From: Acanthamoeba lenticulata
Taxonomy: Eukaryota > Discosea > Longamoebia > Acanthamoebidae
DNA: 64,000 bases
Reading direction: 5' to 3'
NCBI GenBank assembly: GCA_002179805.1
Contig: NAVB01000092.1
Coordinates: 1-64,000 of the forward strand
The notes beneath the pieces are model-generated. The model ran no database searches. It was not told the DNA's origin and was given only the letters and a program-made list of their open reading frames with translations. Shown here piece after piece: positions 1-64,000 of this stretch; the stretch's first letter is position 1; the number at the start of each line of letters is the position of its first letter. The position numbers and the translations under genes are program-made.

Positions 1-57
1 ACTTATTTTGTTTTGGACTTACTTTTCATTTTTCCTTTGTGGCAAACAACGCCACAG

Positions 58-1693
58 GCCCGCTGGTGGCGATTATCGGGCTGCTGGTGGTGCCCTTCAT
101 CTGGAGCGTTCCCCAGGCCATCATGTCGGCCGAGCTGTCGCTGATGATGTCCGAGAACGGCGGCAATATCGTCTGGTAGGATTGCGCCACGCCCACACGA
201 CCACCACCCTCGACTTTGGGGTCTGATATCTGCAACAACAACCTATCGCGCGACATCGTCATCATCATCAGGGTGCAGCGAGCGTTCGGTGACTTCCTGG
301 GCTGGGTCAATGCCTACAACATCATTTGCGCCAACTTCACCACTCTCGGTGCGCACTCGTGGCTTTTGCTTCTTTTTATGTTTACATTTTTAACAATTAT
401 TATTTACTTTTTTCATAAAATGGATTGTTCTTCGACGCAGCCATGTACCCGGGCCTGTTCATCGACTACCTGCCAGTGCACTTGACCTGGTGGCAGGAGC
501 TACTCATCCAGGTGGCCTTCCTGGCGGCCGTGGTGGCCATCAACATCATCGGCGTGGACTTTCTCAGCCGCCTCTCGCTGGCCATCCTGTTCGTCATCCT
601 GCTGCCCTTTGTCATCGAGGTGGTGGCCATCCCCGTGGAGGGCTACTTCGACCCCAAGGCCGTCCTCGACACCCGCAGCTTCGGCTCGATCGACTGGGCC
701 CTCTTTGTCAGCGTCATCATCTGGAACCTCGACGGCTTTGACATCATGGGTCCGTCCTCTCACGACGCTTTCTTTTTCTTTTTCTTTTTGCACTCACCGC
801 GCATCATCCGGCCACCAGGCGCCATGGCGGGCGAGGTCGAGGGCGGGCGCGGCACCTACCTCAGGGGTATTGGCGCCATCACACACACACACACGGCCGT
901 GCTTGAACACCGGGCGGATGACGTGGCATGACGTCACGCCTCTCTCTTCTTTTCTCTTCTTTCCTGCGCAGGGATCGTCTGCACGGTGCCGCTGCTGTGG
1001 GCGACGTACGTGGTGCCGGTGGTGCTGGGCTACTGGGTGGTGCCCGACTGGACGCAGTGGCAGGCCGGGTTCTTCCAAACCATCGCCGAGAAGGTGGGCG
1101 ACTGGCTCGGGATCCTGATGACCATCGCCGCCGCGGTGAGCAACTTTGGCATGGCCAACGCGCTGATCGCCACCCTGGCGCGCACCTGCTGGGCCATGGC
1201 CCTCGAGGAGGGTCGGGCGCAGAAGCTGCCGCGGCCCGTGGGTTGGTCCGTGCGGCGCAAGGACGGCGAGGTGGTGCCCGTGGCGGCCCTCCTCATGGTG
1301 GGCGTCGTGTGCTGCTTCCTGGCGCGCGTGCCTTTCAACGAGCTGGCCGAGGTCACCACCCTCATGCGAGTCGTCAACATCGCCCTCCAGTATGCGTCGC
1401 TCTTTGCGCTGCGCTTCTTTGAGCCCCTCACGCCGCGGCCCTTCCGCGTGCCCGGCGGGAAGGTGGGCGTCTTCCTCCTGGCCGTGCCGCCGCTGTCACT
1501 GGCCGGCTTCCTCATCTTCAACTCGGACCTCAGGAACCTGGGCATCGCCGCCCTGGCCAACGCCGTCATCGTCGCGCTCTACCTCCTCCACTGGCTCATC
1601 TTCTACATCCGATCGCGCCTCGCGCCGCCAGAGGCCGCCGAGGTCAGCCCGCTCGCGCCCAACACGTCACTCCAGATCCAGCGAGTGGTGTAG
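58..1693 (+). CDS. APC-superfamily amino acid/polyamine transporter, 5' end outside the window
   Basis: This is the 3' part of a multi-pass membrane transporter of the amino acid-polyamine-organocation superfamily. Exons that keep frame are 58-175, 272-348, 441-749, 819-866 and 972-1693. The first visible exon encodes the segment around [15 protein letters not shown] and SENGGNIVW. This matches TM2 and the following loop of plant PUT/LAT-type polyamine and cationic amino acid permeases (FIWSIPEAL.TAE, PENGG). Joining exons 2 and 3 gives [11 protein letters not shown], which corresponds to the NALYP.LFLDYL segment of that family. Later exons hold further hydrophobic helices, the RPFRVPGG motif typical of APC permeases, and a short cytoplasmic tail ending at a TAG. 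The substrate is inferred only from family resemblance. The first exon or exons and the start codon lie to the left of the window. Confidence 0.85.
929..936. promoter_or_regulatory. TGACGTCA palindrome, APC transporter intron
   Basis: CATGACGTCACGCC lies inside the intron between exons 819-866 and 972-1693, next to a half-site, GATGACGTGG. Confidence 0.5.
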
Positions 1694-1940
1694 CCTCACT
1701 GGCCTGGCTCGACTGGCTTCCTGGGGAGGTTCTGCTGCTACACGTGTGGTTTGTGTGCAACGCTGAACAACTCAAAGAAGCCAAGTTTGAAGTGCTCCCT
1801 CGCCTTGCCTCCGCGTCTCGTTCTTCTTCGTTTCTGGGGTTTTGTTCGCGGAGTTGTGTTTGGAGGCAAACAATCATTTAAGAAAAACATTTCAACTCAT
1901 CTTTTGATCGTCATCTCTGTCATCGGGTAAGATTTGAAAC

Positions 1941-5393
<3,453 letters not shown>

Positions 5394-5550
5394 CACACGG
5401 AAAGTTCAACTCTCTCATAAACGCATCTGTGACTCCTCTCTTGAAGGCTTGCCTTGTGCGGCAGCAGCCCAGGACTGCTCGGTTCGCTTTCCTTCTGTGT
5501 CCAGACCACACCAGGAAATAACCGGCCACCCCTTAGGGGTCAAAGCGAAG

Positions 5551-8000
5551 ATGATGATGGAAGACCAAGATGGCAAAGGTGAAGAAGCTGCCCATGAGCT
5601 AGCTCAAGCTCCAAGTGTCCAAAGCTCCAGCTGGATGCCGGGCTATCTCATGGCTAGCCCAGGTTTTACTCCTCGCACCTCCCCACGTCAGCTGCTGGCG
5701 GATCCCAGGATCTCCCAGCCCGCTTTCCCAGCCATCAAGCAGCGACATGAACCTGCCAGATCTTCTCCTGTTGGAGCAGGAGGCCGAAAGAGAGGAACGA
5801 CAGCCGTAGGGATTCTCTTGAAGAAGAGAGTTCAGTCAGACACGTTTGCCGACCTGGTTGTGCCTTTACGGCGTACCAACTCAGAGCCTTTCTTGGCATC
5901 ATGGGACTTCTCCGCCAGGCACACTTATGTGGCCATTCAGCTTGCAGGTGCTCCACCTCTACAAGTGAAGAAGAGCCACGGAGAAAGCTGACTGAGACTT
6001 GGGGGGGAGCAGATAATGCCCAAGAAAGTGACCTTCACACCTCTCACGTTGAAGAGGCAATACTTGAAGTGGAGACGGGGGAGACAGCGCAAGACACAGA
6101 AGAGAACTCGCAGCATAAAACCTCCTACTTTGGAGAGCTGAGCCGAGTTGAAGGACTGTCCAGCTCAGCAGTAGAGTTCTATGTGAAGCTGGAGCGGCCA
6201 GAAGAGACCAAGGTCGTGGTCGTGGACGGTCGCAAGACTGTTGTTTCGGGCACCTATGAGGGACTCTTCGCTGCTCTTTTTAACGAGCTGGGTGCGTAAA
6301 GAGCTCTCGTTTTTGCGTGGGACGCCCCTTAACATCGTGGGTACAGGAGAGGAGCCCTTTGTGGAAACCTTCCTTGCTACTCACCGCTACTTCACGGATA
6401 GTGTGGAGCTGATGCAACGGTTGGCAAGTTGGTACGCCGTTACCAACAGTGGCTTTATCTTCGACACCGTACTCACCCATTGGTGCTAGCTACAACGGAA
6501 TCCACTTGGACAGCCAGCAGCTGGGGGAGAGCTTCCGACATTGTCGTGCCCGACAGTCCGTTGTACGACAAAAGTACATTCAGCTGCAGACCCCTGCCCC
6601 TGCTGGCGCACCAGCTAAAAACGACATCACAGAGTGATCAAGGTGGTCAAAACGTGGATCGAGTTGTTTTACTCTGACTTCTTGCACCAGCCTGATCTCA
6701 TGGCTGAGCTCAACGCATTTGAGAGCATGGTGGCCACCACCAGCGGCAGATCGCCGAGCTGGCGCATGTTGTGCATCGCGCGAGTAAGTTGTCCCACCAG
6801 CCGCTCTCCAAAGTCTTGCTTGCTGAGGGCGGTGGCAGGGAAAAGCGCAGCATCGAGTGGACGAGCTGGATGAACATCACCCCGTCATCTTCGCCGACGC
6901 CCCCAAATCACTGGTCCCCCTTCAAAGCCACCCGTCCCTGCTGGACTTTTCCCCGATCGAGGTCTTTCTCCTTTCCATTCACTTGACCGATTCTTGGCCA
7001 CAAACTCACGAACGATGATCAGGTGGCGCGGCAGCTGACTAGGCTCGAATGTACTTTCTTTTGTCCGATACCACATCATGAGTTCTACAACAAGGCCTGG
7101 AGCTCACCAGACCGGAGCAAGGCGCCCCTCATACGCAACGCGATCGATAGATTCAACCAGGTTTGTGGTGGTCTGCTTTCAAGACTTGGACGCACAGAGC
7201 TGACTGTGACACTTGGCTTGGACAGACTTGCTATTGGGTGGCCTCAGAGGTTGTGCTCACGCCAAACCACAAGCAACGCGCTGTGGTGATCGAGCGGTTT
7301 ATCGAGCTGGCCATGCAGTGTTTGGCGCTGAACAACTTCAACTCTGTGATGGCCATTCACCTGGCCCTGAATTTGGGCCCCGTGTCTCGCCTCAAAGCCT
7401 CTTGGAAAGGCGTGAGTCCCAAGTACCTGCAGAAGCTGGAAGAGATAGGTACCGGCCCACCACCAAACAAAGAGACCTCATACCCGTCTGATATAATAGC
7501 ATCCTCTTTCGCCAGCTTCGGTCACAGATCCCAGCCACAACTACGCCAACTATCGCAAGTTGCTTTCAACCACGAAGCCACCGCTGGTACCCTTTCAGGC
7601 GCTCAACCTGAAAGAGCTCACCTTCATCGAGGAGAACGTAGATCGACTGCCTGACCCAGCGTGGATCAATTTTGAGAAGATGAGCCTCCTTGCCAAGGTC
7701 ACCGTCAACATCGCTCACCTACAGAAAGCCACCTACCGGCTAAACGAAGTCAGCTCCATCATGTCCTACTTGCTTCGACCGCCAATCGTGTTGGGAGAAA
7801 AGGAGCTCGCCCTGAGGTCGCGTCAATGCGAACCGGCTGAGGACTTTGGCGGCAGCCTCCGCAACAAGTCGTCGTACGATCCCCAAGGAGGAAACAAGCC
7901 CAAGCTCACCCACCGCTTGACGCGAGGTTTTCACGCTGTGCGGCTCTCGATGAAGAATCTCAAGGAGGCATCAAGCCCGCCACAGCAGGAGGATCATTAA
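5551..8000 (+). CDS. RasGEF domain protein (Cdc25-type Ras guanine nucleotide exchange factor)
   Basis: This protein is predicted to load GTP onto a Ras-family GTPase. The N-terminal part (about 5551-6130) is Ser/Pro-rich and unrecognised. A RasGEF_N (REM-like) module follows, with VSGTYEGLFAALFNEL and EEPFVETFLATHRYFT. The latter matches the F..TYR.F signature of the exchanger N-module. The catalytic Cdc25 homology region begins at VARQLTRLECTFFC (about 7023). It continues through FNQ/CYWVASEV, the helix VIERFIELAMQCLALNNFNSVMAI, where the family reads I..FI.IA..C..L.NFN....I, then HNYANYRKLL and VPFQALNLKELTFIEENVD. The first in-frame ATG is at 5551. The preceding 100 bp is also open but has no ATG. 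The junction near 5960-6015 was not resolved, because the two open frames there do not join at an obvious GT-AG pair. Several small introns interrupt the catalytic domain. Confidence 0.85.
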
Positions 8001-8514
8001 ACTCTTTGGCGTCAAAACTGTTCTTTGCCTCCTCGAGACGAGGCGTTGGCGTTTCGGTACCCACCACGGTATGGTGTGCCAAGAAGGTGACGGTGGCGCG
8101 GAGTGTCGACGCAAAACCCTTCACCAGAACACGCTTTGGTGCTTTCGTGCTACTGCGTGTGTGAAGGAAGCCTTAAGATTAGAGCTGGCAGACCTTGAAC
8201 GAACCACGTGTTTGTTGTAGTTTGCACAGTTGTGGCGAAGCTGTATGGACTTTCAGGTGCAAATCGCTCATCTATCGATTCTGCACAACTAAGGATCGAT
8301 TGTGGCCAGCGCTATCAGCAAATTCAACGGTAAGTTGTCTTTTTGCTTCCTCAGCCTGAAGAACGTCTTTGTGATGCATGTTTTCATCCTCTCTTTTCTT
8401 ACTTTCTTGATTCATTTTTGCTGCGTCAGATTTTTCTCGCTCTCGTTCGGGCTCATCAACTGCCCCGAATCTGTCAACTGCAGACGTAAGCGTAGGAGAA
8501 AAGGAACCTTCCGG
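8001..8514. other. Intergenic region and probable 5' UTR intron of the TRPML gene
   Basis: These 514 bp lie between the RasGEF stop and the TRPML start codon. No coding exon is convincing. A plausible 5' UTR intron runs from a GTAAGT donor near 8330 to a CTGCAG acceptor near 8484. I see no repeat or RNA gene. Confidence 0.5.
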
Positions 8515-11500
8515 ATGACCGACTTCAAGCGCACCCTCTCGGCCTTTGAGATGCAGCAACTCGAACGCGAGCGGGAGGAACAGGGCGCGCTGCTTGGCTC
8601 CGCCGCCACTTCGTCCGCCTCGCATCCAGATCCCAACAAGAAGAGGAAGCCCTCCATGGCGTCCAACGGGCGGCCGCTTAGCGAGCAAGAGGCCAAAGAG
8701 GAGATTGAGCGACGACGCGCCGTCGACGGCACGGCCGCCGGGAAGGTGAAGGCGACGATGACCGCCGCCTGGCGTGGGTCAGAGGTCTACCGCACGCTGG
8801 CTGCCCACTGCTGGGACCGGCCGCGCATGTCGCTGGCCGACACGATGCTCCTCAGCCCGTGGCAGAAGTGGAAGAAGTACAACCGGGTGCCGTGGAAGGT
8901 CGTCCTCCACGCCCTCATCTTCATCGTCGTCACGGTCCAGGTCCTGCTGGCCTACGTCGAGACCGCCCAGTACACGCGCGCCACCCACAACACCTTCGAG
9001 GACCTCTTCCTCGTTCAGGGCGCCGACCCCGACACCACCGGCGTCGCCATGCACACCGTCGAGGAGGTCATCAACTCCATCAAGCGAACCGTAGATACAG
9101 TACTTACGCCTTCTTCTTCTTCTTCTTCTTCGTCTTGACGTCTGCTGACTTCGTGTACGGTGATGACGACGTTGATGGTGATGGTGACGATGACGATGAC
9201 AGTATAGTGAAATAAATAGCCTGGCAGTGGATATGTTCCTGCAGCGGCACTCAGACCGGGAGACGCTTGGGGACGTGCGGCCCATTCGCATGCTCTACAG
9301 CGCCTACGACCACGACTTCTTCGTCCTCACCAACGACACGTGGGACATCCAGGCCGACGACCTCGGCCAGACCGACAGTACGCCTCTCTCCCTCTCGCGG
9401 CCCACAACGTAGTCCACATCTGCACCTGCGATTGTTGGCTTACTGGCTGGCTGGCCGGCCGCGCAGTGGTGTTCAACCTGACCCAGGACTCGCCCTTTGG
9501 ACCCTTCAACGTGACCGACCCGGGCCAGCTGCAGGACGCCTTCCACCGCATGGTCCCAATCCCTCACCTCTTTTTTCTTTGTTTTTCTTTTATCATATTC
9601 TTTTTTCTTTTTGAATATTGCTGCTCATATGGTGGAAGTGTGGATGGGATGAGAACAACAGGTGAAGATGAGTCTGTCGTTCAACTTTGTCAACCTGAAC
9701 GTGGGCGTGCTGGGTCCGATCCCGTTCATGTGGGACGTCCAGCTGCTCTACATCAAGGAAGGCGGGCAGATCAAGCTCGAGCTTCTCCTCGACAAGCAGA
9801 TCTACTACACCACCTCCATTGGTTCGTTGCGTCTCTCTGCGGTCGCTTCTTGGAGGGCATGGGCGAACGAGAACGAGGCACTCACCCGGGGTTTGCCGCG
9901 ACGACAGGGCTGGAGACGCAAAACATATTCACTATTTTCCACTCGCTCGTGTTCGCACTCAACTTCGTTTCCTTCGTCTTTGCGATCCGCGCCTTCTTCA
10001 CCAACGTCATCACCTTCCTCGTACGCGCCTCCCTCGTGCATCGCATTGCTAGAAAATGATTCTAATTCAATTTTGTTGGTGTCGTTGAGGAATTTAGAGA
10101 ACGCGCCGGACCTACCTGGCCATCCCGAAGAGGGTCATGAAGGAGGAGAAGTACCCGGCCTGGTCCCGCATCCCCTTCTCCGTGAAGTTTGAGTTCTTCC
10201 CGCTCTGGTTCGTCGCCCTCTTCTCTTCTCTTTCATTATTGATTGCCGTCGTCATCATCGTCTTCACTCAATGAGGCTTATTGTCACATCTCGCGCAGGA
10301 ACATCCACATCATGGCGACATCGCTGTTCCTGATGCTGGCCTCCGTGCTCGGCATCATCGAGGAGTTTGGATACAAGACCGTGCGTCCCTCTCTCCCTTC
10401 TCCTCCTCTTGCAGGGCCCTTAGCGAGGCGGATACTGCGGCGGCCAACAACTAAATATAAAAACAAAAAACAAAAAACAAAAAACAAAAAACAAAAAACA
10501 AAAAACAAAAAACAAAAAACAAAAAACAAAAACAAAAACAAAAAACAAAAAAAAACACAACAACAGGGGATGGCCTATTCGATCATGGAGGGCATGGGGG
10601 CGCTGGGTGCGTCGATCACGATTCTTCGGTACCTCGAGTACTACGAGCACTTCTACACCCTCATCCTCACCCTCCGGTAGCGTTCACGCCCGATCCCCAT
10701 CCCCACTTGCCGACACTGATCATTGGTTTACGCTACGCAGGATATCGGGCCTGCGCATCGCGCGGTTCATCATCTCGGCGTTCCCGATCTTCTTCGGGTA
10801 CATGCTCATGGGCGTCGTCCTCTTCTCGCCCTACTCGAACCGCGTACGTTTTTATTTTCCTCAATTTTTGTTTTCCTCAATTTTTTCCTAACCAACAACG
10901 GTTTCTTCAACAGTTTGAGGACCTGAACAACACGGCCATCACGCTGTTCGCCCTCCTCAACGGAGACGACATCCGCGGTACGTGAACTTGCCTTCTCCTC
11001 GCGACGCTGGTTGTTGCTGGCTCGCATGCTGCACACTGTGGCCCGAGAGCTGAGATGAGCGGGGGGTGCTCACGCGTGCAGCCGCCTTTGAGCAACTGAA
11101 CGAGAACTACCCGTACCCGATCGTGCCGACCATCTACCTCTACTCCTTCATCGCGCTCTTCATCACGGCCATCCTCAACATCTTCATCTTCATCATCGAG
11201 GATTCTTACCACGCCGCCAAAATCGTACGCAACCACACAGCACACATCGTTCATGTGGCGCTACCAGCTTATGTCGCTCTCGTCATTGCTCAAATTCCAC
11301 ACACACAGTCGAAGCGGACGCAGGCCAAGGGGACCACGACCGCCGCAACCGGGCATTCCCACACTGGCAGCGGCGGCCATTCTCACGGTGGCGATGGTAG
11401 CGCCTCCCCATCCCTTCTTTCTGTTGCGTTATCTGATGATGATAACGATGATGATGATCACGTGTGCTGATTGGATGGGGTGGGCCCATGAGTAGATGGC

Positions 11501-12669
11501 GGCCGGCCAGGAGGGGCCCGGCAGCAACACAGCCACACCGCACAGGAGATGGACATCTTCGACCTGTTCCGCATTCTCGACCGCGAGTACAACACCAACG
11601 ATGACGACGATGAAGATGACATGACACCCGCAGAGGAGATCGAACTCGTCTCTGGACCTTCGGGCGACGAAACGGACCGCAGCCATGCGAAGGAGGCCAA
11701 GGAAGCGGTGAAGGCGAAGAAGGAGCACGACAAGAAGAAGCATCACGAGGAGGATAAGGAAAAGGACGAGAAAAAGAAGAAGAAAAAGTACAAGCAACGC
11801 AAGCAGAAGCGGGCGGCAAAGGAGTGGAGCGACGAGTCCGAGGACGACTACGACGACCATGACACCGAGGTGGTCGGATCGGCCGGCAGCGGCAGCAGGG
11901 TGGGGCCCGTCCCATCGATCTTCTCCATCAACGCCAGCACCTCCGATGGTGCGTGAGGAGCTCTCTCACCCCCCCCCCCTCCACCACCGCAAACCACAGG
12001 CAGCCATGGCTGACGTCACGTGCTTGGCATGCCGGGCTTGTCTGGGCTGGGCTGGGCTGTGTGTATGTGTGAAGCGCTGAACATCGGAATGGCGAGCCTG
12101 CTCCGACAGGGCCTCGGGGCGCAGACCGTCGAGCGGGCCGCCAGGTGCGTGCCCCATTTTTATTTATTCATTATTTTTTTGACGGGTGGCCACTGGTTGA
12201 CTCTTGGTGGCCTCACATATGTGTGCGCGTACAGCTATGAGTCGCCCCGGCACACGCCACCACGATTGCGGCGCGCGACCGAGATAGGCAACATGCAGCC
12301 CGCCAATACGCCACGCACCTTCAACATCCGCATCACCTACAAGAAGCTCAAGGTAATCATTGTTCACTTTGTTTTATTCACGTTTTGTTTTGTTTATTGA
12401 TGTTTGTTGTGGTCGTGGTGGTGCTGGTGCAGCGGGACTTGAAAGAGATCGTGGCCGACCAGATGGCCGAGTTTGAGGAAGAGCTGAGCATGCAGGTGCT
12501 GGAGCTGCAGGCCAAGCACACGGCGCGGCTGCAGAAGCGCGTGAAGGGGCAGCTGCAAAAGACGTTTGAGAACCTGCTGCTCCCGGGCGCGGCCGCCATG
12601 TCGGCCGCCTCGTGGGACTCCTACGCGCGGGGCCTCGGCGCCTCCGAGTACCGCGAGTCGCCCTTCTAG
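8515..12669 (+). CDS. Mucolipin (TRPML)-type endolysosomal cation channel
   Basis: This is a six-TM TRP channel related to mucolipins, which release Ca2+ and other cations from late endosomes and lysosomes. The N-terminal exon (about 8515-9090) has a cytosolic leader, then SPWQKWKKYNRVPWKVVL leading into TM1, as in TRPML. The large lumenal loop follows, with segments such as HNTFEDLFLVQG and the VVFNLTQDSPFGPF region. Later exons carry TM2 to TM6. The key signature is the pore segment ITLFALLNGDDIR (about 10938-10978), which equals the FSLINGDDMF selectivity filter of mucolipins. After TM6 (FITAILNIFIFIIEDSYH, about 11155) there is a long cytosolic tail not typical of animal TRPMLs. It has an acidic DDDDEDDM block, a Lys/Glu-rich stretch, and a final coiled coil around RDLKEIVADQMAEFEEEL. 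About a dozen introns are present, one carrying an A-rich microsatellite. The start was chosen at the first ATG after the likely 5' UTR intron. Confidence 0.88.
10456..10558. repeat. (AAAAAAC)n microsatellite in a TRPML intron
   Basis: About 100 bp of near-perfect AAAAAAC heptamer repeats, with a few shorter AAAAAC units at the 3' side, sit in the intron between the exons ending EEFGYKT and starting GMAYSIMEG. The acceptor CAG is at 10564-10566. Confidence 0.95.
12011..12018. promoter_or_regulatory. GCTGACGTCACG site, TRPML intron
   Basis: It lies in the intron between the exons ending SINASTSDG and starting ALNIGMASLL, followed by an overlapping CACGTG. Confidence 0.5.
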
Positions 12670-13006
12670 CGCTTGTCTGCATACCAACATGAGTGAATTC
12701 TGAAATAACAACGAAACGATAACGAAACAACAACGAAAATGATCGACTAAAAAACAACTGGCCGCCCAACATCCCAAGGTTTGGACTGTTGGGCCCTTGG
12801 GCCATGCTTTGCCTGTTGGGCCGCCAAGCTGGGCGGGGCCGGAGGTGCAGCTCCAGTGCCCTTGTCTTGCTCTTCTCTCCACGTGCTCCTCTTGTCCACA
12901 GACCACGTTCACTTCCTGTTCACGCGGCCGAGGTCGCCATTTATTCTTTTTGCCCATTGCTCGCCGGCACAAAACAGTTTCGAACCACACGTCCACCACA
13001 ACCACA
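12670..13006. promoter_or_regulatory. Intergenic region upstream of the decarboxylase gene, with repeated TTGGGCC elements
   Basis: This stretch of about 340 bp without a gene lies between the TRPML stop and the next ATG. Three closely spaced TTGGGCC copies fall in 12787-12832, about 175-220 bp before the start codon. TGGGCC boxes are known proximal promoter elements in plants. A promoter role here is inferred from position only. Confidence 0.35.
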
Positions 13007-15960
13007 ATGCTTCGTCGCTCCTGTGGCTACGCGCTCTCTTCTGCATGCCCGTCTGTACCCACGAGCCTGCCGGCAGCTGCTCGCCGGGCTTCGTCGTCGG
13101 CTTTGCGCGTACGTTCAAAGAGCGAATGCCAAAATGTGTCAAAGTTGCGTTGGGTGCTGACGAATATGCGGCTCGCTTGTGCGCACAGGGCGGGCTCACT
13201 CGTGAGCAAATCCTTGCGCTGCCCTCCATGCCAGCCATCTCGCCCTCCTACCCCATGTACCAGCCCCTCTTCTTCTTTCTTTTTAGTTCTGTTAAAGCAA
13301 CCAACCAATTACGCGGGACCGAACCAAAAAAGGGGCCCTTACCGGTTCGTGAACCGGGAGTACTTCATCGTGTCCTACGAGACCGACATGGACAAGCTGC
13401 GCCGCGTCATCCCCGAGCCCCTCGAACCAGTCAGCAACCAAGTCCTCTGTGCGTTCTTGTTATCGACTATCGATCCTGAGAAATGATCCGCTCACTTGTT
13501 TCTGTCGACACACACAACAGACGAGTGGATCGCCATGCCTGACAGCTCTGGCTTTGGCAGCTACCAGGAGAGCGGCACGGTCGTGCCGTGCCTGTACGAG
13601 GGCAAGCCCGTCAACTACACGGTCCAAATGTTCCTCAATGATGGTGAGCTCATTCGCGCGCCCGCGTTTTGTTTTGTCTTCGCTTTCGTTCTTTTCTTGA
13701 CCGCTTTTGGGATGAATGCACTCGTTTTGTTGTGCGCAGAGCCGCCGATCGCGTGCGGACGCGAAATCTGGGGCTTCCCGAAGAAGTACGCCGAGGCCGA
13801 ACTGCGCGTGGAGAAGGACACGCTCACGGGCGTCCTCACCTACGGCGGCCGGCGCGCGGCGATGGGCACCATGGCCTACAAGTATCACCGCCTGGACAAG
13901 GCCGTCGCCACCACCTCGCTCAGCAAGCTCAACTGCAACCTTAAGGTTGTTGCATTCTTCTCCTTTTTGTCGACACACAGAGACGCCAACTGACTCGCGC
14001 CGGGCGGCAACAGATCATCCCGGGCCACGACTTCAAGCCTCAAATTGCGCAGCTCGTCGCCTACAACCTGCAGGACGTCGAAGTCCTGGAGGCCTGGGAG
14101 GGACCCGCTCGTCTCCACCTCATCCCGCACGTCAACGCGCCCGCCGCCGACTTGCCCGTTCACAAGATCATCGGAGGCAAGCACATTCGCGCGTGCGTCC
14201 CGCTTCGTCGCTTTCGCTTTCTTTTTCGTTTTCGTTTTGCTTTATTTTTTTTTTTTTTGCATTTATTGACCACAAGCTTTGTTTTACAATGTCAGGAATT
14301 TGACGCTGCCGCACGGGTTCGTGCTCCACGACTACATCGCGGAGAAGAAGAAGAAGGAGGCCACCTTCTTCCTCAGTGCCAATCCCGCCGCCAAGGACGC
14401 CACCAAGGCCGAGTCGCCGAAGACGGTCCCGGTCGCGCCGCAGGACGACCCGACGCGGCTCACGAGGGAGAAGGTGCTCAACCTGCCCTCCATGCCCGCC
14501 ATCTGCCCGAGCTATCCCGGTACGGTCGCGTTCCTTCTAAGATGACGACGACGATGAGGATGAAGATGGTAATCATCCTGTTGCTCGTCATGTGCCACGC
14601 ACACAGCGGCGCCGTCGCACATGCGGAACCGGGAGTACATGATCATCTCCTACAAGACCGACCCAGAGGCCGTGCGCAAGTGGGTCCCGGACCTGCTCGA
14701 GCCCAGCGACACCATCCACCTCTCGTGGCTCAAGACCGAGAGCTCCGGTACGTTGCCTCCTTTCCTCTCTCTCCCCTTCCCCCTACGTGGTTGGTTCAAG
14801 CATGCCCTGAGCGCTCCCTTTCCTCACGTGACGCCTCCTCGACTGCTGTTTGATGGTGGCGCGACACTCCCCGAAGGCTACGGTACGGCCATCCGGATCA
14901 CATGTCGCATGTCACGAAGCTCATTCTTGTTGTTGTTGTTGTGGGGGGGGGGACTGGCGGGACAGGCGTCTACCAGAAGATGATCGCGTCGGTGGACTGC
15001 CAGTACAAGGGCACCGATTGCACCTTCCCCCTGCTTGCCGTTGTCAACTGGTGCCTCCCTTCCCCCAACGTGTGTGTTCTGCAGCTTGGAGCCTCATCCC
15101 TGCTTCCGACCGTGTGTGCTGACAGCTCGTCGGCCATCACCGCCGGGCGCGAGGTGCACGGCCAGCCCCAGAAGTTCGGCTTCCCCACCCTCGTACGTCG
15201 TCTCTCAACAAGAATGTGAGGAATGAACGGGCTACTCGAGCAGCGATGGCTTACATTCCAAGGACACGTGGATAACGCATTGCAATGCAGGCGGTGGACA
15301 AGGACACGCTGTACGGCGAGACCAAGTACGGGCAGCAGGAGGTGGCCACGGGCAGCATGGTCTACAAGCACCACCGGCTCGACCTGTCGCAGGCCTACAA
15401 GTTCTTTGAGAAGCCCGAGATCAACCTCAAGGTCATCCCGAGCGTGACGGGCGCCGCCGAGATCGCGCAGCTGATCAGCCTCGTGCCCACCAACGTCAAG
15501 ATCAAGGACGCCTGGCGCGGGCCGGCCCGCCTCAACCTCGTCCCGCACGTCGTATGTCATCCTAGTCGTCTTCTTCATTATCTTCGCCTCGTCCCATGAC
15601 TCTGACTGTACAACGTGGTTGTGTTGTTCTGCGCGCCAGAACGCGCCGCTGGCCGACCTGCCGGTGGTGGAGGGCTCGTGCGAGGGCCACTACATCGTGG
15701 TGGAGGACATGGTGCTGCCGGAGAGCACTCTCCTCCACGACTACGCGCTCGAGGCCTCGCAGCAGAACGGCCAGCAGCCGACCAGCCCTCCCGCCGGCCC
15801 GGCAGCCGCGCAGGGGAGCGAGAAGCCGCAGGGCGCCGGCGGCGAGCCCGCCAAGCCGGCCGCGTCTGCAGACTCGGTGCAGGCCTTCATCGACAGTAAG
15901 GGCGAGGCCTTCCAGGACCGCGTCGCCCGCGTCCTCAACATGAACTTTGTTGTGCAGTAA
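13007..15960 (+). CDS. Tandem two-domain acetoacetate decarboxylase-like protein, second domain catalytically degenerate
   Basis: Two consecutive acetoacetate decarboxylase (ADC) domains are encoded as one spliced product. Exon 1 (13007-13108) encodes [16 protein letters not shown] and more Arg/Ser/Ala-rich sequence without acids, like a mitochondrial presequence. It joins exon 2 at 13189 in phase 0 ([16 protein letters not shown]). Domain 1 follows the Clostridium enzyme closely: [18 protein letters not shown] (Glu76 equivalent, codon 13568-13570) and [11 protein letters not shown]. The Schiff-base lysine equivalent to Lys115 is codon 13781-13783, followed by the Lys116 equivalent. A linker ([20 protein letters not shown]) repeats the pre-domain motif. 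Domain 2 has [12 protein letters not shown] but reads VYQKM where Glu76 should be, and GQPQKFGFP where Lys-Lys should be (Gln codon 15169-15171). It keeps [16 protein letters not shown] and [11 protein letters not shown] releases CO2 from acetoacetate to give acetone. Here domain 1 could be active and domain 2 structural. Confidence 0.88.
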
Positions 15961-15986
15961 AAAAGTTTTATATAAAAAATTAAAAA

Positions 15987-17017
15987 TCACACCACAGTAA
16001 GGCCCGGGTGGAGCTGCATGACTTGGTTTTTGGTGAGGGCGCTGATGCCCTCGCGGCCAAGCACGATCTTGGTCAACGACGGGCACAACTCGGGCGCTTG
16101 TCTGCACCCCCAAAAGAGCCGTAAGTCGCCGTGAAGTCGCCAATGCATCGACAACAACGGCAATGGCAATGGCAATGGCGGAGGCGGCGCACCGGAGGAC
16201 GGCGGCGTCAAAATGCGGGCAGCCGGGGACGGCCAGGGTCTCGAGGTGCGGGAGCAGCCGGAGGGCCTGGAGGAAGGTGGCCTGCCTGAGGTTGAAGCAA
16301 TGCGACAGCTTCAGGTCGATCAGGTTCCTGCCGCAGCGCCGCAGCACGTCGAGAAGGGCCTCGTCGCCCACGTTGGGGCAGGCCGAGAGGTCCAGGTCCC
16401 GCAGGTCGTTGCAGGTGTCGGCCACGCACTTGAGCGTGGCGTCTGCGATCCCGCTCGACTGCGCAAACACGACCGACGACAGGTTGGGCATCCTGCGGTC
16501 GGCGTGGGTGCGTGATGACGTCAGCATCAACATTAACCATTGGACCTTGTTGATGACAACGTGAGCGGACCTGCTGATGAGGCTGATGGCCATGTTGTCG
16601 GTGAACTGCGGGCAACTGGACACGAAGAGGTACTGCATGCTGGTCAGCTCACAAGGCGCAGAGACCTTTCTCTCGTCGTCGTCGCCATCCTCCTCCTCAT
16701 CCTTTTCCTCTTCATCGCTGTCGTCTTCATCAGTGGCAGCGCCGTTCATGTCGTCCACGAGGCCCTCGCAGCCTGCGATGATGCGCGCCACCGCCGCCAC
16801 CACCGCACCAGTGAGCGGCAGGAAAAGAAGAAGAGGAGAAGGAGAGAGGGACCAGAGAGGTAGAGCTTGGCCAGGGCGGGCAGGTTGTCGAGAAGCTGGT
16901 GGAGGCACCGCATGCTCGTCAGCCGCGTGCAGTTGGACAGGATGATCCACTCCAGCCGCGGCAGGAACCCTATGCGCCATCCGCACGCACGCACATGGAC
17001 GGGCGGTCAGCATCTCG

Positions 17018-17085
<68 letters not shown>

Positions 17086-20012
17086 ATTGTGCGATTGTGC
17101 GCGGGCGTGTGTGTTGCACGCACCGTTGGCGAGGTGGAGGAGGCCCCGATTGCCGATGTTCGTCTCCGACAGCGAGAGGTAGAGCAGGCGGGGCAGCCGC
17201 GCGAGGGCGGCCAGGTGGGCGTCCTTCAGTTGCGTCGTGCGCGACATGTCCTTCACGCGGTCATCAGGAGTGTGTCAGCCTTCTCGAGTTTAGAGAGAGA
17301 GGGAGTGGACGAGAAGGAGGCGGGCGCGCACGAGGGCCTCGAGGGCGTGCATGGCGGCGAGGCTGCCGGCGTCGTGGCGCAGCGCGGACATGAGCGGATC
17401 GCAGCCCGAGAGCTCGAGCAGCTTCATCTCCGGGCAATGCCTGGGATGATCAGGGCACACACGCCACGTCAGCACACGTCAGCACACGCATGCCACAATG
17501 ACGTCAGCACAGGAGGGGAGGGAGGCTGCTGGAGAAGGGGACGGACCGCTGGAGGGTGGGGAGGAGCTTGGCGGTGAGGCGCTGGCAGTTGGCCAGGTAC
17601 AGCGTGTTGAGGGACGGGCACTGGCGCGCCACCTCGCACAGCGCCAGGTTCGTCACCTGCGGGCAGCCCGACAGGTTGAGCACCTGATGGCGGTCGTTGT
17701 GGTTATGAATTCTTCACGGCTCATCACCAGCCAAGGAGAGATGGAGATGATGATGACGATGAAGGTGAGGGTACGTTGAGGTCCTTGCAGTTGTCGGCGA
17801 TCTCGAGGACAGCGATGTCGGAGATCAGATAGCAGCCCGACAGGTACAGCGCCCGCATCGCTTGGCAGCTTTGTAAATTACAAAATGGTTTTTGAAATCA
17901 ACACCCAAACAAACGAAAAAAATAACAGAATTAAAAAGAACAATAACTAATAATTTAAAATGATATTTTAACAAGCAAAAGAGGAGCGCCAGGCCGGTAT
18001 ACTTGCGGGCGATGGTCTGTACTGTGGCGTCGGTGACGGCGGGGCAGCTCGACAGGTAGAGCGTCCGCAGCTGGCGGCAGCTAACGACACACGGCAGCAG
18101 CTCGGGTAAGACAAGCGAGAGCTCCCACGACAAGCCTTGATGGGGCCGCGTACTTGGCGCCGATGGCTTGTACGGTGTCGTCGGTGACCGAGCAGCCTGT
18201 GAGGTCGAGAAACTGGAGGGTCGCCGCGCACGCCGAGCTCGCTGGACAGACGGGAGGATGACGTCAGCTTCGCGTGGACCGCCACCTTAATAAATGTGCG
18301 CGGGGGATGGCGCACCGATGGTGGCGAGCGCGGCGTTGGAGATGTGCTTGCAGCGGCCGATGATCAGCTCCTCGAGGTGCGGCGCGCGGGCGAGGAGTCT
18401 CGCGAGGCCAAACGACTGCGTCGCACCGGCGGCGGCTTTGTCGCTCAGGCGGCAGCGCGACACCGACAGCGCCCGGAGGTCCGCGCAGTGCTCCGGCAGC
18501 GCCTCAAAGATCGCAGCGTTGGTGATCTATAGTACCATCATCATCATCACCACCGTCGCCATCATCATCATTAGTGAGGTGGGCAATCACTCACAGGTGC
18601 GCGGTGGTATGTGAACCTTGAGGCAGCCAAAGACGACGAGCTCCTGGAATTCGGGGCACGCACGCACCAGCGCAAAGATGCTTTTGTCGCTCACGTTGGG
18701 ACAGCGGGTCAGGTCGATCTTCCTGAGCGGGGATAGAGTGAGTGCCATCGCTTCATGAAAAAGAACAAAAAAGCAAAGAAAATGGAAAAACGAACCGGAG
18801 ACGGGGACAAAGGGCGGCCACGGTGGCAACCACCGCGTCGTCCACGCGCGGGCATCGCGACAAGTCGAGGCTCGTCAGCGGCAGGATGCCGCCGGGCGTC
18901 TTCTCTGTCCTCGTGCGTGTCGCCGGTCAGCCAACGGCACACGACACAGACGACACACACGACACACACGCACCGGCGAGCTGGGTGAAGAAGGTGATGA
19001 GGTCGTGGGCCGAGAGGTTGACGCAGCGCCCGAGCGAGAGGTGGAGCAGGTGGAGGCATGGCGTGTCGACGATCTGCTGGAGGGCGTCGCGCGTGAGGGT
19101 CTCGCCGCCGGCCAGGCTCAGCCGCTGCATGTCGGGCGCGAGGAACGCCGCGACATTGGCGTCAGTAAGCGCCTTGCGGCTGATGGCCGTCGCCAGCAGG
19201 GACTCGGCGATGGGCAGCGGCAGGACGGCGCTGAACGACTGCGCCCCGAGGCCGCGCAGGGCCGGCAGCAGGCCGGCGCGCATGACGGCGTCCACGCTCA
19301 GCTCCCTCAGCGGCAGCACGCCCCTGACCGTCCGCGGCCGACGCCCATCTAACGAAGATGATGATGACGTTGATGATGGAGCAGAGGACGAGCCGGCGCT
19401 GGCATCGTCGTTGATTTTGGTAAAGTGGTAGATGGAGATGAGCGCCTGCGGCGGTACGTCGCCGTAGATGTCGTGAAGGACGGCCTCCAGTTCTGGCCGG
19501 CCGCTGAAGCCGTCGAGGCGGGCATCGGCGTCGGTCAGGGCCGCGTAGGGCTTCACCACGAGCCGCGTGATGCGGATGGCGCCCACAAACTCTGCACCAC
19601 AGCCGGTCAGCCACAGTACAAAAGACGTGGTCAAGCCGGCAGCGCAGGCGGGCCACCTTGGGATGGGTTGAGCTGCAGTGGCAGTACAGGCGCAGTGGGG
19701 CAGTGGATGCGACCGGGCGAGTAGCGGATGGTCGTGGTCTTGGCTCCGCTCTGGATCAGCGGGTAGAACTCCTCCCTGGCCGTGTCGTGTCAGACGTTGC
19801 ATGCACTTTAGCTTGAGAGAGAAAGGAGGTTGCAACCTGAGGCCTATGACGTCTCGCAGATGGAGGGGCACATCGTTAAAATCTTGGTGCAGCTGCTCGT
19901 GCAAGGCAGTGGCACTTGAGATTGAGCACTTGACAGGGAGCAAGTCAGCATCAACGTTCACTGGTGCCTCACCATGCAAGAGAAGACTGTAAGTGCAAGA
20001 TCCATGTTCCAT
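15987..20012 (-). CDS. ASCH (YqfB/ac4C amidohydrolase-like) domain fused to a cysteine-containing LRR array
   Basis: The start codon is at 20012 (MEHGSCTYSLL). An early exon (about 19777-19650) encodes EEFYPLIQSGAKTTTIRYSPGRI, and the next (about 19590-19350) encodes FVGAIRITRLVVKPYAALTD and PELEAVLHDIYG with YHFTKI. Together these match the short ASCH-fold protein YqfB: a GRKTITIR segment, then TELKKVIADIYPG. The YqfB catalytic residues Lys21, Thr24 and Glu74 have equivalents here at codons 19739-19741, 19730-19732 and 19491-19493. After the ASCH domain come about a dozen leucine-rich repeats of the cysteine-containing type seen in AMN1 and FBXL proteins, for example LYLSSCPAVTDATVQTI and LDLTGCSVTDDTVQAIG. 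They are spread over many small exons and end in LHPGLTVV and a TGA. No F-box was found. The stop lies 26 bp from the convergent decarboxylase gene. Function is inferred: an RNA- or nucleoside-acting domain coupled to a protein-binding solenoid. Confidence 0.75.
16516..16523. promoter_or_regulatory. TGACGTCAGCA site, ASCH-LRR intron
   Basis: GATGACGTCAGCATC lies in the intron just upstream, in gene orientation, of the exon encoding MPNLSSVVFAQSS. Confidence 0.5.
17017..17085. repeat. (GTGC)17 tetranucleotide microsatellite
   Basis: An uninterrupted run of about 17 GTGC units is followed by degenerate GCGATTGT copies to about 17100. It lies in an intron of the minus-strand LRR gene, between the exons encoding LLHLANG and FLPRLEWIILSNC. 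Confidence 0.95.
17499..17506. promoter_or_regulatory. TGACGTCAGCA site with two CACGTCAGCA neighbours, ASCH-LRR intron
   Basis: Within 17465-17508 the word ACGTCAGCA(C) occurs three times in the same orientation. The last copy has the full palindrome. Confidence 0.55.
18259..18266. promoter_or_regulatory. TGACGTCAGC site, ASCH-LRR intron
   Basis: GATGACGTCAGCTTC lies in the intron before the exon encoding LQFLDLTGCSVTDD. Confidence 0.5.
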
Positions 20013-20110
20013 CCGCGATAGCTAAGTCTGCCTTGGCATACCGACAAAATAGAAGTTTTGCAACAGACAATGCCAACTGCTTATTTTGCTCAGAATACTT
20101 AATTTTAACA

Positions 20111-20181
20111 GGCGCCGTAGTTAAGTGGTAAAATTCTCGCTTAGGGTGCGAGAGGCCCCGGTTCGATTCCGGGCGGCGCCC
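20111..20181 (+). tRNA. tRNA-Pro(AGG)
   Basis: The acceptor stem pairs GGCGCCG (20111-20117) with CGGCGCC (20174-20180). The anticodon stem CTCGC/GCGAG encloses the loop TTAGGGT, giving anticodon AGG, which decodes proline CCU. The T arm has the canonical box B GGTTCGATTCC (20160-20170), and box A is TAGTTAAGTGG (20118-20128). The anticodon arm and its flanks match metazoan tRNA-Pro(AGG). There is no intron, and CCA is not fully encoded. The gene lies on the plus strand between two minus-strand protein genes. Confidence 0.95.
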
Positions 20182-20187
20182 CATTCC

Positions 20188-20191
20188 TTTT
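20188..20191 (+). terminator. RNA polymerase III terminator of the tRNA-Pro gene
   Basis: A TTTT run begins 7 nt after the tRNA discriminator base, the usual minimal Pol III stop signal. Confidence 0.7.
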
Positions 20192-20429
20192 GGTTACTTT
20201 GGCCACCCTCTCGTGCGCCATTGTGCTTTGCGTTTTGGCCAACACGGCACGTGGAGGAGCACCATTTGCACATGAACAAACTGTGTCACAGCTGCCTTTG
20301 GCCACTTTTATTGGATGGGGAAGCTGTACAGCCCATCAAATAGCCATGCCTGTGCAAGCAGAAGCTGCGCGCAGCTTGGGAGCGAGCTGGAGGCACGCAT
20401 CCAGCCCATAAACAGCTTGTTGGTATTGT

Positions 20430-21268
20430 TCACGCATAAACAATAAGCAGAATGATGCCCACTACAATTGCCAGCAGCAACTGTCAACAACAACAACATA
20501 GAGGTAAGCAATGAGAGTCCGGACGTGACGGAGCAGGCGATGAGGGTACGTACCAAGCAGCTGAAGACAAGGGCAAGTGTCCAGAAGATGTTGCGCCTTC
20601 GCTCCATGCATTTTTGTTCTCTGGCCACGTGAGCAAACTCATCCGCCTGAAGACTGAGCTTGTCAGCATCATCCAGGACCTGTTCCAACTTGAGCTCCCT
20701 TCCCCCGATGCCGTCCAGAACGTTGAGTGCCTCGTTTTTCACGTCCTCCACCTTGTTCTGGACTTGAGTGAGCTTGTCGAGCCGTGCTGGGTCAGAGAAG
20801 GCAGCCTGGGAATGGCGAACGTCAGTCATGCTGCCGCGGATGCATGAGTCAAAGAGAGGGTGACACACCATCTGCGCTTGAATGAACCGTGCAAAGGCAG
20901 ACACGTTTTGGCGATCTTCATACTCTGCCTCGTCGTAGTGGTTTCGCACAGCCTCCAGGAAGCCAAAGGCGATTCGCCCCTTCAGGTCGTCTTCCTTTCC
21001 CACGCAGAGGTAGACCACGCTGTCCGCCACGAGCACGTAGTACATGTACCTGCCAGCACGACGACCGAAAGAATGAGGCACATTCTGCACCTTCAAGCTG
21101 AGGCGAGTGCATGTACCCGCTATCGGCAAAGGCTTGTTTGCCCTCTTGTTGGTGGTTGATGTGTTTGACAATACGGCGCGCCGTGTCAACAAACTCGCCA
21201 TGCTCCTTCACAGCCTCCGTCACGCGGCCATCCACCTCCACCACCAAGGCCGCGGCAATTGCTGTCAT
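20430..21268 (-). CDS. VAMP7-like longin R-SNARE
   Basis: This is a tail-anchored vesicle SNARE for endosome/lysosome or secretory fusion. The start at 21268 gives MTAIAAALVVEVDGRVTEAV, the first strand of a longin domain. The next exon (about 21053 downward) encodes YMYYVLVADSVVYLCVGKED and GFLEAVRNHY, typical of longin domains. The R-SNARE motif is in the exon around 20800-20600 (VQNKVEDVKNEALNVLDGI and RELKLEQVLDDADKL). The arginine in GGRELKL aligns with the zero-layer Arg of VAMP2 (VLERDQKL) and VAMP7 (AQRGERL). A basic stretch, ERRRN, precedes the membrane anchor. The anchor is built by a phase-0 splice of the exon ending LALVFSCL (donor GTACGT) to the last exon LLLAIVVGIILLIVYA, with the TGA at 20432-20430. 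Without that splice the frame would run on to about 20308 and lose the anchor. Confidence 0.88.
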
Positions 21269-21658
21269 GATGATGTCGTGTTGATGTAGTCGTTTAGGTG
21301 TATGGGAGTCTCTTAAGCTGTTGGAAAGAACCGCTACGTGACCCGCCGAACTTGGTTTAAAGCCTAGCCGGGCGGAGTCGTGCGTCCACTCACAGCCAAA
21401 AACCCCAGAGGGCGAACGAATTTCGCTGAGGCCCACAGCAGCTCGGCCCCTTGTCGGGTCTTGCTGTAACAACGACTACTTGGTTCTTTCACCATGATGG
21501 GACACATGAAAGCAGTAGACTTCGTGGGCCTGCCGGTGGAACAAGAGAATGAGCGCGCATATCCGAGGTGCACGTCAACATTACAGGGCAGGTGCGACAG
21601 ACCGGAGGAAGCAAGACGGTCTGTGTACAAGTGCGTCTAGTGTACAACATGAGCAACA

Positions 21659-22204
21659 TCACGCTGCAGAGTCATGATGAGGTCGATCTTCAGCCGCCAT
21701 GCGGTCGCTTTCGTGCTCCTCAGTAGCCATGTTACGGCGGCGCTTGGCGGGACTGCCTTGCCTGTCCATGGACTTGGATCTCACCCGCTCTACGAGCGAC
21801 AGCACGTCTGCCAGACTGGCGGCCAGGTCGTCTACTTCGGGGCCACCCAAGCTGTCTGTTGATGCAGCATCGTCTTGATTCGCCTCGCCTTCTGAGTCGT
21901 CCTCTTCAGCTAGTTTTTTCTTGTAGAATCGAACGATTTCCTGGGCAAGGGGACGCAGTCTGGTGGTCAGGAGCCGCTCTTTCTCATCAAGCCAAAACCG
22001 CCACTCCTTGAGCGCGGCAGACATTGCGTCAAAGCCGCTGGCAGTGCGCCACAGATCGATCTTCTCCGTAGCAACTGCCTCCATGCGCCTCACTTCAGCT
22101 GAGATAGCCAGCAGTTCATCAAACCGCTCATCAATTTCCTTTTCGCCCTGGTCGGCGTTCTCCCGACTTTTGCGTTTTCCCATTCTTCTTGTCTCTTCCT
22201 CCAT
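21659..22204 (-). CDS. Small intronless coiled-coil protein, function unknown
   Basis: The start at 22204 (MEEETRRMGKRKSREN) is the first ATG of a frame that is open slightly further upstream. The product is about 181 residues. It has a basic N-terminus, a charged helical middle (EIDERFDELLAISAEVRRME, then EWRFWLDEKERLLTTRL) predicted to form a coiled coil, an acidic EEDDSEGE segment, a second short helix, and a KRRRN basic patch near the C-terminus. I recognise no family. It looks like a nuclear or scaffold protein, but that rests on composition only. The gene has no introns although its neighbours have many. Its start codon is only 89 bp from the divergent CSC1-like start. Confidence 0.6.
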   Translation of the reverse strand: MEEETRRMGKRKSRENADQGEKEIDERFDELLAISAEVRRMEAVATEKIDLWRTASGFDAMSAALKEWRFWLDEKERLLTTRLRPLAQEIVRFYKKKLAEEDDSEGEANQDDAASTDSLGGPEVDDLAASLADVLSLVERVRSKSMDRQGSPAKRRRNMATEEHESDRMAAEDRPHHDSAA

Positions 22205-22293
22205 CGTTGTTGTGGTTTTGTGGAGCAATAAACTGTTATTATTGTAACTTTTCTTCCTCTGTTTCTCACCTCGAGGGTTGTGTCACGCACAAG
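22205..22293. promoter_or_regulatory. Very short bidirectional promoter
   Basis: The 89 bp between the divergent start codons of the coiled-coil gene (-) and the CSC1-like gene (+) must hold both 5' UTRs, or the promoters must overlap the coding regions. I see no TATA box. It contains the A/T-rich stretch AATAAACTGTTATTATTG. Confidence 0.45.
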
Positions 22294-25200
22294 ATGGAAG
22301 AAGAGGAGGTACTGATGGTGCCAAGGGTGGAGCAGCTTACCGTGCACGCACGTCGCGCGTTGGCGACAAATACCACCGAGGATCTTTCGTTGGAAAAGTT
22401 TTACACGTCCATCTATATCAACCTCACCATAGGGGCGCTGTGCATTATCGGCTTCTCCCTCATCCACAGACGCAAAATCTTCCATCTCTACAAATTCTAC
22501 GCCCCAAGAAAGAAAGCGATTGATAATCCCATCTCGGCCACCTTCTGGAAGAGCCTCGTCCTGTGGATTTGGCAAAGCCTGAGGTGCGGTCCACCTTTGC
22601 AGCTTGTCCTCACGATGCAGCACGTGCCGCGTGATACGGAGTCCTTGTCTTATTCATTCTTATTCCATTTGCAAAAGGTACCAAGATGAGCGCCTGTGGC
22701 GAACACACGGACCTGATGCGCTGGTCTACGTGCAGTTCATCAGGCTCTGCCTTTGGGTGCCTTCCTCCTCCTCTTCCCCTTCATTCCCTCTCAGCTTAGG
22801 CCCTGTCTCATGATGTTGCCCTCTTGTGGCTCATGCACACCATGTACAGCTGAGCGTGGGCCTCATGTTCGTGGGCGTCACCGTCATCCTGCCCATCAAC
22901 TTCTCGGGCAACGACCCCTCCGTGACCGAGATGGGCCAGTTCACCATCTCCAATCTCGACAACAACGACTCTAGGCTGATCGCCCACAGTAAGGCTTTGC
23001 CCCTCTTCCTCCTGCCCCTCTCGTCGTTTGCTGCTTGATGTTGTTGCTGATCGACCATCGCGCCACAGTCGTGTTCACGTATCTGTACTCGTTTGGCGGC
23101 TACTTCGTCCTGTGGCGTAGCTTCCGAAACTACGCCATCGTGCGCCGGCGCTACATGGACCGGTGCGCCACAGCTCTGCTTGATCGTGGTGATGATGACA
23201 ACGTTGCTGATGATGATGATGATCATGGTGCAGGAGCGAGCCGCGCAGCTTCACGCTTTTGCTGCGCGACATTCCGGACCGCCTGATGGACAAACCCGAG
23301 CTCCAGCGCTGGTGCGGTACTCCTCGATCACCGCTTCCACACTTGCTCCAGCATGGGCCAACGCGCGCTGACACAACTGCGCGCCTGCCAGGTTCGAGGA
23401 CCACCTGCGCACCAAGGTGGTCGATGTGCAGTTTGTGTACTCGGCGCAGTCGCTCGACCGCCTCAAGAAGAAGCGCAACAAGTACCTCGACAAGCTCGAG
23501 CGCGCCGAGCTCCAGTTCCAATACCGCAAGCAGAAGCACGAGCATAGGCAGCAGAAACGTGAAGTCGGCCTCTGGGACCGGTAACGCACACGCGCGCGCG
23601 TACGTGCACGCACAGACTTGGGGGTGACGCGCGTGACGTGTGTTTAACTGCAGGTTTGTGGACGCGACGGTCTACTACATGACGCTCAAGTGCCTCTGGG
23701 GCTCCCGCAAGCACGGCGACTACCAGAGCCTCGACGACCTGCGGCCAGTCAAGCGCCTCGGCTGGTCCTGCTTCGCCCTCTTTGGGCCCAAGGTGCCGCC
23801 TCATTGACGCCAGCGTCATCTCGTCTCGCACGAGCTTATCATCATCACCCTTGTATGCATGAAGGTGGACGCGATCGCGTACTACCGGGACAAGATCAAG
23901 AGGATCAACAAGGTCATCAAGAACCACCTCAGGTACAGAGCTCTGCCTTCACATGCCAATCATTCTTGTATGCGCGCGCATTCCATTCATTCTTGCATTG
24001 GTGGCCTGCAGGTCGACGGTGGTGGAGAAGCGCTTCAGGAAGGCGCACTCGGCCTTTGTCACCTTCGACTCGATGTACCCGGCGCGCGCCCCGCCGCAGC
24101 CCTTCATCGATCCCCACCTCATGCGCCTCGAAGCCGCCCCCGGTAGCCGCCCCGCGCCCGCCTCCCTTCTTCTCCTCCTTAGCAACATCGTGTTGGCCGC
24201 CACCTTAACCAAGCCTCACGGCAACAACGACAACGACAACAACAACACAGACCCGTCAGACGTGAACTGGAGCCAGGTGACGATTCCGTTCTTCTCGCGG
24301 CTCGTGCGGATGGGGCTCGTGAGCGGAGCCCTGACCGTGCTCATCGTCGTGTGGATCTTCCCGGTCGTCGCCGTCCAGTCGCTGGCCAACCTCCAGACCC
24401 TGTCCCGCGTCGAATACCTCTCCTGGCTCCAGCGTACGCTCGTCGTCTTGATGAAGATGAAGATGACGGTGGATGGTGGCTGATGTTGGTGGTGGCTGAC
24501 GGTGGTGAACCACGTTCGCAGCGATCATCGACGTGATAAACGAAATCAGCCCGCAGCTGCTGCCCATCATCGAGGGCTACCTGCCCTCGCTGGTGCTGCT
24601 CATCTTCATCTCCATCACCAAGCCCATCATCGCGTTCCTCTACTCGCACCAGGGCGAGTCCAGCCACTCGGCCATCGAGTGGAAGACGATGGCCACCTAC
24701 TGGGGCTTCCTCATCATCAACGTCTTCCTCGTCTCCACCGTCGGCGGCACCTTGTTCAAGGTTATTATTAATTATTTTTATCATTTATTTATTCGTTTAT
24801 TTTACAAATTTATTCATTGCTCAATCATTTTTGTCGACGACAGGTGCTGGACGACTTTATCGCGAATCCGCGATCGATCGTGGACCTGCTGGCAGGGTCG
24901 CTGCCGCAGCAGAGCGGTTTCTTCATCAATTATCTACTCGTCATTGGTGCGTTACTTATCATCTTTCTTTTATCTTTATTTTTTTATTCTTATAGCCCTC
25001 GCACGAATGTTGTCCAGCGTTCGGCCGTCTGCCGCTGAAACTGTTTCGCATTCCGGCCCTCGTGCAACGCATCTTCACCATCCTCCTCTGCCGCCCCGTC
25101 ACTGAGCGCGAGGTTCGTCCTTCCATTTTGCTCTTGTTTTTTTTTAGAAAATATATTTATTTAAAAATATTTGAAAAATGCAGAAGAAGAAGCGTTACAG

Positions 25201-26931
25201 GCCGGAACCGTTCGACTACTCGCTGGAGGTGGCCGAAGAGCTCCTGGTCCGCATCCGCTCCCGCGCCCTTGCCTTCCTCTTCTTCCCTCATGAGGCCAGC
25301 TTGCTCATAGCGCATTCTCTCGTCATCATCATCATCATTTGCGCGCCACACACACACGCACGCAGGTGTTCACGGTGACGCTGTGCTACAGCTTGATGGC
25401 GCCGCTGATCACCGTCTTCGGGTTCGCCTACTTCGTCCTCGTGTTCTTCATCAATCGCTACAACCTCATCTACGTCAACGAGCAGCGGTGGCAAGGCGGC
25501 GGTACTCCCACTCGCCTCCCCCCCACCCAATCGAGCATGGCCCGGCCTCACCCACGCGCGCACCTGCAGGGACCATGTGGGAGTTTGTTTACCACCTCTT
25601 CATGTCGGCCATCCTCCTCTTCCAGCTCATCATGCTCGGCATCCTCGGTATGCAACTCGCTGCCGCGCTTTCAAGCTTGGGGCAGTGTTGTGCTGACGTC
25701 AGCATTACGTCACGTCGGTGATGGACAGGGCTGTCGCAGTACGGCGGCGGCTTTACGCTCACGGCGCTGCCCTTCATCACGGCCTTTCTCTGGTTCACGA
25801 TCCACCGCTACTGGCACCACACCACCACCGGCGGTACGCACACGCTCTTTCCCCCTCATCTAGCGCTGCGGCTTGGCTGAAGCCCTCTCCTCCCTCGTGT
25901 GCGTGCAGGGCCGCTCGAGGGCACCGACGTGCTCCGGCCGACGTCGTGGGACGACTTCGTCGGGGCCTACCTGCAGCCGCCGCTGCAGAACGAGGAGGAG
26001 GACGTCGTGGACGACGGGTGGTACGACGAGGACGCCGAGTCGAGCGCCAGCCCGGACCGGACCGTCAAGCCCCTCGACGAGTCCACTCTGGCCGGCGCCG
26101 AGCTGTGGAGCTGGAAGACCTCCCAGATGCAGACCACCCTGCGGTTCGTCCTTCTTCCTCCTCTTCGTCGTACTTCTCGTCCCCGTCGTCTTCCTTGCTC
26201 TCGTCCTCGTCGTCGTTCTCGTCCTTTTCGCGCCGCACGACAATGACGTGGAACGTGGCGCGTGCAGGCGGGGCAAGAACAAGCTGCTGGGCTCGAAGGC
26301 GAACCACGCCTTCATCTCGCCGCTGCTCGACCCGCTGCTGGGCGACGACCTCCTCCTCGACTTGACCTCCGACGCCGACGACGATGACAACGACGAGGAG
26401 AAGGACCGCGGCACCTACCAGCGCCCGCGTTTGGGCAGCGACGCCGACGGCAGCGGCAGCAGTAACGGCAGTAATGGCGGCAGCAACGGCGGTGGCGAGG
26501 CGAGCCGCCGAAGTCGGCGCGGAAGCGACGAGGCGAGAAGGAAGAGCGAGGCCCGGAGGTCGAAGGAGAAGGGCAAGATGACCGACAAGCAGACCAGCGC
26601 GCGGCACCGCTCGATCGAGGAAGTAGAACGTGAGGAGGACGCGGGCGTGCGTTACAGTGTCGGCGGCGACGTAGAGCGCGGCGAGATCGGCGGATGGACT
26701 CGTCGGCGAAGCAGTGGCGATGACGGTGAGGATGCCGCTGAACCAGTCCACATCGTGCCTGACGTCGAGCAGCAGCTCGAGGGCGCGCAGCAGGCGATGC
26801 CAGTGCCACCAGTGCGACGGCGCTCGGGCGCGGGCGCAGCGGCAGGCGAGCGCGAGGACAGCGTCGAGGCGACGAGCGACGAGAGCAGCCTCGGCTCGAG
26901 TGAAGACAGCAAACTCGTGCGCCTCAACTAA
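22294..26931 (+). CDS. CSC1/TMEM63-family osmosensitive cation channel
   Basis: This is a DUF221-type channel protein. Family members are hyperosmolality- or stretch-gated Ca2+-permeable channels in the plasma or endosomal membrane. The start at 22294 gives MEEEEVLMVPRVEQL. The first TM is YINLTIGALCIIGFSLI, followed by HLYKFYAPRKK and a TM with LMFVGVTVILPINFSGN. That last segment corresponds to the conserved ILLPVN..G region. The cytosolic domain has SFTLLLRDIPDRLMDKPEL (the family's R.IP motif), a coiled stretch and SAFVTFDSMYPA. The core channel exons include the GALTVLIVVWIFPVVAVQSL helix, VFLVSTVGGTLFK, SGFFINYLLVIA (the family's FF..Y....), FGRLPLK and FDYSLEVAEELLVFTVTLCY with FVLVFFINRYNLIYV. 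The tail (25930-26931) is acidic and Ser/Gly-rich. There are about 18 introns, one with a perfect CRE-type MARE. Confidence 0.9.
25692..25705. promoter_or_regulatory. Perfect 14-bp CRE-type MARE, CSC1-like intron
   Basis: TGCTGACGTCAGCA is identical to the consensus CRE-type Maf recognition element. It is followed by TTACGTCACGTCGG, in the intron before the exon starting LSQYGGGF. Confidence 0.6.
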
Positions 26932-28276
26932 CCTTGCCACGTCAGCAACAATTTTTGTAATTTGTTTTTCTCTTTTCTTTCGATTCAAAAAAGGCCACAC
27001 GTGATCTCACATCCAAAGGCAAAAGATTCAAGAGCTGATCTAGAGCAGGCATGGTGCGTTGCACCTCTTGGCTTTTCTTTTTGAGGGCAAGGACGTGCTG
27101 GGCCTAATGAGAGGGGGTTGAGAGCAGTCGGCGTTGTTCAATTTTCAGAGTTTCTTGGTGGTTGTGATGCTCATCATTTGCACATGCACCTACATTCGAG
27201 AACGTGCTCCTGCTCTTCTTGATCGCAACAAGGAGGGGTATGCAGCTCTCCTTCTCTCTCCCCCCCTCCCGCTTCCCTCTGGGTCTGCGACGCTGCTGAC
27301 GATTTCTCCATTTATGGCCTTAATTCAGCGCTCTGGGTCTCTTCTGGAAGGCAGCTCGCATCGGTACGATGCGATCCTTGAACACTTTTTCAACTGCTCT
27401 CTACCGGCTCACGCTGCATCTTGCTTAAAACAGGCGAGCGAGCAAGCGGGGTAGTATCAGCGTCGATGATAGGGATGAGCCTCTACGTCCTTTTCCTGGT
27501 GTAGCCCGGAGTAAGAACTCGTGCGAAGGCGCCAGTTGTTGTGTGTGCGACCAACACGTGACGCATCAGCGGCAACGCCGCGCACTGACGCGTCGCTCAT
27601 GATGCTTGTGGATCGATGCACATGCCTTTGCAGCTCCACTTCACTACCAGGGGCCGTCTAGGTGGATCGCCCGGTGCGCTGGCTCCCTTGCGGCGTGGCT
27701 AGTGCAGAATGTGTAGGGCGAGCAACTCAGGGAAACGTCACGAGAGTGCTCCCCCTTAACAGCGACAGACATATTCTGTGGCAGCCCACGTGCTTAACGC
27801 AGACCAGCGAGCAAGTCCATATGCCAATCGCATCAGGATCTGCGCCCGTCACATCTCAAACGAAGAAACTCCGAGATTGACCAAGCTGAGTTGCCATTGG
27901 CCCGTGCTAGGCGAGCTCGCAACCTGCGCGTGGTGAGATGGTCAATTTTATGGTGCCTCGTCATGACGTGTTCAATTGGACGTCATGACACCATGACATC
28001 GGGGTGCGGCAGCTGGCGCGGTGGTCGCATACAACAGAAAAAGTCTCTTCGCCTTTGTCGCGGGAAGCGAGCAGACCGTTTTCGTCGTCCCACCGCACCA
28101 CCTGGCTGCTGTCGTCGTCCTTCCCTTGTGTTCTTTACTCCAAACCCAACCCCTCATCCTCCGCCACCAGACCGAAGCAAGCGCCCGTTTGGCGGGAGCG
28201 TCCGTCACAGCCCATCGCCATTTTATTTTGATCCACTGCCGTCAGTGAGTGGTGCGCACCCTGTGTCCCTCTTCTG
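26932..28276. other. 1.3 kb gene-free interval
   Basis: No exon with family similarity was found on either strand, and the open frames are short and of mixed composition. A CCACGTCAGCAAC element sits just after the CSC1-like stop (26936-26948). The segment 27959-27995 has repeated GTCATGAC/GACGTCATGAC words. The last few hundred bases probably hold the promoter of the F-box gene. Confidence 0.5.
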
Positions 28277-29563
28277 ATGGACGCCAGCAAGGCCAGCGCC
28301 ACGTTCCCTCTCCTCATCCTGCCCCGAGAACTCGTTCTACATGTTCTCTCCTTCGTCGACCAACCCGTACGTGGATCCCGCTTCTTCTTCTTCTTCGTCA
28401 ATCGAATATAGCCGACTCACCGTCCAAGCACCTACTCACGACAGAGGGACGTGGCGGCTCTTCTTCTCTCGGGACCGGAGGTTTACGACATCGTCGTCTC
28501 CACCGAACGGTTAAAATATGTAAGTCAACCGTTAAAACACAGATGTGGCCGGCTTGTAAACGACGACGCTAACCGCACAAGGCCATTATGTGTTTGCGGG
28601 CGCTGTGACAGTTGCTTCACCTCCCCAAGTTTGATGCGCAACACAGTGTCGATGTCAAGCTGTCTGACGGAGGGAGGCGCGCCGTTTGCGCGGTCAACCT
28701 TCCGCCCGGCTGCCCCACTTGGCGACGAACAACGGCCTTTGTCGCCGCCCCAAAGGAGACCAACCTCGAGCCACAATTCTACCACTTCCGGCTAACCGGC
28801 CAACCCAGTATGCCATCTTCTTTCTCTCCATCCATGTACTACGTTTGGAAAAACTCACACGGCTTCTTCTTGGAACTTGCAGGCAGCAAGTTCTGCTTCG
28901 CCATCAGTTCTAGGCGACCAGAAACCAACGCCTCGCAGGTTGACGTCCCGCAGTGGGACCTCAGCCGCGAGTCCTTCTTCATGGCGTACTACTTCCGGTC
29001 AGGCAGCCTCCACTCCTATGGCAGCCCCGCCCTCTACCGGTACGCAACCCTCCCTGGGTTGAAGCTTCTTCTGGAACACCGTAGAGCTCATCATGGCCTT
29101 GGTTTGGCTGCGCAGACGGGAGGCGATTGAGGAAGCGCGATATGAGCAGGGCGACATCATCAGCATCCAGATCGGCCTCAAGAGCGCCCAGGAATCGCAG
29201 GACCTGACCCCCGAGTGGAAGAGTCCGCTGCAGCTGTTTGACCGTGGCCAGAGTCGGAAGGGCGCAGAGGCGCCGGTCCGGCTGGTGAGCTACGCCATCC
29301 TCTACAAGAACTATGAAATGGTGCACGATCCACTCGTACGTTCACCTTGATCTCCTTGCTGTTGCATCACACTTCATGCCTCTTACCGTGCGGAGACGTT
29401 GCGTCGCATACACCAACAGGAATTCGTGGGCGTTCAACAGTGGCCCCTCTTCGTGGGCGTCTCCTTCACCACCGCGACCGCAGGTGAGGCCGTCGAGATC
29501 GTGTGCCCGCCCGAAGGCGCTTTCCGTCCCGTCCTTCCCAACCCCTCCCCGTCTACTCCTTGA
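28277..29563 (+). CDS. F-box protein with a SPRY-like C-terminal domain
   Basis: The start ATG is at 28277. Exon 1 and exon 2 join as LPRELVLHVLSFVDQP plus RDVAALLLSGPEVYDIVV, which has the L..LP.E....IL.FL spacing of an F-box, the SKP1-binding module of SCF ubiquitin ligases. The exon starting at 28612 (LLHLPKFDAQHSV) continues into QFYHFRLTGQP. Later exons carry KFCFAISSRRPET, FFMAYYFRSGSLHSYG, YEQGDIISIQIGL and, in the last exon, EFVGVQQWPLFVGVSFTTA with GEAVEI. The GD.I.. step followed by a ..PFV... block and then a final strand resembles SPRY/B30.2 domains, but the match is weaker than for the F-box. The final exon stops at 29561-29563. Such proteins usually select substrates through the C-terminal domain. 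No substrate can be named. Confidence 0.65.
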
Positions 29564-29659
29564 TTGAACCATTGTCCGCTGCGCGCCTTTGTACTTTTCA
29601 CGTTTTACCAAAGCAAAAAGATAAAAAGAAAAGATGAGATTCGAAGAACGAGGTTGGAG

Positions 29660-30459
29660 ATGAAGCAGCGGCAGTTGACGTTGGGCATCATCAAGCCGGA
29701 CATCCTCGTGCCCTCCCTTCCTCTCCTTTTACAACGACAAACCTCGCCAGCGCTCACGCTGCCCGCCCTCTACCAGCACCCTCAGCCCCACCGCGTCATC
29801 CTCTCCACAACGCCCTCCCCCTCACCGGCAAATGAAACGCCCCTCGAAGCGATTCTCCACATGATAGAGCAGGGTGGGTTCGAGATTGTGCAAAGCAAGC
29901 TCATGAATCTGCCTATCGAAGAGGCTGAGCGATTCTACGGCGAACACGAAGGCAGATTCTTCTATCAACGGCTAGTGGCCTTCATCACCAGGTTTGCCCT
30001 TCTGCTTCCTGCCTAATCTCAATTAGAGATTAATTGTCGAGTGTTCGCGTAGCGGCCCCATCATGCCCGTCGTCTTGGCGCGGGAGGATGCCATCTTGCG
30101 GTGGCGCGCCCTCATGGGCCCGACCCACATCAGACGGTACGCGCGCCTCCCATGTGGTCCGTTTGCAGCCGCGCTTGGTTGATGACACGAACGGCGTACG
30201 CTCAGGGCACGCGTGGAGGCCCCGGACAGCATCCGCGGCCGCTTCGCCGCCTCTGACACACGAAACTCGACACACGGCTCCGGTGCGTCTGCCTTGCGCT
30301 GCCTCACGACGTGATCTTACACATGTGGCGTCGTTCCTCTTCTCTTGCCCACTACACACACACACAGACTCAGAGGAGAGCGCGCGGCGCGAGATCGAGT
30401 TCTTCTTCCCCGGCCTGAGCCATGAACAGCTCCTTCGATCATCGCCAGGCGTTCAATAA
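29660..30459 (+). CDS. NME6: NME6-type nucleoside diphosphate kinase
   Basis: The start ATG at 29660 gives MKQRQLTLGIIKPDIL, the NDK beta-1 strand with the IKPD motif. The diagnostic NME6 segment is EEAERFYGEHEGRFFYQRLV. It is followed by SGPIMPVVLAREDAI, WRALMGPTHIRRARVEAPDSIRG and the active-site block DTRNSTHGSDS with the phosphorylated histidine, then EIEFFFPGLS. All match human NME6 closely. NDKs move the gamma phosphate between nucleoside tri- and diphosphates, and NME6 acts in mitochondria in animals. An unusual Pro/Thr/Leu-rich stretch of about 45 residues follows IKPDIL, before the helix LEAILHMIEQGGFEIV. Part of it could be an unrecognised 48-bp GT-AG intron (29709-29756). At least three introns split the rest. 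The C-terminal extension of vertebrate NME6 is missing. Confidence 0.88.
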
Positions 30460-30525
30460 ATACATGAAATGGAGCACATTACATCATCCAGATCTACACC
30501 TCGTTGCCGTCGTCGTCGGCCGACG

Positions 30526-31244
30526 CTACTCGCCGCGGTAGATAACGATATTGTTCTCGGTCTCGTGCAAGCGCACCTCGTGCAGCAGCTCTGCGTACAT
30601 GGTCACAGTGGCTGTGTGAGGTAGAGACTCGTGTAGAGCCGCATACATGTGGTCAATGGGGGCGCACCAGGCGAGGGGAGGAAGTCGCAAAGTCGCTGCC
30701 AGCAGAAGATGGCCACGTTCTCCGTGGTGCTCACGCGCTCCCGAAACCACTCCACGTCCCGATCCAGGTTCTGCACAGACAGACCTTTCAGCAGCTGAGG
30801 GCGGGCGGCGAAAGGGCGCTGTAGTCAACGCAGCACCTTGTGGTCCAGAGGCTCAATGATGGCCTGATGCATTATCTCCTTCAGCTCCGCAAGGTTCATC
30901 ACCATCCCCGTGACGGGATCAACCTGATGCATCAATAAAGAGATGAGCAAAACTGTGAGAAATAGTTCATAAAAACAGACAAAAATGAATACCTGGCCTT
31001 TGAGCAGGACTTCAACGGTGTAATTGTGTCCATGGCCGTTGGGGTTGTTGCACTTGCCATAGAGGGCTCGGTTGTCCTCGTCGGAGAGTTGGGGCGCGTG
31101 CAGTCGATGCGCGGCAGAGAAGGTCTCCCTTCTGCTCAAAATCACCACTGGTCGCTTCGCTCCGTTTGTGGCACCGATTGGTGAGGTGGAGGTAGCACCT
31201 GAAGGGAAGGTGGCAGAATCAGGCGATTGCCTGAGGAGGGACAT
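30526..31244 (-). CDS. PTS: 6-pyruvoyl-tetrahydropterin synthase
   Basis: This enzyme converts dihydroneopterin triphosphate to 6-pyruvoyl-tetrahydropterin, the second step of tetrahydrobiopterin synthesis. The start is at 31244, with a Ser/Thr-rich leader of about 35 residues. Then comes [19 protein letters not shown] with the first zinc-binding His, [18 protein letters not shown] with the active-site Cys and the His pair, [18 protein letters not shown], and PLDHK. A further exon gives [20 protein letters not shown]. The last splice (exon end LPSP, 55-bp intron with donor GTGCGC, then [20 protein letters not shown]) restores the canonical C-terminus ending in YRGE. Read straight through, the frame would stop early. 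The catalytic residues I can see are intact. It is convergent with the NME6 gene, 66 bp away. Confidence 0.92.
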
Positions 31245-31348
31245 GGGAATAACACAAGGGAATCTGGTGTTTTGTTTCTATTTATTGTTTGTTTTCCCTT
31301 GCCAGCAGAAAAAGAAAAAATAATATTGCTATTTAATTCAATCACGAG
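31245..31348. promoter_or_regulatory. Short divergent promoter between the PTPS and acidic membrane protein genes
   Basis: The 104 bp separating the divergent start codons is very AT-rich near the plus-strand start, around 31316-31340. No specific element was recognised. Confidence 0.4.
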
Positions 31349-31786
31349 ATGGATAGATCGAGAGCTGCTGAGGTTGTGGACGAAGACGAGGAATTTGACG
31401 AGTACGATGAAGATGAGGAGGAAGAAGAGGAAGAGGAAGAATATGAGTTTGAGCCGTGGCCTGCAGATGGCCAGGCAGACTACGAGGGAGTGCCACTGGC
31501 CGCTGCCGATGGTGTGGCCGCCCTGCAAAGAAGCACTGCAGGCCGGCAGGCGATGCGAGCCAGCCGCGCGTCTTCTACGTCACGTAGCAAGATGGCGCGT
31601 TGGGGCCGCTGGACAGCTGACACTTGGAACGGCACCAAGTCGTGGTTCCTCGGCCCTTTCTTCATCGGCGTTGCGCTGGGGCTGGGCATCTCGCTTGGTC
31701 GATCAACCTTCTTCGTGGCGATGCAGCGCACTACAACTCTCCTGCTTGGCTCAGCAGGTGCTGCACGATTCAGCCGCACATCTTGA
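31349..31786 (+). CDS. Small acidic single-TM protein with Tom22-like layout, function unknown
   Basis: An intronless frame of 145 codons starts MDRSRAAEVVDEDEEFDEY. The first 35 residues are almost all Asp/Glu. A neutral segment follows, then a basic Arg/Ser/Trp stretch (SRASSTSRSKMARWGRW), one hydrophobic Gly-rich helix (FLGPFFIGVALGLGISLG), and a short Thr/Arg/Ala tail. An acidic N-terminus, basic amphipathic linker, single TM and short C-terminus is the layout of the mitochondrial receptor Tom22. No residue-level family signature is visible, so this is an idea only. The open frame is supported by its divergent arrangement with the PTPS gene and by its biased composition. Its end is 167 bp from the convergent phosphatase gene. 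Confidence 0.55.
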   Translation: MDRSRAAEVVDEDEEFDEYDEDEEEEEEEEEYEFEPWPADGQADYEGVPLAAADGVAALQRSTAGRQAMRASRASSTSRSKMARWGRWTADTWNGTKSWFLGPFFIGVALGLGISLGRSTFFVAMQRTTTLLLGSAGAARFSRTS

Positions 31787-31952
31787 GTCAAACTTCCTGT
31801 AAATTCTTGCCGGCGACTAATTCTGATCGACACATCAAGTCCTTTTGGCAAGCTGAGCTTTGTTTGGGGTTGGCAACGCCAAGGTCCAGGACCTTGAAGG
31901 TTCAGCTGGAACCAAGGTCATCATAGAGTTAACCCAAAAACCAGGGGTTGCA

Positions 31953-34900
31953 TCAGGACTCAGGGTCATCATCCTCATCGTCATCGGCGTTGGCCTTGCT
32001 GCTGCGCTTCTTCGTCTTCTTCTTCATCTTGCGCGGGGTGCCCTTGGACTTCTCCGCGCCCTTGGCGTGGTACTTGGCCACCCACTTGCTCACAAAGGAC
32101 TCGATGCACTTGACCTCTGGCGTTTGCCACACGGGGTTCAGCTGATTGTCCAGCGTCTCGTTCTCGCCCTGCCGATTGGGTGGTGATTAAAACAACATAG
32201 CAACATATCTACATGACGACAATGGTGGTGTGTTGGGTAGTTGGGTCTAGAACCTTGCTCGAGGCGCGCTGGACCTTCTTGAGCTCGCCCTTCTCGTCGG
32301 TGGTGTAGGAGTGGTCCTCCAGGTGGCCGTCCTTGACCAGCTTGCGGTAGTAGTTGGCGCACTGGTAGCCCACGAACCCGGGCACGCCCTTGGAGAACAG
32401 GCCCCACGCCGTGCCGATGATCCACCCCTCCCGCACAAACTCGTCGTACCGCGCCATGAACGCCTGCGCTCCACGCAGCCAGCCGCACGACACACGACAC
32501 GCGCGCGCACGACACACACTCAGTCACAGTACGGGACATGGGGCTTGGGCCGGAGAGGGAGGCGAGGCGCGGACCTCGTGGTTCTCCTGCTTCTGCTCGG
32601 TCGTTGAGGCGCGGTGCGACTGCTTGACGACCGGGTCTGTACACGCATGCGCGCGCGCGTGTGCGCAGCTTGTAAGACACACGCGCAAACACATGCGCAC
32701 ACACGCAAGCACGCACGCACCTTCGAAGCGGTAATAGTAGGCGTTGGCGTTGTCGTGGCGGAGCTTCCAGGCCGTGAGTCGCGCAGCGGACCACTTCTTG
32801 ACGGTTTCTTCGTCGAACGGGTAGCGGATGGTGACGACCGCCCCCGACTCGGGCGACACCACCTCCTGCACGCGGTCGCACTCGCGCGGCTCCTGTGGAT
32901 CGGCCGAAGCTGACGACGACGACGACTTCTTGGGCTGCTTCTTCTTTACCTTTGTCGACGCCTTGGCCTTGGTCGTCGCCTTGGGCGGTCGCTTGCCCGC
33001 TTTGGCCTTGGGCCCTTTGAGGGCGGCCGTCTTCTTCTTCTTTGTCGTTCGCTTGTACTCTTCCTCCTCTTCCTCGTCGTCATCTTCATCATCTTCGTCG
33101 TCCTCTTCATCCGCGCTCTCGTCGTCGTCATCATCATCCACTTCATCATCATCATCATCATCGTCGCGTCGTCGTCGCCGCTTGGCGGGCTTCTTCTTGC
33201 CCGCATTCGACACCGCTCGCTTGTTCTCCTTCTCCGCATCATCGTCATCTTCATCTTGATCAACTTCATCATGATCGCCATCATCTTCACCATCCTCATC
33301 ACCATCATCGTCCTTTGTTCTCCGACGCTTGGCGCCGCCAGCAGAGGTCTTGGGGCCCTTCGTCGCCTTGCGCTTGGACGACGGGCGAGTCGGCGTGGCG
33401 AACGTCGCCTTCGTCTTGGCCGCCGGCTGAACCAAGTAGGCGTCGATCTTCTTCTGCTGGACGCCGGTGAGCTCCTCGTCGCAGATCTTCCGGTGGATGA
33501 TCTTCTTCCGCTTGATCGGGATCGGCGGCGTGAAGGACGGCAGCCGTGCTGAGCCGCTGCCGCCCAACGACTGCCGCCGTTTGCGTGTCGTGGCCGTCGC
33601 CGCGGCCGCGCCGCCGCCGGTGATGGCCAGCAGCGTCTTGTCGGCCGCGCCAAGCAGACCGCCCGGGACGGCCGCGGTGGTGGCGGTGGAGGTTGATGAG
33701 GCCGAGGCCCGCTTGCGCGGGAGCTGCGGCGAGGCATAGGCCGGCGGGGACACGCCGTAGAGCGAGGCGATAGAGGGCCCGTTCTTGCCGCCCAGCGACA
33801 CGGCCCGCCGCACCGCCCGCACGGTCCTCTCGAAAAAGTCTGCGTGCCCACACAGACAGCAGCCCAGCGTGACGTCAGCAACGCCAAGTCGACACAAAAC
33901 AAGAGCATAAGGGGATTGACCGCACCGATCGAGGGACCGGTGGTGAGGCCGTGTACGCTCTGCTCGTAGGCCATGAGCTGCTGCTTGAAGCCGTCGTTGA
34001 TGTTGAGGTTGGGCGAGAGGTTGGCCAAGTGCTCGTAGGCCCGCTTCAGCGACCACTTGCAGTAGCGCATGAGGTAGGCGATGATGACCGTCGGGCTGCG
34101 GCTGCGGCCTTCGCTGCAGTGCACCAGCACCGCCGGCCCGTGCACGCCCTCATCGTCGGCGTCCATCGGCTTCTGCTGCTCCTCTGGCTTGGCCTCGCCC
34201 TGCGCCTCGGCCTCGACTTCGGTCTCGGCCTCCTGCTTGACGACAGGGTCCTCCTGCGCCGGCTCAGGCTTGAGGGCCGACACGTCCGCCTTGTCCGAGA
34301 CGACGGTCATAGCGTCGTCGACGTGGCCGCCGTCCGTGGCCGTGGCCGTGACGGGAGCGGCGGGCTGGATAGCGGCCAAGTGGGCCTTGTCGACATATTT
34401 GCGCTCGACAAAGGAGCCGATGACGCGGTGGATAAAGTCGGTGGCCTCCTCGAAAAACTTGTCGATCCGGTGCGTGCCGTCGTCGGCCACGCGGATGCGA
34501 TGATAGTTGATGACGGTGTTGTCCGTCGCGGCCTTCTCGAAAAAATTGCGGACCTCCATGCTGGCGTTGACGACGTGCGTGCAGCGGACCTGCGCCAGCC
34601 AGTCCTCGTTGGAGGCGACGTGCTTGCTGCCGAGGTAGAGCCGCGGGATGACCATCTTGCCGGTGGTCCGCTCGATGACGCGGCGCTCGTGCTCCTCCTC
34701 GAGGCGCTTCTTCTCGAGCAGGAGCTGCTCCTTGCGCTCAAAGTTACGCCGACGGCGCTCGTCCTCCTGGGCGGCGCGCAGGGTGGCCTCCTCGGCTTCG
34801 GCCGCCGCCTCGGCCTGTCGGTTGATCGCGTCGGCCCGCGCGGTGTAGTCGTCCTTGGCGGCCTTGGCCAGCGCGCGCCAGGCCTCGCCGTACTTTTTCT

Positions 34901-36516
34901 GGAGCTCGCGAAAGGCCAACCCGGCGTTCTCGCTCATGATGCGCTCACGCGCCTCCTGGCAGAACAGGGTGTAGCCCTGCACCTTCTTCAGGGCCCCGTC
35001 CCGCCGCTTGGCCGGCGCTACGACCGGCTGCGGCTGCGTGGCCGTGGCGGCGGCGACTGGCGGGGCGGCCGTCACGGCAGGCACCGGCGCTTCGGCGTCG
35101 GCTTGGTTCTCGAGGCTGGCATCGGGCGTGGCGGTGGCGGCGGCAACGACGGTGGAAGCCGTGTGTTCTTGGTCGTCGGCCGCGTCCGCAGCGTGGCTGG
35201 TGGCTAGCGAGGCATCAGCGTCTACGCGCATGACCAGGCCCGGACCGAGCCGTCGCATCTTGAAAACGAGGCGGTTGGGCGAGGTGACCGAAGATGCCGA
35301 TGACGACGACCAAGAGGAGGAAGAAGAAGAAGAAGACGAAGAAGAAGGTGTGGTGGGAGACGAGGGCTGCGAGTCACCTTGGTGCAAAGGCACCGGATGG
35401 AGCAGCGACGGAGTGGAGGATGACGAAGTTGGCGCCGTCGGTGATGAGACGGGAGACGAGGAGAACGAAGAGCCGTCAAGGCTCCTCCTTCGCCATCTGC
35501 GCCTTCCCGTGAGGCTGCGTCGTCGTCGCGCGCGCCCGTCTGCAGGCGCCTCAGAGTTCTCGTCCTCGCTCTCAGCTTCGCCGCTGGCACCGTCGCCACC
35601 ACCATCATCATCCTCCCCTCCTGCATTGTCTTGTCCCTCAGCTTTGGCGTCGTCGCCAATGTGTCGCTCGTGCTCGGCGCTCTGCAGATCCGGTGGCAGC
35701 AGCAGTGTCACGATGTCCATATTGTCGTTGTCCATGTGTTCCTCCGCGACGGCCAAAGGTGCTGGCGTTTCGAGGCGGCCGAGTACTCCGAGCTCAGGCT
35801 CGGGCTGGGCCGTCGTCGTCATCGTCGTCGTAGTGGTTGTTGTCGTTGGCGTCAACGGCGTTGTCATGCTGCTGCTATCGACGATGACTGGGTTCAGAGG
35901 GAAGACGATGGGCTCTTCTGGAAGCTCAATGACGGCCTCCAAGGGCGCGTCCACTGTGCCACCCACATTTCATCGCATCAGTATTCCAGCGCAAAGCACG
36001 CGGCGCGAGGAGTACCGTGCGCAGCGGCGCCGTGCGTGGCCAATATCTTTTCGAGGTCCTGAGCGTGCCAGTCCTCGAACTCGTCCATCAAGAAGGCGTC
36101 CTCGTTGAACGTGTCTGTCCCTCAGCGTGGACATCATCAGCGTTTTACCCTGACGGCCGGCTTTGTGGGGGGCGTAGTGGGCATATGGTACCATGTTTCT
36201 GGCTGTCAGAGGACGTGAACTCAGGTCCGAGCGTGCGCACGGCCAGCACATCATCGGCTGGAACTCCACCAGACGGTCGAGGCGGCGCGGTGCCTCCTGT
36301 GTGGTGCCATGGCGTCAGGTCCGACGATGTGCGTAAAAAAAAAAAAGCAATAATTTAATTCAAAGAAAATATTCGCGTGTAGCGGGTACCCTTGTGTTGA
36401 TCATCGAGGAAGGAGAACCAGGAGTCTATGTCAGCCGAGGTGGCAGAGGGCGAGCAGCTGAGAAAGGAATTCTGGGAGGCTTCACCCGCGCCCAAGTCCC
36501 CCAGAAACTCGTCCAT
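31953..36516 (-). CDS. HMG-box / dual-specificity phosphatase / SANT-like multidomain protein
   Basis: The start at 36516 gives MDEFLGDLGAGEASQNS. A second small exon encodes DTFNEDAFLMDEFEDWHAQD. The long exon 35966-33900 begins with low-complexity acidic and Ser-rich sequence. An HMG-box-like segment follows (KKVQGYTLFCQEARERIM, with ELQKKYGEAWRALAKAAKDDY), then a Glu/Arg-rich coiled coil. Next is a dual-specificity phosphatase domain: MVIPRLYLGSKHVASN, INYHRIRVADDGTHRIDKFF with the general-acid Asp, a Glu/Ala-rich insert of about 100 residues, and the P-loop VHCSEGRSRSPTVIIAYLM (Cys codon 34116-34118). The next exons are basic, with an extended poly-Asp/Glu block (33050-33330). The C-terminal exons hold FMARYDEFVREGWIIGTAW, GLFSKGVPGFVGYQCANYYR and NPVWQTPEVKCIESFVSKWV. 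The first two resemble a divergent SANT/Myb fold. The stop is at 31955-31953. A nuclear, chromatin-associated phosphatase is inferred. Confidence 0.72.
33870..33877. promoter_or_regulatory. TGACGTCAGCA site, HMG-box phosphatase intron
   Basis: GTGACGTCAGCAACG lies in the intron between the phosphatase-domain exon and the exon encoding DFFERTVRAVRR. Confidence 0.5.
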
Positions 36517-36957
36517 GGGAAATGATCAAGAGGCGGAATGTGGCGTCGCGATTCTTATGCGTAGGCAAATGAGTAAAAATGCGGGGCACTGAAGAGGTCG
36601 CCTAGATCCGCTCAATTCAGGATGCTCGTTGTGTAAAAGTTCAGAAATGATTAAAAAATACAAAAAACAGTCGACCGTTGGGCGCGCAAACGTCTGGCTC
36701 TGAAAAACGCGGGAAGTAGTTGAGCAACTTTTTTGCTGCCGGTATGTGGGTTCGAATCTGGCCAGGGCTCTGTTTTGCGAACCGCCAGAAGATTTGGCGT
36801 AGACCCAAAAAGCTAAAAACAAATCTTGAATGTGATTGGGCCAGTAAGTCAGTGAACCGCAGACATCAGCTAAGTTCCCAGAACCACGCCCGACACCCGA
36901 CCAGCAGAGGAAGACCAACGCTAGCCAAACGTTTGGCTAAAACACACAACTCCCACG
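36517..36957. other. Intergenic region between divergent genes
   Basis: About 440 bp lies between the starts of the phosphatase gene (-) and the two-TM orphan (+). I see no exon, RNA gene or repeat. It presumably holds both promoters. Confidence 0.4.
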
Positions 36958-39100
36958 ATGGGCTACGACGAGATACCCCAACCTGTTGCAATGGACACGG
37001 CGCCAAGCGCTCCACCGCCTCCTTCCTCTACACCCCCCGCCATGCACGCGCCCCTCCGCAATTTACAGCAGTTGAACGACGCTACGCCAGAGGACATCAC
37101 GACCGACATCATCAACACACCGCGAGACCAAGTCCCATGGCACGAGCGCCAGAGGGTGTGGCGCACGGTGGGTCTTGTGGTCGGCTCCTTGGGTGGCGTC
37201 GCCGCGGCCACCGGGGTGCAGCCCCTTCTGCTCAACCTCGTCCGTACGGCGCTGCCCAACGCCCCCGTCGCCCTGGCGGCGGGCATCAGCCCTCTGGCCG
37301 CCTGGGCCTGGACTTTGGGCGGCGCCGCGGCCGTCGCGCTGGGCTCCACCATGTGGTCCCGCCGATGCTACCGCGACCCAGAGGCCCTCCAGGCCTACTA
37401 CGCCGACTTCTGCCGCCGCGGCTTCATGGCCGCCGCGGCCGACCACAAGTTCAGCGACCTCCTGCGCATCGCCACGCCCGAGGGCATGGCGACGAAGCTG
37501 CTCGAAGAGATGGCCCGCCTGCCCGGCTTTGACGCCGTGTGGCGCACCTACGGCGAGGCCCACCTGGCCGACATGCTGCACTTCCGCGTGCTTACGCCCG
37601 ACTACCTCCGCTCCAGGCTCGCCGAAGACCACGAGACGCGCCCTTTCCACAAGGAGGAGGAAGCAATCGACTTGCTCGAGGCCATGCTGAGCTACGGCCG
37701 GTGGGTGATCAACCACCTGGAAGTGGCGCCGGCGTGGATACGCTACCACGTCGAGAACGACGTGCGCGAGCGCGGTCTGTCGTTCTCGCAGTTCGTGGCC
37801 CTGGGCGGCATGGCGCTGCACCCGAACGCGGCGGCCAAGCTCATCGGCCGCGAGCGCCTGCGCGACATGTTCTGGTGCGAGCTCCACCACAAGGAGTGGA
37901 CCTTCAAGCGCGTTAAAGAGCTCTGCTGCCCGTGGCTCTTCGCGCGCGATCCACTTCCTCACCTCGACCTGACCGACGACCAAGAAGACGAAGAGGTTCG
38001 TGTCTCACCACAATTTATTGACATTTTTATTTATTTTACAAAAAAACGTAAGTGCCTTTAAAGTTAATTATCTTTATTCATTCATTTAATCTCACAAATA
38101 TCGTGATTGGCCACGTGCAGGGCGTCTACTCGGAGCGCAGCCTGATAAGGCCGGAGGAGCTGGCAGGCCTGTTCCACAACGAGCTCCTCGCGCTCGAGCT
38201 GAGCGACCTGCTCGATCTCTACTGGAAGTGGTACGCACTTGCTCTGAGTTGCGTTTGTTGCAAGAAGATGGCGCAAAGTGACACTGTGTGCGTTCAGGCC
38301 GCTTTCAGGCTATGGCCAAAGGCTGGTGCCGGACGTGGAGCTGCTCGGCACGCTGCGCCGCTTCCAGTCCCGCTACGAGAAGGTCGTGCAGACCAACACC
38401 AACAAGCGCCAGACCATCAAGGTGAGCTTGCCATACCGATCATTCCTTGCTCGTAAGCCTGTTCCCGTCTTCTCTGACCAGAACACCGTCAATCAGGCGC
38501 ACTTTGACCAGCAACGGACGTTGGCCGAGTCGATCTACAACACTAAAGTCGGCGCCGCGAACAGGGAATACAGCCAGGTTCGTATGCCGCTGCTTGCAGC
38601 CCCCGTGTGGCGTCTGGCTGACGTCCAGCGCTGCTCGGCTTGCTCAGGTTGTCGACAAGTATGGTGAAGCGGCCAAGGAGCCGATCGTGGACAAGACCTC
38701 GATGATGGACGTAGACGCTCAAGAGGCCAAGGAAGACAAGAAGGAGAAGGAGAAGAAGAAGAAGAAGGACGAGAAGACCAGCGCGGAAGAGGCCAAGGTC
38801 GCCGCCGAGCGCAAGAAGGCCCAGCGCAAGCTGGCCAAGGCCCGAAACAACCTGACCAGCGCCAAGGAGGCGGCTGCCCTCGAGAGGACGCTGCTGCTGA
38901 CCATGCTCGAGAGTGATCGCGACGATCAGCTGCGCAAGGTGGAGGACCAATTGCGTCAAGCCAAGGCCCAGCTCAACAAGGAGTGGCTTCACCAGCACAG
39001 GGCTCACCTCGACAGGCCCAATGCCCCGATCCTCGTCCTCCCAACCTTTTCTCCAATGGCCTTTGTCCAGGCAAGCGCTCCGCCGCTTGAGGACAGCTAA
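36958..39100 (+). CDS. Two-TM coiled-coil protein, family not recognised
   Basis: The start ATG at 36958 gives MGYDEIPQPVAMDTAPS with a Pro-rich leader. The first exon is unusually long for this window (36958 to about 37995, about 345 codons). Two hydrophobic segments lie close together (VGLVVGSLGGVAAATGVQPL and LAAWAWTLGGAAAVALGST), suggesting a membrane hairpin. A globular, largely helical region follows, with YYADFCRRGFMAAAADHKFS, LLEEMARLPGFDAVWRTYG and CELHHKEWTFKRVKELCCPW. Later exons (about 38121-39100) continue with GVYSERSLIRPEELAGLFHN, then a Lys/Glu-rich coiled coil (EAKEDKKEKEKKKKKDEK) and a final long helix. I do not recognise a family. The layout would suit an organelle-anchored scaffold, but nothing here proves that. 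Confidence 0.7.
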
Positions 39101-39143
39101 AAGATAGCGGCAACCAAAAACGAGAATTGTAAATAAATATGGA

Positions 39144-39151
39144 TGACGTCA
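39144..39151. promoter_or_regulatory. TGACGTCAGC site upstream of the Kelch-BTB gene
   Basis: GATGACGTCAGCTTT lies 134 bp before the Kelch-BTB start codon and 43 bp after the stop of the preceding gene. It is the best-placed copy for a promoter role. Confidence 0.55.
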
Positions 39152-39284
39152 GCTTTTAACTTTTTCACGGAAGATTCTTCGACAAGCTTACGCCACCTTA
39201 ACCTTCTCCGCAGGACAAGACTTGAACCGACAAGAAGCCCAAAACACCCAAACATTAGCAGACGGCCAACTTGTAAGGGCGAGG

Positions 39285-42190
39285 ATGGAGGACCCGCAAG
39301 AAGCTCTGGCAAAGCGACGCCGAACGGGCAGTTCCTCGGCGCCCCAAGGCGACCCGCTCCCTTTCACCCCTCGTGAACCTTTCCCCTACGTGCGTTGTGG
39401 GGAACAAGGGACCAACTAGTTGGTCGTCTCCTGTCTCATGGCTCTCACCCGCCTCTCGCCTGTGCGGTCCGTTGGATGTGTGCTGTGTCCTGCGTCGGGG
39501 CGGTGGCTGCACCGCACACAGGCGAGCGAAGCGCTTCTACGCGAGGTGGCAGTCGAGAAGATGCCCGCCCAGTGGCAGCCCATGGACTTTGCAGAGGACA
39601 TGCAACTGCCCACAGGACGCAGCGGCCACACACTCACCCGTATGTTCTACTACTTCTTCTCTTTGAGTAGTGGCCATCATGATGGTATTGATGATGTTGG
39701 TGTCAGTGGTGGGCCGGCGCCTCTTCCTCCTGGGCGGCCGCGTGCAGGGCTATCGCGGGGCCCTCGACGTCTGGGTCCTGGACCTCGACACCAAGTACTG
39801 CGCCCCTGCTCGAGGCTGTGGCGAGTAGTGGTTGGTCTCTCATGTCGACGTCGTGGTGGTCGTGGCCAGGGAGTGGACCCGCCACACGCCCACCCAAACG
39901 GACGCAGTCGAGAGAGATGAGGCGCCCACGCACCGATGGGGCCACTCGGCCTGCCTCGTCGCGGACGACACCGAGCTGGTCATCTTTGGCGGCTTTGACC
40001 ACGAATGCAACATGAACGACCTCTGGGCGCTGAACGTCCAGTCCCTCACCTGGCGCGCCCTCCGTCCCCAGGCAAGTCCCTTCTCATCATCATCAACTGA
40101 CCCACACGGTAATGACAATGATGATGACGATCATGACGAGCAGGGCGCGGCGCCGCAATACCGGGCCTACCACTCGGCCGTGTCGCTCCGCCTGCCCGAG
40201 CCCGGCGGGGCCGATGGCGGGGACGGCTGGAAGGTGTTGATCTATGGCGGGGCCTGCTGCGTGGGCGGGCCCTATCGCTATTACCAGGTCAGCGCTGCCC
40301 CCCAACCCGCACACGGGCGCTCGCGCTCCACGGACATCTTTGCAGAGAGCTCAATAAGGAGGCTGCTGGGCGCATGTGGGGCTGGGGCGCAGGACGTGAT
40401 CATGCTCGACTGGGACGCGATGAAGTGGCGCTCGTGTAAGTGCGCAGGCGACAAACCGTCCGGCCGATCGCAGCACTCGGTTCGGCTTCTCGGGACGTCC
40501 ATGCTGGTGTTTGGCGGGTGCGTCGACGCTCTCTCTCCTCTCTGCGACGAGACGTTGATGACCTGACCTGGAGCCGAATGGGTTGGATGGATTGGGGCCG
40601 AACATCACCAGCTATGACAGCACTCACGTGTACAACGACGTCCACCTGCTCGACCTCGCCGCGCGGCCGTTTGTGTGGCGCAAGGTCCCTTTGGCCGGGC
40701 CTGGGCCGGAGAGCCTCGCGCAGCTCGTCCCACGCGACTTTAGGCACGCGGCCTCTGCCCTTTGCAGGATGGTCCCGGCCCGCAGGCTGATGACGGCGCG
40801 TGCAGGATCTTTCCGGCGCGTCGGCCGCTGGTTACCGTGGGCTCGTCCTACGCGATCGTGCTGGGCGGCTTCTCCGACCGCGTGCGGGCCCTCTACTCGG
40901 CAGACGAGGAGGAACAGGACGACCTTCTCGCGCGCGACAAGTCGTATCCGATGCACGTCCTCGACATGCGCCGTCGCCGGTACGATGGCATGGTCCTCTT
41001 CTCTTCTCTTGTGCTTGTTTTTGCCCACCAGCAAGTGCCGCAGGTGGTGGCGGGTGCGCGGCCTGAAGACGGGCCCCGACGAGCTCATGCAGGGCGCGGC
41101 GGCGCACGGCTCCGAGGTGTTTTTGTTTGGCGGCACCGAGTGCGGGACCGACGACAACACGCTGCACGTGCTCGATGTGGCCTCGCTTTTCGTGGACCCT
41201 TCGCCTCGGCCCGGCACAGCCCCCACGACCTCGTCGACGCCCCTCCTCGCGCTCTCCACCAACCTCAGGCACGTCACGTCCTCTGCGTATCTTCTTCTTC
41301 GTCTTCTTCTTCTGGAGCTGATCGCGGTTGGCGCTCAGGGGCTTGCTCGAGGAGGAGGACGATCCCTACAAGGACATCACCTTCATCCTGGAGAACGAGC
41401 GCACCGTGCGCGCGCACAAGTGCATCCTCGCCGCACGCTGTCCCGTACGGCGCCCCGACGGCCACGAGAAGGGGGTCACCAACGATGATCTCGCTCTCTC
41501 TCTCTCGAGATTGACGGGCGCGCGTGGTGGCGGCGTGATGGGGTCATGCATGAACGCAGGTGCTGCGGGCCATGTTCGTCTCGGGGATGGCCGAGAGCGG
41601 AGCGAACGAGATCCGCATCCGCGACGTGTCCTACGAGGGCTTCTACGCGCTGCTCCAGTTCATCTACAGCGGCGCGGCCGACATCAACGCACACGCCGCG
41701 CAAGACATCCTCGTCGTAGCGCACCAGGTGCGCTTCTTCACCTCGTGTGCTCGCTTGCTTGCTCGGCGCTCACCGGTGAACGTTGCAGTACGGCATGGCC
41801 GAGCTCCGCGATCAATGCGAGCAAGAGCTCATGGGCCAGCTCCTGAGCGGGGCCTCGGTGGAAGTCGAGCCGCCGCCGCATGCTGCCGCTGCTGCAGAGG
41901 GAGAAGAGGCCATGTCGGTGGAGGTCGTCGGCGCCGGAGGCGAAGGCGTGCCTGCAGCCCTCGTGGCCGTGCTCACGTTCCTGCGGCTGGCCGACCTCCA
42001 CGCCACGCGCAAGCTGGCGGCGCTCTGCTTGGACCTGCTCGCGGCCACCTACGCCCACTACGCGCACGCCCTGAGCGACGACGCCATCGTGGCGCAGGCC
42101 GGCGGGGCTCCGCTCACAGAGGGCCTGCGACGCGCGCTCGACCTCACCCGCGCCCACCTGGAAGGCGCGCGCTCCCATGCGGCCGAGTGA
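39285..42190 (+). CDS. Kelch-repeat/BTB protein (Kelch N-terminal, BTB C-terminal)
   Basis: The start at 39285 gives MEDPQEALAKRRRTGSSSAP. After two small exons come five or six Kelch blades, each with a Gly-Gly step. Examples are GRSGHTLT then RRLFLLGGRVQGYRGALDVW, HRWGHSACLVADDTELVIFG, YRAYHSAVSLRL then VLIYGGACC, GRSQHSVRLLGTSMLVFGG, SSYAIVLGGFSDRV, and GAAAHGSEVFLFGGTECG. The C-terminal exons encode a BTB/POZ domain: DPYKDITFILENERTVRAHK and CILAARC, then VLRAMFVSGMAES, IRIRDVSYEGFYALLQFIYS and GMAELRDQCEQELMGQL. This order is that of LZTR1-type proteins and is opposite to animal KLHL proteins. BTB domains of this kind dimerise and often recruit Cullin-3. About ten introns interrupt the gene. 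The stop is at 42188-42190. Confidence 0.85.
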
Positions 42191-42283
42191 CGCGTCCTTT
42201 GCGGCGCCTCCATGAAGAAGAAGACAAAGACGAAGAAAAAGAGGAAGAAGGCGATGACGATGGTGTGAACAAGAGATGCGGCT

Positions 42284-43816
42284 TCATACGGGTCGAATGC
42301 CGGCCCACTTTCGCAGCTCCTCGTAGATGGTGAAGGCCATGATGGTGTGCGGGCCTGCCTCGGGTGAGCGCGTCGTGCGTCAGTGTCGGGAGGGACGTCA
42401 GGAAGAGAGCGTGGCGGCGTACCGAGTCGCATGAACGTCGGCACGAAGCCCTTGTAGAGGCCCAGCACGCCCTCGGCTTGGGCCGTCTGTACGATCCTTG
42501 ATGACGTCAGCGCACGCAGACCAGACAGAAGAAGAGGACCTCCGAGAATGTCGCGACTCGCGCACCTTGATGAGGCAATCGAGCATGCCGCGGTAGACGA
42601 CCGGCGTGCCGGCCGAGCGGTTCATGATGCGGGTCTTGACGACGTCGATCGGGGTGGAGACCACGGCCATGGAGAAGCCGGCCATCATGCCCGCACTGCC
42701 GGACACGTACGCGTTTGAGTTGGAATCGTGCCAACATGAGGGCTGCGACTAAAGGGCAAGAGAGGCCGAACCAGATGTGGGCGTAGACGTTGTCGTGCGC
42801 GATCCAGCCCTTGCGCAAGATGAAGTGCTTGCTGTGGTCGTAGGAAGACATCATGGCGGCAGATAAGATACAGGCGCGCTGCGTGGTGGGCACCACGCCC
42901 TTGTAGAGGCCGCGAATGCCTTCTGTTCGCGCGATGGTGACGAAGCCGTCCAGCGTGTTCCTGTAGCGCGGCTTCTCTCCCGCGGCCTCGGCTTGCATGC
43001 GCACCTTGAGCACGTCCGTTGGGGTGGCGATGGCCGCGCCGATGCTGCCCGCGGTGGCTCCTGCCAGGAGCTTCTTCCAGAAGGGCAGGCCGCCGTCTGA
43101 GGATGCGGCGTGAGACGACTAGACCTCGACTATTGTAGAGCGCTTCAGTCTTTTTACTTACCCTGTCGTCCACCGGTTCTATCTTCGCCGAGTAGCGTCT
43201 TGATGGGATCGTACAAGGCCAGTCGAATGGCCGCATAGGAGCTCTCCCGCAGCGCCGCAGGGACGAGGCTGGGCAATGTAAGCGCCTATGGTAAGGGCAA
43301 GCCATGAAAGCGCTGCGGTTCCTGAGTTCAATACCCTTTGTAGAGGCCAGCCGGACCCTCGTCTCGCAGAATCTGAAGCCCGCCGTGGAGGAACCCCTTG
43401 TACTTGCGCTCTGGAGGGGAAGTTGACCGGTGAGCAACATGTTCATGGCACAGCGAGGCTCAACGCTAGAGGGGAACTCACCACGGCCGTAGATGCGGCT
43501 CAGGCCGCTTTGGGTCTTCTCTTCGTGCAGCTCGCCCTGGAGCTGCAGCCGCGTCTTGATGACCTCGATGGGGTTCACGACTGTCACCGCAAAACACAAA
43601 CACAAACAAGAGGTTGAAGTGGTGCTCATAAACGTCCACACACTCATTGCTGTGGGGAGACGCACCAGGCAAGGGCGCCGTGCACGAGACCATGCCCAGG
43701 AAGAACTTGTGCCACACCTCGCCTTCCTTCTCTGCAGCGCGGGCGGTAAAGGTGTCAGGTCATGCGGTTGCCGTCCCATAGGACAAGGCGAAGCAGGCGG
43801 TACCTCGAGTGGCCAT
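42284..43816 (-). CDS. Mitochondrial carrier family (SLC25) protein
   Basis: The exons spell three mitochondrial carrier repeats. The start at 43816 gives MATREKEGEVWHKFFLGMVS after an in-frame splice. The three signatures are VVNPIEVIKTRLQLQ, IATPTDVLKVRMQAE and VVSTPIDVVKTRIMNR, all of the form P.[DE]..[KR]. Each repeat is followed by the [DE]G...LYKG element (EGIRGLYKG, EGVLGLYKGFVPTFMRLGPH). The last exon is GPHTIMAFTIYEELRKW with RPV and a TGA at 42286-42284. These are inner-membrane exchangers of metabolites. The sequence is closest in style to the uncoupling protein/dicarboxylate branch, but I cannot name the substrate. A frame upstream of the chosen ATG remains open without an ATG, so the N-terminus may be slightly longer. 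Confidence 0.85.
42502..42509. promoter_or_regulatory. TGACGTCAGC site, SLC25 intron
   Basis: GATGACGTCAGCGCACG lies in the intron before the carrier exon encoding EGVLGLYKGF. Confidence 0.5.
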
Positions 43817-44070
43817 AGCAGTGAAGTTGGGCAGGATGGCACGCAGGGCCACGCCAAACCGCGTGAACCGGCTTTGCCGGCCAAGACCGCCGATATTGCT
43901 CCGCTGCTTCCTGATCTCCGTGAACGGTCACGAGAAAAAGGCGCAAGAAAAAGTGGCACTCGCGCCTGCGCGGTTCTGCTCCCCATCTCTTCCATTCCAG
44001 ACGCAGGCATCCTTGTGCATTTGGGGATCCTGCGTGGTTTGATTTGTTGTAACTTCCTATTTGAAGCGCA
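43817..44070. promoter_or_regulatory. Divergent promoter region between the SLC25 and VPS4 genes
   Basis: 254 bp separates the two divergent start codons. Part of it may encode extra N-terminal residues of the carrier. No defined element was recognised. Confidence 0.35.
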
Positions 44071-45935
44071 ATGGGTGAGTTCTTGCCAAAGGCCATCGCT
44101 ATCGTCACGCAGGCCACCGAGGCCGATGGTCGAAAGGAGTATGCGGAGGCCTTTCGACTCTACCAGCTTGCCATTGAGTACTTCTTAACTGCCATCAAAT
44201 GTACCCCTACCCTACTTCACAGCGTTTCATCATGTGTTGATTTTTGGGTCTTTAGATGACAAGAATGAACGAAGCAAGCAAACCATTCGCGCCAAGATCC
44301 GCGAGTACATGGATAGGGCTGAACAGCTAAAGAATTATCTGAAGGGTAACGAAGGCAAAAAGCCTGTGGCACAGGGGAATGGGTACGTGAACCCTCCCAA
44401 TGCTGCCTGCATAAACACGGACTAATGCATTCGTACAGAGGAGACAACGACGCGGATGACGGTGATCAAGACAAAACAAAGTTGCAGAAGGCGCTGCAAG
44501 GTACTTGGTCCGCAGACTTGAAGATCTGGTTTCAGATTGAGTAACTTCTGCCTTCCATCAAAAGGTGCTATCCTTACCGAGAAGCCCAACGTGCGCTGGG
44601 ACGACGTCGCCGGTTTGCACGCCGCCAAGGAGTCGCTCAAGGAGGCAGTCATCCTGCCCATCAAGTTCCCACAGCTCTTCACAGGCAAGCGCAAGCCCTG
44701 GAAGGGTATCCTCCTCTACGGAGTACGTGGTCCTTTGCTGCTGTCGTCTGGTGGCGTTGTGACTCGCCTGCTCATATCTCGGCCTCTCTTCGTGCACTTT
44801 AATCACTATGCACAGCCCCCGGGTACGGGTAAGTCGTATCTGGCCAAGGCTGTAGCCACAGAGGCGGACTCGACCTTCTTCTCGGTCAGCTCTGCCGATC
44901 TTGTCTCCAAGTGGCTCGGCGAGAGCGAGCGGTACGCTGCCTCCACCTCAGAGCCTGGCAAGTGCAGCTTGCTTATCTGTGGTGTGGCCAACAACAGGCT
45001 GGTGCGCAACCTGTTCGACATGGCTCGACAGAACAAGCCCTCGATCATCTTCATCGACGAGTTGGACTCGCTCTGCAGCGCGAGAAGCGACAACGAAAGT
45101 GAGGCCGCACGTAGGATCAAGACCGAGTTCCTCGTTCAGATGAACGGCGTAGGCAACGACGACGTTCGTTCCTCTTCTTCCCCCGTTACATTTTCTCTTC
45201 TTGTGCGCCCGTTGGTTGTTGCTTACGTGCGGTACCTTCAGGACGGAGTGCTCGTGCTGGGCGCCACCAACATTCCGTGGCAGCTCGACGCCGCCATCAG
45301 GAGACGCTTCGAGAAGCGCATCTACATCAGTCTGCCCGACTTGCCCACTCGTGCGCGCATCTTTCAGATCCACCTGGGCAACACGCCGCACACGCTCGTC
45401 AAGGAGGATTGGACCAAGCTGGCCGCGATGACGGAAGGCTTCTCGGGCTCGGATATTGCGACGTGCGTGCGAGACGCCCTCATGCAACCGGTGCGGACCG
45501 TGCAGATGGCGACCCACTTCAAACTCGTGCGGGACCCGAGCAACCCGACTGGGCGCGGCTACTTGACTCCCTGCAGCGGCTCTGGTATGTCTCGAGCACG
45601 TCCTGAACTTTCTCAAGCGCGCGCCCTGTTGATGTGCTCATCTCTTTATTGTGTACGGCGAGAACAGACCCGGAGGCGAGGGAGATGACGTGGGTCGACG
45701 TGCCTGGTGAGATGCTGATGGAGCCCAAGGTCACCATGATCGACTTCATGAAGTCAATCAAGTCGAGGTACGAAAGCTCTTCCTCTCTCATTTGCAGATG
45801 CCTTCTTCTTCTGTCTGTATGTCTATCTGGGACTCGTTCTGATTTGATTGTGTCGTTTGCAGCAAACCGACCGTGAACCAGGCCGAACTGCAGAAACAGA
45901 TCAAGTTCACGGAGGAGTTTGGTCAGGAGGGCTGA
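44071..45935 (+). CDS. VPS4: VPS4, ESCRT-III disassembly AAA ATPase
   Basis: This is the hexameric AAA ATPase that pulls apart ESCRT-III filaments in endosomal sorting, cytokinesis and membrane repair. The N-terminal MIT domain is [20 protein letters not shown] and [17 protein letters not shown], continuing in the next exon with [16 protein letters not shown]. The ATPase core has [20 protein letters not shown], Walker [18 protein letters not shown], pore loop SKWLGESE, Walker [16 protein letters not shown], and sensor/arginine-finger region [20 protein letters not shown]. The C-terminal Vps4 helix ends [10 protein letters not shown], as in yeast and human VPS4. About nine short introns split the gene. 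Catalytic residues look intact. The stop TGA is at 45933-45935. Confidence 0.96.
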
Positions 45936-46741
45936 TGAGTTGGCACGCACTGCTCCGAGAAGAGCTGGAGCTTGTCTCTCCTCTCTCTCTCTGCCGCGAT
46001 GTTATTTATTCCCGCTTTCTCTCCTCTTCGTGTTCTTTGCTGCTGCTGTTGCTGTACATTTTGTTCCCTCTCGCGCTTGCTTGCTGTGTGGGCTGTCTTG
46101 CTACGTGTACGCGAGTAAGGACTATGTGCGTGGGTTGCGTAGCAGCTTCCCCGTCATTTCCCTGCTCTCATTCTTGTTGTTGTCGTCTGCACCATCAATA
46201 AAACGCAGCTCGAGCCTTCACGCCCGCCTCCGTCCTCCTCTGAGGGACTACGGAAGAGTATGTTCTGACTTATCTGGGAGCAGCTGCGAATGGTCACTTG
46301 GGTGTGCTTCAGTGGGTTGGAGCCAAGGACTGGCACTTTATTCAGAATTGTCTGCGACGTGCTTGACCATCTTGAGATGACGTACAGCGGTTCAACTTGA
46401 ACAAGTAAGTCCGTGTTCGATGATTTTCATGTTGAGATGTTGATACCAGTGGCGGCTGGTTCGCTTGCGGTTGAACGAGAAGAAGTAGACGCATTTCCTC
46501 CGCCTCCTGCCTTGGAAGCTGAGGTCGAGCATGTGGAGCGGCGTCGCAGAGGTTGAACCCATAGAGCAAGCCAAAGCATGACATGAGGCCTGGCGCAAAG
46601 CCATGACGAATTCTGCCCAGAATGGGCACGCCAGTCTCACGCTCGTCGCCGGTGTCGTGCTCGATGGTGCAGGCCTTGCCGCAGACCATTGCAGCAGGGC
46701 AACGCAGGGTAGAGGAAACCCACGAGGAAAGGACGACGGCT

Positions 46742-46749
46742 TGACGTCA
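46742..46749. promoter_or_regulatory. TGACGTCA palindrome, intergenic
   Basis: CTTGACGTCACCAAG lies in the gap between VPS4 and the lipase gene. Confidence 0.4.
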
Positions 46750-46887
46750 CCAAGAGGTCGTGGCGGTACTGGTGGCTTCAGCATCGTGGTGTGACACCAG
46801 CGTGCACGTTTTGTTCACATCCAGTGGAAGGTGACGGAACGTTTGTTCCTTGGCCATGAGCATCCATTTGAATGTTCTTCCGTTGTC

Positions 46888-46951
46888 GTGCACCAGTTGA
46901 GCACGATCAAGTACTTCTGCTGTGACTGTGCACCAGTTGAGCACGATCAAG
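46888..46951. repeat. 24-bp perfect direct repeat, 40-bp period
   Basis: The block at 46888-46911, beginning GTGCACCAGTTGAGCACGAT, is repeated exactly at 46928-46951, with 16 unrelated bases between the copies. Confidence 0.9.
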
Positions 46952-47419
46952 CGGTTGACCAGCATCCGGATCATGATAAGGAAGGAGCTATTTGTTCGAG
47001 CTGCACATCACGATCAGCCTGCCTGACCCCTACCGAGATCTTGATATGGTCGGTGTTCTTGGGTGGCTTTTGATCTCCGCCGATCTTGCACAGTTTGCTT
47101 GAATGTGGCCATTCACTTTCCTTTTTTGTAAATCACATGTTATCCTTAGTTGCACGTTGATGCAAGGCGCAGCTTGCCTTGTTGCGGGCCAGGCAGGGTA
47201 TTGGCTGATAGTTTATTTTGGAAAGTAGGTTTCCAGTTTTGGGTTTGACATACAAATGCTGGTTCCGCATCACCCCAGAAGATAGAAGGGCACTTCTGCT
47301 CCTGGTTTATAAGCTCAGCACTTGCTCGTTGAGCATACTTTTACCTCCCACCACCACCAGTACAAGCCTCTACTACCCCCTGCGACAACTCAACCACACC
47401 CATTACCACACAACCAACA

Positions 47420-48448
47420 ATGTCGACTTTCTCCCGTTTGTTTTCCTGGCTCTTGTCCCCGTCTACCATTTCGACTCCTGCTACTACACCCATTGCGACT
47501 GCAACTGAAGCTACCCCCCTTGAGACCTTGGTGGCTTCTGTTGCCTCCTTCGACGATGAAGAGGACATGCTTATCCTGTGCAGCTCTGACGAACCTGCTA
47601 CAACTGCGACCTCCCAACCCACCAACCCAGAGCTGGCGTCTTTCACTAAGGACGAAGTTCTTGAGTATGCCCACCTGTCCTCGCTTGCCTACGACCTCGC
47701 CGTGGCCCCCGAGTCCGCAAGTGTCGATGTCTTCCCCTTTGCTGGCCCCGCTTCGACTGGCTTCGTGAGGGTTGGCAACAACAACAAGATCGACCTCGTG
47801 TTCAAGGGCACTTCCGACCTCTACGACCTCTTCATCACCGACTTCAACGGCCTCCCCTCGCTGGCAGCGAATGTCGACTACCTCCCTTGTGGTTATGCCC
47901 ACAGGGGCTTCCGCCTGGCGCTCGACTCTTCCTGGCCCCTTGTTGAGGCCATTCTCCGGAACATCGCCTCGTCCCGCTTCAACTGCCAGCTCAGCGACCT
48001 CGACATCACCCTTTCAGGCCACAGTCTTGGCGGTGCCCTGGCTACCCTCGCAGCTCTCAAGCTGATTCACGTCGTTCAACTCGAGTCCCAGCCCCAAGAC
48101 CTGGAGCGCTTCACCAGCCAGATGCGGATGGTGACCTATGGGTCTCCTCGTTCCCTTAGCTCTTCGGCTGCCAAGTTCTTCAACTCCAAGCTCGGCAGCC
48201 ACACCCTTCGCGTCGCCGAGAACAACGCTGACATCGTAACGATGGTGGCGCCGGGCTTCCTTGGCTTCAAGCACGTCGGGATCAACCTGCGCGTCGTCAA
48301 GCCCGCTGGTTCGTGGCAACACGTGATCTCTGGCTACATGGGCGGCCTCCTCGCCCTCCAGACCCACCAGTTCGTCGCAAACCACTACGTGGGTGTGCGG
48401 CGCAGCCTCTTTCGTCTTCTCTCTCGTCCTCTTTATCTTCTCTCGTAA
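47420..48448 (+). CDS. Class 3 (fungal-type) lipase, single exon
   Basis: An uninterrupted 342-codon frame starts MSTFSRLFSWLLSPSTIS. The lipase_3 features appear in order: DEVLEYAHLSSLAYDLAV, KIDLVFKGTSDLYDLFITDF (oxyanion strand and loop), HRGFRLALDSSW, the nucleophile elbow LSGHSLGGALATLAALKL, and VTYGSPRS. The catalytic Asp is probably in ENNADIV, and a His in NHYVG near the C-terminus completes the triad. Family members hydrolyse tri- or monoacylglycerols. The Thr/Ser/Pro-rich first 60 residues include a short hydrophobic start but no clear signal peptide. Unlike nearly every other gene of its size here, it has no intron. The promoter-proximal region carries a pyrimidine-rich stretch just before the ATG. 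Confidence 0.88.
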   Translation: MSTFSRLFSWLLSPSTISTPATTPIATATEATPLETLVASVASFDDEEDMLILCSSDEPATTATSQPTNPELASFTKDEVLEYAHLSSLAYDLAVAPESASVDVFPFAGPASTGFVRVGNNNKIDLVFKGTSDLYDLFITDFNGLPSLAANVDYLPCGYAHRGFRLALDSSWPLVEAILRNIASSRFNCQLSDLDITLSGHSLGGALATLAALKLIHVVQLESQPQDLERFTSQMRMVTYGSPRSLSSSAAKFFNSKLGSHTLRVAENNADIVTMVAPGFLGFKHVGINLRVVKPAGSWQHVISGYMGGLLALQTHQFVANHYVGVRRSLFRLLSRPLYLLS

Positions 48449-48548
48449 CCTCTCCTCACCTCTCCTCATCTCCTCTTCTTGTACAAGTCTCAATAAAAAC
48501 CTAATTTGGAAAACTGGTCTAGTGTAGCTTTCGGTAGAAGAAGAAGGG

Positions 48549-51500
48549 TCAAGTGGTAGCAGCGCACAGACGTGAGGCGAGCATGAGCAGTTGTTGGGCG
48601 ATGTCGTCGCCTGAGGGCTTGGCTGGCCACACAAGGTGCTGGGGGAAAACTACCATGGTGCCCTTAACCTCTGCTGGTGAGTTTGTTTCATGTGAGACCT
48701 GTTGGTGGGCCGGTTGCTCACTTCACCATGGTGCTCGATGCCCCAGCACATGATCTCTCCTGGCGGCTGCGATAGGGCGCAGCCGAGTTCCGCCAGCATG
48801 GCAAGCTACTGCTCCCTATTGCGTTGCCATATGTAAACAAACAAAACGACATTGCACCGCCCGACCGATCCATCGCCTTCCTCTTCCACATCAACTTCTG
48901 TTCACGATGGCTGGCTGTACGTAAGCGCCCGCCTGTTTTCCTCCGTTTGAAGAAGGGCGTGGACGTTGCACTGATTTTCCGGCAGGTGGAGAAGGAAGGG
49001 CACCTCGCCAAGCGGCAGCGCCTCGACGATGTTCTCCAAGGCCAAGAATTGGTTCCACTCGCGCCGCGGGCGTGGCGTCGTCGGCGAGCCAGAGCCAGAG
49101 GCGTCCTAAAGTTGATTTTTATTGTTTTTATTGTTGTACAGCCGCTACAATTACCAGGTTCACACGCGGTCGGCCCACGTCAACGCCTCCCCCGCCTTAT
49201 TATTGTTGTTGTAGTGCTTTGTGCCCGAGCTTGTTGGTTGTTGTTGCTGCTGCTGCTCGGGCTGGAGGTCTTGGGCTGTCTTGGGTGGCGTCGAGAAAGA
49301 CTCTCTTTCCCCGTCCCGTCCGCTCGGCCGAGGACCGCCGCTTTGCCAGTCTTGTTGTTGTTGTTGCTGTTGATGATGAAAATGATGATACTGCTGGTGC
49401 TGGTAGTGTTGTAGTTGTTGGTGTTGATGGTGCATGTAATACTGCTGCTGCGCGCGATGATGGGGCTGGTAGTAGTTGGGCCCTCGGTCCACCCACCGCC
49501 CGCCACCGCCGCCGCCACCGTCTTCCTCGCCCAAATCGCCTCCTCCTTCTCCTCCTTCTTGCTGTCGGTGGTACTGGTGGTGATAATGATGATAACCCCG
49601 CACGACGCCACCGCCCCGCGGCCTACGCTGCGGTTGCTGTTGCTCGCCGCCGCCGCCGCCGCCGCCGCCACTGCCGTCCTGCTGCTGCTCGTCGTTGTCG
49701 CCGCTGCTGCCGCCGCCGTTGTAGTGGTGGTTGTAGTAAAAGTGCTGCTGTAGGTTGCCGCGGCCGCGGCCGCGGCCCCGGGCGTGCTGGAAGGAGCCCT
49801 GCTGGTGGGCCCCGACGTCGCTATTATTATTGCTGTTGTTGTTGTTGTTGTGCTGGTGGCCGCCGCCGTGGAACGTGTAGCTGTTGCTGCCGCCCCCGGT
49901 GTAGTGATACCGCGCGTAGTAATTGGGCCAACTGGTGTTGTTGTTGCTGCCGCCGCCGCCGCCGCCCATTCGATACGTCGATGTCGACGTCGACGCCGCC
50001 GCCGCCGGCCTGCTCGCGTCGCCCTCGCCGCCGTCATCGGCCGCCGTCGTCGTCGCCGTTGTTGTTGTCGTCGACGTAGACAAGATCGCGGCAGACGACA
50101 TCGACGAGCGCGCTCGGCCGTAGCCCTGCTTCCGGTAGTGGTTGTTGTAGCCGCCGTAGAACTGCTGCTGCTGCTGCTTGTAGTGGTGCGGATGATGGTG
50201 CTGGTGGTGGTAAAAGCCGTTTCCAGTCCGCTGCTGCTGCTGCTGAAGCTGCTGCGGGTGGTGCTGGGGCGCCGGGAAGCCCGGAGGCACGGCGCGCTGC
50301 CAGTTGTCTTCGCTCTCCTCTGCCTCATGCGGCGCGGCCTCGTCGCGCTCCTCCAAGTCCGCCTGGAGGTCGGCTTCGTCACGCTCGAGCACCACGTCCA
50401 CTGCCACTTCCTCTTCATTCCGCTGCTGCTGCTGCTGCTGCCGCTGCTGCGAGCCGCCGCTGTCGTTGTTGCTCTGCTCGCCACCGCCGCCGCCGCCGCC
50501 ACCGCCGCCGCCATCAGAGCCGGGCTCGTCGCTGGCGCATCGGCTGCTGCTGTAGCTGCCGCCGCCGCCGCTGCCGCCGCCGCCGCTACTGCTACGACTG
50601 CGACTGCGGCTACGACTGCGGCTGCGACTGCGGCTCCGGTCGTGATGATGGTGATGACGATGGTGAGGACGGCCTATCCGGGCGGCGCCGTTGTTGCTGC
50701 TGCTGCGGCTGCTGGAGCGGCTGCGGACGAAGCGCGGGCCCTCCCCGATGAGCCGCCGGATGTTGGCCACATTTTGGTTGACAAAGACGCCGATGTCCTC
50801 CTCCTCGAGACTGTCCCAGATGCTCTCCTCGATGTTACGCACGACCCATTCGGCGTTGGGCGTCGCTTTGTCGGTCCTTATCCTGCATTTTTGAAAAGCC
50901 AAAATATTCGATTTAAAGTATTAATATTAAAATCCAAATTATAAATTATAAAACGTAAAAACGAAGAATTTAGAGAATTAAAAAAATAAAATAGAAATAG
51001 TACCGGTGGAAACGCCAGCCGCCCTTGCCTCGGCTCCAGCCCTGGCCCCACACGCTTAGGAGCGCGGCGGGTGGCGGGCGCGCGATCTTCTTGGCCGGGT
51101 CCCAGTGGCACTCGACGATGCAGTCGTCCGTCAGGGCGGGCCGCACACCATGAGGTCGCCATTGTTGCTGTCCCGCTTTGTCGTCATCGTCATCGCCGTC
51201 GCTGGCGCCGTCGTGATCATTGACAACGTCGAGCTCGTCAAATTCGATCCAATCGTAAAAGACGTAGTTGTTGCTGTCGCGTAGCACGAACAGCTGCCAG
51301 TAGCGGTCATCGACTGAGCTGCAGCCGCTGTTGATGTGCTCCTCGCTGCCGCCACCTTCACTCCTGCCGCTTCTTTCGTTTTCGCTCTTCTTCTGGCTTT
51401 CGCTGCTGTCGTTTTCGTTTTCGTTTTTGTTGTCGTTTTCGTGTTCGGTTTTGGATTGTTCGATCGCTTGCGGAGGGACTCGAACACTGCGGAGCGTGAA

Positions 51501-53707
51501 GTCGATCGTGTTTTGGCGCGGCGGCTTCCACTTCATCATGCGCTCGCAGTAGCCCAGCCTGTTGCCCCAATCGCCCACGTCACGCCACGTCAGCATCTTC
51601 CTCCTTCTTTTGTCGACAAGCGCCTCCCTCGAGACTCAGCTCGTACCTGTAGGGCGTGTAGACGGGCATGAACAGCAGCCCGTCGGTGGGAAAGAAGCTC
51701 GCGTTGTCGTCGCCCTCCTGGTCGTCCTCTTCGTCATCGCCGTCGTTGTCGCGGCCCTCGTCGGCGTCGGCCGGACGGTCGAGGCAGCCGTTGCGGCGGT
51801 CGCGCTGCTGGTCAAAGACGGCATGAATGCGGTCGAGCGAGTGATAGTCCTGGAAGACGAGGCTGAACGGGGCGGCCTCGATGAGCTCAATGACGGGCTT
51901 GGCCAGGCCGAGTCGCTCGTGAAGCGGCATGTGGCATACGTGCTCGCCCTCGGCGCAGAGCACGTCAAAGATCACAAAATACCACCGCACGCCGCTTTCG
52001 CTTTCGTTCTCGCGTTCGTCTTCGTTCTTTGTCGGCACGGCCACGACCTCGCCGTCGAAGATGGTCCGGTTGTAGCGCGCGGGAAAGCGCACGGCCGGGA
52101 AACGTTCGACGCGCATGCGGCGGTCAACCAAGTAAAGGCGCTCGGCGAGCAGAATGAGGAGCCGGCGCTCGCCGTCGATCTTGGGCGCCACGCGGTAATC
52201 GTCGTCGAGCAGGAGCTTGATGTTCTTGCTCGTCAGCGCCACCGGGTGGCTGCCCGGGAAGCGCGACGCCGGCTTGCTGCTCCGCACCAGCAATTTGAGC
52301 TGCACTCGACACGTGAGCCACACATAGCGCACGACACGACACACATGCGTGCGTGCGTAGAGATGGGGACGCACCTGCTGTAGGAGGCTGGCCGACTCGG
52401 CCGGGCCGACGCGCTGGGCGCCGTCGATGCCACCGCCGCCGCTGCCGCTGAGGTCGACGGTGGTATGCGTCTTGGGGCCGTCGCGGTCGTCGTGGTCGGC
52501 CTGGTTCTCCGGGAGGTCCTTGCGGTCGGTCATGCGGCACAAGGTTCGCGGCGAATCCGCTTCGGTCAGCTTGTCGACGGTGCGCCGGAGCGCGGCGTGC
52601 ACGGCCTCCACGCCGGGCCCCGCGTCGACCCTGCAATAGGGCGGGAGGCCCGACTCGGCGCGCTTCTGGAAAAAGTCGTGCACGACGGCACCGTAGGTGG
52701 CGTAGGCCCGCTGGCGCACCTCGATGCCGTGCGCGTGAAGGTCCTCGACCCGCTGCGTCAACTCCTCGCCCGTCACCTGCACCCGCGTCAGCATGACGTC
52801 AGCACATGGCGCGAACATGACGTAAGCGTGACGTCAGCATGCAGGAGAAAGGCGAGCGCACGTCGTCGAGGCCGGGCCTGCGGGGCGGTTGGGCGTCGAG
52901 GTTGTAGATGCGACCCGAGGGCACGTGCACGCGGCGTGCGAGCAGGCGCTGCGTCGCGACGTCGTCGCTGACCGCCAATTCGATGACGCCGTCGAGTCCG
53001 ATGCCGCTCGCCGTGAAGGCCGCCGCCAGCTGCCAACACACCACCACCGCCAACTCGACCGGTGAGCCGCACGTACGCACACACGCGCGTGTATTGTGTG
53101 CTGCGCACGCGGGCGCGCGTACCATCTCGGCCTCGCGGTGGGTGCGCGGGGAGCCGTCAAGCACGAAGCCCTTGCCGGTCGCGAGGGCCTTCTTGATGGC
53201 CGACAGGACGAGGTCGTTGGTGATGGCGGACAGCTTGTCCAGCTGCCAGTGGTCGTCCATGTACTGGCCCAGCATGCTGCCCTCGGCCTGCCGAGAGCCG
53301 GTAATCAGCATTAGCATCGGCATCGGCACATAAAGAGGACCGCCGGGGGCGAGGCGAACCTTCTCGCGGCGCAGGAGCTCGCCGCTGGAAATGACCTCCA
53401 AATTGTACTGCGAGGCCAGGCGGCTGCAGTGCGTGGTCTTGCCTGTGGCAGAGCAAAAAAAGTGGCAGTAATCAATAGAACGCCTCACAAGCGCAAGTGT
53501 AAGCGAAAGAGCATGAACAAAAATGTAATTATTCGTTGTTTTGTGTTTTGCGTGGTGGAACGGTCGAGCAACTTTCCCAAACAAAAAAAATAGAAATAAA
53601 CAAGTAATAAAAATAGAGCTGGATGTACCTGCGCCCGGCGGACCAAGCATGATAAGGTGAAGGACATCCTTTTTCTTTGGTCTGCTCAAGCCGGGAGGCG
53701 CTTGCAT
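48549..53707 (-). CDS. Adenylate kinase - mRNA capping guanylyltransferase fusion with RS/Gly/Gln-rich tail
   Basis: The start at 53707 gives MQAPPGLSRPKKKDVLHLIM. The first splice makes the P-loop GPPGAGKTTHC. An adenylate-kinase domain follows: VISSGELLRREKV, MLGQYMDDHWQLDKLSA, GFVLDGSPRTHREAE, RRVHVPSGRIYNLDAQPP and LDD joined to VTGEELTQR. One continuous open frame (52780-52380) then links the kinase C-terminus to the guanylyltransferase. All six capping motifs follow: KIDGERR (GMP-accepting Lys, codon 52182-52180), FDGEVV, WYFVIFDVL, DGLLFMPV, MMKWKPPRQNTIDF, and IVECHWDP with GWRFHR/IRTDKATPN. The next large exon (about 50885-49172) is low complexity: RS repeats, poly-Gly, poly-Gln and His/Tyr-rich stretches. 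Its TGA is bypassed by a phase-0 splice to DASGSGSPTTPRPRREWNQF. The last exon ends LLMLASRLCAATT with a TGA at 48551-48549. The final two junctions are unresolved. No RNA triphosphatase domain is present. Confidence 0.83.
52783..52836. promoter_or_regulatory. Cluster of TGACGTCAGC sites, kinase-guanylyltransferase intron
   Basis: Two full TGACGTCAGCA sites (52794-52801 and 52829-52836 cores), one TGACGTAAGC and one GCGTCAGCA lie within 54 bp of the intron between the LDD and VTGEELTQR exons. Confidence 0.55.
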
Positions 53708-53973
53708 TTTCCAATTCGATTGGATTGTGTGCGATCGGAAGAGAGTCCTGGTGCTGTCACCAACCAGGCAGAGATCTCAAATCTCCCAAAGGCCTCCTCA
53801 CTCGGCACGCACAGCAGGACGTGGGTGGTCTCGATTTGTGATGGTGTTGTGTTGCGTGCAGCACGAAAACAGTTCAAGCTGACCGTTTTTGTTCCTTAAT
53901 TTTTTTCCTATTTCCTTTTGTCCCTTTATTGCGATTTTTTCGCGACTTGTGGGACGCAGCTCACTCGAAGCGC

Positions 53974-56900
53974 TCAGTGGCTAGAGGCCCACTGGGCGAA
54001 CCAGGCGCCCATGGCCGCGCCGTCGGTGGCGAGCCAGCGCGCGTTGGAGCGGACCTTCTCGATCGACTGCTTGACGGCGCGCTCGGCCGACGCGGCCTTG
54101 TGGGCCTCGAAGAAGGCCTCCACCTCGCGCGCCTTCTCCTCCGTCGTGAAGTCGCCCGTCGTCGTCTGCACGAGACGCGCCAGCAGGAAGCCTCCATCGT
54201 ACCGCGTGTACAGCTCGTCCCAGTTCTTCTGCACAAACTGCCAGGCCTGATAACGGTGAAGGGGAGAGATTGTGTGTGTGAGTCTCTCAAGAGGAGGGGC
54301 GCACGGAGCAGATGGTGCGTACCAGCTCGCGGCCCTTGGGGTTGGCGGCCACGCCGGCGATCACAAAGACCGTGTCCTGCGACCGGACCTCCGGCCCGAT
54401 CGCGAACTCCAGCGTCCTTTGCTGTTGTGTTTGTTTGCGTTAAAATAAATGAATAATTTTAAGAGTAGAAATGAAAAGAATGTGTGTACCAGGAGGGCGG
54501 GGTCGCTGGTGGCGCCGAGAGCGCGCATGCAGCGCTCCTTCTCCTCGTGGAGGTCGGTCTCACGGAAGATGCGGAGGATGGACTCGTAGACGCTGGTGTC
54601 GCCCTCGGGCGCATGAGCCAGGCAGATCCGGTACACGACGCTCCGGAGGTCGGCGTGCAGCGACGTCTTGTCCTCGAGGAACTTGGCCAACCGCTTCCGG
54701 GCCTCCTCGATCGTCCCCGCGTGGCCTGTTTATGCGTCGTATGTCGTGTGAGCGAGCGCGCTGGGACAGCGTCATGACGTGGGCGCGGGTGCGGGTGCGG
54801 GTTCCTACCGTATTTGCCGGCGGCGCCGAGCGCGAGCGTGCGCAGGAGAGAGGCCAGGTGGCCCTCGCCCGGCTGGGCGTCCCACCCGACCTTGTTCACC
54901 ACCTGATGATGTGATGATTACGATGACGACGATGCAGGGTCAGCGCGGACCGCCATCAAGCAAACGATTATGTCTAAACAAGAACAACGGACGAGCGGGG
55001 GAGACGGGAGGACGCGCGTACGTTCTCAAAGAGGGAGGCGGCGTAGCGGGCAAAGGTCGGGTAATAGTCGGTGGCGGAGATGATGACGGCCAAGTCGGCC
55101 AGGTTGGCCGTCAGGTCGCTGTAGACCGTGTAGTTCTCCTCGTTCTTGTACGCCGCCAGCAGGCTCAGCACGTGGGTCGTCGGCAGCATGCCTGGTCAAC
55201 GAGGTCACCAGTCAGCGGCTTCTGAGAAGAAGCCAAGGGGGCAGCTGGCGACAAGTTCAAGGAGGTGCGCACCGGCGCGAGCAAGAGCAAACGCGTCGCC
55301 CTGCACGCCGAGGCGGTCGGCCGGGGGCAGCTCGAGCGACTCGATGGGCTTCCGGAGGCGGTTGAGCAGCTCGTCGGTGTAGCGCACTATGGTTTGACAC
55401 AACAGCGACAAAGATGACAACGAGATCAATCAACTGAACGAGGTCAAGATAAGGGAGTGATATTTCAAAAAAAAGAAAATAATACGAAAATGAATATTAA
55501 AAAATCGTCGTCTAAAACGCACCGCGGTAGAAACCAGTGACGCCCGGGTTGACCTTGATCCAGTCAGAGGGGCCGGCCACGACTTCGACGGTTGCGGTCT
55601 TGTCCTTGATGATCTGCTGGACGGTGCCTTGCGGGGTGACGGCACCGAAGGGCACCCACCAGAGGGTGGAGATGCTCGGGTCCTCGCCCGTCGACAAGAA
55701 TCGCGTCTGCGTCACCTCGAGCGCCGTCTTGCCCGCTGACTCCTCCTTGACGCTGACGTACAGCACCGGATAACCGTCCTATGAACCCATTAAAAAGGAA
55801 AATCAATAAACTGGCCATATTTTTCAAAACGAGGCTTGAAGATGAAGAAAAGCTCGTACCAGCTTGGTCCAGTGGTCCATGAGCTCCTTGACGGGCTTGC
55901 CAGAGACCTCGGCCAGCGCGGCCCACAGATCCTGCGCGTGGGATGGGGCGGTGAGACACTGGGCATGTGCCAATCGAGCGTCGCTCCCTTGAGAGGGGGG
56001 GGGAAGTACCTCGGTGAGCGCGTTCGAGTACTTGTGGCGGTTGAGGTAGATGTTGAGGGCCTTTTTGAAGACGTCGTTGCCCAGGAAGGAGGCCAACATG
56101 CGCACAATGGAGCAGCCCTTGCTGTAGGAGATGATGTCAAAGATCTCATCGATCTCCGCCGCGTCGGACACCTCAACCTCAACCTGCAGCCAACATTAAA
56201 TCAACATTATATCTAAAGAAAAGAAGACGATAACAATAATAAGTTCCGAGGGAAGAACATACGGGGTGAGTGCTCTTGAGGCAGTCGAGGCCGAAGGCGC
56301 GGCCCAAATCGGAGAACACGAACTGCGTCCAGATCTGTTCGCACAGGCGGTGTGTCGCAGGTCAGCCGGGCCCGCACGTTGACGTTGGGCTCTAGGGAGA
56401 GAAAGCTGAAGAGGGACGTCGTGACGTACGTCCCACTCGGGGAAGCAGTGGTCGACGGCCAGATACTCGATCCACGAGGCAAAGCCCTCGTTGAGCCAGA
56501 GGTGGGTCCACCACTCCATGGTGACGAGGTTGCCGAACCACTGGTGAGCCAGCTCGTGGCCGACCACGAGGGCCACCCACTGCTTGGACGCCGCCGACGA
56601 GTTGACGGGGTCCACCAGCAGGGCGGTCTCCCTGTACGTCACAAGACCCCAGTTCTGCGCGACACAAGCAAGGAATCGTGAGAAACAAGACAAGAGGCTA
56701 TGAGCTGGGAACATGTCAAAAGCGAGCACAGACCTCCATGGCGCCTGCGGCAAAGTCGGGAATGCCAATCATGTCCAGCTTGGGCAGCGGGTACGGGATG
56801 CCGAAATAGTCTACATGTGTGTTTTTTCAAACAATTTTGTTTGAAAATAATTAAAAGGTATTAAAAAATAAAAATAAAAAAAGATTGTTAAGAGGGAAAA

Positions 56901-57946
56901 GGCCAGGGCGAACCATCGTAGAAGGGAAGGGTCTTGACGCCGACCTGGAGGGCGAAGAGGCCCTGCTCGCTCTTGCCGAGCGGAGTATAGACGCGCACGA
57001 CGACGCCGTTGCTGGTCTTGTCCTCCACGTAGTCGAACTCGCCCACGACAAAGGCCAACAGGTAAGTCGACATGATGGGCGTCTCGCCAAAGGTCACGGC
57101 CTTGAGGTCGCCGGCCTTGTCGGCCTCCGACACCTGCTCACGGTCAAGCGGCATCACAATGGTGGCGAACGATGTCGTCAGTGACGGTACACACGTGTGA
57201 GATGCAGGTCAAGCTGGCGGCCGTACGACGGGCATGTTGGAGAGGGCCGTGAGGTTCTTGGGCACCACCATGGTCAGCACAAAGGTGGCCTTGATCGCAG
57301 GCTCGTCCCAGCAGGGAAGGGCCCGTCGGGCGTCGGTCGGCTCGAACTGGGTGGCACCCATGTAGACCTCCTCCTTCTTGGCGTTGGTGTACTTCGACCG
57401 GTAGAATCTGCCATCGCGTTATGCCACAACACGCGAGCATAAGACACACGGCACAGAGAGGGAGAAGCTCCTGGCGTGATGCCGGTGGTGCTGGTACCCC
57501 TTGAGCTTGTCGTTAAGGATGCCAGTGAAGGTCACCTTGAGCTGGGCGGGACCAACAGGCAGGGTCTGGTCGAACGCAAAGGTGGCGGTCTCGCGCTTCT
57601 CGTCGTAGTCAATCTTGGTGGCAGTGAGCGCCTTCTCCCCCGACTTGAACTCAACGCTGCCGATCTTGAGCTCAATAGCATTAAGCACGATTTCGTTGGT
57701 CTCCTTGAGGACCTCGATCGTAACCACTTCCTCGCCACTACGTAAGAGAATGATGGCCCATTAATTGATGACATTACACAGCCGGTTAAATTTGCTGCAA
57801 GCGTTTGGCAGATGTGCCACAAAAAGATGGCAGTACTAGTACCTGAAGGTGAAGTTGACGAGGTCAGGCTGCAGGGTGACGTCATACTTGGACGGCTTGA
57901 CCGTAGTCGGCAGGATCACTCGGGGCTTGTGCGACTGCTGCTCCAT
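53974..57946 (-). CDS. M1-family zinc aminopeptidase (puromycin-sensitive type)
   Basis: This is a cytosolic-type aminopeptidase that trims N-terminal residues from peptides. The start at 57946 gives [20 protein letters not shown] and YDVTLQPDL, the usual opening of the puromycin-sensitive group. Later exons give [20 protein letters not shown], where the family reads QFE.TDAR.AFPC.DEP, then [16 protein letters not shown]. The substrate N-terminus motif is GAMENWG, and the zinc site is [18 protein letters not shown] with NEGFASW. The C-terminal ERAP1_C-like helical domain continues through [18 protein letters not shown] and LYAAYKNE-like helices, and ends [10 protein letters not shown] with a TGA at 53976-53974. 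All zinc ligands and the GAMEN motif are intact. About 18 introns are present, several of them AT-rich. Confidence 0.95.
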
Positions 57947-58124
57947 TCTGTATATTCTCGTACACTGTAATTATGGCCAAACGTGTGCGATCAGCAGGAC
58001 TACAGATTGAGTGCCACGCGATCTACGTTCACGCTTTACTTTAGTCGACACATAAATGCTTTCTGCCAATTTCCGTCTTAAATTTCGTGGTTCGCTAAAA
58101 AAGACAAAAAGAAAATAGTTGCGC

Positions 58125-60558
58125 TCACTCGAAGCCGCCGTGCTCGAAGAGACAACGCGGGGTGGTGTGCGTGGTGACGTTGTCGGTCTGCTCCTGCTGG
58201 CGTTGTGTCGAAATAAAGTGCTCTACGATCTCCTGGTCGAGGCGGTACCAGTAGGGAATGTTCTGCACGGGCTTGGGATCGACGTCCACCACCGCGACCC
58301 GGAACACGTAGCGCCGCCCGTTGACCTCCATCACCTGCTCCCCTCCGCTGTGTAGCGCCGACAACCACATCAGCGATCGCATCAACGGTCTTGACAAGCC
58401 CAAATAAATAGAAATAATAATCATAAATAAAGAAATACACAGTAAAATGGAGGCAACCTGGTAGTGTGTTGGACAGAGTGGTCGGCTGCGGCGGGGAGGA
58501 GGGTGATCATGATGGAGCAGTCCTTGGCCGTCATGGAGATGAGGTAGTCCCGCAAGAGGTCGATGATGTCACTCTCTTGTAGCTTCCCGCGCTTCACCTT
58601 GTCGATGAAGTGTTGCCGGTCCTCTACAGCCCGCCTGGTCAATTCTCCTGCTCGGAACGGCGATTCAAGTCGTGGCTGGGATTGGAGACGCACCGGTGTC
58701 GCCCTCAAACAGCTGGAGCGTGGTCTCGTCCCACTCGTTGGCTAACGCGTCGAGGCCGTGGTCGTGGATCTTCTTGTACAAGTAGTAAATCCCCTCTGCG
58801 CATGGAGACACCAATTGAGTGATGAGGCGTTCTTCACGGCGAAAAAGGGTCTGGTGGGCGCAGCGGACCAATGTCCAGGTAGTCCATCTGCTGGATGGTG
58901 CGGAGGTTGGGCAAGACCTTCTCCTCGTGCAGGATCCGGCCCAGCGCGTCGACCATCGCCGTAATGCAGGACCTTGACAACACACGCACACAAGAGAGCG
59001 TCAGGCCCGGCCCGGCCCGGCCGCGTGAGCAAACCGTGCGGGCAGTACCCATCGCTCGCGGGCGAGAAGACCGGGGCGAGCTTGGCCTCGAGGTGCTCGA
59101 GATCAAAGGTGGTCTCGCCCGCCAGCTTGCCGCCCAGCGAGCCCGTGTAGGCCAGCCGGCCGTCGGCGTAGATCTTGATGTTGTTCTGGGGGACGTGAAC
59201 CATGTCCACCAGCGCCCGCCGGATGCGCTCCTGCTCGCCGCTGAACAGGTCCAGCGGGCAGTAGGCGCTGCGATACCCGGGGCACATGTGGGTGAGCTCA
59301 CATGGGTCTCTTTGCGTACAGACCACACGAGCAGTCCCGTACCTGATCTCGTCAATCTCGCCCTTGGCGAGCTTGAGCCGCTGGTGCATGCAATAGCGGC
59401 ACACGCGGGACTTGACGCTGTGCGGCGCCCGGATCAGCGGCGAATACGGCAAGAAGCCCCACTTGGGCTGCACGCGCGACACGGAACCGGTTAGACCGGG
59501 CCGTCCACAAGAGCATTGGGGGCTGGAGCGCGACCTTGATTTCAACGCAGATGATGGGTGGCCCGCTGCGGGCATCGGCATCGGCCCCGACTGCCTCGGG
59601 GTGGAGGGGGAGGAGCGAGAGATCGGGCATGAGGAACGCAAACTTGCTGTCGACATCGATCTCCGTGTCGCGGCGGCGAAGCTCTGGCCGGCTGGCCTCG
59701 ACGTGCGACCCGAGCGCCTCCAGGAAGGCCGGCGTCATCACGATCGGCACCTGTCAGGACAGAGGAGGCGCATTGAGCCTTTGAGCCCAGGACGTGAGGG
59801 ACAGGCGGAGCATGTACGCCCGGGTGCACGTAGGAGGGGCCGACGAGCGGGCGCATGACGTTGTGCACAAAGGCATACTCCTTGAGCTCGTGGTTCTCCA
59901 CATGGATGGGCGTGCCTGGAGCAACAAGGCAGTTTAATGAAAGAATAAATGAAAATAATGGAAAAAAATCAAAAAAGGAGGGGTGGGCCCGACCCTGGAA
60001 CCACATCAGCCCGTCGGAGGGGATGTGCAGCGCGTGTGAGCCCGAGGCCTTGGCGCCGGCCTCGTCGCGGCTCTTCTTGAACCGCTTCTCCACGCGGAGG
60101 ACTTGGCCCCGCTGTGCGGTCGGACGCAGCCACACGGAGCAGGCGCGTCAGCCAACGAATCAACAAAGGAGGCCACGCGCGTGTAGGCGCGTGGGTGGTA
60201 TGACAGAGTGCACGCACGAGGGGGTTGTCGTGCGCGGCGCTGAGCTTGTCCTCGTCGTAGGAGAGAACGAGATGTGCGGCACCTTCGCCCTTGTACCGCC
60301 ACTGGCCCACTGACTTGGTCACTAGGTTTTGCAGCGCCTGTGGTGCACACCCACCGAGGTGATCGTTTTCTATTCAATCGATGATCGGCACCACCACAAC
60401 GATTGGGGTTGCTCCTCAAGCAGTACCTTGAGCTCATCTGGCTGCGTTGCTGTTCGGGCAAGAGCCTCCACAAGGGATGGAATAGTCACACTGGAGCCGT
60501 TCGGCCGCTTCACCGCAAATGCCAGGCCTCCCTCTTCAGAGCCTGTCGCCTTTTCCAT
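58125..60558 (-). CDS. IPK1: Inositol-pentakisphosphate 2-kinase (IPK1)
   Basis: This enzyme phosphorylates InsP5 at position 2 to make InsP6, phytate. The start at 60558 gives MEKATGSEEGGLAFAVKRPN. The next exons have VGQWRYKGEGAAHLVLSYDE, the W.Y.GEG..NLVL motif of the N-lobe, and LRVEKRFKKS with the nucleotide-contacting basic residues. Then come PSYVHPGVHVPI, CVEIKPKWGFLPYS with the EIKPK signature, RVCRYCMHQRLKLAKGE with the zinc-binding Cys-Cys-His cluster, and YCPLDLFSGEQERIRRAL. PQNNIKIYADGRLAYTG completes the recognisable core. C-terminal exons give ELTRRAVEDRQHFIDKVKRG, LLRDYLISMTAKDCSIMITL, a strand with DVDPKPVQNIPYWYRLDQEI and CLFEHGGFE, then TGA. The order and motifs match the whole Ins_P5_2-kin family domain, so the gene looks complete. 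Confidence 0.94.
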
Positions 60559-60676
60559 CGTGAAGGTTGTGTATGTTTTTTTTTTTATTATATAAATTCA
60601 TTTTTATTTATTTTGTATTTTGTCGTTTATATTTTCTTTTTCCTGCAGCAAGCGGAGAAAAAGAGAGACGGGGAGG
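60559..60676. promoter_or_regulatory. Short divergent promoter between the IPK1 and PPR-like genes
   Basis: 118 bp lies between the divergent start codons. It is very AT-rich (60575-60650), with long T runs on the plus strand. Confidence 0.4.
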
Positions 60677-63504
60677 ATGAAGAAGCTAGGCGCTCATCTG
60701 TTGCCCTCTGCCTCGTGCAGAATGAAACGCACGAGTTGCACACAGCTGCTCGCTCGTGCCGCTGGTCTGGGCACCACCACGACAAGGTGCGCGCTTTGTT
60801 GATAAATGTACGGCAAAAAATCGTGATTAAATCAAGATGTCGTGGCTGGCACGATTGTGATGGTGCGCGCGCAGGAGTGCGAGCCGCAGCGCAGAGCTCA
60901 GGACTGCCTCGCCCTGGCGCAAAACGGAGAAGTGGGCGGGCGAACACAAGTCGCGGCCGAAGGACTTGATGGCCTTTGTCCCTCCCGAGGAGGTGCTCAC
61001 CGCGGGCCTTGATGAAGAGGCCGAGCGCTACTACGCCGCGGCCTCCGTGGGCGAAGAACTCGATGACGTGCCCATGCGCGACTTCACCACGCGCGAGGTC
61101 AACGCCCGCATTCAGACCTTCGAGCAGTCCCTTCCCGCTCCACACGACGTTCGTTTCTGGCCACCATTTCTTTTCCTTTTCCTTTTTCTTTATTTTTGGA
61201 GGATGCAACTGACCGTTGTTGGCTCTACACGTCACTTCGCTACGTACGCAGAGGTCGTCCAGAACCAACCCGGTGGTCTTCCACCACATGTACATGGAGG
61301 AGTTTGTCGATATCGACGACGACTTGACCCTGCCGCCGCGCCTCAAGCCCGGCCAGTCGGTCTCGGTCATGCAGGTGGTCCGCCTGCTGCGCCACTTCCA
61401 CAACACGAAGGACACCCGCACGCCCGAGGCCAACCGCGAGCTGCTGAACCAAGTCCTGGCCCTAATCGACCGCATCGTCATCCGCGTGGGCTTGTCCGCC
61501 GCCGAACAACACGTCCCTCAACGCGACGCGGCGTGGCACCGGCGCAAGCAGGGAAAGAAGCAACAAGCCTCGAATGGAGATGATGATGATGACGACGACG
61601 AGGGCCTGTTCGTGAACGAGCGCTATGCCGAGCACGTCTACCAGCGCTCGGCCCTGCCGGCGGGCAACACGATCCAGAGCTGGCGCACGCTCCTCACCAC
61701 GCTGGCCGAACTCAAGCAGGCCGACAAGGCCTTTGAGGTGTTTGAGTCCCTCGAGCGGCGGTTCCGGATCGTGCCCAACATTTTGCTCTTCATCGACATG
61801 TGGCGTGTGTGCCGCGACGCCCGGCGCTCGGACAAGGCGCTCGAGTACATGGACTACATGTTTGAGTACGGCCCGTTAGATGATCGTCTCTCTTGCCTGT
61901 CCACAGATAGGCCAATGGCCGCGCTGCTGCTGCTGCTGCTGCTGCTGACGTCAGCTGGATCATCCGATTGGCGGCGGCGCGCACGCACAGGTGCCGGTCG
62001 CGAACGGTGGGCTCCCACCACTGGACGAACGTGCACACCTTCAACAGGATCTTGAACGCGGTGAGCGACGCGCAAGGCGTGCTGCGCGTGATCGGCAAGA
62101 TGCGCCGCGAGGGCACCGAGCCCAACGCCGCCACCTATTCTCGTACGCACGAGCGCGTGTGGCGGGGACGATTTCGTGTGGCAGCTGACAATCGTCTTCA
62201 TCATCACCATCACCATCACCGCTTGGCCAGGCCTGATCACGGTGATGACGGAGAACCGCCAGATCAACACGGCCTTGGACTATTACGAGGCGATGAAGAC
62301 CGACGGCTTCACGCTCAGCCTCGAGACCTACCTGACCCTCATGGAGGTACGTCTCCAGCGTGTTGGCTTGGCTTGGCTTGGCCAACGCTTTGGCTGCTGA
62401 CCGGCTCGCACGACTTGACGTGGTGTTGTTGATGGCGGGCCGCATACGCACGCACCAGGGCGTGCTGCTGACGCCAACCGACCCGGAGTTTGTGTCCGAC
62501 GACTCGAGGCGCAGCCGCTTCGAGCGCGTTCGGCTCAGCCTAAAGCGGGTCGACCGCGAGCGCAGCGCGGAGCGCAAAGAAGAGGATGAGCCGCAGGTCG
62601 ATCACCTCGGTGGCGACGAGTCCGGCGAGGCGAGCTATGAGCAACTTGACCACACCTACCACATCATCCAGACTCTCTTCCACGAGCTCGAGCAACGTCA
62701 CGAGCCCAACCACGAGGCCTACTCCCTTCTCCTTCGAGTGCGTTCCTTAAAATCATTTTAAAATTGTATTTTTTTAAAATTGTTCTTTTATTATTCAAAC
62801 CTTTATTTATTAATTTTCTAAATATTCTTTTTCAAAAAATAAAATACAGACGTGTGCGCAACTCGGGCGAGCAGACAAGGCCTTTGAGGTGTTTGAGCAG
62901 ATGCAGCAGAAGGGCCACTCGCCTCAGCAATCGCACATGCTGAACCTGATCGCGGCGTGCGGCACGAGCTGGCAGGCCGAGAAGGCGCTGGACCTCTTCT
63001 GGATGATGGACCAGCGCTACGCGCTGACGCCCACGCCGGGCTGCTTCAACGCGCTCGTCGTGGCGCTCGTGCGCGCCGGCCGCTACGATCTCATCGAGCC
63101 CACGGTGACCAACGCGCACGAAGCCTTTGGCCTCAGCCCCTGGCCCAAGACCAGCGCCTTTGTCCTCTACAACGCCCTTTTGCTCGAGGTACCGACTGTA
63201 CATGGCCCGGCCCGTTAGAACGAATGCTCACGGTCGAGCGTGTGCTTGCTTGATTGATTGCCAGGACATCGAGTACGGCCAGGCCTACGCGGATATGATC
63301 TTGCGCGACTTCCCCGTGCCGTCGGCCACGCGCCGAGTGCAGAACGCGATCGGTATCCTCCGCGCCAAACAAGCCGCGGCCGCGGCCGGGGCGTCGGCGT
63401 CGTCCGCGATCGCAAACGCTTCGGTCGAGGAGCTGGTCGAGGCGTGTCTTCGCGTCCCGCCCCTCGCCGCCGAGAACCGCGAGGAAAGCCGACCACCATT
63501 GTGA
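60677..63504 (+). CDS. Pentatricopeptide-repeat-like protein, probably organellar
   Basis: The start at 60677 gives MKKLGAHLLPSASCRMKRTS, rich in Arg, Ser, Thr and Leu with no acids, like a mitochondrial presequence. An in-frame splice (TTTTR to SASRSAELRTASPWRKTEK) leads to AFVPPEEVLTAGLDEEAERY. PPR-like helical hairpins follow: SWRTLLTTLAELKQADKAFE, FIDMWRVCRDARRSDKALEY, TFNRILNAVSDAQGVLRVIG, LITVMTENRQINTALDYYEA, CAQLGRADKAFEVFEQMQQK, MLNLIAACGTSWQAEKALDL and FNALVVALVRAGRYDLIEPT. Each has the T/S.N.LI.AL...G....A...F..M pattern of PPR motifs. The family binds organellar RNA for processing, editing or translation. Low-complexity inserts rich in Asp and Arg/Glu sit between some repeats. The Ala-rich C-terminus ends SRPPL with a TGA at 63502-63504. 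One exon junction near 62000 was not resolved. Confidence 0.8.
61946..61953. promoter_or_regulatory. GCTGACGTCAGC palindrome, PPR-like gene intron
   Basis: The palindrome directly follows a (GCT)n run in the intron after the exon encoding MDYMFEYG. Confidence 0.5.
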
Positions 63505-64000
63505 CGAGGATGATGAGCCTGTCTAGCGCCTTCATCACCCTCCCCTTTGACAAAGGCCACGAGGCCTGTGGTTATGAGAATGGAAGAGAGAAAGCGGTGT
63601 CAAAGCGTTCCACGGCGGAAAAAGTACCAACCAATCCGGTTTTTCTTTCTAGATTTTGGACCAATCCGCAGAAACTTTATCCGCGGATTGGTTGGGGTTG
63701 CCCCACATATGGCGAGAGGAAAGAAAGGTGGTGTGTTTTCGGGTTGATCTTGACGTGATTGCAGGCCGGCCTCAGGGTTTGGCCCACACCAAATCCAACA
63801 GAGATGTGGACCATGGGCGGTCTCCAATCCCAGCAGCTGCAACCCCGGCCCAAGCGAAAAGGGCGAAATGGGGCTTGTCCACTCAACCTTGTCATTCGAG
63901 CTGCCCCGTGAGAGAGAGCATTATCTCGGCGCTTTCCTCGAGCATTTGTCCATTCAAACTCAAACCAGCGCGTAGACAGTCCCTTTCTCACACAAGGCAA
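63505..64000. other. 3' flank with inverted repeats, no gene found
   Basis: The last 496 bp follow the PPR-like gene. No coding exon is supported. The segment 63627-63697 contains copies of ACCAATCC(G) in both orientations that can fold into a hairpin. A minus-strand open frame runs off the window edge, but it lacks any motif. Confidence 0.4.
63661..63691. repeat. Perfect 9-bp inverted repeat (hairpin)
   Basis: CCAATCCGC (63661-63669) is the exact reverse complement of GCGGATTGG (63683-63691), separated by 13 nt. A further CCAACCAATCCG (63628-63639) can pair with CGGATTGGTTGG (63684-63695). Confidence 0.85.

Follow-up and report, generated by a model that had tools for sequence, protein, structure and literature searches.

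The DNA analysed here, referred to below as the window, is a stretch of 64,000 nucleotides from Acanthamoeba lenticulata (contig NAVB01000092.1, positions 1 to 64,000) in which the word TGACGTCA occurs at 15 sites. Genes were predicted with a self-trained de novo model, built without RNA, which misses introns in untranslated parts and assigns 12 of the sites to introns of nine genes, two to intergenic DNA and one to coding sequence. This agrees with an earlier note on the window, which placed 14 sites in non-coding DNA, including the introns of nine genes, and the single coding copy (57877) in an aminopeptidase; all 15 of its cores were recovered, with one shifted by a base (4362 to 4361).

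929..936, plus strand: TGACGTCA without GC extension, in an amino-acid-permease-like gene (intron 867-971; Pfam score under the cut-off)
4361..4368, plus strand: TGCTGACGTCAGC, palindromic, in an NSUN2-like gene, 1941-5393 (intron 4310-4388; Pfam NSUN2 domains)
12011..12018, plus strand: GCTGACGTCA in sense, intron 11949-12074 of a polycystin-type channel gene, 8515-12669
16516..16523, minus strand: TGCTGACGTCA in sense, intron 16493-16570 of a leucine-rich-repeat gene, 15987-19873 (minus strand; repeats by eye)
17499..17506, minus strand: TGCTGACGTCA in sense, intron 17441-17546 of the same leucine-rich-repeat gene
18259..18266, minus strand: GCTGACGTCA in sense, intron 18242-18315 of the same leucine-rich-repeat gene
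25694..25701, plus strand: TGCTGACGTCAGCA, palindromic over all 14 bp, in a CSC1/RSN1-like channel gene (intron 25648-25728)
33870..33877, minus strand: TGCTGACGTCA in sense, intron 33840-33925 of a dual-specificity phosphatase/HMG-box gene
39144..39151, no strand assigned: TGACGTCAGC, intergenic, 133 bp 5' of a predicted ATG, antisense to both flanking plus-strand genes
42502..42509, minus strand: GCTGACGTCA in sense, intron 42487-42565 of a mitochondrial carrier gene
46742..46749, no strand assigned: TGACGTCA without GC extension, intergenic, about 800 bp from either gene
52794..52801, minus strand: TGCTGACGTCA in sense, intron 52777-52861 of an adenylate kinase/capping-enzyme model
52829..52836, minus strand: another TGCTGACGTCA, sharing intron 52777-52861 with the preceding site
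57877..57884, no strand assigned: TGACGTCA, coding, 62 bp from the ATG of an aminopeptidase (by eye, from the predicted protein); perhaps a chance occurrence
61946..61953, plus strand: TGCTGACGTCAGC, intron 61875-61990, after a (GCT)n run, in a gene with a pentatricopeptide-like product (by eye)

Dinucleotide shuffling of the window (100 shuffles) gives a mean of 1.01 copies of TGACGTCA (sd 0.96, max 3), in line with the rough expectation of about one in the earlier note. Twelve sites extend to TGACGTCAGC (15 strand matches, with three sites matching on both strands); this count, too, had been made before, but the accompanying expectation of 0.1-0.2 rises to 0.41 upon shuffling. The excess is genome-wide; a total close to the shuffled expectation, which the earlier note had said would refute its idea, is not what the genome shows. 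In 48.48 Mb, TGACGTCA occurs 2481 times and the reversed word 618 times, TGACGTCAGC 951+979 times versus 56+54 for its reversal, and the palindrome GCTGACGTCAGC 450 times versus 6. The reversed-word control lacks CpG; the window shuffles scaled to the genome give about 765 TGACGTCA and 310 TGACGTCAGC matches, and the observed counts are still 3 and 6 times higher. Few near-matches at one mismatch accompany the word. The genome mean amounts to 3.28 sites per 64 kb, making the window, with 15, a rich one (Poisson 2e-6, uncorrected for ~757 such windows), and sites cluster, with neighbour gaps of 2 kb or less in 19 of 48 cases where 2.8 are expected (first 31 contigs). A search for a second genomic copy of the stretch 16300-19300 returned two short matches and nothing more.

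Context was examined in a 326-kb sample composed of the window, 10 kb downstream of it, 20 random 10-kb pieces and site-centred loci, of which L001-L030 are the first sites by contig number and not a random draw. Intron counts use 681 of 689 predicted introns, those shorter than 45 or longer than 400 nt being excluded. The motif lies in 29 introns under the unmasked model and in 28 under the masked one, which calls one copy (locus L033) coding. Three site-centred copies in called coding sequence may sit in missed introns, and one of them (C1_8050) looks so by eye.

Within this sample the word is specific to introns, with 12 sense copies of TGCTGACGTCA in 52 kb of introns versus 0 in 71 kb of intergenic DNA, and it is locked to one strand. 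All 19 one-sided intronic sites carry GCTGACGTCA on the sense strand, also when the motif is masked in training, and CTGACGTCA lies in sense in 29 introns, with no intron containing the antisense form only. The adenine of CTGAC falls 14-45 nt upstream of the acceptor in 23 of 29 introns (null 14.6, P 0.0008), the other 6 of 29 copies lying outside this branch zone. A further CTNAY word occupies the zone in 3 of the 23 introns, compared with 54% of 652 other introns; separately, intron 17441-17546 contains, besides the site at 17499, two more TGCTGACGTG words closer to its acceptor. Across all introns CTGAC itself is found in sense in 168 of 681 and in antisense in 24, peaking 15-35 nt before the acceptor. 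On the genome scale, non-palindromic sites downstream of GGTGCGY donors are 48 sense to 12 antisense (P 3e-6), and an acceptor pattern (GCAGG 6-36 nt on) is nearly null at 93 to 85, with 33 shared palindromes by eye; the latter test is weak because chance matches dominate it. A sense CTNAY-type core, tens of nucleotides before the acceptor and rarely joined by a second branch word, has the features of a U2-type branch site, and the word in introns is most likely one.

The bases that follow are less readily assigned to branching. The GTCA tail after CTGAC is all-or-none (13 seen, 0.44 expected), and GC follows it in 10 of 29 motif copies versus 7 of 158 other intronic GTCA, so that the right flank tends toward a palindrome. 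Among introns taken at random, the one enrichment downstream of CTGAC is for G in the first position, and the tail therefore lies outside the general branch context. The word's TGACGTCA core, GC flanks and palindromic form are those of a CRE/MARE site; the earlier note had called it a bZIP/MARE-type palindrome. The consensus of the CRE-type Maf recognition element is TGCTGACGTCAGCA, and the window copy at 25694 is the identical 14-bp palindrome. A literature search lists 13 papers with TGCTGACGTCA, several of them about Maf or bZIP proteins. Known CRE-type Maf sites work at the DNA level whichever way they point, whereas the intronic copies, with orientation taken as a sequence-level proxy, are sense-only and coincide with branch sites. 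No excess is seen for TGACTCA, which has the other spacing common among bZIP sites (4 sense and 0 antisense copies in 52 kb of introns; 2 copies 5' of ATG codons versus 2.80 upon shuffling). Four GC-extended copies lie 49-133 bp upstream of a predicted ATG without the intronic type of orientation, three of the four belonging to loci that were chosen for containing a site. The genome has eight bZIP matches, five of them distinct by score, and three of the five were read; the bZIP at locus L049 reads KNREYAQESR, with a Maf-type YAQ, and aligns to MafA KNRGYAQSCR at E 0.023. Given the palindromic right flank and these four copies, the word may have a bZIP role as a second layer.

Motif introns differ from others in several further traits, the donor, phase and first-intron tests having been chosen after inspection of the data. 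Donors with A at +3 are rarer (6 of 28 versus 56%, P 3.6e-4), both outside the window (5/18 versus 276/481) and inside it (1/10 versus 89/172), and are unreduced in other introns with TGCTGAC (54%, n=24) or CTGACG (56%, n=57). The overall donor score is no different (P 0.89); general compensation of weak donors by the motif was discarded on this ground, the difference residing at +3 alone. Phase 0 accounts for 4 of 28 motif introns and 258 of 653 others. None of the 28 is a first predicted intron, and in complete genes only, the figures are 0 of 19 versus 94 of 476 (P 0.03). Pyrimidine content does not differ significantly (P 0.07 to 0.33), which speaks against a separate intron class without a polypyrimidine tract. 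Among paralogues of motif-intron genes in the sample (distant, at 23-35% identity), there is no intron pair in which both members have the motif. RNA genes inside introns were rejected as carriers of the word: Rfam reports a single tRNA in the window and a single one across 14 of 20 random loci. U12-type introns are a minority class with a near-invariant branch word and are poor in phase 0. The motif introns resemble them in being a minority with a fixed branch word and scarce phase 0, but their donors are GTNCGY, and no intron with an (A/G)TATCC donor and a TTCCTTRA-type branch was found in 326 kb.

The earlier note named intronic enhancers first and gave an intron-embedded splicing signal as its second alternative; the strand lock and branch-zone position fit the second better. 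Ordinary CREB/ATF/Maf-like bZIP enhancers in introns and promoters, overlapping branch sites by accident, would account for the exact CRE core, the MARE-like flanks and palindrome, the encoded bZIP genes and the copies upstream of ATG codons. A free-standing enhancer nevertheless fits poorly, because the copies are sense-only and lie in the branch zone with few other branch words. The first-intron preference that marks promoter-proximal enhancers is absent as well (0 of 28), and intergenic density is far below intronic, leaving an already strained reading that is improbable as a whole. Less probable still is that the word is what remains of a mobile element or introner, by which it reached introns in a single orientation. 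The exactness of the word, with few one-mismatch versions, the phase bias, the differing donors and the clustering would suit such an origin, but motif introns share nothing along their length beyond the word: 8-mer sharing is 41, versus 114 +/- 33 among random introns. The same comparison disposes of a dispersed repeat. Apart from a TGC...GCA tendency, the flanks show nothing in common, in agreement with the earlier note.

A more serious competitor, though still a doubtful one, operates in RNA only: the 11-mer UGCUGACGUCA would be an extra-strong branch element of a minority of introns, served by a splicing factor or snRNA variant and by no DNA-binding protein. The strand lock, branch-zone position, all-or-none tail, scarce phase 0 and shortage of +3 A donors in and out of the window are consistent with this, but it leaves the palindromic right flank (450 twelve-mers) and the pre-ATG copies unexplained, does not predict donor scores that are alike overall or a pyrimidine difference short of significance, and must accommodate a tail foreign to the general branch context. 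The reading favored here, with a probability of about 0.47, is a composite element in which a branch site is nested within a bZIP-type (CRE/MARE) site, the intronic TGCTGACGTCA(GCA). Its left part, CTGAC on the transcript, would be the branch site of its own intron, and its right part, GTCA(GCA), would complete a palindrome of CRE/MARE type, recognized in the DNA by a bZIP dimer; copies 5' of start codons would need neither a branch site nor sense orientation. The composite is preferred to a plain branch site because of the all-or-none tail, the palindromic right flank and the unoriented pre-ATG copies. Against it count the fewer +3 A donors, not accounted for by a tail that acts purely at the DNA level, together with the nearly null acceptor test, the off-zone copies, the lack of a TGACTCA excess and a promoter side of four sites. 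Branching at the CTGAC adenine, recognition by a bZIP protein and any coupling of such recognition to transcription or splicing are predictions from sequence.

Extended branch motifs have precedent. PMC2483917 describes one, GACTGACG, in Ostreococcus (U2-type branch sites, CURAY), and reports that the branch consensus is weak where introns are many, whereas most intron-poor species have strong or extended motifs. The word resembles such sites in its CTGAC core on the sense strand, 5' of the acceptor. It departs from the pattern described there in belonging to an intron-rich genome, where a small share of the introns has the exact 11-mer, and in its palindromic tail, GTCA(GCA).

As seen here, an excess of CRE words can be mistaken for enhancers when the genome is compact. 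It is conceivable, though unlikely, that a subclass of perhaps a thousand spliceosomal introns is defined by the exact 11-nt branch word UGCUGACGUCA and read by a dedicated trans-acting factor, perhaps one that also binds the same palindrome as DNA and would in this way join transcription and splicing. If the composite reading is true, the word, an exact and strand-locked branch signal of a minority of introns and at the same time a perfect bZIP palindrome, would constitute a dual-coded element, and the word offers a direct test of whether one sequence can carry both splicing and DNA-binding signals.

The palindromic 8-mer TGACGTCA occurs 15 times in the window against 1.01 in dinucleotide shuffles, and 12 of these sites, three of them on both strands, extend to TGACGTCAGC (0.41 in shuffles), so that the excess claimed in the earlier note is real. 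Among the 25 commonest window 8-mer palindromes listed, TGACGTCA has the highest ratio to Markov expectation (15 versus 1.3–1.5). The window makes up bases 1–64,000 of an 82-kb contig in a 48.5-Mb assembly, and the excess is also found genome-wide, with 2481 copies of TGACGTCA compared with 618 of the reversed word, a control without CpG, and with ~765 from scaled-up window shuffles. Strand matches to TGACGTCAGC number 951 + 979 (CpG-free reversed word, 56 + 54; scaled-up shuffles, ~310), and GCTGACGTCAGC occurs 450 times (reversed word, 6); GC is therefore present on at least one side of 1480 genome sites and on both sides of 450. The sites also cluster, with 19 of 48 neighbour gaps on the first 31 contigs at or below 2 kb versus 2.8 expected.

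Because the assembly has no annotation, a two-strand exon-intron model was trained de novo on a 326-kb sample comprising the window extended by 10 kb on its downstream side, 20 pieces of 10 kb taken at random, and site-centred loci. The model converged on 689 introns of median length 84 nt, with donor G/GTACGY, acceptor GCAG/G and 55.6% coding sequence. One of 130 predicted proteins longer than 60 aa contains an internal stop, and Pfam backs all four submitted spliced proteins of window genes with motif-bearing introns (mitochondrial carrier, NSUN2, polycystin-type channel and CSC1/RSN1 channel). The donor consensus, for which 77% of introns have C at +4, is unlike the common GTAAGT. By this model, 12 window sites are intronic, two intergenic and one coding, bearing out the mostly non-coding placement reported earlier; the corresponding numbers are six, two and two in the random pieces and 14, four and three in the site-centred loci. 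Other features of the window are as follows.

17016–17085: perfect tandem array (CGTG)17.5, inside a leucine-rich-repeat gene
10459–10552: AAAAACA tandem array, ~14 copies
20111–20181: tRNA gene (Rfam, 61 bits)
49160–53650: adenylate kinase and mRNA capping-enzyme-type domain in one gene model, either a fusion or two merged genes

One-sided intronic sites all read GCTGACGTCA on the transcript. As the model might have learned the motif, it was retrained with the motif masked, and 19 of 19 such sites were still sense. A model-free genome-wide test, in which one set of non-palindromic sites was counted in either direction 20–50 nt after a GGTGCGY donor, gives 48 sense versus 12 antisense (P = 3e-6). 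The genome-wide acceptor test is near null (93 versus 85 matches, with 33 palindromes, counted by eye, in both), probably dominated by chance GCAGG matches within 31 positions. At G000:C17:51455–51484, on another contig of the assembly, two TGACGTCAGC words lie ~20 bp apart in opposite orientation; both cannot be sense in one intron, and they are perhaps a promoter pair.

The left part of the word, CTGAC, is found in 168 of 681 introns sense versus 24 antisense, peaking 15–35 nt before the acceptor, and CTCAC is distributed similarly. The A of CTGAC falls 14–45 nt from the intron end in 23 of 29 motif introns (14.6 for uniform placement, P = 0.0008). A second CTNAY word occupies that zone in only three of these 23, versus 54% of other introns, and another is present there in four of the six motif introns with the word outside it. 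Such placement, with few other CTNAY words, is the pattern expected if the motif itself is the branch site, and a putative branch site is the most likely identity of the intronic element. The intronic enhancers proposed in the earlier note are not the best reading of copies that are sense-only, mostly in the branch zone and rarely accompanied by other CTNAY words there.

Motif introns in the masked model are distinguished by few A at donor +3 (6 of 28 versus 56%, P = 3.6e-4), few in phase 0 (4 of 28 versus 258 of 653, P = 0.009) and no first introns among the 28 (P = 0.03, complete genes only), in tests picked after looking and with P values uncorrected for their number. The +3 shortage is present inside and outside the window and is not shared by non-motif introns that carry TGCTGAC or CTGACG. 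These traits speak for a functional subset, and the +3 difference points to an involvement of the complete word in splicing. That the palindromic tail marks a special splicing word we consider less likely than a second, DNA-level role. Non-motif introns without +3 A have longer pyrimidine runs (11.95 versus 9.79 nt, P = 6e-5), as if the two features compensate each other.

GTCA supplies the next four bases in 13 of 115 CTGAC words near intron ends (window and random pieces; 0.44 expected), and tails one change from it in seven (5.45 expected). Among 59 words from random introns only, G takes the first position in 42%, and the frequencies at the following three (T 29%, C 31%, A 24%) are close to background, which places TCA outside the usual surroundings of a branch site. 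The introns (52 kb) contain 12 sense copies and one antisense copy of exact TGCTGACGTCA, compared with one copy in the exons (150 kb) and none in the intergenic DNA (71 kb). On the right-hand side, motif copies are flanked by GC in 10 of 29 cases, other intronic GTCA in 7 of 158; the word thus tends to the full palindrome, which would suit a protein dimer on DNA. Several words lie 11 nt apart in some introns. TGCTGACGTG words recur beside the full word in introns at window 17441–17546 and in sampled locus C4_25292, and TGCTGACGTGG, which resembles an ATF6-type core, has three intronic occurrences.

The genome yields eight bZIP matches, five distinct if equal-score pairs on different contigs are copies. 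These pairs (C304/C639, C28/C78 and C68/C941) suggest that part of the assembly is two haplotypes or duplicates. Comparison of two bZIPs with solved structures puts an unnamed protein and CREB nearest in sequence; Maf proteins match less well. Among the three of five distinct bZIPs read, that of locus L049 carries the Maf-type YAQ; the residue at this position in Maf proteins matters for the TGC flank.

Six of eight intergenic sites in the 326-kb sample are GC-extended. Four of these lie 49–133 bp before a predicted ATG (sampled loci C9_109418, C6_931 and C4_25292, and window 39144), two as full palindromes and two antisense to the gene starting there; for the other two the distance to an ATG is 454 and 647 bp. 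Of 133 upstream regions, taken to 160 bp before an ATG, 5 contain TGACGTCA versus 0.17 shuffled, three of the five coming from loci picked for holding a site and one copy having no GC extension. These copies speak weakly for a DNA role of the word. That the palindromic tail gives the putative branch-site word a second, DNA-level role is the reading we favour, at slightly below an even chance (about 0.47) on the sequence evidence.
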